From Xestospongia bergquistia (lineage: Eukaryota > Porifera > Demospongiae > Haplosclerida > Petrosiidae): DNA of 64,000 nt. The DNA lies in NCBI GenBank assembly GCA_963965975.1, contig OZ014412.1, positions 8,556,708-8,620,707 on the forward strand, written 5' to 3'. Shown here piece after piece: positions 1 to 64,000 of this stretch. The position numbers and the translations under genes were made by a program. The notes under the pieces are model-generated. The model made no database searches. It had not been told where the DNA came from and was given only the letters and a program-made list of their open reading frames with translations. How positions within the stretch are numbered: the stretch's first letter is position 1; every line of letters starts with the position of its first letter.

Positions 1-189
1 ATCATTGGTTCTTTCATTTGTTGTTTGTCGTTGTCTTTGTTCTTTTTTTTTTGTTGTGGGTGCTGTAAAAGAACAGCATTTAGTTGGTGATACAGCCCAC
101 CAGGAAAACTTAAAACTCAAGGTGTTCACTCAACTTACTCAAGTTTTATTAACTTGATTAATAGTTGAACTTCTTGTACACAATCAACT

Positions 190-1180
190 GCTGGATGTAA
201 ATGCTAAGACCTTTAGAAAATCATATTGTGTATACTTCATCTAACAAGATTCTAAAAGTGTACTGCAGATTCAATCAATGCTATAGCACTCATTGTCATC
301 GTGGTTCTTTTTGAGCTAAAATTATGTAAATTCACTGAAACTTGATTACATCAAATTAATTACATCAAATGAAAAAGAAATGTACATTCGATCAAAATGT
401 TTTATGGTGCTTATGTTATTAAAAATTAATTATAAATTAGAATAATTTGCCCACGTAAGTCCATAAAACTTGCTATGGCATGAAAATTTTACATGTAAAA
501 ATATTCCATTTGAATTAAACAAGAAAAATTATCGAATGCTTTGCCATTGCACAAATACAAAATACTACATGTATTCTGGGATTTTTTCATTTTGAGTTCA
601 TACAAGTGCATAAGGTGTGTGCACTCGTCAATATTAAAAAAAAATACAAATGTTCACTGTAACAATGTCTCTATATTGCTACCCTGAACTGACTCAGGGA
701 TTAACAATTTGATCCCTGGATGTGAATGCAAAGTCTAGCTGTTGAAAATCTCAGTTGTGTATATACTCCTGTACTCCTGCACTCCATCTAACAAAGTGTA
801 TTGTAGATTCCTCAAAAGCCAAAAACCAGGAGAGAACCCCTTGCAACACTCAATCAATGCTTATAGCTTTTATTGTTGTTCTTTGAGCTAAAATTAAATT
901 AATTTCTTCAAATTCACTTAATCTTTCACTGGATGATCATTTCATCTATTGAGAAGAAACATCAAACGTTTCTATGGTGCTTGTGTTAAAAACAATTAAA
1001 GACTACAATGATTTGCCCACATAAGCCTGCCAAACTTGTGGTGGTTCTTGTCATGAAAATTTTACATGTAAAAATATTTCATTTGAATTAAACAAGAAAG
1101 ATTATCGAATGCTTTGCCATTGCACAAATACAAAATACTACATGTATTCTGGGATTTTTTCATTTTGAGTTCATACTGTT
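190..1180. repeat. Direct duplication of a ~410-460 bp non-coding block
   Basis: Bases ~190-602 and ~716-1180 are two diverged copies of one block. They share a landmark beginning TTATCGAATGCTTTGCCATT followed by CACAAATACAAAATACTACA, which is identical in both (at ~530 and ~1102). The first part of each copy is more diverged and contains indels. I see no open reading frame conserved between the copies, so this looks like a non-coding local duplication or two copies of an unrecognised dispersed element. Confidence 0.75.
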
Positions 1181-3090
1181 TCATGTTGGATAGGCATCTC
1201 CGTTAGTGAAAATGATATTATGCAACAGTGATGTTGTACATGAGCTTATACAATATTACTGCTGAATGATTATTAGCTGTACATGGACCTAGAGCTTTGC
1301 TTGTATGCAAGCTCTGAGTCCATGGAATCATGCACCATGCATCCATTTGAGTTATGAACACTTAATAGGTTCCTCAGATCAATTCGCAGATATTCAACAG
1401 GTGAGTCATTCATTTAAAATGGCAATTGAAGAAAAAGGTCATTCATTCATACCATTTCTTTCAGAGCACTTAAAATCTATTTTAATATATATTTTGAGTA
1501 AATGACATTTTTGATCTGATAGTTTCATAGCCCTCTAAGACATCTTTGTACTAATATCCATAATGCTATATTTGTGACAAAACTGAAGGACTACAAATAT
1601 AATCTGTAAAACAATTAACAGGAAGTGATAAATGATGTCATTGTTGATGTCAAGAATTGTTATAATAGAACATGTATTTGTATAATTAGAACTGTAATTT
1701 TGAATTACACGTAACCCACAGATGACTTCACAGGGTGAAAATTGTATTCATTAAATCCTTTAAAGTGCAAAATTTGAAGTATATCAACAATATGATATTA
1801 AAAGTGAGGTAACTTTTTGATATGTTATTTGAAAATTTTATAAAACAATCTTCATCCACAGAATTCAATCATTAAAGTAAAGATCCCTTTTAAAGGTAAT
1901 CATCCTTGAAACAATAAGTTTCTTAGAAACTGATAAAGGGTATGATATGTTGGTCAGATCTAACACAATCAATGATTATATGTGGATTTAGAGTTTATGT
2001 AGGAAAACAAGGACACAACAATGAATTGAAGTTAAGTGATAATGTTGTGATGGCCCTTATATGGGTAATTATTGGAATTAACTGTACTACATGTATTAAG
2101 ACAAAAGGACAGATAAAAACGTTTTCATGTCCTTTCAAGACTACTACCTCTAAGAAATTGCAATGTATTTCAGTGTGTTGTTAATATTTAGCAGATGTTG
2201 CTATAACAAATACATACATTATATCATAACACATACCTTCAGTAAGAAACACAAAGTCTTTCATTAGGACAAAGTTAACGTGATAGCTTATTGATAACTT
2301 GTAAGAGTCATAGCCATCTTTTTCAGCCCCTGACATTCATCATCAAATAATGTCACACTATCACATGAAGGAAGAAAGATAGAGTAAACGTAATGTGTGT
2401 TACAATAAAAGAAGACAGCTAATATATATCTACTGGAGATGTCAGGAATGTAAAAAGTACCTATGCTACACGAGGAAGCTAGTTGTTTCCTACATTTTGT
2501 CATAAGACAGAGAACATATAGCAAATTTACTTTATCTTCAAACAAGCTCCAATATAGAAAATATAATCAACATCTACTAACACATATTCGTTATACATAG
2601 CATAAACCAACGAAAGATTTACATACTAAACGCTTATACACTAAAAGTGTCACAATTTAAAAACACTCTCAAAAACTCACTCATTTAACCTTGAAAATTC
2701 TCGCAAAGATAGCAGAAACACTTCCAAATCATCGTTGAATTGGTTTATTGACTGCTGTTGCATTAGAAATCTCTGACGTTTCTTTCTTTTGAGAAATTGA
2801 TTACGTCATACTATAATATAATGCGCATGGGCAATTCCGTTAATAAAGGATACTAGAGGAGGCGACATGATTGCCACCTATTGTTTTGCATATGACACCT
2901 ATAAAGGAATGGCTATCATGCCCATGGTAAAAGTTAGCCTTCATCAATAGTGAAAAAATGGGTTTTCAATATTAATAGGATAGTTGTATGTTAGACATAC
3001 AAAAATGTTACTTTATTGCTGGTAACTTTTTAGTCCTGGTAACTTTTTAGTCCAACTCAACAAACTCAGCAACCAATACTTTTTTACTGC
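1181..3090. other. No gene recognised
   Basis: AT-rich sequence. The open frames of up to 85 codons in this stretch have no recognisable motif, no plausible splice partners and low-complexity composition, so I treat them as chance. A short ATG frame at 2867-2950 (27 codons) lies just upstream of the doubtful gene at 3093 and could be an upstream ORF. Confidence 0.4.
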
Positions 3091-3092
3091 AT

Positions 3093-4206
3093 ATGGATAA
3101 TGACAAACTGCTGTTAAGAGAGGTGAGTGAGATTTCAATGGCACATAATTATTATGAACTTTATGATAATTTAGGGCTCAACAAGAGAAGCAGAATTAGC
3201 GCCTTTTTAAAGTTACGTTGCTGTACGTTAGCAAGGCCCACCTAAGTCTGCAACATTAATTAAATTAAATTCAAGGTGCATTTTAAGTTTTACACCTGCT
3301 CAGTCTCTTGTTACTTTCTTGATGGTTGAAAATAGAGACATTAAAGAAATTGTCAAGTTGTGATTGATGGTGAGTGTTTGATTATATTGTATTTATGTAT
3401 CTACATGTTTTAAGTAACAATTAGTTGAACATGTGTGATTTTCACTCTTATTAGTATTACTGTAGTTAATATAATTATGTCAATTAGTGCGTGTTTCTTT
3501 ATAGACGGAAATCCTACACAGGGAGGGGGGCCCTCTACATCTTCCACTGGTAAGCCATATTAAACTTATACTATAGTAGTAGTTGACATTGTGTTTTAGC
3601 TGTAATAGATCACCTAGTCTCGCCTTTATTAGACACAAGTCTGTTGTGTTGTAACACAAATTAAAGTTATACTATAGTAGTAGTTAACATTGTGTGTTAG
3701 TTGTAATAGATCACCTAGACACACCTTTATTAGACACAAGTCTGTTGTGTTGTAACACAATTTAAACATGTTTGTATGATATATTGTGTAGGGTGTGTAA
3801 TCTTTACAATACAATTTTTATTACTCACAATAGTTTTATCAATGGGCATGCTCAATACATACATGTGTTTACTCTTGCAATAGTTTGTGTTCATGTTTGT
3901 GTTCATGATATATATACATCCATTATGTATATATGTTTAGGTACGTGGTGGAGAGCTCTCAGTATGTTATGAAGCAGTTACTGCAAAATCCCTCAAATTG
4001 TTCCAAAATATCCTCTTTTGACTTCACCTACTCCTCCTCCTAAACCTCCACGACAAAAATGGCGACATGTTGTACTGGGTGTTCTAGATGACTATGATGA
4101 AGATGAAGAAGAAGAAGAGAAACAAGAAATACAAAAGGAAAAGTGGAAATCACATCGAAAACACAAACGTCTTATCTCACATCTCCTAGCAGAGCTATTT
4201 ATGTAG
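3093..4206 (+). CDS. Doubtful small multi-exon gene, unknown product
   Basis: Gene-like signals are present but the product is not recognised. A possible first exon starts with ATG at 3093 (MDNDKLLLRE) and ends at a perfect donor, GAG|GTGAGT, at 3122. An exon at 3505-3549 is flanked by a pyrimidine-rich TTTCTTTATAG acceptor and a CTG|GTAAGC donor. A further exon begins after TTTAG at 3941. All three frames stay open across the junction of the last two exons, so the true frame cannot be decided. A downstream open stretch ending at 4206 reads a proline-rich segment, then DDYDEDEEEEE, then a lysine-rich end. Nothing between 3123 and 3504 joins cleanly to the first exon. This may be a real small gene with a missed exon, or a decayed one. 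Confidence 0.25.
3560..3765. repeat. Two-copy tandem repeat, ~98 bp
   Basis: Two adjacent copies, ~3562-3658 and ~3660-3763, share TATACTATAGTAGTAGTT, the run TAATAGATCACCTAG and ACACAAGTCTGTTGTGTTG with few mismatches. The repeat lies in the putative intron of the doubtful gene around it. It looks like a recent local tandem duplication. Confidence 0.85.
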
Positions 4207-4649
4207 CAATTATATAATGGGTTATGTTGACTTGACTGTATTGCAATTGTAAACATATATTTAATCACTGGTATATTGGGGTTAATCCCTTTAATTTTGT
4301 GTAATTAAACTCATCAACTTTGTCCAAATAACTACCTAAATATATATTAAAACAAGAAATACAAAAGGACTATTCACTTGTACAAAATATCAACACACAA
4401 GTGCTTTGCAACTATCTCTATATAAAGCAGTTAGCTATTAAACTGGGTACTATAGATACCAGTAATACTAATGTTATTTTGTCATTAAGGGTACACTATA
4501 CTGACACAAGTTGTTTCAATAAACATGCACAGCATGATGTTCTTAATATTAAAAGGTTACAATAAGTTAGAGCTCTTTGTTGTTTACTAGTCTATATACT
4601 GTAGATTCAATGTAATGTAAGAAATAAACTCGAATAAATAAATTATGAC

Positions 4650-4925
4650 AGGATATGCGAACTTAACACACACAGCACCTTTATCGATTTCACATCATCT
4701 GATAATATTTACATATACATCATAATCATGATTAATCTCAGACAAAACTCAGTACAATCAAAATCTTAGCATTTAAATCTTGAACATACACAACTGACAA
4801 TGACAACAAGGTTTTTTTAGCAGAATGCTACACAACCATGCATAGCAACTTTTACCAATAGATAATATGCATAATTATGTAATAATAGAAAGTCAAAGGT
4901 CAACAGTCAAGAAGTAAGTAAATAG
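4650..4925. repeat. Dispersed repeat, copy 1 (partner at 8930-9190)
   Basis: About 265 bp are nearly identical to 8930-9190, from ACTTAACACACACAGCACCT to AAAGGTCAACAGTCAAGAAG, with roughly a dozen differences. The partner copy sits inside an intron of the TM2D1-like gene. No coding frame or clear terminal inverted repeat was found, so it may be a short non-autonomous element or a fragment of a larger one. Confidence 0.85.
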
Positions 4926-5229
4926 TATTATGTCAAGCTGTTAGCTGTTGGGAAAACAGTCAGCATGCAACATGATGTGGGAGGACCAGAAAATTATAAA
5001 CGCAGAAGACAAGCAGAACAGTCAACATTTATTGAAGTATATAATCAGATATTGTTGATTTTACTAAACAGACTTTTACATGTATATAATATGATCCATG
5101 AAATGATAATCAAAGTTAGATCATACTATTATTAGTGCTATTAGCACTTTACTTAACACTACATTGACCAGTACTCAATTTTGAATCTTAATTTTTGTAT
5201 ATATAAAATAATTTTCTATGAAAAAAAAA

Positions 5230-6090
5230 AATTACTCTCTTGCCATTTTCTACACACTTTGAAAGGAAATCATTTATTGCCATAAACTATTCCAAATTTG
5301 TCCGAAGCAATACCAAAACTGAATTTATATGTATTATCCAATGACATGCATATTCACCAAGTTTCAAACTGATTAGTCTCATGTGATCACCAACACTATC
5401 ATGAACCATGTAATCCATAACATAAGTAATGTAATATTCATCTCCACAGCAATAGTTACTTTGATGTATATGTTATCACAGCAACTATCACCATGGTAAT
5501 AATTACCATAACAATGTTACTTACTATAGCAACACTTTACAGTTTGCTTGCATCATCATAGCAACATTACTTACAAGTATTACACTATAACTATTAGGCC
5601 AACTATTATTTCAGAATTGTTATGAACAATGTCAAAATGTACCAGATAATTAATTAATGACCATTGTTAATTTGAATGCGCTATTGACAAGTTGCACCAA
5701 AAATAATTTTTATCATTGTGTGAAATGTTTAGACTCTGACCATTTTCTACATACAAATTTTGGAAGAAAATCATTTGTTGTCATAGCTATTCCAAATTTA
5801 TCTGAAACAATACCAAACCTACCAAATATTTAATTTATGATGATTGTTTAATTTCTATGCAAGTTTTGAAACCAATTGGACACATGAAATCCTTGGAACC
5901 ATGCAAATGGCAACATCACATACACTGTATGTCATTGTATAATACTTTAGCAATAATTTGAGTTATCATAACTATTACCATGGTAACAACCATCATCACA
6001 ACATTACCATAGCAACATCATATATATATCATCACAACAACATTACCATAGAAACATCATATATATCACCATAGCAACATAACTTTTGAG
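5230..6090. repeat. Degenerate tandem repeat with CCATAGCAAC clusters
   Basis: Two degenerate units can be traced, at ~5235-5640 and ~5740-6090. Each starts near CCATTTTCTACA and passes through a GAAAATCATTTATTGCCATA-like segment and ATTCCAAATTTGTC. Each ends in a cluster of CATAGCAAC, ACCATGGTAA and AACATTACCATAG motifs. A third, more diverged unit lies at 7205-7690. The sequence CCATGGTAAC next to GCAACTATCA resembles palindromic RFX X-box sites. No protein is encoded. Confidence 0.6.
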
Positions 6091-6428
6091 TGAAGACATA
6101 TTATAGACATTTGGTAGCACATGTACAAAATGTTATAAATAGCAATAGACAATTTATAACAGTAAATCCTCTTTATTTTCTACCTTCAACATCTTATCTT
6201 TGAAGTGACTTATTAACTGACGTTTGTGCTTTTCCTAGAGTGTACATAGAGCTCTATTCTTTATAAAGTGTTAAGTTTTATGTTATGAATAAAATTAATA
6301 TAAATTAAAAGATTCAAAATTCAACTGTATTTGCTTTTTAGTTTATTCATTTGTATTTGACAAATGTAGTATGCACATACTTGGAAAAAAGGTTATGAAA
6401 GTAATTTGGGTTATAATGACACAATAAA

Positions 6429-6846
6429 TCATTGTTTAATTTTATACTTTCTTTTTAAATGTTTTATTCTTCTATCTCTGTAATAATCTCTTATGTAAGA
6501 TTCCAAATAATGGGCTCTGCTAACTCGTCCATCATACTTCAAATTCTTTTTTATAAATTGTTTGAATCTTGCTCTGTCATCGTTGACTATTTTATAACTT
6601 ATTTCATATTCTTTAGCAATGAAATAACAATATATTATTTCAGTGAGACCATAAACTTTCAAACCATTCACTTGTAACTCACATATCTTTTTTTTGGCCA
6701 TAGTTTGCAGTGGTTTTGGTTGATCTGTTGTAACAAATCATCATAAGACAATAATAATTATATGTCAATTTACATTCAAAAACCACTGCTTCATTATTGT
6801 CTTGTTTATTCACAAATTGGGCAAAATACTGTCTGAACAGAGCCAT
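6429..6846 (-). CDS. Two-exon small basic protein, unknown function (122 aa)
   Basis: Reading on the minus strand, exon 1 is 6846-6774, starting at ATG in the context AACAAGATGG. A 49-bp intron follows (GTAAATTG to TTACAACAG, 6773-6725), then exon 2 at 6724-6429 ending in TAA. The two exons total 369 nt and join in frame only when this intron is removed, which is strong support. The predicted protein begins MALFRQYFAQF. Its middle contains a hydrophobic and aromatic stretch (EIIYCYFIAKEY), and its C-terminal third is very basic and tyrosine-rich, ending KRKYKIKQ. I do not recognise the family. The amphipathic N-terminus could be a mitochondrial targeting sequence (inference). The gene lies within the degenerate repeat region, between units. 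Confidence 0.6.
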
Positions 6847-7204
6847 CTTGTTTTGAATGGGCTGGGTCAATTATGAGTGGGCGTGGTAATGACACACCCA
6901 AGTGACCCAACCAAGATGCCATTTTTGCTTTCCATTTTTTGCTGACACAGTGGAATAACACTGAAAGTACATTGGCATACCTGCATGTATGCTTCTGAGA
7001 AATAAGATGTCAGTTGTATATACCTGAATTGTTTGTTTCATGACATTATAGATGTAATGCTAGGAAAATATACTGTAATCTATATTTGCTGTTTGGAGAG
7101 AAATGTTAATCATTATAACAATGAAATTTGAAAATGCTAAAGAACTCATCAAAACTTACAAATTATCAAAGCCTACAAATTTAATATGAAACCATAATAT
7201 AAGC

Positions 7205-7690
7205 AACCTGATATACATCACCATAGCAACAGTGACTTAAATGATAACATGTGTTTACTGTTATCATAGCAACTATCACCATGGTAACAATCGCTATAAC
7301 AACATTACCATAGCAACAACATACAGAAATACAACCATAGCAACATTACACTTATATGTATTACAATATAACAATTATTGTTTCAGAATTAAACTAATTT
7401 ATTTTGTTTTAATTTTGCTATGAATAATATCAAAACTTACCAGATACTTAATTAATGACCATTGTTCAATTCCAATCCATTATTGACAAGTTTTTGCTAA
7501 TGATCAATTTTCCACCAAAAAGTGAAGAATTTTGTCACAGTGCCCATTTGTATACATTTTGGAAGAAAACCGTTTATTGCCAACCCTTCCAAACTTGTTG
7601 AAAACAATGCTCAAACCTGCTATATAATGAATTCATATGTATTGCAAATACATGAAATCAGCAACATAATATAAATCACCATAGCAACAG
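7205..7690. repeat. Third degenerate unit of the CCATAGCAAC repeat
   Basis: The stretch parallels 5440-5900: clusters of CACCATAGCAACA and ACCATGGTAACAAT, then TAATTAATGACCATTGTT, then TTTTGGAAGAAAA and ATTGCCAACCCTTCCAAA. It ends at 7677-7690 with another CACCATAGCAAC. The copy is diverged by indels. The small open frame at 7241 is part of the repeat and is not credible as a gene. Confidence 0.55.
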
Positions 7691-7698
7691 TTTCATAA

Positions 7699-8040
7699 TC
7701 AACAACATGTCTTATTATAACGAATATTATTAAATTGTTCATCAGTATAAATAATAAGTGACCTGTATGTCTTTTTAGTTGATGCACTTTCCTCAACAAT
7801 ATATGAACCAGACAATGATCTTTTATATTGATACAAGGACTTTACACGTCTGTCTTCCTGTATTCGTTGCTCATGACATGTTGGTTCTAATTTCATTTGA
7901 TAATTCTTGATTGAGCCTCTATATCAGGTCTCATTTCTGATGTTTCTTGAATAGATTTTTCTTAGTTATTTGGTCCTTTATCAGTTTTACTAACTGGAGT
8001 TGCCTGCTTTTGCATTCCAGTTGAAGTGACAAGAGATGAT
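7699..8040 (-). pseudogene. Decayed coding-like stretch, unknown product
   Basis: On the minus strand a protein-like frame with charged, non-repetitive composition runs from ~8040 to ~7915 (…QATPVSKTDKGPNN, a stop, then EKSIQETSEMRPDIEAQSR). It continues in a different frame from ~7896 to 7699 (…HEQRIQEDRRVKSLYQYK…). Two frames and at least two internal stops make an intact exon unlikely. An ACAG|GTCACT sequence could be an old donor. No family is recognised. It may also be chance, since the composition is AT-rich. Confidence 0.25.
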
Positions 8041-8497
8041 TGTGTCAATTAGAGGGCTAAGAGGAATGTGTATTTTTCTCCCTTGGCATTTATTCAATGT
8101 GTCACAAAGGTGTTTGTGTGATATGACTGTTCTTCTTTCCCTTCTCTTTCCCACTCAACAGATCTAAGAGTTTATTTACTACTTCATTAGTCTCTTATAG
8201 TTTTAATATATTCATTTAGTAATGTATTTGCATGTTATTGACATTTACAGATACAATTGGACAATGTTTATGATCTGGAAGTCCTTAAAAGTAATTGTAA
8301 TAACAACAACATCATGAAGTATTATTATAGTAGCTGTCCAATTATTTTCAATTTACATTGTGTCAAATAGTTTGTATAATAAATTAGTATAATTATATTG
8401 CTAAAATAGAATTAGAACAACATGTATTAAGTACAAACACAATAATCTTTTCAACACAATAGTACAATTATAGTAATAGTAGTTTATTAATATAGTA

Positions 8498-8847
8498 CTA
8501 TACACAAGGAGCATCAGACACTTCAAGATAGGAGTTTGTTGTATTAACTTTAGATATTAGTGGACCATAAAAAGCAGCATAATATGCTGATCGGTCTGAT
8601 GGTCCTACAGCCTGTACTAAAATGAGAAGAAAGTCAACTAATTGTCCAACAAAGAAAAAACCAATAGTACAGAGTTTAAGAAGTCCTAAATAAAGGGATA
8701 ATTATATAAGTATATATTAGTGACCATATTCTTACCAATAGCTGGGTATCCCAGGTAGAATCTGTCGATACCAAACATTCCCAGAAAGAGAGAGAGAGCC
8801 ACTGCAACTAAATAGTTATATCTCTGGCCATTCCTATGAATAAACAG

Positions 8848-8891
<44 letters not shown>

Positions 8892-10024
8892 GTATATATA
8901 TATAGCAGGACAGAGTGAAGGACTAACTTAACACACACAGCACCTTTATCGACTTCACATCATCTGATAGTATTTACATATACATCATAATCATGATTAA
9001 TCTCAGACAAAACTCAGCACAATCAAAATCTTAGCATTTAAATCTTGAACATACACAACTGACAATGACAACAAGGTTTTTTTAAGCAGAATGCTACACA
9101 GCCATGCATAGCAATCTTTTACCAATAGATAATATGCATAATTATGTAATAATAGAAGGTCAAAGGTCAACAGTCAAGAAGTAAATAGTACTAGTAATAG
9201 AGTTAGGACTAAGTTTAGATGATTTTATAGAATTGCCAAAATAGAAAAAGAGGTCCCCAGAGGACATTAAGAACAAATAAACTATGTACATACTTCCAAT
9301 CCAATTAAAGAACTATCTTTAGTGATCATTTACTGTCGATTTTAATGCTTACAAGTGGGTATGATAGATCTAAGAAGTCTTTATTGAATGAGAAATTGCC
9401 ACTTAATCTACAAGAATAATGTCAAAGTAAACTGTCCTGGATGCTGTGGTTGGATCACCTGAAATGTGTGGACGAATATTCGAATACTACAATTTGATTG
9501 GACCATTAGATAAAGACAATAATTAATACAAGTGTAACTTTGATATGACATCAGACTCTTTCATGTTTAGACTGGGAATATGTTGTATTTAGGTCTTTTC
9601 TACACATTATATCATGTCCCAATTAATAATATAGCTATTGTCAACTAACACATATCGACATGGCTCTTCTTTACAGAAGACATTTTGACCAGGATCATAG
9701 TCGGAGTTGCCACATGTAATGTTAGGCGCTGCATAACACGGAACAAGTACAGTACCATTAGATCTACATCCTATAACAGTCTGTGTATTGGAATCAACAC
9801 TAGGAGACTCACAGTAATATCTATTATTGGTACAGTTGAGGAGTAAACATTGATAAAAGTTACTACTTTTGTCTATTAAGTCATCAATGGTTAGGATACT
9901 GTCCTGGTAGAAGAGATTGCTGACACTCTTCTTGTGATGAGGGAAGAGGGTCACAAGAAGCGATGACTAACAATAGTAGACGAAAAGAGAGAAAACAGAA
10001 TAGGAGGAATCTGGCCATCTTCAT
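8498..10024 (-). CDS. TM2D1: TM2 domain-containing protein 1-like (TM2D1), complete, 193 aa
   Basis: Four minus-strand exons (10024-9900, 9820-9650, 8833-8736, 8685-8498) total 582 nt and all phases join. The protein has a signal peptide (MKMARFLLFCFLSFRLLLLV), then a Cys-rich lumenal or extracellular region with CYAAPNITC. The TM2 module follows: a first helix (VAVALSLFLGMFG), the DRFYLGYPA turn, and a second helix (LLKLCTIGFFFVGQLVDFLLI). The C-terminal signature QAVGPSDRSAYYAAFYG is what distinguishes TM2D1 from TM2D2 and TM2D3. It is an integral membrane protein; family members are linked to Notch signalling and amyloid-peptide binding in animals (established knowledge). Introns are 79, 816 and 50 bp; the 816-bp intron hosts a dispersed repeat and an (AT)n tract. 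A second ATG lies at 10018. The gene is head-to-head with ANKS3. Confidence 0.92.
8850..8898. repeat. (AT)n microsatellite in TM2D1 intron
   Basis: A nearly pure AT dinucleotide tract of about 40 bp, followed by a short imperfect continuation, lies just upstream of the acceptor of the third TM2D1 exon. Confidence 0.9.
8930..9190. repeat. Dispersed repeat, copy 2 (partner at 4650-4925)
   Basis: Near-identical to 4650-4925, differing by single-base changes and a few small indels such as one extra T in the poly-T run. It lies wholly within the 816-bp TM2D1 intron, so it either inserted into the intron or was copied out of it. The intron also holds further AT-rich sequence up to 9640 without recognisable content. 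Confidence 0.85.
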
Positions 10025-10440
10025 CAGCAATAAATAAACAAGATGGGAGGGGTTAATAAATTACCACACCTTCACCACGTGGTCTAGCATGTTGTTATTA
10101 TTCATATAAATTAATTATTTATTATTATAACTAGTAATTTGTATTGAGGCTCCACCTATTGAAATCTAAAATATAAAAGCTGTTTCATCTAGACGTAACT
10201 TAGATAGCCATTACCTTCTCCATTAAAGAAGACGAGCTATCTTTTGTCTTGACTCAAATCACCAGATAAATCTACTCTGCAGACATAACTTTGACTAGAT
10301 CAATGAGTGAGTATAGTATTACTATCTATAGTGATAAAACGTTTAGTCAACTTTTATTGTTTAGTTTGTCAAAGGAGCAGATACTCTGACTCAATTTCAT
10401 CATTGTAATTTGCTGTGGATCCTTCATTATCCTTTTAATA
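10025..10440. promoter_or_regulatory. Divergent promoter region between TM2D1 and ANKS3
   Basis: Only 416 bp separate the start codons of two divergently transcribed genes, so both promoters must lie here or overlap it. A CACGTGG E-box-like site occurs at ~10077. A short upstream ORF (ATG at 10303, 28 codons, stop before 10390) precedes the ANKS3 start. The sequence CAATGA|GTGAGTAT at ~10304 could be the donor of a 5' UTR intron, with GGAGCAG at ~10373-10379 as a possible acceptor. No TATA box is obvious. Confidence 0.5.
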
Positions 10441-13400
10441 ATGGCTGCAATATCTGAGGAATCACTGACTAATCAAGGGAATCAAACTGCTACTACTAAC
10501 TGGATGGAACAGACTCAGTATATTGCTAAGTATGTGTATTACTAAGCCTTTCAATGAAATGATATTTACTGACATCACCTTCTCTATGATATAATACTCT
10601 GTTATCACTAATTTGTTAACTGTATTATTAAAGCTACTTAAACAACCATTCACAGCTGTATCATTGTATTACTGGTGGTAGTTCCTACTAGCAATTATTA
10701 ATTATATTAATACTACATCTAATACGTGATAAAAGGAACTGCACTATATAAGCCATACAATGTAATATAATAAAGCAGGTTATTAAATAAAATGACTAAA
10801 GATTAATTATGTATGCGTGTACATACAATAAAAAATGAATGAAAATGTACGGTTTCTTATAATTATGATACCAATTTGTAATCATAACAATATATAGTTT
10901 ATATTTTATGAAATTGACCGTAATGTGTCAAAAGTACACACATAGCTATTATATTATTGTAAAATCTTATTAGTTAATTATATGATATTATTGCTTCAGC
11001 AAGATAGTCTTAATAAATTAAATCATTACTATAGCAACAAATATAAGAGATTAATTATTCATTATAACATTTCATTGTCATTTAGATCCTTGTCTATTTG
11101 TTATAATCATTATATTACAAGTAAATCTGATCACTAAGTCTATAATATATTATATCAAGGCTATAACTTAACTGAATATCTTATACGAGTTGGAGTTGGT
11201 TATATTGACTTACCAATAGATTTCTTAGTAGTAGTTTTGTTTCACCTATGTAACACAGAACCAAATGATCACTTTAACTATGTTATAATTAACTTTACTA
11301 GTACTAGTTTGTATTATAATTTTATATGCAAATATATTCTAGTAAATATTATCACAATAGAGTTAATTCTTTAGTATTACCTTATACCTATACCAATATA
11401 ATAAACTGTTGTTGATGTTGTCATGTTGCTAGGAAACCTTAGTCACTCACCAAACATGATACATATCTGTTTGTTTAATGTGGTGTGTTCCTTGGCTTGT
11501 ACACTATATGTGATGGATGTGAACCGGATGATATAATAACCACTTTTATAGTATTCGCTATTAACATAGTGTTCTTTATAGAAGACCTATTATGCTTGTT
11601 GTATTAGTACATTTGTGTGTATGTGTTTGTCTATGGAATAACAAATTAAATTTCTCAAATAATTCTAAGTTGTATAGTTTACCATCTACATTAAATCTTC
11701 TTAGAAGTTAACCATATATATTATGGAACTGGTGTAAGCTATAGTATCAGTTACATTGATGATGATGCCAACTTTAATAACATTTGTTACTGAACATGAT
11801 TTGTTTTGCCGTAGGCAGTGGTGAGATATCTTTCCATTACATCTGTACTCTTTCATACCTCCCAACATACCAGCTGCTGTCAGTGTTTGTTGTTATGTAA
11901 TCTTTTATAGTGGGATTAGTTGGCTTGAGGATTAAGAAATAGCTTTGGATTGTCTGTATTAGATGTCTCTTGAGTTTAGAAGATGATACGTGTAGTAAAT
12001 GAAATAAGAATGGAGTAAAAATAGATTATTCAAATGTGAAGTAACTAGATTATGTAGTACATTCTTTGTATATAATCATTATAAGTGTGCTGTGTGTGTG
12101 GCTATGTGATAATGTTACCTTTGAAGTTTGAAGTGATAGCTGCTTATAATGCTACACTAATATCATGTTATATAATATTATCATATATTGGTCAAATGAA
12201 GTGTTAATAGTAGTTCGTGATCCTGCTCTATATTCAAAGGTCATACAAATGACTCTATATATTAGCATAATTATCATATTATACAGTATAAACGTGTATT
12301 ATATAATGCCATTACTTTCCTGGTTTATGCATAGTATTAATCATATGGTTTCTATTTAGATTTTCACCTTTTGTTTGAAGTCTCATATAGATCAAATAGT
12401 ACTATATAATTATGTATTGTTTTATGTCATTACCTTCTCATACTATAAGAAAATGTTATCTCCACCTGTCTGAATATCTAGACAGTAGACAACCAACATA
12501 TTGCTAACATCCTCTATATTACAAGTCTGGCTTTTAATATTACTGTATTGTATGTATAGATGTTGTCCTTGGTTGCTAGGAAACATTGTTTATATCACTA
12601 ATAATTTGTATTATTTCCTTAGCTTCATTGCCATGGATACAGTGTTTGTCATATCAACTATGCATGAAATATGATCCTTGTATAGCTACATAATTTATCT
12701 TGTTTCACTGAGATAAGGGTAGCCTTCTTACATAACAACAACCAAATATAGCTCAATTCAACAATACATTGTAATATCATGATATCATAATATTATGTTG
12801 TCATAGAAATGAACACGATTGATTATGTTACCATGGAAGGAGTAATGTTAATTCTATGGTAACAAAGAAACATTATATCTATACACAATAACACAGCTGT
12901 TGTTATGTACAAGAGTAAACTTTTATACCTCGATACGTTAATACCGTATCTTTTGTAGTGTAGACCAATTTCTTTTTTATGTTGATCTTTTAACCCAGTA
13001 TTATATCATATGTTACAATTATAATAATTAGATTTGTTAGTAACACAAACTCTGTGGGTGCATTTCTACCACAACACAATAACAATATTATATAACATAG
13101 CCTTTTATAAGGATATCTGAGATTTCATACATTTTCTCCCATAGTAGTAATGAACAATAGGATGTCCCAGTAAGAGAAGTTACATTGTAACATTGCTATA
13201 GCTATATAATGATGATTAATATTATCAGTAATAAAAATATAAGATAGAAAGCCTTCAGAAAATATTGTGTTGTTATTAAATATTAACAGTGTAGCAAAAG
13301 TAATGTTATGCATTTAGCTCTTAAAAGTTTGAGTAGTAATCTTTATGATCTCTTTCCTTTAGAACAATTTATGAAGACCCCAGTATTGGACCGATGTCTT

Positions 13401-14559
13401 TAGATATTCATTCAGCCTGTGCTATTGGTAACTTTGAGAGAGTACAAGAAGCTGTCAATAAAAATGAAGATCTTGATCAACGAAACAAAGGTAGAAAAAA
13501 GCAAATGTTATGAGGTAGAGATAAAATTTGTTCGTGTTCATTTTGGCCTTTTTAACTCTCTTTACTTCTTTAATATTCTTTTATAAAAATGTATAATGCT
13601 CAATTCAGTGACAATTCTCATTAATACAAGCATCATAAAGTCACTGATTTATTAATTAATTATATGTTACATTCACAAAGTTATACTTTGTATCATCCAC
13701 ATTAAAATGTTCCTGTAAATGACATACAGTACAATGCCAGAGTTCTCACTGATTGTCTTAATAAAATATATAACATGTAGTTTAGTATACCTTTTGTTTT
13801 TGTATTTTTGTTTACTTGATCCTATGCTGCAGGTGGATGGACGCCATTAATGTATGCCTCTTATGTTGGTCATGATACTGTTGTCAATCTTCTTCTTGAT
13901 GTTCATGTTGATCCTAATAAAAGTACACCTGCTGGACTGACACCATTAATGGTAGCAGCTGGATGTGGTAACGAATCTGTGTGCTATTTTCTTATACATG
14001 TTAGTAAGAAAGTAAGAAATACAAGCCTTTGTATTTAGCATCTCTTTCTAGAATGGAGCCAAAATTGACCAACAAGATAGTCGAGGTTGCACAGCTCTCT
14101 ATCATGCCACTAGACAAGGTCATCAATCAACAGTACAGTTACTATTAAAGGAAGGAGCAAACATGGAGCTTGGGTATGTAGATACAATAAACCTAATATT
14201 GCTACATAGTTATATAATCAAGAACCCTTATCATGATGTTTGTTGTTTTTCTTCATTTTCCTATGACAAGCATCTTTCTCTATTTATATGTAGAGACGAT
14301 CAGTATGGCTATACTCCATTGATGATAGCTGCAATGGAGGGTGATCAGATTGTGCTGGATGTTTTAATAGCATGTGTAAGTGAGCATCTCTTGACGTCTA
14401 TCTTACTTGCTTTTGTTGTGTCTGTTGATGTTGTTCCTGTTTTGTCTGCTAGTCCATTTCATCTATTATTTAGAAGTACATGTTAGGTCTATGGTAATGG
14501 TTTAGTATTAAATGTTTTTAATAAAGGTCAGACAAATCAGGACATATGAAATAAGTAAT

Positions 14560-14613
<54 letters not shown>

Positions 14614-17437
14614 TAAAACTTTTTTATTGAAACAAACTACTGGTAGGTTTATATTAAGGATATGAATTTATTGATACATGCAATTTAGTATATTATATGA
14701 CTTAAGTACTGTAGGAGTGGGTGGAGCTAATATGTTCAGGGTGGAGCTACTGTAGGACTGGGTGGAGCTAACATGTTTGTTGTTATGTTTCATTTTATTA
14801 CTTTTTGTCTCTTTAATTATCTAGCAAGCTGATATTAATGCTAAAGGTCATGACGGACATACAGCTAGATCATTAGCTCTCAAAAATAACCATATAAAGA
14901 CCGTCAGCTTTTTGGATGAGATACAAATGGCATATTATCCAAGAAGTAATTCTGCTGCTTCTAATGAATGTAAGGCCTTAATATTTAACCCCTAATATAT
15001 CCTATTATACATTGATTCTATTAGTTGTCTGCATATAATGTACACTTGTCTTGATTATGCATATGACTAATCGAGGAGTCAAGAGAATTAAGTCCATATA
15101 ATTCATTAATTTTTGCATGCTCTTATAGTAATGTTTTACTAATGGATAGCACAATTTGTGTAAGAAACACCACTATATGAAGTAAATTATAGTTAAAATA
15201 AGTCCCAAATGAATGTCGTAAATAAGTAATGTAATGATTAACTAAACAAGGTCTTAAGTAAGATTTAGTCTATATTTTATAAGTGTTAGACAAAATATAT
15301 TTTATCTACAGCTGATGTACCTAGTGTTTCCTCATATCCTGACACTGATGATGATGTTCATTCTGGTTCTGAAGAGATAGACAGTATGTCACAAAAAATT
15401 ATCAAAAAGAATCTAGGACGTCGATCAGGACCAAGATGGAGTCTCCCCCCAGAGTACATTACTGGGCATCGTGCTAGTTTGTCAACTACTGACAGAAGAC
15501 TCAAGTTTAGACAAGCAGTAAGCTATTATGCTGTTAATTAAATTAAGTATAAGTGTTTTTTAGTTTCTTTACTTAAATGGAATATATAACCTGCTATATT
15601 GTACTAACTCTACTGTAATTTATAAATATTTTCACATTATTAAACCTATTGTGATTTCTAAGAACTTTTAATTATGGTGTTGGTGTTGTGATCTTTTCAT
15701 TTTTCTCTGCATTACTAGCGATCACTTCCTGAGTCTGCCTTACCTCCAGGAGACAAGATAGATGAGTTTGATGAAGAGGAGTCTCTCACAGACAGTACTC
15801 ATGAAGACAGCATGGCAAAATTAGCACAGTTCCTTGACCATTTTGGTCTTGAACGATATTACGAAGTATTTGATAGTCATGAAATAGATTTTTATGGACT
15901 TTTTGAACTCAGTGAAGAAGACTTAAAGAAATTAATAGAGTGAGCACAATATTAGTGTAAGCATTGCCACATTTATTTAATAGTGTCTCACTATGCCTTC
16001 TATTGTCATAGATCCCTCAATATGCCTTGATGGTCATCTTAGTGCTTGTATTTTATGTGAACCTAATATATATATGATGGTCATCTTTAGTTAGTGTTTG
16101 CATTATGTGTGGCCCTAATCCATATGATGATAATTTTAGTTACTGCTTGTGTTGTATATGTGCATTAATCCCTAATATCTCCTGAGTTATGTATTTAATG
16201 TGCAAAGAAAATAAGAATACTTGATAAATTTGCTTTATCAAAACACTTACAAATTACTTATTTAATTTAACATTCGCTATTTTAGTAAACTGGGTCCTCG
16301 TAGAAAACTTCAGATGGCAATCAAAGAAGTGAAGGAACACATGAAAAATGAAGAAAATGAAGGACCAATGTCACGCAATGATGTCACACCCACTCCACAG
16401 CAAAACCTTGAGGTTGAAATGAAAATTCAGTTAACTCAAATGAAAGCAGCCTATCAGCAGGTAAGTCCCTTCACTCAAGTAATATATCTCTTTATAGTAG
16501 GAACATTATTGAAATTAGGAATACCTTGTTTGGTAATAGATATGAAAGAGTAGACAATTAATTTAAACCTAGATAAAGAGATTTCACTGTAGTATAAAAT
16601 GTACTAATTGCATGTTTTTAAAAGTATCCATATTTTTTCATTAGGTTGTTCAAAATTTAGAAGGCTGCGAGAGTAGACTAACAAAAGAACATGAATTAAG
16701 GAAAATGGCTGAAAGGTATCTAAACATCAAATTTATTTACTTTTATTATTTATTATCCTTCTATAGATATTGTCAGGAACTTCAAAAATGTAGGGCCCAA
16801 TCATTTGAAGCTACCAAAACACTTAAAGAGACATTGGGCTCAATTTTAAAGCATTGTCAATCCTTACAGTTAGTGACAAGAACAAAACTTTGATTATGCA
16901 TAAATGCTATATGCTGTACTACTGTGTAAACAAAATGTTTGATTTGGGATACATCCTATATACCTTAAATGTACTGGTAAATGACAGATGATGGTTACTT
17001 ACTATTTTAATAGTGCTTCCTACCTATCATAGTTATAATTTTAATGATTGCAAAACCACCGACTACTTATATTTGAAATAGAACATGAAATTTCATAGTT
17101 TTTTGAAAATTACCTGATGAAATATGCAGTACATAGTTTTATTGCAACCAATTTTATCACTTCCTCTCTGTGTACACATATTAAATTCATTTATGGGATT
17201 GATTTATGCTCTATCATTTTGTTCATTATCTATAGATCAACAAAATCAAAACTAAGTCAAACTCTGAAGGACTCAAATAAGACTTCAGATCAAACATTTC
17301 ATTCCAAAACTCAGGAATTGAACTCTTGCATTAAGGAATTAGGAGGTGAAATTGAGGCTGTAACTAGGTCAGCTTATCAAGCTAACAAAGAATTTAATAC
17401 TATTCAATATCATCTTACTGCCTCATTTACATCTTAA
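10441..17437 (+). CDS. ANKS3: ANKS3-like ankyrin repeat and SAM domain protein, complete, 569 aa
   Basis: Twelve exons join in phase: 10441-10529, 13363-13490, 13833-13999, 14052-14173, 14294-14375, 14825-14969, 15312-15517, 15719-15939, 16286-16460, 16645-16715, 16767-16868 and 17236-17437 (1710 nt). About six ankyrin repeats occupy residues ~40-236, with the ANKS3 hallmarks GGWTPLMYASYVGHDTVV and GLTPLMVAAGCGNES. An acidic Ser-rich linker follows, then a SAM domain (~345-405, AQFLDHFGLERYYEVF … DLKKLIDKLGPRRKL) and a coiled-coil tail (~430-560). In vertebrates ANKS3 links NEK7/NEK8, ANKS6 and BICC1 in ciliary modules (established knowledge); the same scaffold role here is inference. The first intron is unusually long (2833 bp) and carries no recognisable gene; the others are 50-740 bp. 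The repeat, SAM and coiled-coil order matches the vertebrate protein. Confidence 0.95.
14562..14612. repeat. (AT)n microsatellite in ANKS3 intron
   Basis: About 50 bp of pure AT/TA dinucleotide repeat in the intron between the fifth and sixth ANKS3 exons. A short GTGGAGCTAAYATGTT-type duplication (14710-14780) lies in the same intron. Confidence 0.9.
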
Positions 17438-18000
17438 GACAATTGAGTGATAATGTCCAGTTAAGTATAATACAAGGGAAGTTATTTCAATTTTTTAGTC
17501 TTTTTAAATGGTTTTAACATTTTCTTTTAAATATATTCCAAACAATGTTCAATGTTTTCTATGTGGTCTTTTCTTCTCTTTCAATATCTTTACAATATAG
17601 TTATATAAAATGAACCTTGTTATTAGTAAGTCACTACTCTAGTCTATTATAGAAATATGTAGATATTTTAGAGAGAATTTGTCAGTTTTGTCAAGCAATC
17701 CAACAATCTGTATAGAGTTAAATAGAATTCATAGCTAATATATTCTTGTCTTACCTGTAGCCTATACATCACACCATATGTACTCATCATGCCATAACAA
17801 TTAGGAGCAATGAACTCCACCACCTAACTGCAGATCATTACACAATACAGTATAGTTCATTGATTCAGCTTGCTTAATTACATTCCATTAATACCATATT
17901 TATATGATCAATTTAATACAGTGATCATATTGTAGTAGTAATTTTACTAATGATTCAACGAAAATTATATCATTGACAATTAACTATATATACTTAATAA
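17438..18000. other. ANKS3 3' flank, no gene seen
   Basis: AT-rich sequence following the ANKS3 stop; TTTTAAATATATTCC and similar tracts may hold the polyadenylation signal. Nothing coding was recognised. Homology to the receptor-array unit starts near 18020. Confidence 0.4.
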
Positions 18001-18019
18001 AACAACATTTTCCATTGAA

Positions 18020-18410
18020 GATCAATACTAGTGACTATACCATCTATGTGTTGTTTTTGTTTAACAAATCCTTCACTAGTAGCTATGAGAGAGAGAGAGA
18101 GAGAGAGTCAATTGAGATTTATGAAACAAGTAGTATCAATATCTCATATAATAAACACTTACTCTATCGCTCTGTCCTAGTAATTACACCAAAGTGATTA
18201 CAATTGAGAACCTGAGAGATGATCCAGTGGAATAGCAATATCAAACTTCAGATCCTATCACTACAAGACACGTCAGATTGATCTGTTATTGGAGGAGATA
18301 TTTGTAGGACACTAATAGATTGTTTCCACCACCTAACAGAGAGAAGGAAATGTATTAGACAATGCATAGCCAGTCAATAAAATATACTATTACCATTTGT
18401 CTACATTTAA
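18020..18410 (-). pseudogene. CBS: Cystathionine beta-synthase 3' fragment (relic 1)
   Basis: Minus-strand pieces match the C-terminal regulatory domain of CBS. One is a WWKQSISVLQIS exon (~18345-18240), truncated by a deletion after SDVSCSD. The next is a NCNHFGVITRT exon (~18215-18155) ending in an in-frame stop. The last is a DIDTTCFINLN end, with its stop at 18108-18110. The same three exons occur in better order at 27.2-27.9 kb, and flanking sequence is also shared with 27,110-27,335. It marks the left edge of the duplicated array unit next to ANKS3. A (GA)n tract lies at ~18088-18107. Confidence 0.7.
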
Positions 18411-18599
18411 TGAATTTTTAAAGAAATCTTTTAGTAATAATACAGTACATAAGTTAAGTTACTTTTTATTGTCCTCTAAAGAAATGATGAAGCTTTAACA
18501 GATTATGAAGCTCATAACCAACCTGAATAAATGTTAGTAGTTGACTTGTTAATGTTGCTTCCATATCTTCACTTTTAAACAGTCAATAAGAATGTATCC

Positions 18600-18835
18600 T
18601 GTCTATCACACTATAAGAGCAAAGTTACTTTTGTATTTTCTTTGTTCTCTTTATCAGGCTTTAGTGCACAAAATGACATGAAATGGATTGCAGTCTCCAG
18701 CTATCATTGGACCCAGATGAGGTTTAAAAGACTATCAGCTAGCCAATATGTCTTGTAACTATAAATAGAGCCACAAAAATGATGTAGTGAGGCTGATCAG
18801 ATAGTACATTGTCAAGTTATAATAGGATAAGAAAA
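18600..18835. repeat. Array-unit flank shared with 30560-30790
   Basis: From CACTATAAGAGCAAAGTTAC through TTCTCTTTATCAGG, ACAAAATGACATGAAAT and CAACTATAAATAGAG to CATTGTCAA, this stretch is a diverged copy of 30560-30790. It belongs to the segmental unit that contains the CBS fragment and a receptor gene. No coding content was recognised. Confidence 0.7.
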
Positions 18836-18842
18836 GTTATAA

Positions 18843-19100
18843 TAGGAGTCTACTACATGTCTTTCTGAAATAAGTTAAGATACAAGTATTGGCTTATCAG
18901 ATTCAATGGTACAATAGGTAACTGGATCAAAAATGTGGTATTAATTAATGTATTGTTACAAGTTTGAGTGATAGTAGTTTCTTCTTTAGAGGCCACAATC
19001 TTTGTATAATGCTTCATTGATGGTACAAGGAGAAACTCACTATTTGTTGGATCTGCTCTGTTATATAAACAAAAAATAACAACAAGAACCACCATTGGTC
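18843..19100 (-). pseudogene. IgGFc-binding domain fragment (receptor relic, 3' of R1)
   Basis: On the minus strand the sequence [20 protein letters not shown] and then [15 protein letters not shown] match the middle of the IgGFc-binding exon of R1-R4, followed in another frame by the block homologous to [18 protein letters not shown]. The part encoding the …FPGDWNF… segment is deleted and the frame is lost. Flanking exons are missing. A sister relic with its own lesions lies at 31500-31800, so the decay product was duplicated with the unit. Confidence 0.8.
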
Positions 19101-19416
19101 TTGTGATTGTATTCCATCACCAATGATGATCTATACCACATGTATACAGTTTGTAGAGAGAGCAGAGTCTATTTCTTTTAGTTGGAAATTAAGACAACAC
19201 TACAATAACTATTGTGCCTAGCTACAAAGATGATAGAGGAATATAATCACAAGACTACTGTTGATGAACACAAATGAAAAGTAACTACTTTATGTTGTAA
19301 CAACAACAACAATAGTAATAGTACTATATTTTTATACATTTGTTATATTTTATATAAACACACTTTCACTAAAAAATCATTGGTAATTATATTGTTAACA
19401 TTGACATTATTGAGTG

Positions 19417-22400
19417 TTAATATAAATAAGAATAGACATTGTTCTCTTTAACAGTAATACTAGTACCTCCTCCTTTTTCCCCTTGTGTTTCTCTTAGAGT
19501 TGGCTTTATTTCATCATAAATTACTGAAGGAGGTCTCTCTTTAATCTCTCTTGGTAGAGTTACTGTAGCATAGCAAGGATTATTATAAGCCTCAATGGCT
19601 AAAAGGTCATAATCATCAAATTATTGATAAGAGAGAAGGGGTACCTCGATGATCTGAGAGTTTGCGTTTCTTTCGTATTACAATACAAATCAAACAGATG
19701 ATACAACATGAAATAACTAATAAAAGTGCTGACAGAGGCATTGTTATCAATAGAATTACATGGAGAATTGGACCTGTATAAGATAGAACTAGAAGATGGT
19801 CTGTTAACAATGAATCCTTACCAGTAGTGTTACAAATCTCTCCTTGATAACCTTCATCACAAACACATACATTAGTGTCCACACAAATACCATGAACACA
19901 GGATGGATTACATGTAACTGATGCTCAAAATTAAAAAAAAGCAAAAATGTTATATAGCAATACAAACTTACTTTTTTGCTTTTGTTCACAATATTCTCCA
20001 GTAAAGCCAGGTAAACATGTACAGGTGTAATTTCCAGCATGATACTGACATGTACCATTATTGTTACAAGGACTTTGGTCACATGCTGAGTAAACTAATA
20101 CAGATAGGTTTCATTTAATTATGTATAACATATAACTCCTTTATTACCTATAGTATTACAAGCGTTTCCTTTATAACCTTCTCTACAAACACACACATTA
20201 ATGTCCACACAAATACCATGAACACAGGATGGATTACATGTAACTGATGTTCAAAATTTAAAAAAAGCAAAAGTGCTGCATAAAAAAGTAAACTCACTTA
20301 TTTGCTTATGTTCACAATATTCTCCAGTAAAGCCAGGTAAACATGTACAGGTATAGTTTCCAGCATGATACTGACATGTACCATTATTGTTACAAGGACT
20401 TTGGTCACATGCTGAGTAAACTAATACAGATAGGTTTCATTTAATTATGTATAACATATAACTCCTTTATTACCTATAGTATTACAAGCGTTTCCTTTAT
20501 AACCTTCTCTACAAACACACACATTAATGTCCACACAAATACCATGAACACAGGATGGATTACATGTAACTGATGTTCAAAATTTAAAAAGCAAAAGTGC
20601 TAGATAAAAAAGTAAACTCACTTGTTTGCTTTTGTTCACAATATTCTCCAGTAAAGCCAGGTAGACATGTACAGATGTAATTTCCAGCATGATACTGACA
20701 TGTACCATTATTGTTACAAGGACTTTGGTCACATGCTGAGTAAACTAATACAAGTAGGTTTGATTTTAATTATATATAACATATAACCCCATTATTACCT
20801 AAGGTATTACAAATGTCTCCTTCATAACCTTCTCCACAAGCACACACATTAGTATCCACACAAGCACCATGAACACAGGATGGATTACAATTTACTATGA
20901 ATGAGATAGAAGTCAATAGAGTGAATGAGTGTTAATTACTTACTTGGTTTGGATAAATTAACTAGTTGTTCAAGTTCCTGTCCTCCTTGATATGTAGCCT
21001 CTCCAATCTCAATTCTTCCAGTAGTTGCTATATCAAACTTACAGAACACATCATCTCCGCAAATATCATTAGCTTTTTTTTTCAGAGCAGTATTAGAAAA
21101 GGAAGGTTCATACACAGGAATGAATGATGGAAAATAGTATGTAGACCAGCTTTGTCCAAAATGATATTTAAACAAACTGTCACTAGGATTATCAATGATC
21201 CCTAAATGAAATTTAGAATTATTGTAAATTTCTAACTAGCATACACTTACATGTGATTCCAAACTTTTCATGTATCTCTTGTATAGTAGAGTTTAATGAT
21301 AATATTGTTCCAGTTCCCCTTGGAGTAAGGTCATCTGTCTTATCACCATTATATGTACCCATTAATCCTTGAGTTTTGCTTTGATAACTCTCAGGGAGGC
21401 TAACAATAAGGACAGATATAAAACCATTTTGTTCTTTTACTTGTACAAATGCACCACTTGAGAAGGTAGCACTGAATGTGGTGTTACCAGATTTAATGAT
21501 GGTAACATTTTCAAAGTCTTGAATTTTTAATTTATCAAAGTTAGCTCTTTCTCCATCAACAATAGTAATCACAGAAGTGATATTGTCAACTGTTTCTATT
21601 TCAAACTGAACTGTACTTGAACTCTTTTCTTTGGCTACACAAGCTGAGAAGACAGTAGCATTTGCAACACTTCCCAATGAAGTTTTAACTTCAATCATTC
21701 TTCCTTGTAGTGTAAATGATTGATCATTTGTCTCAATGAGAACAAACTCTCCCTTTCCATTAAATGTGTACTTGCGAAGATCAAGAGTCACAATATGTGG
21801 ATCACCAATTATGATAGCTAATGAATGACAAATTATTATAAATTACAAAAGAAATCAAGTATTAATCTTACAAATTGAAACCACACTGGCAAACATGCTT
21901 GTTATCCATGAACCATATTCTATAATATTGTTAATATGATACATACTCACCAGGTATTGGAGGAGTGTAAGCTGTTCCATTATCTGAAGGACGTCTTTCA
22001 TAGTAAATATCACAACTAGTTTGTGTTCCTTTACAACAGAAGATATATGGTAGGATATCTTCAAATTGATGTTTAATCAAGTTACTCAAGTAATTCAATC
22101 TAGTACTACCAACTGTAGATACTTTATCTACTGATCCTCCACCTGGTGGTCCCACAATTAGATTACCATCTCTACCATAGCAACATTCATTACCTGCTCC
22201 TTCATTAGTCCTACAAATGTACATAATTATATTAATAATATAACATGTGTATATAATATAGTACACAGATCATTGTATAGTAGTTGTACAGCTATTTTTC
22301 AAATATAAGCTACATGTGAATACTATAATATATCAGTTTGTTATTATAGATTAGTGTGACTCATTAGTTATGTAGTAGTAAATGAACAGATCTACTTTGT

Positions 22401-25400
22401 ATGTACTCACATAATGGTTTCCTCATATAGTTAATTAAGCGTCTACACTTTAATTGTTTATAACACTGTCCAATTAAGTATCCATAACATGTATTCTAAT
22501 TAAATTAAATTCCACATTATTGTGGTTATATACTAGATAGTTAATGTATGCTATCACATTATATATATATATATATATGGATTATATGCTAGCACGTTAA
22601 GTGTATAAACATTACATCTGATGATGGTTCTTAGTAAGGACTTGCATATAGCTAGTTTTAGTGTGTCATCGTCTTCATACACATTTATAGTAAATCCATA
22701 TGTTTCCAAAACTCAATCAATGTACTCAACAACCTGCTAATATACAGTACCATATATAGAATTACATTCATGTATGGCAATATACACATGTGAATTACAT
22801 ACTAAAAATTAAACCATCTTATTTACAACAACTACTCTACATAGACTGTTAATAGCCAGGATACTTATAATCCCACAGTCTCATATCATATGAAATGGGA
22901 CTATCACTTTTAACAGTGCTATAGAGTGTAATAGCAGTATATAAGTGAATTACATACTAAAAATCAAACCATTTTACTTACAACAACTACTCTACATAGA
23001 CTGTTAACTTATATAATATTACTAGCTATATCTACCTACATCATATGTTCCTTGAATAAACAATTTAATAGAAGAGGATATCTAGTGTTGTATATATTAA
23101 CTGTTGAATTACATTACTATCCACATCATATACTACTTGAATAAACAATTTAATAGAAGAGGATATCTACTGTTGTATACATTAACTGTTGACTTACATT
23201 ACTATCCACATCATATACTACTTGAATAAACAATTTAGTAGTACAAAATAGAATAAAGGATATCTACTATTCTATATCATACTTGTTCAGGCTTGCCATA
23301 TAGCTAGGATGCCTATAATCCCACAGTCTCATATCACATGAAATGAGACTGTGAGATTTGAAGGGAATTCTGATGGCAAATCTGGACAACACTGTCAAGC
23401 ACTCTATATAGACTGTTTACTAAATTAGTTATATGTGTAATATAAGAGTCTATGTATAGTTGATGACACAATTATTTAGTCTTCTAGTTACTCAAAGTGG
23501 GTAGTAGTAATTTGTTTGGTAAAGGATTTCCCAATAACTCATTTAGTAAACAATAACTGTCTTCTTCTTAGTACTACTAACTTGTTTACTCAAACCATGT
23601 GATGTGGATAGAGATTGCTTATTTAATAAGTTATCTTTACTACTAATTCCACCCACTTTGTATAATATATGGTAAACCACTTAACCAGAAGATTATCTTC
23701 TATAAACAGGCTGTTTACTATGAAGTATACCTCTAGTAGTAGCAATACAACTAACCATTTAGTCTAGTCAATTATATTATGTGGAATATAGTCTAGCTAT
23801 GAAAGTTAAAGCTTAATGTGCAAATGTAATCATAAACTAAATGATTATTTGCTATGTAACCTGATAAAACTGGACAATTGTTTTAACCAAGTCATTGTTC
23901 AATGCATTGCCACACTAAATAGAATGTCTATCATATATAGCTAATTGATATGAATTACAAACTAAATGTATTGTATTTGTTACTTAATATCAGTTATGTA
24001 TATTATTATTCTACTCAGAGTGTAAATTTGGTAATTAGAGAGTGATAACTTAATTAGTTTAAAAAACAATCAGTTTTAACATGACATTTAATCACTCACA
24101 GTAAATTGGTAGTATGTAACAATTGATAATGATAATATTATAGTTCATGACTAGATCAATTTACCTTGTAATAGTCCTTTGATGAAAACATTTAAAAGCT
24201 TTAGGATGAAAGAATTCTATCAGTCTTGTATCTCTATCTTCAATAAGTCCACTGTTCACAGTTCTAGCTTGACCAATAGTGGGTGGACATGGGAAATCAG
24301 AACGCACTTTTTCTAATAATTGTTGACCAATACTAGATGGTTCACTGATAGACCATGCTTTACATGCAGACCATAGTTTAGTACCACTAGATTGTTTATT
24401 GGTTGATACTATCCATATTATATCTGTCCATTGGGTGACTGTCCCTTCTGCTTTATCAAACAAAGTAGGACTTCTATCTTTAGCTTCAATGGAAATAATA
24501 GCAGCATAAACAGATTGATAACTGGAGTGAGATATAATAGGTATTGTGACAGTAGCTGATCCAGTATTAGCTACATCACTGTCTAGTGTGGTCACTTGTT
24601 CTAATGTAGAGACATCATTAGATATCTGGAATATATGTAACTTAATGTCAACAAGTAAATTTAAGGGAGTAATGACATCTTGTAATGGTTTAGTTAGAGA
24701 TACTGTTGACCACATTAATGTAATATTATCTCCTACATGTATAAGTAGTTTATGAGAGCTAATGTCAACATGATTATCATCTTCAATGCGTCCTACAGAT
24801 GAGATGAATCAAAAAATACTTAAAGTTAAAATCATTACTTACGTGAATAAAATGATGATTCCCTTTCATATTTAAATCCATTATGAAACAGTTGTACATT
24901 CACTCTTCCTATCTTTCTTAGTCTAGGTGTAATACATAATACTTGTCTTTGACTAACATAAACACCATCCACTTTAATACCATCAAATAAACAATATAAC
25001 TTATCAGTAGATTTAATATAAGTGGGTCCAGTTAGTATTACTGGTACACCACCTAATATATTACCATACCATGGATTGAGTTGAAGAGCACCTATTAGTA
25101 ACAATAGTAAGAGATAATTAGATTAGATTTATTTGTCTTACCTGTATTGATAATGTTTAGATTCATTCCTGTTAAGTATGTATATCCTTCAGAATTGAGA
25201 AAATAATAGTATTTCATACTTCCATATCCAATTACACTAAGACCAGCAGTAATATCAGTATGATGTAAAACATGAGGTAGAATGTCATCAAACTTATGAA
25301 CTGTTCCATATCCTATAATGTCACCATTATTATCATGAATGGGTTGCCAGTCCCAGTTATAAGGTTTATCATCTAATAGAACATCAGTTATGTTAGTTGT

Positions 25401-26687
25401 TGCAATTTGAATGTAATGATGATCAAACCAGTCAATCAATGAAGTGTTCAGTGGTACATAGACCACTTTATTAATGTACTGTTCTATAGGAGGTATCACA
25501 CTCAGGGTTTCATGTAAGAATGAATAGTTATAATAGGAGTATCTTACATGACCTTCTGAAACAAGTTGAGATACAAGTATTGGTTTATCAGATTCAATGG
25601 TACAAAAGGTAACTGGATCAATGTAAGCATTTGTAAAGTTCCAGTCACCGGGAAATGTCAAAAATGTGGTATTAATTAATGTATTGTTACAAGTTTGAGT
25701 GATAGTAGTTTCTCCTTCAGAGGCCACAATCTTTGTATAGTGCTGCACTGATGCTTCACGAAATGGTACAAGGAGGAACTTTTTACCCCAAGTCACTGTC
25801 GGAGGGATCTGCTCTGTAACATAATCACAAAACCACCACCGCCACCACCAGTCATTTTGTGAGAAGTACACATTAAACCACCATTGTTGATTTGATACTA
25901 TACCACACTCATGTCCACTGATAACTGTTAAAGGTTTATTTGAAATAATTTGAGTACCAGTTAGATCATCTGCAGCTCCAATCAGAAGTGTTTGCATCAA
26001 ATGTAGTCTAATGGTATAGGTATTGTCAGCATTGATAATAATAGTTGGATTGCTTGGATTTTGAGGGTCTTCTGGAACCTCTATCATCTGTGTAGGTACA
26101 ATAGTTATAGTAGTGTTGTCCTCATTTCCAACTAAAAGAAACAGACTCTGGTCTCCCCACCAGCTATCTAAAGATACCACATAATATTCATATCGTTGTA
26201 GTCCCATATTGATGTATGGATATGCTAAGTATTCAGCATTCAATTCATAGTCCACAGACATCACAACAACTGATATAGGAGTGTTGTCATCATTGGAATA
26301 GATATGAATTCCTTTGAATCGTTCTGAATAATTTCCATGACGTGGTTCAACATTATCAGGTAGTATTACAAGAACAGGACTATCAACAGATACATTACCA
26401 GTGTAGCACCAACCTGTACTATTGTGGTTCCATCCAATACCTAACTCTACTGTGAAGTTAACTGGCTGGACTGATAGTGTAGTAATGGTGAGTTCTCTTC
26501 TATAGTGCCAATATGACCTCAGTATACCAACATAGAAATGAACTCCATATGTAGAAAGCTGACCTTTGGTTATCTTAGGAAAATATACAGAAATCACTGT
26601 TGAAGAAAATAATGTAACATCACTTGATTACTAGTTAATGATCAACTTACAGACTGAAGTTAACAGAACAGTGTAGACTAGCTTCAT
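19417..26687 (-). CDS. Receptor R1: IgGFc-TIG-AMOP-VWD-EGF(7)-TM, tyrosine tail, 1510 aa
   Basis: Sixteen exons join in phase (4533 nt). Residues 1-17 are a signal peptide ([19 protein letters not shown]). An IgGFc-binding domain (~20-490; [39 protein letters not shown]) is encoded by one 1455-nt exon (26596-25142). It is followed by an IPT/TIG-like domain (~497-580; exon 25091-24843). AMOP (~722-830) has ACKAW, FPCPP and [12 protein letters not shown], split over exons 24792-24165 and 22210-21951. The VWD domain (21817-21251) starts [10 protein letters not shown] Cys-bearing linker exon (21201-20944) precedes seven EGF exons of alternating 96 and 123 nt (20894-19822). The TM exon is 19788-19645 and the tail exon 19598-19417. 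The tail holds [16 protein letters not shown] (ITIM-like) and YSYLY. AMOP-VWD-EGF order recalls MUC4, and the N-terminus recalls FCGBP. A cell-surface recognition or mucin-like role is inferred. Confidence 0.9.
22790..23275. repeat. Local repeats in the long AMOP intron of R1
   Basis: The 1954-bp intron splitting the AMOP domain contains three tandem copies of an ~82-bp unit (~23030-23270; ATCATATACTACTTGAATAA, AGAGGATATCTACTG). It also holds a direct duplication of GTGAATTACATACTAAAAAT and flanking bases (22790 and 22946). A CCCACAGTCTCATATCA segment occurs twice (22873, 23317). No coding content. Confidence 0.75.
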
Positions 26688-26745
26688 TTTGATTATCTCT
26701 TCCAATATGGACAAACAAGTGCACTCTTATAAATACAGTAGTAAG
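26688..26745 (-). promoter_or_regulatory. Conserved core promoter of R1
   Basis: Upstream of the R1 start the minus strand reads TATTTATAAGAGTGCACTTG, then TTTGTCCATATTGGAAGAG, then the 5' leader. The same TATA-like TTTATAAGAG, GTGCACTTG and CCATATTGGA blocks occur at matching distances before R2, R3 (with CCATTTTGG-type change) and R4, while sequence further upstream is less conserved. This suggests shared transcriptional control of the array. It is a reading of conservation among copies, not experimental. Confidence 0.5.
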
Positions 26746-28104
26746 TTTTCAATGGCTTCAGTATTATCACTATACCACATTATGTGATAACATACTTAAC
26801 TGTACATTAGTAATAATGTATGCATAGTAAGTTATTAATATAGTGCTAATATAATGTTGATAGTTTATCAAAATAAAAATTACAATAACATTATATAAGT
26901 GGTCTAGAGTAATTTATAATTTGTTTTTTGACAAATAATAAACTATAAATCAATTTACACAAAGTCTAATATAATGAAACTAACTACAGTATATAATGTA
27001 CTGGTATTATATGTCATAGTACATGTTAACTAGTTTGACTATATAACCCTCTCCCTCAATAGAGTAACTAAAATCTAATTGTGTTCTTGTGGTTCATTTT
27101 GTATTATAGTTGAGAAGATCAATACGAGTGACTATACAATGTATATGTTGTGTTTTTTATAATAGCTCCTCACAAGTAACTATGAGAGAGAGAGAGAATC
27201 AATTGAGATTTATAAAACAAGTGGCATCAATGTCTCATATAATAAACACTTACTTGTTGTTGTGTCCTAGTAATTACAAGAAAGTGATTACAATTGAGAA
27301 CATGAGAGAGATGACCCAATGGAATAGCAATATCTAACTATGAGAATTATATCTATTATTACAATTCCAACAATATTAACTGACCATTTAAAATTGTTTG
27401 TAAAGGACTTTAGTAACTGGATCTGAGGACTTTACAGTACCTTTTAACATTTTGGATGTCATGTTAGTCAGTGTGACCACACCCTCTACTTCACTATTAA
27501 TAGACAAAGACAGTCAGTACATAACAATACAGTTATAATTGTAAATGTTCTTGTTGTTCATAATAATACATGTAATTAATAGAACAATATACTATAATAT
27601 AATATGACCTATATGTATATAAATTATATATTACTATTACATGTATTGTACATGTATAGTTGTCTTAATTAGTCTTGTTATGAGGTCAACTTTATTATTG
27701 GTAATAAATACAATATATCACACTTATAATATATGTATATATAATATTGTTATTAAATAGTGAGTGTGATATATACCCATTCTTGTCTACCACTGACATT
27801 TGATCAATAGCTTCAGATCCTAATATCTTAACAGTATCACTACAAGACACATCAGATTGAACTGTTATTGGACGAGATATTTCTAGGACACTTATAGGTT
27901 GTTTCCACCACATAACAGAGAGAAGAAAATGTATTAGACAATGTATAGCCAGTCAATAAATATACTATTACCATTTGTCTTTATCAGATTATCAACCATC
28001 CAATCATCATTGATAAATTTGGTACTATCATAATACAAACACCAATGTTATACCAGTAATAACATTAATAGACAAAAGTCTATCATATCTACTAATACAT
28101 ATAT

Positions 28105-29939
28105 GGGATGTCGTTTGTGTCAAAATTCAGACCGAAGTCGATGTTTAGTAAATATCAATGTCAAGGGAAGACCGAGATCGAAGTAACACTAGATTAAAAC
28201 TGCGCCTACTTTGAAGAACGGGCACGTGGCATACTATCATAAGTGACACAAACGACACCCCATATTGGTTTCCTAATGGCATCTGCTCAGGAATTGCAAG
28301 AGGTGCTCGCATCAGCAATGATGCACGTTCTGAGAGAAAGAGGGACACTACCACCCTCAGCTGATAATCAGGCTGATCTGCCTAGGTTAGTTCTAAAGCC
28401 ATGGTGTTCATTATTTAGAACGTAATGTAATTATACCATAGAACACCAGGCAGGCCGGCTATTGATGTTGACATTCATGACATTGAGTATCTTAGAGGTT
28501 TACAGTTCTCGTGGACTAAAATTGTGAAAATTCTAGGGATCAGTCGCTCTACACTATATAGGCGACTTGATGAAGAGAGTATGTCCAGGGAGACCACATT
28601 TACCCATATAAGTGATATCCAGCTTGACCAGGAAATAGAAACTAAAAGTGTACACCCTAATGATGGTGAATGTATGATAATTGGCCATCTTATGAAGAAA
28701 GGTATTATAGTTCAAAGGGCAAGAATCAGGGCGTCAATACATCGTGTAGATCCTGTAAATACAGCCATTATCAATGTACAGAGACGTGTATATCATGTGG
28801 AAGGGCCAAATTGCTTGTGGCATATAGATACTCATCACAAACTGATCAGGTGGAGGTTTGTAATAGTAATACAAGGGAGTATCGATGGCTACTCACGTAC
28901 ACTTGTCTTTTTACAATGCTCAGATAACAACCGGGCCATCACAGATTTATCTGCATTTGTTAGTGCTGTTCACCATTACGGTCTACCTGAGAGAGTTTGA
29001 ACCGACCTGAGTGGAGAAAATGTGGATATTTGGAGGTATATGCATGGTTGAACAGCATGAAAGTAATTTAGCTGTGATCACAGGGTGTTCAACACATAAT
29101 GAAAGAATTGAAAGGATGTGGAGGGATGTTTTTCGTTGTGTGGGTGTATTGTTTTATAATACATTTCGTCAATTAGAAGATGACAATGAATTTAGTACTC
29201 TTAATGAAGTTGACATGTTTTGCTTGCATTTTGTTTTTCTTAAGAGAATTAACTGTGCTCTCAAGTCATTTGCTGAATCATGGAATAACCACCCTATATC
29301 TACAGAACACAACTTAACTCCTAATGAACTGTTTGTTGAAGGTGCACTACAACAAGATGCTTCAACAGTGCCCTCTCACCCTACTGGAGTCACACTACCA
29401 GTAGCTCGTGATCACATTCAGGTTCCAAGGTCATCATTTTTTCCTTGCATTGTTCTTAAAACTCATCTTGATCAAGTTGATCAACTAAGGGACACAGATA
29501 ACTTTGGAATTGATATATACTTGGAAGTTGTACAGGTTGTTGGACAACATCTTAAACATGGATGCAGTGATTGTTACATAAACTAATTTGTTTTAATCAA
29601 TATATTGTTGATGTTAATTTTACTTTGTTTTTTCAAATCAATTTTCTTTTAAAAACATGTACATATGTTATGTACATGCATCAATTTTTTGGTATAAGTA
29701 TTACCATGGCCACCTGTGTTTTCCAAATTAGTCAGTACCTTAGAGAGTACTCCTGTGAGAACATCTTGGAGCATTTTCTCAGCCATGATAGTATGCCATG
29801 TGCCTGTTCTTCAAAGTAGGCGCAGTTTTAATCTAAATTAGTGTTACTTTTTATGGTAAACATCACTGTCAGTCTTCCCTCAACATCGATATTTACTAAA
29901 CATCGACTTCGGTCTGAATTTTGACACAAATGGCACCCC
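28105..29939 (+). mobile_element. Integrase-type DNA transposon with ~150-bp inverted repeats
   Basis: The left end GGGATGTCGTTTGTGTCAAA and right end (reverse complement GGGGTGCCATTTGTGTCAAA) continue as imperfect inverted repeats for ~150 bp, including TTCAGACCGAAGTCGATGTT and TAAAACTGCGCCTACTTT on both sides. Flanks are ATATAT (left) and ATATAC (right), compatible with a 6-bp target duplication with one change. It encodes one spliced HTH plus DDE integrase-core protein. Size, long TIRs, 6-bp duplication and transposase type fit IS3EU-like elements, with Ginger-like as an alternative. An extra inverted copy of the terminus occurs at ~28241-28266. It inserted into an intron of the CBS relic. 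Confidence 0.85.
28276..29586 (+). pseudogene. DDE integrase-like transposase, two lesions
   Basis: Exon 1 (28276-28385, MASAQELQEVLASAMMHVLR) is joined after a 56-bp intron (GTTAGT…CCATAG) to exon 2 from 28442. A helix-turn-helix (SWTKIVKILGISRSTLYRRL) precedes the rve-like core. Its parts are WHIDTHHK (first acidic residue), DLSGENVDIW (second) and THNERIERMWRDV (third, Glu), then INCALKSFAESWNNHP and NLTPNELF. An in-frame TGA (28998-29000) replaces a codon just before DLSGEN, consistent with a CGA to TGA change. About 45 bp later a small insertion near ATGCATGG shifts the frame, so the rest is read from 29011-29586. Apart from these two lesions it looks complete, implying a fairly recent insertion. 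Confidence 0.85.
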
Positions 29940-30429
29940 ATATACATATATATGTACATGTATTGTATAATATACTGACATATAATTTCTGACAGAGTCT
30001 GGTAAAAGAACTACACAACGTTGTCCTTTTTGTAACTTCTGAGCAGCTTTTACAGCTGTAGCCACAGAACTACCACTAGAACCACCTACATGTGAGGAGG
30101 AATACGTTAAGACTACTTCTAAAGTTTGTGAACTCATTGTTAGTACATGTACTATTAGTCTAAACATAGAACTGTACAAGTAGTGGAATAAATATAACAT
30201 TCATAAGTGACAATATCAATTAAACTGACTACAATTGCCTTAAATATATGAAACTCAATAAATAATATATAATACATGTACATGTTTGTTTTAATCACAC
30301 TCTATTTATTAGTAGATGATTCTAATTTTACTTTAAAAAGTACATATCACATAATAGTCCTTCTTTACATTTGATAATTCACCAAGCAAAGTCAAACTTT
30401 CAGCATCTCCAGTTCCTGATTTTGGTCGT

Positions 30430-30555
30430 ATATTGTAAAAACCGAGGACAGACATTTATTTCCGTATTGGAAGTCGAGGACAGAAATTCCAACTCCGTAT
30501 AACCCCGTTTGTTTGAAATTGGAAATAGGAATTGGAATGTCCGTCTGAGGCTTCC
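30430..30555. other. GC-richer insert of unknown origin in CBS relic
   Basis: Between CBS relic sequence and the 30560 array flank lies ~125 bp of distinctly GC-richer DNA with a repeated GAGGACAGACAT / GAGGACAGAAAT motif and ATTGGAAATAGGAATTGGAA. It is absent from the homologous place near 18.6 kb. It may be a fragment of a mobile element; no terminal repeats were identified. Confidence 0.4.
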
Positions 30556-30559
30556 GTAG

Positions 30560-30790
30560 TATCCTCACTATAAGAGCAAAGTTACTTTTATATTTTCTTT
30601 ATTCTCTTTATCAGGTTTTAGAGTACAAAATGACATGAAATAGAATGTTGTTTCCAGGTATCATTGAATGAGGAATAAATATATATATATATGTCTTGCA
30701 ACTATAAATAGAGTTAAAAATAGTATACAACTGTTTACCCTGGCTATTTTCCGTTACAAAAATGATGTAAGACTGATCAAATAGTGCATT
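30560..30790. repeat. Array-unit flank, second copy (see 18600-18835)
   Basis: Diverged copy of 18600-18835 with a small AT-microsatellite gain (ATATATATAT near 30681) and a short insertion around 30715-30760. The homology is broken at ~30795 by a hAT relic and resumes at ~31500. Confidence 0.7.
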
Positions 30791-30794
30791 GTCA

Positions 30795-31255
30795 ATGGCT
30801 TAGATGTAGGAACAGGGGGCACATGCCCCCTCCCCCCAATATTTTTGGTATGTTGTGAGATAGTTTCAGTGTGCAAACCATTTGAACATTATGAATTAAA
30901 TTGAAAGTAGCAAAACAATGCTATCAGGAGTGTACCACTTAATACAAATCTTCATCACTATACCAGTCACAACAGCCACAGCAGAGCGGACATTTTCTTC
31001 ATTAAAAAAGCTTAAAACCTTTCTTAGATCTACGATGACACAGCTCCAGTTAAACGCACTTATTCTGATGTATGTTCACAGAGATTTAACTGAATCAATG
31101 GACCTTACTGATATTGCAGGAAGTTTTGTCAGTGTAAATGACAGAAGAAGGTTTTATTTTGGTTGTTTTTGAAATACTTCATTGTTAAACTGAACAATGT
31201 TAAAATGTTACATATGTGCCCCCCCAATGACAAAATTGTTCCTATACGTAAACCT
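30795..31255 (+). mobile_element. hAT transposon relic with transposase C-terminus
   Basis: The plus strand at 30918-31172 reads a typical hAT dimerisation region (VTTATAERTFSSLKKLKTFL, then RSTMTQLQLNALILMYVHRD). Flanking sequences form imperfect inverted ends: TAGGAACA…GGGGGCACATG on the left and the complement of TTGTTCCTA and CATATGTGCCCCCCC on the right. The rest of the transposase is missing, so this is an internally deleted copy. It interrupts array-unit sequence that is continuous near 18.83 kb. No 8-bp target duplication could be identified with confidence. Confidence 0.75.
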
Positions 31256-31494
31256 ATGCTGAATGTGAGGCTATGATATATAAAATAGTACAATAGTATA
31301 GAACAATGCATGATGTTCTATAAGTCTTTGTTAAGCAAAGTAATTGGTTGTGATAGGAAATGTTGTTATAGTCTTTAAAAAACCTAGAGACTTATCAATT
31401 TACATTTACATGTACTGGGAAACTCTAGTTTCATTAAATATTTAAAGTGATCTAGATTACTTAAACAAATTCTCAACTTTTGAAAAAGACCACT

Positions 31495-31800
31495 ATCATG
31501 ATCAGTGTTTCATGTAGAAATGAAAGGTTATAACAGGATTCTCTTACATATGCTTCTGAAAGAAGTTGAGATACAAGTATTGGCTTATCAGATTCAATGG
31601 TACAACAGGTAACTGGATCAAAGTTCAAGCAACCAGGCAGGAAGTCTCAAAATGTGGTGTTAATTAATGTATTGTTACAAGTTTGAGTAGTTTCTCCTTC
31701 AAAGGTCACAATGTTTGTATAGTACTGCACTAATAGTACAAGGAAGAACTCTCTATTAGTTGGATTTGCTCTGTTACATACACACAAAACAACAAGAACA
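31495..31800 (-). pseudogene. IgGFc-binding domain fragment (receptor relic, 3' of R2)
   Basis: Diverged relic of the IgGFc exon with small indels, parallel to 18843-19100. The blocks ACAAGTATTGGCTTATCAGA, TTAATTAATGTATTGTTACA and TTGTATAGTACTGCAC are recognisable against R1-R4, but the frame is broken repeatedly. It also retains the TTTCATGTAGAAATGAAAGG part that is missing at 18.84 kb. Confidence 0.75.
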
Positions 31801-32127
31801 ACCACCACTGGTCTTGTGATTGCATTCCACCATCACTGATCTCATACCATATGTATACAGTTTGTAAGGAGAAGAGTTTATTTCTCTTTGTTGGAAATTA
31901 AAACAAAGGTACTATAACTATTGTACTTAGCTACAAAGATGATAGAGGATTATAATGACAAGACTACTGTTGATGAACACAAACGCAAAATAACTTCTTT
32001 ATGTTGTAACAACAACAACAATAATAATAACAATAATTGTATTATATTTTTATTCACTTTTAGATTTTATACAAACACATTTTCACTAAAAAATTATTGG
32101 TAATTAATTATATTGTTAATATTGACA

Positions 32128-35100
32128 TTATTGAGTGTTAATATAAGAATAGGCAGCGTTCTCTTTAAAAGTAATACAAGTATTTTCCTTTTCCCTTTGT
32201 GTTTCTCTTAGAGTTAGCTTGATTTCATCATAAATTACTGAAGGAGGTCTCTCTTTAATCACTCTTGGTACAGTTACACTAACATAGCAAGGATTATTAT
32301 AGGTATTAACAACTAAAAGGTCATAATTGTCAAATTATAGATAAGAGAGAAGGGGTACCTCGATGATCTGTGAGTTTGCGTTTCTTTCGTATTACAATAC
32401 AAATCAAACAGATGATACAACATGAAATAACTAATAAAATTGCTGAGAGGGGCATTGTTATCAATAGAATTACATGCAGAATTGGACCTGTATAAGATAG
32501 AACTAGAAGATGGTCTGTTTATGTTATTTAACAATGAATCCTCACCAGTAGTGTTACAAGTCTCTCCTTGATAACCTTCATCACAAACACATACATTAGT
32601 GTCCACACAAATACCATGAACACAGGATGGATTACATGTAACTGATGCTCAAAATCAAAAAAAAGCAAAAATGTTATATAGCAATACAAACTTACTTCTT
32701 TGCTTTTGTTCACAATATTCTCCAGTGAAGCCAGGTAAACATATACAGGTGTAATTTCCAGCATGATACTGACATGTACCATTATTGTTACAAGGACTTT
32801 GGTCACATGCTGAGTAAGCTAATACAAGTAGGTTTGATTTTAATTATATAAACATATAGCTCCATTATTACCTATAGTATCACATGTGTCTCCTTCATAA
32901 CCTTCTCCACAAGCACACATATTAGTATCCACACAAACACCATGAATACATGGTGGATTACATGTAACTAATGTTCGATCATGTGAAGAAAGTTTTTTTT
33001 TTATCCTGGCTTACTTGTTACTTTATCTTTGCAAGACTTTCCTATAAATTCAGGTAAACAATGACAGCTATAATTCCTACCATGAGGTTGACATGTACCA
33101 CCATTACAAGGGTTAGGATCACAGGGTCTATGAACTACTAACAATTAGTAAATTTAGTATATTCATGATAACAGTGAATCCTCACCAGTAGTAGTATTAC
33201 AACTGTCTCCTTCATATCCTTCTTCACAAGCACACATATTAGTATCCACACAAGAACCATGAACACATGATGGATTACATGTAGCTAATATCCTGTCATG
33301 TGCGAAAAGTTTTTGATTCTGACTTACTTATCACTTTATTCTTGCAAGACTCTCCTATAAATCCAGGTAGACAATAACAACTATAATTCCTACCATTAGG
33401 TTGACATGTACCACCATTGCAAGGGTTAGGATCACAGGGTGTATGAACTACTAACAAATAATAAATTTAGTTTGCTCATAACAACAGTGAATCCTCACCA
33501 GTAATATTACAATTATCTCCTTCATATCCTTCTTCACAAGCACACATATTAGTATCCACACAAGAACCATGAACACATGATGGATTACATGTAACTAATG
33601 TTCAATATTGAAAAGAAGCCATAAATAATTAACTTACTTCTTTGCTTTTGTTCACAAAATTCTCCAGTAAAGCCAGGTAGACATGTACAGATGTAATTTC
33701 CAGCATGATACTGACATGTACCATTATTGTTACAAGGACTTTGGTCACATGCTAAGTAAACTATTGTTTCATTTAATTATGTATAGCATATAACTGTATT
33801 ATTACCAATGGTGTTACATTTGTCTCCTTCGTAACCTACTCCACAAGCACACATATTAGTATCCACACAAGCACCATGAACACAGGATGGATTACAGTTT
33901 ACTATAATTGAGATAGAAGTCAATAGAGTGAATGAGTGTTAATTACTTACTTGGTTTGGATAAATTAACTAGTTGTTCAAGTTCCTGTCCTCCTCGATAT
34001 GTAGCCTCTCCAATCTCAATTCTTCCAGTAGTTGCTATATCAAACTTACAGAACACATCATCTCCACAAATATCATTAGCTTTTTTTTCCAGAGCAGTAT
34101 CAGAAAAGGAAGGTTCATACACAGGAATGAATGATGGAAAATAGTATGTAGACCAGCTTTGTCCAAAATGATATGTAAATAAACTGTCACTAGGATTATC
34201 AATGATCCCTAAATAAAATTTAGAATTATTATAAATTTGTAACTAGCATACACTTACATGTAATTCCAAACTTTTCATGTATCTCTTGTATAGTAGAGTT
34301 TAATGATAACATCATTCCATTTCCCCTTGGAGTAAGGTCATCTGTCTTATCCCCATTATATGGACCCATCAATCCTTGAGTTTTATTCTTAAATCTCTCA
34401 GGAAGACTAACAATAATGACAGACATAAAACCATTTTGTTCTTGTACTTGTAGAAATGCACCACTTGAGAAGGTAGCACTGACTGTGGTGTTACTAGATT
34501 TAATGATGGTCACATTTTCAAATTCTTGATTTTTCAACTCATCAAAGTTAGCTCTTTCTCCATCAACAATAGTAATCACAGAAGTGATATTGTCAACTGT
34601 TTCTATTTCAAACTGAACTGTACTTGAACTCTTTTCTTTGGCTACACAAGCTGAGAAGACAGTAGCATCTGCAACACTTCCCAATGAAGTTTTAACTTTA
34701 ATCATTCTTCCTTGTAGTGTAAATGATTGATCATTTGTCTCAATGAGAACAAACTCTCCCTTTCCATTAAATGTGTACTTGTGAAGATCAAGAGTCACAA
34801 TATGTGGATCACCAATTATGATAGCTAATGAATGATAAATTATTATAAATTACACATCAAATATTGTTGAATAAACAAGTTAAACCATACTGGCAAGCAT
34901 GCTTTGCCAAACATGAATTATGATCTATGATATTATACATACTCACCAGGTACTGGAGGATTATAACCTGTTCCATTATCTGAAGGACGTCTTTCATAGT
35001 AAATATTACAACTACTTTGTGTTCCTTTACAACAGAAGATATATGGTAGGATATCTTCAAATTGATGTTTGATCAAGTTACTCAAGTAATTCAATCTAGT

Positions 35101-38100
35101 ACTATCAACTGTAGATCCTTTATCTACCGATCCTCCACCTGGTGGTCCCACAATTAGATTACCATCTCTACCATAGCAACATTCATTACTTGGTCCTTCA
35201 TTAGTCCTACATAATTATAGTTGTGATATACATAACTGTAAGGTCCTACTAGTTTCAGATGTGACATAATTATACTTTAAATAATATAACAAATGCATTG
35301 TTGTATTATTATACAAGTAGATAATTATAAACTACCTTAGAGTTCATAGGGTATTATCAATAATAATTTTGGACAGATTGTGTTACTTGCACTGTATTTA
35401 TAAAGGAAGCATTCAAATAAATATTTCAGAAAAAATATTTAACAAAGTGAACCACTGAATAAGTGATTATAAGTGCTCTGAAACTGTTGTTCTCTTAAAT
35501 TATAATCAGTCATACAGTAGGATTGCTTATGTATGTATGATCTGGATTGTCCATTGGAATGTATTAACAAAAAATTGAATATTTCATCAAAAACATTTCA
35601 ATGTTCTGTCTAGTGTTTCTTTCTAGAAGCTCAGGCAATGAATGAAACTATTGTAGTAAAAAGCTAAACAATAAACTTGATCATGTTTCTATAACAGGTT
35701 TTGTAAGCAGTATCAGAAAAGCAGTATCTGTTTTCTTCATTGTTAAAATAGATTTGTTGTTATAAGTGATTCATAGTCACTTGAGTTGCATATATCATGA
35801 CTAATAAGATGTTAAATACAATCTTCATTGCTCTGACAATTAACTATACACAATTATCAATCAATACATAGTAATGACAGCAGTGTGACTTTTATTACTT
35901 TGCATTATCTTCATCTATTTTATATGCAATGCAGAATATTAGTTACTTTTTACAAAACCTGTTATTTTAAAAACTTTTATCTAAAATTACTAGGCCTACC
36001 TATACCCAATTTGAATGAACAATAAAAAAGATAAGACTGAGAATTGCGATATTAACGATGGTAGAGTGGAGTAAATGTGTACAGTTTGTTAATGTATGAT
36101 TGTTTTACTGTAGAATTAGTTATTAATATGTTACTTTTACTAATTAATAGCTAGATAGTTCATGGCTAAATCAACTTACTTTGTAATAGTCCTTTGATGA
36201 AAACATTTAAAAGCTTTAGGATGAAAGAATTCTATCAGTCTTGTATCTCTATCTTCAATAAGTCCACTGTTCACAGTTCTAGCTTGACCAATAGTGGGTG
36301 GACATGGGAAATCAGAACGCACTTTATCTAATAGTTGTTGACCAATACTAGATGGTTCACTGATAGACCATGCTTTACATGCAGACCATAGTTTAGTACC
36401 ACTAGATTGTTTATTGGTTGATACTATCCATATTATATCTGTCCATTGAGTGACTGTTCCTTCTGCTTTATCAAACAACGTTAGATTTTGCAAATTACTA
36501 CCTTTAGCTTCAATGGAAATAATAGCACCATAAACAGATTGATTACTGGAGCGAGATATAATAGGTACTGTGACAGTAGCTGACCCAGTATTAGCTACAT
36601 CACTATCTAGTGTGATCACTTGTTCTAATGTAGAGACATCATTAGATATCTGGAAGATATGTAACTTAATGTCAACATGTAAATCTGAGGGAGTAATGAC
36701 ATCTTGTAATGGCTTAGTTAGAGATACTGTTGACCACATTAATGTAATATTATCTCCTACATGTATAAGTAGTTTATGAGAGCTAATGTCAACATGATTA
36801 TCATCTTCAATGCGTCCTACAGATGAGATGAATCAAAAAATACTTAAAGTTAAAATCATTACTTACTTGAATAAAATAATGATTCCTTTTCATATTTAAA
36901 TCCATTATGAAACAGTTGTACATTCACTTTTCCTATCTTTCTTAGTCTAGGTGTAACACATAATACTTGTCTTTGACTAACATAGACACCATCCACTTTA
37001 ACACCATCAAATAAACAATATAACTTATCAGTAGATTTAATATAAGTGGGTCCAGTTAGTATTACTGGTACACCACCTAGTATATTACCATACCATGGAT
37101 TGAGTTGAAAGGCATCTATTAGTAACAATAATGAAAGATAAATAAAATAAGTTTACTTGTCTAACCTGTATTGATAATGTTTAGATTCATTCCTGTTAAG
37201 TATGTATATCCTTCTGCATTGAAATAATAGGATTTCATACTTCCATATCCAATTACACTAAGACCAGCAGTAATATCAGTATGATGTAAAACATGAGGTA
37301 GAGTGTCATTAAACACATGAACTGTTCCATATCCTATAATGTCACCATTATAACCATGAATAGGTTCCCAGTCCCAGTTATAAGGTTTATCATCTAATAG
37401 AACATCAGTTATGTTAGTTGTTGTAATTTGAATGTAATGATGATCAAACCAGTCAGTCAATGAAGTGTTCAGTGGTACATAGACCACTTTGTTAATGTAC
37501 TGTTCTATAGGAGGTGTCACACTCAGGGTTTCATGTATGAATGAAAAGTTAAAGTAGGAGTCTCTTGCATAAACTTCTGAAACAAGTTGAGATACAAGTA
37601 TTGGCTTATCAGATTCAATGGTACAATAGGTAACTGGATCAATGTAAGCATTTGTAAAGTTCCGGTCACCAGGAAATCTCAAAAATGTGGTATTAATTAA
37701 TGTATTGTTGCAAGTTTGAGTGATAGTAGTTTCTCCTTCAGAGGCTACAATCTTTGTATAGTACTGCACTGATGCTTCACGAAATGGTACAAGGAGGAAC
37801 TTTTTACCCCAAGTCACTGTTGGTGGGATTTGCTCTGTAACATAATCACAAAACGACCACCGCCACCACTGGTCTTGTGAGAAAAACACATCTAACCACC
37901 ATTGTTGATTTGATACTATACCACACTCATGTCCACTGATAATTGTTAAAGGTTTATTTGATATAATTTGAGTACCAGTTAAATCAGCTACAGCTCCAAT
38001 CAGAAGTGTTTGCATTAAATGTAGTCTAATGGTATAGGTATTACCAGCATTGATAATAATAGTTGGGATGATTGGATTTTGAGGGTCTGCTGGAACCTTT

Positions 38101-38705
38101 ATCATCTGTGTAGGTACAATAGTTATAGTAGTGTTGTCCTCATTTCCAACTAAAAGAAACAGACTCTCATCTCTCCACCAGCTATCTAAAGATACCACAT
38201 AATATTCATATCGTTGTAGTCCCATATTGATATATGGATATGCTAAGTATTCAGCATTGAGGTCATAGTCCACAGACATCACAACAACTGATATAGGAAT
38301 TTTGTTATCATTAGAATAGATATGAATTCCTTTGAATCGTTCTGAATAATTTCCATGACGTGGTTCAACATTATCAGGTAGTATTACAAGAGCAGGACTG
38401 TTAACGGATACATTACCAGTATAGTACCAACCTGTACTATTGTGGTTCCACCCAATACCTAACTCTACTGTGAAGTTAACTGGTTGGACTGATAGTGTAG
38501 TAATGGTGAGTTCTCTTCTATAGTGCCAATATGACTTCAGTATACCAACATAGAAATGAATTCCATATGAAGAAAGCTGACCATTGGTTATCTTAGGAAA
38601 ATATACAGAAATCACTGTTGAAGAAAATAATGTTATATCACTTGGTTACTAGTTAAAGATCTACTTACAGACTAAAGCTAATAGAACAGTGTAGACTAGC
38701 TTCAT
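32128..38705 (-). CDS. Receptor R2: IgGFc-TIG-AMOP-VWD-EGF(9)-TM, tyrosine tail, 1586 aa
   Basis: Eighteen exons join in phase (4761 nt): 38705-38669, 38614-37166 (IgGFc), 37115-36867 (TIG), 36816-36180 and 35206-34947 (AMOP), 34824-34258 (VWD, GDPHIV), 34208-33951, nine EGF exons between 33901 and 32546, 32502-32359 (TM) and 32312-32128 (tail). Differences from R1 include two extra EGF modules of a [15 protein letters not shown] type shared with R3, and one 99-nt EGF exon with a duplicated Thr codon. The tail ([32 protein letters not shown]) keeps the R1 tyrosines. The AMOP intron is only 973 bp and lacks the R1 repeats. The last EGF-to-TM intron is 43 bp. Predicted surface type I protein; no lesion found. 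Confidence 0.9.
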
Positions 38706-38765
38706 TTTGATTTTTCTCTCTTCCAATATGGACAAACAAGTGCACTCTTATAAATACAGTAGTAA
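38706..38765 (-). promoter_or_regulatory. Conserved core promoter of R2
   Basis: Minus strand has TATTTATAAGAGTGCACTTG then TTTGTCCATATTGGAAGAG directly upstream of the 5' leader, essentially identical to R1. Confidence 0.5.
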
Positions 38766-39309
38766 GTTTTTCAACAGCTTCAGTGATATAATTAAACCAC
38801 ATTATGCGATAACATACTTAGATGTACATTAGTAATAATGTACTCATTGTAGGTTATCAATATAGTGTCAATATAATGTTGACAAGTTTATCAAACTAAA
38901 ATTACAACAAGTTATTTAAGTGTCATAAAGTAATTTTTAGTTGATTATTCAAATGATAAATAACAAAATTCAAATCAATCTACATAAAGTCTAATATAAT
39001 AGAACTAACTACAATATATAGTGTACTGGTATTATATGTCATAGCACATGTTAAATATTTTGACTATATAACCCTCTCCCTCAATAGAGTAACTAAAATG
39101 TAATAGTCCTTTTGTGGTTCATTTTGTATTAAATATATAGTTGAGAAGATTCATATGTCTTGTTTTGAGTTCAACTTTAATATTTAAATTTATTAGTAGT
39201 AGTAAATACAGTATAAGTAATATATTGTATTTACTAATGTAAATACAATATATTACATTTATATTATATGTATATATGATACTATAATCAAATAGTGAGT
39301 GTGATACAT

Positions 39310-39440
39310 ACCCAATGATTTCCACTACGTACTGGCATTTGATCAATAGCTTCAGATCCTAATATCTTAAGACACATCAGATTGAACTGTTATTGGAGGA
39401 GATATTTCTAGGACACTAATAGATTGCTTCCACCACCTAA
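39310..39440 (-). pseudogene. CBS: Cystathionine beta-synthase exon fragment (relic 3)
   Basis: Minus strand reads RWWKQSISVLEISPPITVQSD with an intact AG acceptor, then a deletion of about 14 bp removes the SCSDTV codons and shifts the frame before LGSEAIDQMPV. The following CBS exons found at 27.2-27.3 kb are missing here. It sits upstream of R2, at the position relic 2 holds relative to R1. Confidence 0.7.
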
Positions 39441-40199
39441 TAGAGAGAATGAAGTGTATTGGACAATGTATAGCCAGTCTATAAAATATACTATTACCAT
39501 TTGGTTTTCAATTAAGTCATTAATTATTATTAAATATGTTTCACATCTTGTCAGTAAGATATTATGATAATGTAGTCATTATATAGTGGACATTATTGTG
39601 ACTGCGAACTGTCCTTAATTAATAATAGAAGTGTTCTTTATATAGAGGTTAAATATTTCACTAAAGTATTAGTATGGGACTAGAACAAGTGTTTTTAATA
39701 TAGAAGTTAATTGTATAATACACTGAAGTATTAGTATGAAACTGGAACAAGTGTTTTTAATATAGAGAATGTCCTCAATTCAGTGTGCCTTCTAAAAGAG
39801 GTTCCTTTGAATATAAGTCATATTTTAACTCTTTTATGTTTCTCTGACTTTACCCTGATGGATTTGCAGTGATCAGTCTCTGTGAACTACTTCATGTTGA
39901 GGCAAACATTTCCTGTTACATATTATAATAGGTCTTCAGACTCATTTTATACTGAATTATACTACAGTATACTACAAAATAAATTTAATTATACTACAGT
40001 ATACTACAAAATAAATTAAATTACACTACAGTATATGAATACATACATTATATAAGATATTAAGACTTTAGAGACAATATGGCTTACACATACACATCAC
40101 AATCTTATAATTCAATCTCTTTCTCATAATCAAATAAATCAAGTTATTATAAATTATTTTTTAAAGTTCTAGTTAGTGTTACTCACTCACTCATATACA

Positions 40200-40718
40200 G
40201 GTCATTACTGTTACTAATAATTCAGATGAGGCAGAGAAACTATGTTTACTACATTCTACACTTTGTGAGTTGACTGGACAGTAATGTTAATACTGTCACA
40301 AAAAAAGATCTCATTGAGGTTTGTCAACAAGAGACAGGAGGAATGAGTGTGTCCTGTGTCATTGATCAAAGGAGGAAGGTGAGTCAATGTCACATGATAT
40401 TATTGATATCTCATGTGCAGTATCACCTGGTTACTCTATCACTGATTTTGATACTTCAATGTCTGTTAAAAACTAAGTAGAACAATCTTTAAAGCAATAC
40501 AAATATTAAACCACACCCACTACTATACACAATCTACCAACGAAACAAGAAATTATTAATTTATTAGCATCACAAAGACATTGGATTACAACTCAACCTG
40601 ATTTACAAGTAAACATGTTTGTCATATGTTCCATCTCTCTTTCACTTTCTCTCTTTAGTTAGAGCTCCAGACATTAAACTGTTATTCCTAAAGGAGAACA
40701 GTGGGTCCTTCTTGGTGT
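40200..40718 (+). pseudogene. CRYZL1: CRYZL1-like quinone oxidoreductase relic 1
   Basis: Plus-strand exon remnants match the C-terminal half of the MDR-family quinone oxidoreductase-like protein 1 in order. They read VITVTNNSDEAEKLCLLHST (40201-), LIEVCQQETGGMSVSCVID (~40305-40378, followed by GTGAGT), PTKQEIINLLASQRHWITTQ (~40535-40607) and a damaged APDIKLLFLKENSG (~40663-). Human CRYZL1 has the corresponding CLEETGG, PHKHDIITLL and LFLKG blocks (established knowledge, from memory). The last exon is interrupted by a palindromic element. N-terminal exons are missing, so this is a pseudogene. Confidence 0.6.
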
Positions 40719-40895
40719 AACTTCTATGATGATGTAACATGTACTATGATGATGACATCACTATGTGTCATAAGGTTTTGGTTTAGTGCTTAGGTAATGG
40801 TTTTAGATGATGCCATCATATATGATGAGATCACTATGTGTCATTTAATAATGATGTCATCATAGTAAATTACACCAAGACCATCAGGATCAGCT
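40719..40895. mobile_element. MITE-like palindromic element, copy 1
   Basis: Inverted ends GTCCTTCTTGGTGTAACTT and the complement of a TTACACCAAGAcC-type end enclose short inverted blocks of TATGATGATGACATCA and ATATATGATGA. Copies occur at 54137-54345 and, in opposite orientation, at ~43745-43935. No coding capacity. In both direct copies it lies inside the last CRYZL1-like exon, so the insertion predates the segmental duplication. Confidence 0.6.
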
Positions 40896-41779
40896 TTCAT
40901 TTCTCTTTGATCCCATATGGACATTCTCTGGTTCACGACAAGGCAAATATCTACATATTCCGTTGCTAGTAGATAATATAATAGGACCACCCTTCAGTAA
41001 ACACCATTATGATATCCTTTATATGTGACTAGTCCTCCATTAGTACATCACAAAGTGTTAGTAGAAACCAATATCTTGTTTGTAGACACTAATAATTTTT
41101 TAAATAGATGTCAAGTCATGTGACTGTCATGTGATAAATCATGTGATCATGTCATACATAGGTTATACCTAAGCATTATGGCATGATAACTTATAAAATA
41201 GACAACTGGTATTGTCTTTAACTTACTTAACATAAAGATATATTAAATGATGTTGTAACAAAATTTAAAGAAGGAAAAATTAAGTAAGACCCGAATGGAT
41301 GGATAGATGGATCAATGAATTCATTGATGGACAAATGAATGTATAATTGAATATTACTATGGACAGACTATTATGTCATATTGTTATCTAGGTCTCATAT
41401 ATGATGTGTGGTAGCTATAAATCGTGAGGGTCACAATCACTAGGGAGAGTTGTCATGACAACAGATGTAAATCAATTAGGATAAACAAAGGGTATTGTTA
41501 ATATTTTTCACTGTAAATAACTGAGAACTGATATTGTAATTATCATATTTAAAAGATATTTTAAAGACAACAATATACCTTTTTTTTGTTAATAATTGAG
41601 ACAAATTTAATGCATAAAACAATTTTGTCATTTTAAAAAGAATTAGTTTAAAATTAGATTTATATTATATTAAAGTTATATCAATTGACAATGTAGGCTT
41701 TACTTTGAGAGAGAGAGAGAGAGATAAAGGAAGACAAGATTAAGACATGATTGGAAATACAGGTTATTTCTTTTAAAGT

Positions 41780-42390
41780 TCTTGAATCAATGTTGACATT
41801 AGAATGCAACTGTACATAGTGTTTGATCCAACATTAATACTAGAGAAAATATTTTTAAGAATTTACTGCTACAAAGTAGAGTTCTTGTGACAACAGAGAA
41901 GATAATTATTGTAAAGAACTTACTTCAGATTTTTGATCCATTATTGTCTTTAGAGAAGATATTGTTAGAAACTTATTGCAACAAACTGGATTTTTTGATC
42001 CACTTGGAACACTAGAGAGGATATTTTTTAAAAACTTATTGCAACAAACTAGATTTTTTGAATCAGTGGTGACTCTTGAGAAAATGTTATAAAGAACTTA
42101 CAACTTACTGTAACAAACTGGACTTTTTTATCCTGTTGTGACACTAGAGAGGATACTGTTAAGAACTTACTACAACAAACTGGAGTATTTGAATCAATAT
42201 TGGCACTAGAGAAAATATTGTTAAGAACTTACTACAACAAACTGGATTTTGATCTAGTGGTGACTCTTCAGAAGGTATTGTGAAGAACTTACAACTTACT
42301 GTAACAAACTGGATTTTTTGATCCTGTTGCGACAGTAGAGAAAGTATTGTTAAGAACTTACTACAACAAAGTATTTGAATCTAAAAAAAT
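41780..42390. repeat. ~60-bp satellite/minisatellite array, copy 1
   Basis: Roughly eight imperfect units share the sentence TTGATCC…GACACTAGAGAAGATATTGTTA…AGAACTTACTGCAACAAACT…GGATTTTTTG. Unit lengths vary by indels. A shorter version of the array lies at 55770-56130. It lies between CRYZL1-like and CBS relics. A (GA)n tract lies at 41707-41723. Confidence 0.8.
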
Positions 42391-42429
42391 TTATTAATTT
42401 AAAATTTTAATTATTTTTTTAAATTTGAA

Positions 42430-42783
42430 AATTTTAAACTTCAGCATCTCCTGTTTTATACCATTTAACAACAACTGATCTATCTAGTACAGTGTGTATA
42501 AAATCATAACCAGAGAGAAAGAGAGAGAGAGAGAGAGAAGTAAGTAGACAGTGAAAGTACTCAATTACCTGATAAACAGTAACTGGTGTCTCATTCAATT
42601 CTTCAGGTTCAACTAATATAGAGCCTATAGGATCAATGCCAATAAACTAGTGATAAATGATAGAGGACTTTGAATGAGTTATACTTTTTACCTTAACATT
42701 TGGCATCTTCTCTTTTGTCTTCCTTCAAATACTAGTGACAGTATTACCAGTACCAGCACCAATAACTACTGTATCAAACTGAC
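42430..42783 (-). pseudogene. CBS: Cystathionine beta-synthase catalytic-exon relic (copy 1)
   Basis: Minus strand: GQFDTVVIGAGTGNTVTSI, an in-frame TGA, then RKTKEKMPNVK (42783-42692). The next exon is [19 protein letters not shown] (~42650-42572), then [19 protein letters not shown] and TGDAEV plus a stop (~42490-42428). These correspond to the GTGGT(I/V)TGIARK…, [16 protein letters not shown] and GYDFIPTVLDR blocks of CBS. The stop in the first exon, loss of VEGI and the terminal stop show it is dead. A (GA)n tract replaces part of the last acceptor. Confidence 0.8.
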
Positions 42784-43159
42784 CTGTAGACAAAGAGATA
42801 CATGCACATGCTCATAATATTATGACACAGAAATAGATGTAGACAGACGGCTATAACACTACTCAGCAGCACTGTCTAGTGAGCTAATGGATATCATGGT
42901 AACAATATTGTAAAATATACAAGCAAGTTTAATGGATGATACAGTTATGTGTATTTAGTTGTGAAGTTTATTTAACAAGACTTTATGTGTACTATTGTCT
43001 GTATATTACACAGAGACATAGAACACAACAATAGGAGCACAATAATCAGTTCAATAGCTAGAACACTAGATATGTACCTGATCTAAAATATGTGAGTTTG
43101 GTATTTCTTTTTTTAACCTCCAAGCAACTCAAATATGAAATTCTAAAGTCAATTTGAGA

Positions 43160-43945
43160 TAATAAATGGATGGTATAGATGGATCAATTAATTCATTGAT
43201 GGACAAATGAATGTATAATCCGTAGGCAAAACCGTACTTTTGTGTTAAAATTAGAGTAGGCGAACCCGGAGTAGGCGAACACGGAAGAACCCAATTGAAT
43301 ATAATTATGGACAGACTATTATGTCATATTGTTATCTAGGTCTCATATATGATGTGTGTTAGCTATAAATCGTGAGGGTCACAATCACTAGGGAGAGTTG
43401 TCATGACAACGGATGTAAATCAATTAGGATAAACAAAGGGTATTGTTAATATGTCATGCATATCATAATAAATGATATGCATGACATGATCACATGATTT
43501 ATCACATGAAAGTCACATAATTTGATATCTATTTTAAAATTATAGTGTCTACAAACAAGATATTGGTTTCTACTAACACTTTGTGATGTACTAATGGAGG
43601 ACTAGTCACATATAAAGGATATCATAATGGTATTTAATGAATAGAATGGTCCTATTATATTATCTACTAGCAACAGGATATGTAGATATTTGCCTTGTTG
43701 TGAACCAGAGAGTGTCCATATGGGATCAAAGAGAAAATGAAGGCTGTTCCGGGTGGTTCTTGGTGTAACTTCACTCTGATGACATCATCATTAAATGACA
43801 GGTAGTGATGTCATCATATATGATGACATCATCTAAATCCATCACCTAAACCCTAAACCAAACCTTATGACACATAGTGATGTCATCATCATAGTACAAG
43901 TTACTTCATCATAGAAGTTATACCAAGAAGGACCCTAATAAATAG
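43160..43945. repeat. Rearranged secondary copy of 40.7-41.5 kb (direct and inverted parts)
   Basis: Bases ~43165-43460 repeat 41300-41500 in direct orientation. From ~43475 to ~43940 the sequence is the reverse complement of about 40710-41150, including the MITE-like palindrome. The junction is marked by an AATGATATGCATGACATGAT palindrome. A 70-bp GC-richer block (43220-43292), with AGTAGGCGAACCCGG and AGTAGGCGAACACGG as a tandem pair, is inserted into the direct part. Confidence 0.75.
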
Positions 43946-44402
43946 TAAATGTACATATGATAATTATACATAACTCAAATATCATTTAGCAAACATAGAA
44001 TTTCTATTAAAATGATTTTATGATATTGGTGTGACCATATGTAACAATTGTGTCGAGTTAAAAGGGTCTATTTTTCTGCTATACAGTACATTAACACTTA
44101 ATAATCCCTGGAATCCCTGGTTCACCATTGTTGCATGTGTGTAAAAAAGCATAAATAAGTAACAGAAAATATGAAGAAGTGATATTACAATGATTATTTA
44201 TTTTAAAATTTAGGATAAATGAAGATGCAACACAAAAATAGCAAATTTCACAGCTCCTTATTTAACTTGTAAATATGCAAAAGGCAATTATAATTAAGTA
44301 CAAAACAACACTACACTCTTTAAATGTAATGTATTTATTGTTAATCACTTTTTGTCTAATTGTTCTGAAAATTGATCACTCATCTCAAACTTCTCTAGAT
44401 CT

Positions 44403-47400
44403 TTAGACGGAAGTCATTGTAGTAGTCTCCTTTCTCAACATCAGTACTACCACTAAAACTATTGTCACTATAACAAATAGCAAAACTCCAAGACCTACTA
44501 CAACTCCAACAATAACACCAAGATTATTATCATCAGTTGATTCTTTTACTGTAGGAGCTAATACAATATAAAGTATGAAAACAATTTATACTTTCAACTA
44601 TAATAGCTAATAATTTATCATGCAAAAAAATTATTTCTGACCTACTTGTCACTTCATTCTTGCAAGACTCTCCTATAAATTCAGGTAAACAATGACAGCT
44701 ATAACTCCTACCATGAGGTTGACATGTACCACCATTACAAGGATTAGGATCACAGGGTGTATGAACTACTAACAATTAATAAATTTAGTTTGCTCACAAT
44801 AACAGTGAATCCTCACCGGTAGTATTACAACTGTCTCCTTCATATCCTTCTTCACAAGCACACATATTAGTATCCACACAAGAACCATGAACACATGATG
44901 CATTACATGTTACTAATGTTCAATATTGAAAAGAAGCCATAAATAATTAACTTACTTCTTTGCTTTTGTTCACAAAATTCTCCAGTAAAGCCAGGTAGAC
45001 ATGTACAAATGTAATTTCCAGCATGATACTGACATGTACCATTATTGTTGCAAAGATTTTCATCACATGTTGAGTAAACTACAATATTAATACAAGTAGT
45101 TTATCTATTGAATTATGTAACTGTATCATTCATTACCTATGATATCACAAGTGTCTCCTTTATAACCTTCTCCACAAGCACACACATTAGTATCCACACA
45201 AGCACCATGGACACAAGATGGATTACAATTTACTATAAATGAGAAAGAAGTCAATAGAGTGAATGAGTGTTAATTACTTACTTGGTTTGGATAAATTAAT
45301 TAGTTGTTCAAGTTCCTGTCCTCCTCGATATGTAGCCTCTCCAATCTCAATTCTTCCAGTAGTTGCTATATCAAACTTACAGAACACATCATCTCCACAA
45401 ATATCATTAGCTTTTTTTTCCAGAACAGTATCAGAAAAGGAAGGTTCATACACAGGAATGAATGATGGAAAATAGTATGTAGACCAGCTTTGTCCAAAAT
45501 GATATGTAAACAAACTGTCACTAGGATTATCAATGATCCCTAAATGAAATTTAGACTTATTGTAAATTTCTAATTAGCATACACTTACATGTAATTCCAA
45601 ACTTTTCATGTATCTCTTGCATAGTAGAGTTTAAAGGTAATGTTCCATTTTCGCTTGGAGAAAGGTCATCTGTCTTATCACCATTATATGGACCCATTAA
45701 TCCTTGAGTTTTGCTTTGATAACTCTCAGGGAGGCTAACAATAAGGACAGATATAAATCCATTTTGTTCTTGCACTTGTAGAAATGCACCATTTGAGAAG
45801 GTAGCACTGAATGTGGTCTTACCAGATTTAATGATGGTCACATTTTCAAAGTCTTGAATTTTTAATTTATCAAAGTTAGCTCTTTCTCCATCAACAAGAG
45901 TAATCACAGAAGTGATATTGTCAGCTGTTTCTATTTCAAACTGAACTGTACTTGAACTCTTTTCTTTGGCTACACAAGATGAGAAGACAGTAGCATTTGC
46001 AACACTTCCCAATGAAGTTTTAACTTCAATCATTCTTCCTTGTAGTGTAAATGATTCATCATTTGTCTCAATGAGAACAAACTCTCCCTTTCCATTAAAT
46101 GTGTATTTGTGAAGATCAAGAGTCACAATATGTGGATCACCAATTATGATAGCTAATGAATGACAAATTATTATAAATTACAAAAGAAACCAAGTGTTAA
46201 TCTTACAAATTGAAACCATACTGGCATGAATGCTTGTTATCCATGAACTATATTCTATAATACTGTTAATATGATACATACTCACCAGGTATTGGAGGAT
46301 TATATGCTGTTCCATTATCTGAAGGACGTTTTTGATAGTAAATATCACAACTAGTTTGTATTCCTTTACAACAGAAGACATATGGCAGGATATCTTCAAA
46401 TTGATGTTTGATCAAGTTACTCAAGTAATTCAATCTAGTACTACCAACTGTAGATACTTTATCTACTGATCCTCCACCTGGTGGTCCCACAATTAGATTA
46501 CCATCTCTACCATAGCAACATTCATTACCTGCTCCTTCATTAGTCCTACAAATGTACATAATTATATTAATAATATAACATGTGTATATAATATAGTATA
46601 CAGATCATTGTATAGTAGTTGACAGCTATTTTTCAAATATAAGCTACATGTGAATACTATAATATATCAGTTTGTTATTATAGATTCATGTGACTCATTA
46701 GTTATGTAGTAGTAAATAAGATACCTAAACAGATCTACAATGTATGTATTCACATAATGGTTTCGTCATATAATTAGTTAATCGTCTACACTAATGACTT
46801 TAATTGTTTATAAAATTGTACAACTAAACATCCATAACATAGGTTTTAATTAAATTCAATTCCATACATGGCTATATACTATATAGTTAATATATGATAG
46901 TACATTAAGTGTATAAACATTACATCTGATGATTATTCTTAGTAAGGACTTGCATATAGCTATAGTTTTAGTGTGTCACTAGTCTGAACATACACATCTC
47001 TAGTAAATCATATATTTTTTAAAACTCAATAAATGTATTCAACAACCTCCTAATATACAGTACCACATATAAAGTCATATTCATGTATGTAACTCATATA
47101 ATGAATGTATATGTTAAAGTGACATAATCAATTTTATCAGTGCTATAGAGTGTAATAGCAGTATATAAGTGAATTACATACTAGAAATCAAACTATTTTA
47201 CATACAACAACTACTCTACATAGACTGTTAAGCAATTAGTTTTAATATTATACATTCTTTCAGTAATACAAGTGTATTGTGGTTAGTGTTAAATAACATT
47301 GTATACATAATATAATGATATACATAACTCCAAATATTAAGTAACAAATACAATAGATTTAGTTTGTACTTCATAACAATTACCGATATATGATAGACAT

Positions 47401-50400
47401 TGTATTTAAAGTGACAATGCATTTAATAACAATTTTGTTAAAATAATTGTCCAGTTTTAACAGGTTCTTATCATATAATTATTTAGTTTATGACTATATT
47501 TGCACATTAAGATAAAGCTTTAACTTTCATAGCTAGACTGTTCCATCAAAATATTAATGATTAAACAATTATTATCATTTTATTATTATTATTTTTGTAA
47601 CTACTAGAGGTACTTAATAGGAAACAGCCTTTTTTATAGAAGATAATAATTTATACAAAGTGGGTGGAATTAGTAGTAAAGATAACTTATTAAATAAGCA
47701 ATCTCTATCCACATCAAATGGTTTGAGTAAACAAGTTAGTAGTACTAAGAAGAAGACAGTTATTGTTTACTAAATGAGTTATTGTTAAATCCTTTACCAA
47801 AAGAATTACTACTACCCACTTTGAGTAACTAGAAGACTAAATAATTGTGTCATCAACTATCTAAGAGAGTAGCTTTGGCAACTAGAGAGTAATATCTTAA
47901 TTAGTTGAAATAAACATTAAATTTTAACATGAGATTTAATCACTCACAGTACATTGGTTAGTATGTAACAATTGATAATGATAATATTATAGTTCATGAC
48001 TAGATCAATTTACCTTGTAATAGTCCTTTGATGAAAACATTTAAAAGCTTTAGGATGAAAGAATTCTATCAGTCTTGTATCTCTATCTTCAATAAGTCCA
48101 CTGTTCACAGTTCTAGCTTGACCAATAGTGGGTGGACATGGGAAATCAGAACGCACTTTTTCTAATAATTGTTGACCAATACTAGATAGTTCACTGATAG
48201 ACCATGCTTTACATGCAGACCATAGCTTAGTACCACTAGATTGTTTATTGGTTGATACTATCCATATTATATCTGTCCATTGAGTGACTGTCCTTTCTGC
48301 TTTATCAAACAATGTAGGATTCTGAGGATCACTCCCTTTAGCTTCAATAGATAGAACAGCAGTATAAACAGATTGATTACTGGAGTGAGATATAATAGGT
48401 ACTGTGACAGTAGCTGACCCAGTATTAGCTACATCACTGTCTAGTGTGGTCACTTGTTCTAATGTAGGGACATCATTAGATACCTGGAAGATATGTAACT
48501 TAATATCAACAAGTAAATTTAAGGGAGTAATGACATCTTGTAATGGTTTAGTTAGAGATAGTGTTGACCATATTAATGTAATATTATCTCCTACATGTAT
48601 AAGTAGTGTATGAGAGCCAATGTCAACACGATTATCATCTTCAATGTGTCCTACAGATGAGATAAATCAAAAATTACTTAAAGTTAAAATCATTACTTAC
48701 GTGAATAAAATGATGATTCCCTTTCATATTTGAATTCATTATGGAACAGTTGTACATTCACTCTTCCTATCTTTCTTAGTCTAGGTGTAATACATAATAC
48801 TTGTCTTTGACTAACATAGACACCATCCACTTTAATACCATCAAATAAACAATATAACTTATCAGTAGATTTAATATAAGTGGGTCCAGTTAGTATTACT
48901 GGTACACCACCTAATATATTACCATACCATGGATTGAGTTGAAGAGCACCTATTAGTAACAATAAAGAGAGATAAATAAAATAAGTTTAATTGTCTAACC
49001 TGTATTGATAATGTTTAAATTCATTCCTGTTAAGTATGTATATCCTTGTGCATTGAGAGAATGATAGTATTTCATACTTCCATATCCAATTACACTAAGA
49101 CCAGCAGTAATACCAGTATGACTTAAAACATGAGGTAGAGTGTCATTAAACTCATGAACTGTTCCGTATCCTATAATGTCACCATTATTACTATGAATAG
49201 GGTGCCAGTCCCAGTTATAAGGTTTACCATCTAATAGAACATCAGTTGTGGTAATTGTTGCTATTTGAATGTAATGATGATCAAACCAGTTTGTCAATGA
49301 AGTGTTCAGTGGTACATAGACCACTTTATTAATGTACTGTTCAATAGGAGGTATCACACTCAGGGTTTCATGGAGATATGAATAGGAGTCTCTTCTATAA
49401 CCTTCTGAAACAAGTTGAGATACAAGTATTGGCTTATCAGATTCAATGGTACAATAGGTAACTGGATTAATGTAAGCATTTATAAAGTTCCAGTCACCAG
49501 GAAATGTCAAAAATATGAAATTATTTAATGTATTTTTACAAGTTAGAGTTATGTTGGTTTCTTCTTCAGAGGCCACAATCTTTGTATAGTGGTGGACTGA
49601 TATTTTAGGAAATGGTACAAGGAGGAATGTTTTACCCCAAGTCACTGTCGGAGGGATCTGCTCTAAAACATAATCACAGTACCCTCCCCACCGCCACCAA
49701 TATCGGTTTTGTGAGTTGTACAGATCCAACCACCATTGTTCATTTGACACTATACCACACTCATGTCCACTGATAACTGTTAAAGGTTTATTTGAAATAA
49801 TTTGAGTACCAGTTAAATCATCTGCAGCTCCAATCAGAAGTGTTTGCATCAAATATAGTGTTATGGTATAGGTATTGCCAGCATTGATAATAATAGTTGG
49901 ACTGCTTGGATTTTGAGGGTCTTTAGGAACCTCTATCGTCTGTGTAGGTACGATAGTTATAGTAGTGTTGTCCTCATTTCCAACTAAAAGAAACAGACTC
50001 TGGTCTCCCCACCAGCTATCAATTGATACCACGTAATATTCATATTGTTGTAGTCCCATATTGATGTATGGATATGCTAAGTATTCAGCATTCAATTCAT
50101 AGTCCACAGACATCACAACAACTGATATAGGAGTGTTGTCATCATTGGAATAGATATGAATTCCTTTGAATCGTTCTGAATTATATCCATGACGTGGTTC
50201 AACATTATTAGGTAGTATTACAAAAGCAGGACTATCAACAGATACATTACCAGTGTAGTACCAACCTGTACTACTGTGGTTCCACCCAATACCTAACTCT
50301 ACTGTGAAGTTAACTGGTTGGAATGATAGTGTAGTAATGGTGAGTTCTCTTCTATAGTGCCAACTTGACCTCAGTATACCAACATAGAAATGAACTCCAT

Positions 50401-50539
50401 ATGTAGAAAGCTGACCATTGGTAATCTTAGGAAAATATACAGAAATCACTGTTGGAGAAAATAATGTTATATCACTTGGTTACTAGTTAATGATCTACTT
50501 ACAGACTAAAGCTAACAGGAGACTGTAGACTAGCTTCAT
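44403..50539 (-). CDS. Receptor R3: IgGFc-TIG-AMOP-VWD-EGF(4)-TM, short tail, 1348 aa
   Basis: Twelve exons join in phase (4047 nt): 50539-50503, 50448-49000 (IgGFc), 48949-48701 (TIG), 48650-48014 and 46545-46286 (AMOP), 46152-45589 (VWD, one codon shorter than R1), 45539-45282, EGF exons 45232-45137, 45078-44956, 44912-44817, 44768-44646, and a terminal exon 44557-44403. The last exon encodes a Ser/Thr/Asp juxtamembrane stretch, a Val-rich helix ([20 protein letters not shown], continuing IVLVVVLML) and a 10-residue tail, [10 protein letters not shown], with no tyrosine. Helix and tail are unrelated to R1/R2 but homologous to R4. A 2-bp difference from R4 shifts the frame and ends the tail early. 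One EGF has NASC in place of NPSC. Otherwise intact. Confidence 0.9.
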
Positions 50540-50590
50540 TTTGATCTTTCTCTCTTCCAAAATGAACAAACAAGTGAACTCTTATAAATA
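50540..50590 (-). promoter_or_regulatory. Conserved core promoter of R3
   Basis: Minus strand has TATTTATAAGAGTTCACTTG then TTTGTTCATTTTGGAAGAG before the leader: the same layout as R1, R2 and R4 with two substitutions in the CCATATTGG block. Confidence 0.45.
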
Positions 50591-50929
50591 CAATAGTTGT
50601 TTTTCAATGGCTTCGGTGTTATAACTTGTGTGCTAACATACTTAACTGTACATTAATAATAATGTACTCATATATAGTATGTTCTCAATATAGTGTTAAT
50701 ATAATGTTACAATAACATTATATAAGTGGTCTAGAGTAATTTTTAGTTGATTATTCAAATGATAAATAACAAAATTCAAATCAATTTACATAAAGTCTAA
50801 TATAATAGAACTAACTACAATATATAGTGTATGGTATTATATATCAAAGTACATGTTAACTAGTTTGACTATATAGTCCTCCCCCTCAATAGAGTAACTA
50901 AATCTAATTGTGTTCATGTGGTTTATTTT

Positions 50930-52280
50930 GTATTAAAAAGTTAAGAAGATCAATATGTCTTGCTTTAAGTTCAACTTTAAAGTTTAAATTTATTATTGGT
51001 AGTAAATACAATATATTACATTTATAATATATGTATATATGATACTATAATCAAATAGGGAGCTCACTTTGTTAAAAAAATATTTCCCAGTATGGAATTC
51101 TGTAGAGAAATGTGATATTTTCATCAAGTTTATGTGTTTCTTTTTACAAGGAAACTTAGAGATTTCTTATGATTGGAAATATTGTACACAGCATAATTCC
51201 AAACTTATGAGGAAATTTGAACATTGAACAGTGTTTCTATAAATTTATATTTCAAGTATACATAATGTAAATTTATTTGAATTATCAACTTTCCAAAGAT
51301 TTCAATTATTGAAATAAAAAGTGAATACTATAAATACAATAATAATAGGTAAATAAATATGATCATGGTTTTGTGATAAGTGATATATAAAATAAGCAAT
51401 ATAAACACAAAGGTAACTGTATCAATGATAACTTGTCTCACTTTAGTTCATTTAATTCAATTGAATGCTCATGTTGGCAGTCTTCATTTTCTGGACAATG
51501 TTGATCAGATGGTAGTCCAACTAGATATTGGAACATCATCATTTAGACTTTACAAGACGTTAAGTGAAGGTGCTTTTGTCCATACTCATAAAAAGTGATG
51601 TCACCTCACTCCTCCAAGGCAACAGTCTGACTCTGAACTAATCAGTTCTGTGACAAGATACAAGAGCCAGTTGCTTTTATCATTTGTAATTATAGCGTTC
51701 ATTCTTTTAAGAGCACTCTTATGCCATGATGACTTTTGATGATGTGATAATGACTATAAAGATAATAATACAAGCAAACAATTACCTGCAACAATCTATT
51801 CTCTTTCCTTTTTTTGGATGTAAACATCTGTGTTGCTCATTTTATATTGAACTACCAGACTAGTGAAGTACACTTGAGCAGCCACTATTTACAATAAGTA
51901 ATTAATCAGAGAATTACTACTTTTAAGGGTCAGAATTCTCTTTCTTGTTGTCTTTTAATTTCCTGTAATGATTCTTCCATCTATCTTCTTAATCATTTCA
52001 CAATTATATCTCTTTCACTAATTTCGTCAAAAGTTCTATAAAATAATTATATATAGTTATCTCTAACTTATTGAACACGAAGTATGAACTTAAGCAATGT
52101 TTCTTAATTAACTCTATGAACAACTAATACATATATATATATATAATTACATGTAGCAAGGGAAATAACTACTCACATTGTATTATGAAAGCTGTTAATT
52201 AAATATACATTCCAACAAATGAAGTAACTATGCAAAAACTAGCAGGTAAGGTGAATAAGTTTAATACATTTTATTTATAC
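50930..52280. other. Mostly unrecognised DNA; short array homology at the left edge
   Basis: About 130 bp at 50930-51060 still align with 39110-39300 (upstream flank of R2), including TTATAATATATGTATATATG. After 51060 the homology ends abruptly. The open frame at 51380-51598 has no recognisable motif. I see nothing else supportable up to 52280. Confidence 0.4.
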
Positions 52281-52284
52281 TTAG

Positions 52285-52500
52285 CAACATACCACTTATT
52301 ATTAAATCATCATTTTCAGTCCTGGTACTAGTTTGACAGCCATAACTAAGAACTTGAGACGGGCAGTCTGGTTGAAAACTGATCGAATTGTATTTAGTGC
52401 TTATGCTTAATTGTAGACCTTCCTCTTCGATCTGTGATTCATCAGAATTTGAGATTTCATCACTACTTGAGTCCCTTTCTTTACAATTAACCTTTTTTTA
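52285..52500 (-). pseudogene. Orphan acidic, serine-rich coding-like fragment
   Basis: A minus-strand frame free of stops for ~70 codons reads KERDSSSDEISNSDESQIEE and later QPDCPSQVLSYGCQTSTRTE, then NDDLIISG. Composition is protein-like and not AT-driven. A run of seven T (A on the minus strand) precedes it. I do not recognise the family; acidic serine-rich segments followed by Cys pairs occur in transposase-derived proteins (inference). Nothing joins to it on either side. Confidence 0.3.
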
Positions 52501-53509
52501 CCCATCAAGGTGGTTCAGCTAACTGACTCCCAAGACGCTTTCATCATCGGTAAACGACTACAACTTTTCCTCCCAGGAGATGATGGGATTACTGTCACTC
52601 TAGTAACCATAGAATTTTTGTTTTCGACAAAGAAGCAAAGCTATGGAGTCTGAAACTTCAAAGCAAGGAAAATGATTAGTCTCTAACATTCAGCCCGCCC
52701 AAAACAACACACAAAAATCTTCATTGGGAGTGAGAGGACTCGTGAAACATAATTATATATATACAATAGCCAGTGATAGTGACCTTTGTCTTACTCGACC
52801 ACATTTTCTGTGGACACTGTAAAATTGGAATAAGAACTTCACAGCAGAATAATGGATGACTTGGGGTAACTATTACTCTATTATCTATTGAATGTTTATT
52901 TTCGTTTTTTTTTGTTTGAGTCTCATTACAAAGTATCCGAGAAAGTTGTCCTTATTACTGTGTCATGTATTTTTAATTGATTAAATTCCTCAGAACATTT
53001 TTCTAAATACATTGCAACTTATGAAGTCAATGTCTTAATTAAAAGTTGACTTGGAAATTGTATAATACACTAAAGTATTAGTATGGTACTATAACAAGTG
53101 TTTTAAATATAGAGGATGTTCTCAATTCAGTGTGCCTTCTAAAAGAGGTTCTTTTGCATAGTGGTTATATTTTAACCCTTTATGTTTCTCCAACTTTAGC
53201 CTGATGTACTTGCAATGATCAGTCTCTGTGAACTACTTCATGTTAAGGTAAACATTTACTGTTACATATTATAATAGGTATTCATATTCATTTTATACTA
53301 AATTATACTACAATATACTACAAAATAAATTAAATTATACTACAGTATATGAATATGTACATTACATAAGACTTTAGTAACAATATTGTTTACACATACA
53401 CATCACAATCTTATAATTCAATCTCTTTCTCATAATCATATAATTCAAGTTATTATAAGTTATTTTTTTCAATTCTAGTTTGTGTTACTCACTCACTCAT
53501 ATACAGGTC

Positions 53510-54136
53510 ATTGTTGTTACTAATAGTGCAGATGAGGCAGAGAAACTATGTTTAATACATTCTACACTTTGTGAGTTGACTGGACAGTAATACAGTATTA
53601 GTTATAACAGAAATGATAACTTCTTTAATTTGCTTTGAATTGAATATTTTAAGGGTATTATTCAAGGATGTCAGTATAATGTCCTTCAATATCTTTAGAT
53701 AAAATTGTTAACACTGTCACAAAAAAGAACTCATTGATATTTGTCAACAGGAGACAGGAGGAATGGGCGCATGCTGTGTCATTGATCAAGGAGGTAGGTG
53801 AGTCAATGTCACATGATATTATTGATGTATCTTGTTAAGTATCACCTGGTTACTCTATCACTGATTTTAATATTACTTCAATGTCTGTTAAAAACCAAGT
53901 AAAACCATCTTTAAAATGATACAAATATGAAACCACACCCACTACTATATACAATCTACCAACAAAACAAAATATTATTAATTTATTAGCATCACAAGAA
54001 CATTGGCAACCTGATTTACAAGTAAACATATTTGTCATATGTTCCATCTCTCTTTTGCTTTCTCTCTCTCTCTCTCTCTTTCCAGTTGGAACCCTCAGAG
54101 ACTAAACAGTTATTCCTAAAGGGAAACAGTGGGTCC
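53510..54136 (+). pseudogene. CRYZL1: CRYZL1-like quinone oxidoreductase relic 2
   Basis: Exon remnants in order: VIVVTNSADEAEKLCLIHST, KELIDICQQETGGMGACCVI (followed by GTAGGTGAG), PTKQNIINLLASQEHW with a 9-bp deletion (…QPDLQ), and LEPSETKQLFLKGNSGS after a TTTCCAG acceptor. The last is interrupted by the MITE-like palindrome from ~54137. This copy keeps several family-like residues that copy 1 has lost, for example GGMG and LFLKG. Confidence 0.6.
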
Positions 54137-54350
54137 AGGTCCTTCTTGGTATAACTTCTATGATGATGTAACTTGGTACTATGATGATGACATCACTATG
54201 TGTCATAAGGTTTGGTTTAGGGCTTAGGTGATGGATTTAGATGATGTCATCATATATGATGACATCATATATGATTACATCGCAATGTGTCATTTAATGA
54301 TGATGTCATCATAGTCAAGTTACACCAAGAACCACCCAGAACAGCCTTCA
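54137..54350. mobile_element. MITE-like palindromic element, copy 2
   Basis: Ends GGTCCTTCTTGGTATAACTT and AGTTACACCAAGAACCACC are inverted. The interior contains TCATATATGATGACATCATA and TATGATGATGACATCACT. Longer and less degraded than the copy at 40719. It is embedded in the terminal CRYZL1-like exon. Confidence 0.6.
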
Positions 54351-55189
54351 TTTTCTCTTTGATCCCATATGGACACTCTCTGGTTCACGACAAGGCAAAT
54401 ATCTACATCTCCTGTTGCTAGTAGATAATATAATAGGACCATTCTATTCAGTAAACACCATTATGATATCCTTTATATGTGACTAGTCCTCCATTAGTAC
54501 ATTACAAAGTGTTAGTAGAAACAAATATCTTGTTTGTAGTCACTATATTTTTAGATGTTAAGTCATGTGACTGTCATGTGATAAATCATGTGATCATGTC
54601 ATGCATAGGTTATAGCTAGCTAAGCATTATGGCATGATATCTTATAAAATAGACAACTAGTATTGTCTTTAACATAAAATATATTAAATGATGTTGTAAC
54701 AAAACATAAGGAATGTTATCTTAAATAAGACCCGAGATAATAATGGATGGATAGATGGATCAGTGAATTCATTGATGGACAAATGAATGTATAATTGAAT
54801 ATAATTATGGACAGACTATTATATCATATTGTTATCTAGGTCTCATATATGATGTATGGTAGTTATAAATCAAGTCTTTGATGAACTGATAAAACTAGGA
54901 TCACAATCACTAGGGAGAATTGTCATGACAACAGATGTAATTCAATTAGGATAAAGAAAGGGTATTGTTAATATTTTTCAATGTAAATAACTGAGAACTG
55001 ATGTTGTAATTATCATATTTAAATGATATTTTAAAGACAACAATATACCTTTTCATTTGTTAACAATTGAATCAAATTTAATAAATGAAACGATTTTGTC
55101 ATTTTTAAAAGAATTAGTTTAAAATTAGATTTATATTATAATTAGATTTATATTAAAGTTATATCAAGTGATAATGTAAGTTTTACTTT

Positions 55190-55705
55190 GAGACACCTAC
55201 ATTCAGATAATAGTAACTTTTTTAAAACTTAAAACAAATAAAAATATAAAATGAATTAAACAAAAGTTTTATAGAAATCAAATACAGTTATTAATCATCT
55301 GGACACGAAATGAGGTGACAGTCAAAGGTGATCCAACGTAAATGGCAATATTCAGAACTAGATTGTTAGGCACATTGTAGAGATATTGTATCTGGTTTTC
55401 TTTCTGTTTAAACTTTGGACATAAAATAGAGCAGTCTGTGGTAACAGTCTTCAACAGCAACATAGACCTGTTCAAATCTATCAAAAGAGAGAAGAAAAAT
55501 GAAGTTACAAAGATACAGAGAACAGCTTGATAGATGGATTTGATGTAGTACATTTAGCATCTCAAAAGTTCTATGCAAGAGGCATTGAGACCCCAGGCAA
55601 CACCATGTAGAGGTAGTACTACATTGTAGCCCAAACTGTTGGGAAAAAGAAGAGAAAATTAACGATATAATGTACTTGAAAAATGTGAAGACTTTTGGAT
55701 ATAAT
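55190..55705 (-). other. Insertion with unrecognised coding-like frames
   Basis: Relative to 41.70 kb, where TTTACTTTGAGAGAGAGAG is continuous, this copy is split by ~515 bp. On the minus strand two overlapping frames are open (55734-55408 and 55553-55278). The latter reads KFKQKENQIQYLYNVPNNLV then NIAIYVGSPLTVTSFRVQM, which looks like a genuine exon, with a TTGATAG acceptor-like site upstream at ~55480. The family is not recognised; it may be a captured gene fragment or part of a mobile element. Confidence 0.3.
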
Positions 55706-55769
55706 ATTTTAGAGAGAGAGAGAGAGGAAGACAAGATTAAGACATGATTAAAAATACAGGTTATTTCTT

Positions 55770-56130
55770 TTAAAGTTCTTGAATCAATGTTGAGATTTTA
55801 AAGAATTTATTGCAACTGTATAGTGCTTGATCCAACATTAATGCTAGAGAAGATATTTTAAAGAAATTACTACTACAAAGTAAAGTTCTTGTAACACTAG
55901 AGAAGATATTGTAAAGAACTTAATGCAGATTTTTGATCCATTGGTGATTCTAGAGAAGATATTGTTAGGAACTTATTATAAAGAACTTACAACTTACTGT
56001 AACAAACTGGATTTTTTGATCCAGTTGTAACACTAGAGAAGATATTGTTAAAAACTTACTGCAACAAATTGGATTCTGATCTAGTTATGACACTAAAGAT
56101 ATTGTTAAGAACTTGTTGTAGGAGTTCTTC
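55770..56130. repeat. ~60-bp satellite array, copy 2
   Basis: About five imperfect units of the same minisatellite as 41780-42390 (ACTAGAGAAGATATTGTTA, AACTTACTGTAACAAACTGG). Fewer units than copy 1, showing contraction or expansion after the segmental duplication. A long (GA)n tract follows at 56270-56308. Confidence 0.8.
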
Positions 56131-56159
56131 CGTCTAATTTTTTTTTAATTTAAAATTTT

Positions 56160-56270
56160 AATTTGAAAATTTAAAACTTTCAACATCTTCTGTCTTATAC
56201 CATTTATCAACATCTGATCTATCTAGTACAGTGGTTATAATATCATAACCAATACCTTCCACCTAAAAGA

Positions 56271-56311
<41 letters not shown>

Positions 56312-56545
56312 AAGTAGACAGTGAAAGTACTCAATTACCTGATAAACAGTAACTGATGTCTCATTTAATTCTTCAGGTTCAGCTAATATAGAACCTATAG
56401 GATCAACACCAATAACCTAGTGATAAATGATAGAGGATGAATTATACTTTTTACTTTAACATTTGGCATCTTCTCTTTCATTTTTCTTCCAATACTAGTA
56501 ACAGTACCACCTGTACCAGCACTACCATATCAAGTTGACCTGTAG
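56160..56545 (-). pseudogene. CBS: Cystathionine beta-synthase catalytic-exon relic (copy 2)
   Basis: Minus strand: QLDMV, a short deletion, then GTGGTVTSIGRKMKEKMPNV (56545-~56453). [22 protein letters not shown] exon follows (~56415-56340), then [20 protein letters not shown] and [11 protein letters not shown] (~56262-56170). Better preserved than the copy at 42.4 kb (no TGA in the GTGGT exon, VEGI retained), but the deletion after QLDMV breaks the frame. It has lost flanking exons. Confidence 0.8.
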
Positions 56546-56879
56546 ACAAAGAGATACATGCACACACTCATAATATTATTACACAGAAATAGATGTAGAT
56601 AGACGCCCATAACAATACTTAATAATTTTCATCAGCAGACACATCAATAATTAGCTCCACCCATCTCGAGTTCAGTTTTTAGTCATTACTAATTAATTAT
56701 TCATAAGTACTTGTTAGGACTCGTTAATTTATCAGATTTTGTGCATATGTACTAAAATCATTTTTTTGTAAACTGTTTGAAAAGGCCTTAATCTTAAGTG
56801 CATTTTATGTATATAAGAATAATTTTTTGCCTTTTTCATTAGATTTTACCTGCTCATATAATGGGTAATGGACTAGTAT

Positions 56880-57600
56880 AGGTGGTAGTCGAGCTACATC
56901 CTCGTAGATCAGATACAGCTAACACTTTTCAGTGTCAATGTGAGGTTTTATACGCTTTTAGATGCTGTTGTTTCTGGACTAACAGTTAAGTATGAAGCAG
57001 GAAATCAGATCAATGACCATTTCTCATTTCTTAACTGCACTGCATATAGCTTTGACAAATGAGGATTGCAAGCAAAAGCAGAGAACTTTATACAAACTTA
57101 CAGCAATGATGTTTCAGAGGATCTTGTTCAAGAGCTAAAAATCTTAAAGCAGTTCATATGTCAAATTTTGGGAAATAACCTTTGCTACTTCTCATTCTCA
57201 TCTTCATAAATTTAATTTTAAGCTACAGCCTCTTTATCCTAACCTCTGAATTGCCTTATGTATTTTTTGCACAATTTCTACAACAGTAGCTGAGGCTGTT
57301 AAAAATAACTAAAATTTATTTATGTTCAACTATGACACAGGATCTACTGGCAGATCTAGATATCTTAGCCATTTAGAGTGGACTTTCTGGAACACTTAAC
57401 TTTAATGACAACTTTGCTCATTAAAAGGTCAGAAAAACACACCTAACTTAACTTCTTCATTGAAGTAACATATGTACATGTATTTCTTGCATCAAATAGA
57501 CATCATTAATTGTTAGTGCCATTCACCAATTTATAAATAAGTTGACAATAATATGGGACCCCTTTAGAAAGTTGAGCCTCCTTCCCCTCTCATTGAGCCT
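56880..57600 (+). mobile_element. Decayed hAT (ZMYM1-like) transposase relic
   Basis: Plus-strand fragments in shifting frames resemble the transposase of vertebrate and invertebrate 'zinc finger MYM-type 1-like' hAT elements. They read RRSDTANTFQC, DAVVSGLTVKYEAGNQINDH, AENFIQTYSNDVSEDLVQEL and MTQDLLADLDILAI followed by LNFNDNFAH. Several stops and frameshifts are present. The CCCCTTTAGAAAGTTGAGCC…CCCCTC stretch at 57550-57590 may be the right end. No target duplication identified. Confidence 0.6.
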
Positions 57601-57639
57601 GACTGTTGGAGACAATAATAATGTTACTAGGTTTCTAGC

Positions 57640-57745
57640 TAGTTATCAAGTTACATATTGCAGTTAACAGGAAAGTGAAGACTAGCTTCAGTTTGATCTT
57701 TTTCTCTCCCTCAATACTCATCCAATATGGATAGACAAGTGTACT
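57640..57745 (-). pseudogene. Relic of a receptor first exon and promoter
   Basis: Minus strand carries AAACTGAAGCTAGTCTTCAC and CTGTTAACTGCAATATGTAA, corresponding to the signal-peptide exon of R1-R4 with the ATG changed to CTG. Upstream are TTTATGAGAGTACACTTG and CCATATTGGATGAG, matching the conserved promoter blocks. No IgGFc exon follows downstream (57640 to 56620), so this is the stump of a lost receptor copy, truncated next to a hAT relic. Confidence 0.65.
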
Positions 57746-58118
57746 CTCATAAACAAATCAGTCAGTGCCTTAGAACCTTAATTTAAATTACAAGTACATT
57801 GATCAGCTATTAATGAGAAGACACATGCGTTGATATGACTAAAAGTACTCTCTCAGAGGAACTTATAAATTTTGGCCAAAATACTTCTTTGGAAAGTTAT
57901 GGCAACTTCTGGCAGTAATTTTGTCGATACATTGAGCGCAAAGTAAAAATATTAACACTATAACTGTCATTGGAGAATCACTAACTTTTAATAAGAAGTG
58001 GGAAAGTATTGGACCTTTTGTCAATTAGAGTACAAAGTACCCAGTAGACGCACTAAATGGCAAACTTTGATTGAAGCTGAGTTATCAATAATCATCTTGC
58101 GCATCACGTGAGATATCT
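57746..58118. other. No gene recognised
   Basis: AT-rich sequence between the first-exon relic and the non-autonomous hAT. No convincing frame. A CACGTGAGATATC stretch at ~58106 abuts the target site of the element. Confidence 0.35.
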
Positions 58119-58126
58119 TTTGTCTG

Positions 58127-58692
58127 CAGGGCCTCCAATGTTAGGGAAATTTCCCTAAAACTAGGGAATAATTGATTAACTTAGGGTCCAGGGAGGAATT
58201 TTTAAAAATTAAGTAATTGAGGGATTTTATAATTTAAAACCTTTTAATAATATTCATAACTAATAATAAAGTCATAGCCTGTTTAAAATCTATTTTTGAT
58301 AAACATGCATGATTACATACATGTAAAATTTACTGATTAGCAGGCATACTACAAAACAAAGACAAGAAATAGTATGAAAACAAAAACTTTAGATGCTATT
58401 ATTTTGACTAAACGAAGCTTGCCTTGCACTTGTGTGGAATTTAAACCTGACAGTTCCATGTGCAAATGTGTCAACTTAGAAATGTATGATAGTGATGAAA
58501 GTTCTGACTCTGACAATGACTAAGTATTGGTTTTAGTATAAGATAAGTATTGGTTTTTCTAGGGAAAATTCAAGGAAATATTGTAAAACTTAAGGGGGGG
58601 TTTAGGGGGTTACTAATTTTGTATTTAGGGAAATAAAGGGAAAAATTTTAGTTCCCCTAGGGGAAAATCAAATTTTGAGGTTGGAGGCCCTG
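58127..58692. mobile_element. Non-autonomous hAT element, 566 bp, perfect 8-bp TSD
   Basis: Left end CAGGGCCTCCAA (58127-58138) and right end TTGGAGGCCCTG (58681-58692) are exact 12-bp inverted repeats. They are flanked by identical 8-bp direct repeats TTTGTCTG (58119-58126 and 58693-58700). Eight-bp duplications and CAGGG termini are typical of hAT. Subterminal GGGAAA and CCCTAA runs are rich on both sides. The interior includes an out-of-context plus-strand frame ending KCVNLEMYDSDESSDSDND, possibly the tail of a parental ORF. The perfect duplication suggests a comparatively recent insertion. Confidence 0.92.
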
Positions 58693-58700
58693 TTTGTCTG

Positions 58701-59440
58701 TTTCTGTGCATGTGGTATAGGTCATGAGGAGGCTAAAAAAGAATAAAGAAAATCTCTGGATAAGACCGCAGCGAGGTTAAGCACATTTAGTGCATTTCAT
58801 TATGGATTCTTTTCTGTCATTAATGTACAGACAGCTTATCATCATGACTTTAACCCGATGTAGACAAAACAGTAAGTATAAAAATTATCTTTAGGGCTGT
58901 CATCGAAACAAGAGATTAGCAGAAAATCAAATCCCCTTTTATCTAAACCAGATTCACAATCCTTTATCAAACGAATACATGTGATCGATGTGCAAGAATA
59001 TGAAAACAGTTTACATAACATTATAATAATTTAGATATCTCAGGACTCATCACTCCACTCTGAAAGACATATGTATTTCTACATGTGACCTTTCCTATTA
59101 TCTATAAAAATTCTTCTCGATCTTTTTATTTGTTCATATATAATGTGACTGGTATATATTGAACATACAATTTGTTGAGAACAGTTTACGTGTTGTGTCA
59201 GCACAACTAACTATAAATTACTGCTGTAACTGTCAAGAAGTAACATACAATATGAAGAAATGTTATTATAATGATTGTTTATTCAAACATTGAAGCTAAA
59301 TGAAGATACATCACAAAAGTAGCAAATATCAAAGTTATTTATTTAACTTGCAAACGCAATTAAAATTAAGTACAAAACAACACTACAGTCTTTAAATCTA
59401 ATGAATTTATTGTTAATCACTTTCGTCTAATTGTTCTGAA
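58701..59440. other. R4 3' flank, no gene recognised
   Basis: Unrecognised sequence to ~59200. From about 59220 it becomes homologous to 44130-44400 (3' flank of R3: AAAACAACACTACA…, TTATTGTTAATCACTTT), so the R3/R4 duplication includes the 3' region. Nothing coding found. Confidence 0.45.
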
Positions 59441-59441
59441 A

Positions 59442-61421
59442 TTAAATCTGATTACTTATTTCAGGCTTCTCTAGATCGTTAGAGCCAAGAGACATTTTAG
59501 TGGTCTTCTTTTTAAATTTCAGCACAAGTACTACCACTAAAACTATTATCACTACAACAAGTAGTAGTACTCCAAGACCTACTACAACTCCAACAATAAC
59601 ACCAAGATTATTATCATCTATAGGACATAATACAATATAAGTATAAGAACAATTAATATTATCAACTATAATAACTAATAATTTATCACATAAAAAAATT
59701 AATTCTGACTTCTTGTTACTTACAAGATTCTGTTATAAATCCAGATAAACAATGACAGTTGTAATTCCTAAAATGAGGTTGACATGTACCACCATTAGAA
59801 GGGTTAAGATTACTGGAGTTGGGTTGAAGGATACCTATTAGTAACAATAAATAGAGATAAGATTATTGGACAAACCTGTATTGATAATGTTTAGATTCAT
59901 TCCTGTTAAGTATGTATATCCTTCTGCATTGAGAGAACGATAGGATTTCATACTTCCATATCCAATTACACTAAGACCAGCAGTAATATCAGTATGACAA
60001 AAAACGTGAGGTATTGTGTCATTAAACTCATGAACTGTTCCATATCCTATAATGTCACCATTATAACCATGAATAGGTTTCCAGTCCCAGTTATAAGGTT
60101 TACCATCTAATAGAACATCAGTTGTGGTAGTTGTTGCTATTTGAATGTAATGATGATCAAACCAGTCAATCAATGAAGTGTTCAGTGGTACATAGACCAC
60201 TTTGTTAATGTACTGTTCTATAGGAGGTATCACACTCAAGATTTCATGGAGGTAAGAATATTTATATTTGGAGTATCCTCTAAGACCTTCTGAAACAAGT
60301 TGAGATACAAGTATTGGCTTATTAGATTCAATAGTACAATAGGTAACTGGATCAAAGTAAGGACGTATAAAGTTCCAGTCACCAGGCGCTGCCAAAAATA
60401 TGGTATTAATTAATATATTGTTACAAGTTTGAGTGATATTAGTTTCTCCTTCAGAGGCCACAATCTTTGTACAGTGCTGCAGTGATGCTTCAGGAAATGG
60501 TACAAGAAGGAACTTTTTACCCCAAGTCACTGTCGGAGGGATCTGCTCTGTAACATAATCACAATATCCTGACCACCGCCACAACCCATATGGTGTGTCG
60601 TATATATTCCACCACCATAGTTGATTTGTCACTATACCACACTCATGTCCACTGATAACTGTTAAAGGTTTATTTGAAATAATTTGAGTACCAGTTAAAT
60701 CGTTTAAAGCTCCAATCAGAAGTGTTTGCATCAAATGTAGTCTAATGGTATAGGTATTGCCAGCATTGATAATAATAGTTGGGCTGCTTGGATTTTGAGG
60801 GTCTGTTGGAACCTTTATCATCTCTGTAGGTACAATAGTTATAGTAGTGTTGTCCTCATTTCCAACTAAAAGAAACAGACTCTGGTCTCCCCACCAGCTA
60901 TCAATTGATACCACATAATATTCATATCGTTGTAGTCCCATATTGATGTATGGATATGCTAAGTATCCAGCATTCAATTCATAACCCACAGACATCACAA
61001 CAACTGATATAGGAGTGTTGTCATCATTAGAATAGATATGAATTCCTTTGAATCGTTCTGCATAATTTCCATTACGTGGTTCAACATTATCAGGTAGTAT
61101 TACAATAACAGGACTATCAACAGATACAGTACCAGTGTAGTACCAACCTGTACTACCATGGTTCCACCCAATACCTAACTCTACTGTGAAGGTAACTGGT
61201 TGAACTGATAATGTAGTAATGGTGAGTTCTCTTGTATAGTTCCAACTTGACCTCAGTATACTAACATAGAAATGAACTCCATATGTAGAAAGCTGACCAT
61301 TGGTTATCTTAGGAAAATATACAGAAATCACTGTTGGAGAAAATAATGTTATATCACTTGATTACTAGTTAGTGATCTACTTACAGACTGAAGCTAATAG
61401 AACAGTGTAGATTAGCTTCAT
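59442..61421 (-). CDS. Receptor R4: minimal IgGFc-EGF stub-TM protein, 592 aa
   Basis: Four exons join in phase (1779 nt): 61421-61385 (signal peptide), 61330-59876 (complete IgGFc domain), 59834-59724 and 59617-59442. The third exon is a fusion. Its first ~21 nt match the start of the TIG exon of R1-R3 (ALQLNP-type, here GILQPN). The rest matches the [18 protein letters not shown] exon of R3, but two cysteines are replaced (LNPSNGGTC) and the exon ends early at TCTT|GTAAGT. The last exon gives [20 protein letters not shown], more Val/Ile, then KFKKKTTKMSLGSNDLEKPE plus ISNQI. TIG, AMOP, VWD and all complete EGF modules are missing, apparently by one large deletion. The preserved frame suggests it may still be expressed as a short receptor. 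Confidence 0.8.
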
Positions 61422-61480
61422 TTTGATTTTTCTCTCTTCCAATATGGACAAACAAATGCACTCTTATAAAAACAGTAGTA
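61422..61480 (-). promoter_or_regulatory. Conserved core promoter of R4
   Basis: Minus strand TTTTTATAAGAGTGCATTTG then TTTGTCCATATTGGAAGAG before the leader, as in R1 and R2. Confidence 0.45.
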
Positions 61481-61611
61481 GTTTTCAATGGCTTCAGTAT
61501 TTTTAACTAACATCATAAACAATTTTTAACTAACATCATAAACATATATAGCTGTACGTTAATAATAAATATACTCATAGTATGTTCTCAATATAGTGCT
61601 AATATAATGTC

Positions 61612-62154
61612 CAATGCTTCCCAATGAAGTTTTAACTTAAGTCATTTTTCCTTTTAATGTAAATGATTGATCATTTGTCTCAATGAGAACAAACTCTCCA
61701 TTTCCATTAAATGTGTACTTGTATCAAGAGTCACAATATGTGGATCACCAATTATAATAGCTAATGAATGACAAATTATTATAAATTACAAAAGAAATCC
61801 AGTGTTTATCTTACAAATTGAAACCACACTGACAAGCATACTTGTTATTCATGAACTATATTCTATAATATTGTTAATATGATGCATACTCACCAGGTAT
61901 ACTGGAGGATTATAAGCTGTTCCATTATCTGAAGGATGTCTTTGATAGTAAATATCACAACTAGTTTGTGTTCCTTTACAACAGAAGATATATGGCAGGG
62001 TATCTTCAAATTGATGTTTAATCAAGTTACTCGGTAATTCAATCTAGTACTATCAACTGTAGATACTTTATCTACTGATCCTCCACCTGGTGGTCCCACA
62101 ATTAGATTACCATCTCTACCATAGCAACATTCATTACCTGCTCCTTCATTAGTC
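61612..62154 (-). pseudogene. Receptor relic: second AMOP exon and start of VWD exon
   Basis: Minus strand from 62154 matches the exon beginning [17 protein letters not shown] 1-bp deletion in the LNYLSN codons shifts the frame, and 2 bp are gained near its 3' end. The next exon begins [13 protein letters not shown], then loses several bases after the TLD codons and gains an in-frame TAA after GKM. Homology to VWD stops at ~61612, just upstream of the R4 promoter. Intron sequence to ~62470 still resembles the R1 and R3 AMOP introns. It is the remnant of the fifth receptor copy whose 5' part would lie beyond the homology at 62470. Confidence 0.85.
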
Positions 62155-62469
62155 CTACAAATGTACATAATTATATTAATAATATAACATGTGTATATAA
62201 TATAGTACACAGATCATTGTATAGTAGTTGTACAGCTATTTTTCAAATATAAGCTACATGTGAATACTATAATATATCAGTTTGTTATTATAGATTCATG
62301 TGACTCATTAGTTATGTAGTAGTAAATAAGATACCTAAACAAATCTACAATGTATATATTCACATACTGGTTCCCTCATATAATTAGTTCATTGTCTACA
62401 CTAATGACTTTAATTGTTTATAGCAGTATACAATTAAGTATCTATAACATAGATTCTAATTAAATTAAA

Positions 62470-63915
62470 TTCACTACATGTAGTGAACTATTAATAGAAA
62501 TACAATTTTTAGTATTATCATTATTTTATGAATGAACTATAATAATCAAATACATCAAATGATAACTGTATCATCATGTACATAAAGGTAACAGTTACCT
62601 GATGTTATAAATTACCTTTTAACAATATTAGTGTAGAACTATTATACTAATAACATATTAACTTAAATGATGAACTACTACTATTAATAGTTTATAATAA
62701 TAGTTTATTTCAAATTTGTAATGACATCAAGTTTTAAAAATTTGTAAGATAACTGCTATTATAAAGTATGTTACAGTAACATATTATCTCAAATTTACTC
62801 CCAGTAGCTGATTGATGACCTTATATCTTCAATACTGATCCTCTTCAATTATATTTCATTCATTCTTTATAAACATACACTAAATATTTAGTTATTTGAC
62901 AAGTGTACGTAGGAGGTGTTCAGGTAAGATAAACCACTATTATTGATGTCAATGACATTATTATAATAAATAGGTAAGAAATGTATGTTCAAGTAAGTTT
63001 GAAATCATATAAAATAGACATTTGTTGTTTTGTTCAGAGGATTTGTTGTATATTATAATACTGGTCCCTTTCCTCCTAAATTCTAAACATTAACTGTATG
63101 CAACAAAGATTGCAATGAGATTGAAGTTTGCAGCATAGCTCCTCATAAATACACTATTGTATTTTGTACTGGGGAATAAAGGGATGAGCAGTGATTATGA
63201 GTTACAAAACAAAGCTATCATAATTATAATGATTAATAGTTAGAGGATGAAAACTAAACCAAATAATTGAATCTTATGAACTTAACATTAACAAACTAAA
63301 TACCACTATCATTATACATGTAACTTTTACATGTATATAGCAATCACTTTATGTGGTAAAGTGTCACAATAATAATATATATTATAACAAATATTAGTAG
63401 TAGTTTTAAGGATTGTTTATAAAAAGTCAACTCTTATAGACTAGACACACACTAGCAAGTTCACCACAGAGTAAAATACAGCAGAGATTTTCTGCTCAGT
63501 AACATTTATAATATATAATGTAGTTTGTCTTCCTATTTCCCAATATATATCTTGGCTAACATGAGTAATCACAAAAGGTGTCTGCATTTCAAAACTAATA
63601 TTGAAGTACTAGTATTACAATAATATCACACTAAATGTAAAGTCTCCTCCTATACATAGCTGGTCAAATATATGCACAAAATTATATTATGAAATTATTT
63701 GCATATAATAATAACAATTGACCAAGCAAAGCAAAAACAAATACATTATATTTGAAATTTTATATTCAGAGCACACTTTAGTGACAACACATTATTGTCA
63801 AACACGGGATTTGTAGTTCCAGCAATTAAATTTTTTTTGAATGAACATCTTGAGGTAGTATCTATATAATAAAAACTAATGACTGTATTTATCAATGATA
63901 GTCCATGTAACATTA
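62470..63915. other. No gene recognised
   Basis: AT-rich DNA without credible open frames on either strand and without recognised receptor, CBS or CRYZL1-like homology. Confidence 0.4.
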
Positions 63916-63917
63916 AT

Positions 63918-64000
63918 ACACCATCATTATCAATACCATATTGTAGACACCATTATCAATATAATATACCATATTGTAGACACCATTATCAATATAATAC
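63918..64000. repeat. Start of a tandem repeat, ~37-40-bp unit, cut by window end
   Basis: The block ACCATATTGTAGACACCATT plus ATCAATATAATA repeats twice and a partial third unit precedes it (63918-63950). The array continues past the window. Confidence 0.8.

Follow-up and report, generated by a model that had tools for sequence, protein, structure and literature searches.

A young tandem array of candidate membrane receptors with IgGFc-binding heads on a Mesh/SUSD2/MUC4-type stem in the sponge Xestospongia bergquistia

The 64,000-nucleotide stretch of Xestospongia bergquistia DNA that was analysed (contig OZ014412.1; hereafter the window) carries on its minus strand three long receptor genes (A, B, and C), one short receptor gene (D), and gene fragments. 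Exon models combined with Pfam searches and hydropathy give the following features:

19417..26687, minus strand: gene A, a long receptor of 1505 aa encoded in 16 exons (with a putative signal peptide followed by IgGFc_binding, TIG, E-set-like region, AMOP, VWD, C8-3_MUC4, seven EGF exons, membrane span, tyrosine tail)
25142..26596, minus strand: A exon 2, IgGFc_binding head in one phase 1-1 exon, 149.7 bits
25830..25904, minus strand: loop of the A head from Cys 230 to Cys 256, Trp-rich with runs of TGG codons, variable in length
24843..25091, minus strand: A exon 3, IPT/TIG
24165..24792, minus strand: A exon 4, putative E-set-like region and first half of AMOP, the latter scored across the splice
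21951..22210, minus strand: A exon 5, second half of AMOP
21251..21817, minus strand: A exon 6, VWD, starting IIIGDPH, 59.3 bits
20944..21201, minus strand: A exon 7, C8-3_MUC4, 55.6 bits
19822..20894, minus strand: A exons 8-14, seven alternating EGF exons
19645..19773, minus strand: A exon 15, membrane span, hydropathy 3.2
19417..19598, minus strand: A exon 16, tyrosine tail with the motifs NPCY and VIYDEI
32128..38705, minus strand: gene B, a long receptor of 1581 aa encoded in 18 exons, nine of them EGF exons
32128-32312, minus strand: tyrosine tail of gene B
44403..50539, minus strand: gene C, a long receptor of 1348 aa with a short tail, encoded in 12 exons, four of them EGF exons
44403..44557, minus strand: C exon 12, encoding the membrane span followed by a short tail
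59442..61421, minus strand: gene D, a short receptor of 592 aa encoded in 4 exons
59724..59834, minus strand: D exon 3, a deletion scar that joins the beginning of the TIG exon to the latter half of an EGF exon
59442..59617, minus strand: D exon 4, encoding the membrane span followed by a short tail
18831..19106, minus strand: fragment of an IgGFc head, accompanied by an inverted piece (19158-19239)
31494..31819, minus strand: fragment of an IgGFc head, accompanied by an inverted piece (31868-31948)
61617..62154, minus strand: frameshifted relic upstream of D, second AMOP exon and first part of the VWD exon

In the models of A, B, and C, every intron is bounded by GT and AG, internal stops are absent, and all junctions are of phase 1 except that between exons 4 and 5. 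These long genes combine IgGFc_binding, TIG, the E-set-like region, AMOP, a GDPH-bearing VWD, C8-3_MUC4, EGF repeats, and a membrane span. Pfam matched IgGFc_binding in all four head exons with 141.9-158.1 bits (cut-off 25.6) and the TIG exon of gene B with 35.0 bits; spliced A yielded TIG (25.7 bits), VWD (52.6), C8-3_MUC4 (50.7), and EGF. AMOP is interrupted by an intron: it did not reach E 0.001 when the whole of spliced A was searched, and its score came from the two joined exons, which match the nearly full-length profile with 35.9 bits in A, 29.6 in B, and 34.5 in C (cut-off 25). Gene D, also intact, is short: it consists of the head, a stub, the membrane span, and a brief tail, and exon model and Pfam show no TIG, AMOP, VWD, or full EGF in it. 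It arose by a deletion running from the TIG exon into an EGF exon.

An earlier note on this DNA had described a minus-strand tandem array of composite, membrane-anchored genes. Its architecture is borne out by the profile matches to IgGFc-binding, AMOP, and VWD and by a hydrophobic C-terminal segment in four of four models, and the clustering by the intact models A, B, and C and by a cluster that runs beyond the window. Where the note counted four apparently intact genes of this architecture, three are long and the fourth, D, is intact yet a stem-less form of four exons; its single dead copy turned out to be at least three fragments. The shared signal peptide is likewise only partly upheld: the first exon was judged by eye as a putative signal peptide, and the N-terminal hydropathy threshold was passed in two of the four models (B and C).

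The window covers one end of an array of about 190 kb, which continues to about C2:8.763 Mb and contains nine long copies, seven short copies with intact heads, and several broken ones—three short copies bear broken heads, and additional head fragments are present. All nine long copies are stop-free, in frame, and keep GDPH. Mean pairwise dS between copies is 0.04-0.11 by exon, which indicates that they are young, in line with the recent duplications and fragments noted before. Tandem duplication and internal deletion set the copies apart, as do discordant exon histories—the trees of exons 2, 4, and 6 conflict with one another—and the length of the TGG repeat in the Cys-bounded head loop. Genome-wide, a profile search found IgGFc at no fewer than 132 places, spread over many contigs. 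The 11 AMOP/VWD relic pieces were considered as candidates for a conserved function, which is ruled out by a frameshifted second AMOP exon in four of them, an in-frame deletion in one, and a lost GT donor in one. Their exons nevertheless resemble one another almost as functional ones do (0.960 versus 0.968; introns 0.896 versus 0.898), for which recent copying or conversion would account.

AlphaFold2 predicts the head of gene A (exon 2) as an all-beta domain with a mean pLDDT of 85.2 and a pTM of 0.89; compared as a whole with the PDB, it showed no convincing structural match to a solved fold. The loop within it is bounded by the invariant Cys 230 and the nearly invariant Cys 256, the latter being lost in one of nine long copies (F8704). 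Measured between the first conserved Cys and the QIPP motif, the loop spans 24-33 residues in 18 of the 19 heads of the cluster (S8713 is unreadable), and Trp is present in all 18: one in the broken S8650 and four to nine in each of the remaining 17. Loops of 27-36 residues with four to five Trp also occur in L030 and in Amphimedon P0001 and P0002. In the 14 other heads matched by the pattern the loop has 13-17 residues and no Trp; three other IgGFc-headed stems (L034, P0020, and P0022) have this short Trp-less loop; the pattern was unmatched in 44 of 51 retrieved proteins, many of them without an IgGFc domain. The highest dN, over residues 221-260, falls in the loop, as do the indels, and the TGG runs may reflect simple repeat slippage.

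Codon models place the head under purifying selection overall (omega 0.59; 2dlnL 47.3 against omega 1), and omega is 0.32-0.59 over the head and most stem exons, exon 5 not being significant. Averaged pairwise windows in the head peaked at a dN/dS of 1.34, but codon models do not support positive selection there: omega is 0.83 in the loop and 0.83 in residues 281-360 (neither significant) and 0.78, below 1, in residues 221-360. Hence, with no tested head region significantly above neutral, diversifying selection of the head is unsupported.

Two classes of inner end are found among the 18 membrane ends. The tyrosine tails of A and B (2/18) are roughly 60 residues long and carry an NPxY motif and the ITIM-like VIYDEI, while the other 16 end in a short, tyrosine-free tail. 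VIYDEI is a weak match to [SIVL]xYxx[ILV], which is absent from C and D; with five to six tyrosines per tail, a chance match is not rare (estimated at about 0.3). By eye, no charged residue was found within the 16 short-tail spans, and the A/B tail motifs are not kept in Amphimedon P0001.

The earlier note took the architecture for a mixture of FCGBP and MUC4/SUSD2. Only the N-terminal IgGFc_binding head is FCGBP-like, although a VWD with GDPH is also known from this mucus protein (PMC9354016). According to the same source, FCGBP has 13 VWD in repeated VWD-C8-TIL units. Spliced A, in contrast, has one VWD, one C8-3_MUC4, and no TIL at E 0.001, and FCGBP is secreted without a membrane span whereas all four models have a C-terminal hydrophobic segment. 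The stem is instead of the Mesh/SUSD2/MUC4 type, sharing AMOP, VWD, and C8-3_MUC4, with IgGFc_binding at the place of the NIDO head. In a search with 664 stem residues, 18 of 33 matches cover 94-100% of the stem, and 12 of those 18 carry NIDO; NIDO is absent from spliced A (Pfam), and no cluster locus is among the NIDO matches listed. As the stem search and a VWD tree indicate, the stem is that of Mesh, SUSD2, and MUC4 by common ancestry, with NIDO replaced by IgGFc_binding.

Elsewhere in the genome, the same stem carries SRCR arrays or NIDO. SRCR was present in all five loci read that had neither IgGFc nor NIDO, and the heads found on this stem type comprise NIDO, IgGFc, SRCR, VWA, and Calx-beta. 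The VWD tree has 31 rows, leaving out C13 5.126, P0032, and P0035 for want of a readable GDPH frame. One change suffices for its IgGFc rows (support 50/70 only); the total of seven changes is inflated by five rows labelled 'other' (three unread loci, VWA, and Calx-beta). The single change rules out continuous head swapping, and the swap hence looks old.

That the architecture was unfamiliar as one unit, as first thought, did not hold. Two Amphimedon queenslandica records, P0001 and P0020 (UniRef 'EGF-like domain-containing protein'), contain IgGFc_binding, AMOP, VWD, and C8-3_MUC4 in the same order—the combination, as read from these records, is thus already present there under no name of its own. 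P0001 shows 54% identity over 99% of the 1151-residue query and, with the partial P0002, shares the Trp-rich loop; its inner tail differs, and the loop of P0020 is short. What is new here are the long and short forms, the two tail classes, and a Trp-rich TGG-repeat loop that varies most. A survey of SRCR proteins in Halichondria panicea describes large sponge receptor repertoires, and its figure 1 legend names IgGFc-binding and NIDO with other domains; its main text has no occurrence of AMOP, and no description of such an array was found in it (PMC8242945, as far as available). Nor was one found in the accessible portions of the open-access literature on sponge IgGFc-binding, FCGBP, AMOP, NIDO, or SRCR, including PMC8242945, PMC9354016, and PMC8260672.

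The sequence thus shows a young tandem array of genes for single-pass membrane receptors, of which the window holds one end. To the reading of these genes as a recognition family in turnover we give about even chances; a recognition or mucosal-defence role, as the earlier note had it, is plausible. The IgGFc head, which diverges fast, sits on a full stem in the long forms or nearly straight on the membrane span in the short forms, and it would bind a surface ligand such as a microbial or mucus glycan or a self marker, with the Trp-rich loop as variable contact. The Pfam label 'IgGFc binding' should not be taken as a statement of what these heads do. VWD might self-cleave at GDPH, as described for FCGBP, yielding a two-part receptor. 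A and B could signal or be taken up via their tyrosine motifs while the short-tailed and short forms would bind without direct signalling, so that, in recognising microbes or self, the set would act in the manner of paired or decoy receptors. The gene models with AMOP scored across the splice, the purifying signal in the head, young dS, conflicting exon trees, GDPH in 9/9 long copies, the tail classes, the loop, and at least 132 IgGFc places speak for this reading as a whole, as does SRCR, another recognition-type head, on the same stem. Speaking against it are the lack of any tested head region significantly above neutral, the weak ITIM-like match, uncharged short-tailed spans, P0001 without the A/B tail motifs, the Trp-less loops of L034, P0020, and P0022, the Cys loss in F8704, the epithelial nature of Mesh and MUC4, and TGG runs that are possibly slippage.

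Alternatively, the genes might encode adhesion or barrier proteins of a Mesh/MUC4-like epithelial surface or matrix, serving cell contact, mucus anchoring, or particle capture and neither recognition nor signalling. Mesh and MUC4, the best-studied stem members, are epithelial junction or surface proteins; homology of the stem to Mesh and SUSD2-like proteins with C8-3_MUC4, the GDPH-bearing VWD shared with FCGBP, and the missing tyrosine tail at 16 of 18 ends are consistent with such a role. However, it is seldom that structural proteins are amplified into young arrays in which long forms occur beside short ones, a loop is hypervariable, and the tails fall into two classes, and recognition is also suggested by the SRCR arrays that this stem carries elsewhere, which puts this alternative on the unlikely side.

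In vertebrates, paired inhibitory and activating receptors with tyrosine-tailed and tail-less forms and similar ectodomains lie in one cluster. The array shares this tail split within one cluster, although its ectodomain differs and its short-tailed spans are without the charged membrane residue of classical activating partners. A fully fledged paired system would have a shared hypervariable, TGG-driven Trp loop, inhibitory or endocytic A and B, short-tailed and stem-less forms that compete for ligands, and an old Mesh/SUSD2 stem as the common carrier of both head types, IgGFc and SRCR, for recognition in immunity or of self; taken as a whole, we hold this to be doubtful.

An allorecognition array, in which the heads would mark individuals much as polymorphic membrane receptors do in the arrays of other invertebrates, would agree with clustered young receptors, discordant exon trees, and tyrosine-tailed and tail-less forms, but seems improbable given that at least 132 IgGFc places lie on many contigs of this one genome, unlike one compact locus. 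Least credible is a neutral expansion, in which unequal exchange yields copies and relics that, a few founder genes apart, have little function: the 11 relics (four frameshifted), broken heads, head fragments, and near-neutral head regions would fit, but the signal of purifying selection across the head and most exons of the stem (exon 5 not significant) and the frame and GDPH kept in 9/9 long copies argue against it.

To our knowledge, sponges have no antibodies, and little is known of how they distinguish microbes and self. Read as a recognition family, a young membrane array whose heads share one recognisable variable loop and whose tails fall into two classes would offer concrete genes for sponge recognition. 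An epithelial-protein stem as in Mesh, SUSD2, and MUC4 that bears several heads also touches on the origins of receptor families. The array, a fast-varying head on an old animal surface-protein stem in long and short versions and with two kinds of inner tail, looks like a recognition family that is still being reshuffled.

Four head exons with a spacing of ~11–12 kb were located on the minus strand of the window by stop-to-stop frames and repeat analysis, and all four match the IgGFc_binding profile of Pfam (141.9–158.1 bits at a cut-off of 25.6). Further single exons match VWD, TIG, C8-3_MUC4, and half an AMOP. The spliced models of these receptor genes—A, B, C, and D—bear exclusively GT-AG introns and no internal stops. 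Counted from the 5′ end, E2 encodes the head, E3 the TIG, E4 and E5 the AMOP halves, E6 the VWD, and E7 the C8-3_MUC4. AMOP gives a full-profile match once E4 and E5 are joined, which supports this junction, and stays below significance (E 0.001) when the whole spliced A is scanned with Pfam. As judged by hydropathy only, membrane spans are clear in all four models, and the N-terminal stretch, a putative signal peptide, reaches the membrane-span threshold in two of them. The long receptors A, B, and C contain seven, nine, and four EGF exons, respectively. D is a short receptor, whose third exon opens like a TIG exon and then runs on inside an EGF exon—hence, a deletion took out TIG through most of EGF. 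Behind another six short heads in the array, partial EGF matches lie at the same place. The window also holds at least three leftover fragments and the following elements, of which the ankyrin repeat frame probably belongs to a neighboring gene:

14052–14483, plus strand: ankyrin repeat frame
23456–23990 (intron 4 of A) and 47334–47860 (intron 4 of C): inverted repeat copies, 87–97%
28095–29949, between A and B: DNA transposon-like insertion, two plus-strand frames with integrase core rva_4 (99.1 and 113.1 bits)
28095–28184/29860–29949 and 28190–28251/29774–29835: inverted repeats flanking this insertion
40703–41160, 43476–43935, and 54176–54553, between B, C, and D: MITE-like inverted repeat copies, 91–99% complementary

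The stem of the long receptors comprises TIG, a putative E-set-like region, AMOP, VWD with GDPH, C8-3, and EGF, as in Mesh, SUSD2, and MUC4. In FCGBP, the GDPH within VWD is described as a self-cleavage site (PMC9354016). The order of domains, which the earlier note did not know as a standard architecture, is not unique, as it is present without a name in Amphimedon records; a description of it was not found in the portion of the literature reached by our searches. New are the array, the short forms, the tail classes, and the loop. A protein search with D gave 305 matches, and the 120 listed are mostly single-exon heads in nameless ENA records. IgGFc heads fused to SRCR, Ig, or EGF domains also occur among these listed matches (ENA-derived records P0106, P0132, P0165, P0123, and P0135).

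Searching with the stem only returned 33 matches, 18 of which span 94–100% of it and carry IgGFc (four: two Amphimedon, one JGI, and one ENA record), NIDO (12), VWA (one), or Calx-beta (one) heads. A Dysidea avara protein shares the stem with the sponge array but bears a VWA head, and an Amphiura protein shares it but bears Calx-beta. This genome has 44 C8-3_MUC4 places: 17 have a same-strand IgGFc head ≤9 kb upstream, and three have NIDO nearby, in one case as places 5 kb upstream. Among the other 24, SRCR exons precede the stem at all five loci read. These five and a NIDO-bearing locus are:

C1 3.73, C3 8.33, C2 11.35, C3 2.28, and C2 8.79 Mb: SRCR-bearing stem loci (exon reading)
C5 0.996 Mb: NIDO, AMOP, VWD, and C8-3

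AMOP is missing or below the cut-off in single exons of four SRCR-stem loci; in the genome scan, four of the five loci pass the cut-off for AMOP, and every one does so for VWD and C8-3. A plus-strand locus adjoining the IgGFc array (L025–L026, C2 ~8.783–8.793 Mb) carries SRCR exons, a TIG-AMOP-VWD-C8-3-EGF stem, and then Ser/Thr-rich repeats. In the VWD tree, SRCR-bearing stems fall within a 100/100 group of nine rows, separate from the IgGFc stems. Also in this group are three loci of unread head content and a single long NIDO branch, whose placement is unsure. The IgGFc head needs one change on this tree, weakly supported. Head exchanges on the stem were thus few and probably ancient.

Projecting A onto 253 kb yields nine long copies, A included, with stop-free E2–E7, and 10 short copies, seven with stop-free heads. 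In one of these seven, S8730, the mapped E1 reads ATA, not ATG. The broken short copies bear one (S8650), eight (S8713), and three (S8724) stops. An additional, interrupted short copy lies near 66 kb, and further head fragments are scattered among the copies. There are 11 relics made up of the second AMOP exon and the VWD start, located upstream of short copies in nine cases and of long copies in two. These relic AMOP exons (e.g., window 61617–62154, upstream of a short gene) are nearly as alike as functional ones—likely from recent conversion—and four of the 11 are frameshifted. The EGF exons of long copy F8639 lead directly into the head exon of F8633, a long copy devoid of E1 (C2 ~8.628–8.640 Mb; L009, L010); perhaps both form a single fused gene with a doubled ectodomain. 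Genome-wide, IgGFc_binding (PF17517) occurs at at least 132 places, with clusters at C1 14.4–14.8, C13 2.3–2.4, C7 1.0–1.3, and C1 21.9–22.3 Mb, among others: the family is very largely expanded in this genome.

The tails of A and B contain NPCY and VIYDEI; those of C and D are short and devoid of tyrosine. A pattern search of the 253 kb picked up 18 ends, only two of them with a tyrosine tail; its patterns were built from already observed ends, so that other kinds could escape. For F8633 and F8639, this search found no inner end.

Mean pairwise dS is 0.10 for long heads, 0.09 for E4, and 0.04–0.06 for E3, E5, E6, and E7. The trees of E2, E4, and E6 are discordant, as expected from exchange between copies. 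For intact heads only (nine long and seven short), codon models—which assume a single tree, an assumption violated by such exchange—give an omega of 0.59 for the head, 0.50 without residues 221–360, 0.78 for 221–360, and 0.83 for both the loop and residues 281–360, the latter two not significantly different from 1. Stem exons range from 0.32 to 0.56, with E5 not significantly different from 1 (2dlnL 3.0).

AlphaFold2 gives a confident, all-beta model of the head. A structure search of the PDB found no convincing whole-length match, and single sandwich domains weakly resemble many unrelated proteins. The Trp-rich loop follows the first of two conserved cysteines. From this cysteine to a QIPP motif, cluster copies have 24–33 residues with four to nine Trp (one in the broken S8650), and the TGG codon runs vary in length among them. 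The same stretch has 13–17 residues and no Trp in 14 heads (L001–L008, L034, and five other proteins), including three IgGFc-headed stems (L034, P0020, and P0022). Trp-rich loops also occur in L030 and in Amphimedon P0001 and P0002. As part of the loop is modeled with low confidence, its surface position is only putative.

Sponges are not known to possess IgG, and hence the Pfam name IgGFc_binding is uninformative on the ligand. Beyond the gene structure, domains, tails, constraint, and discordant exon histories observed here, a function might be proposed: the head would bind microbial, mucus, or self ligands, with the loop as a possible ligand contact. The tyrosine tails would serve uptake or inhibition, and the tail-less forms might act as competitors.
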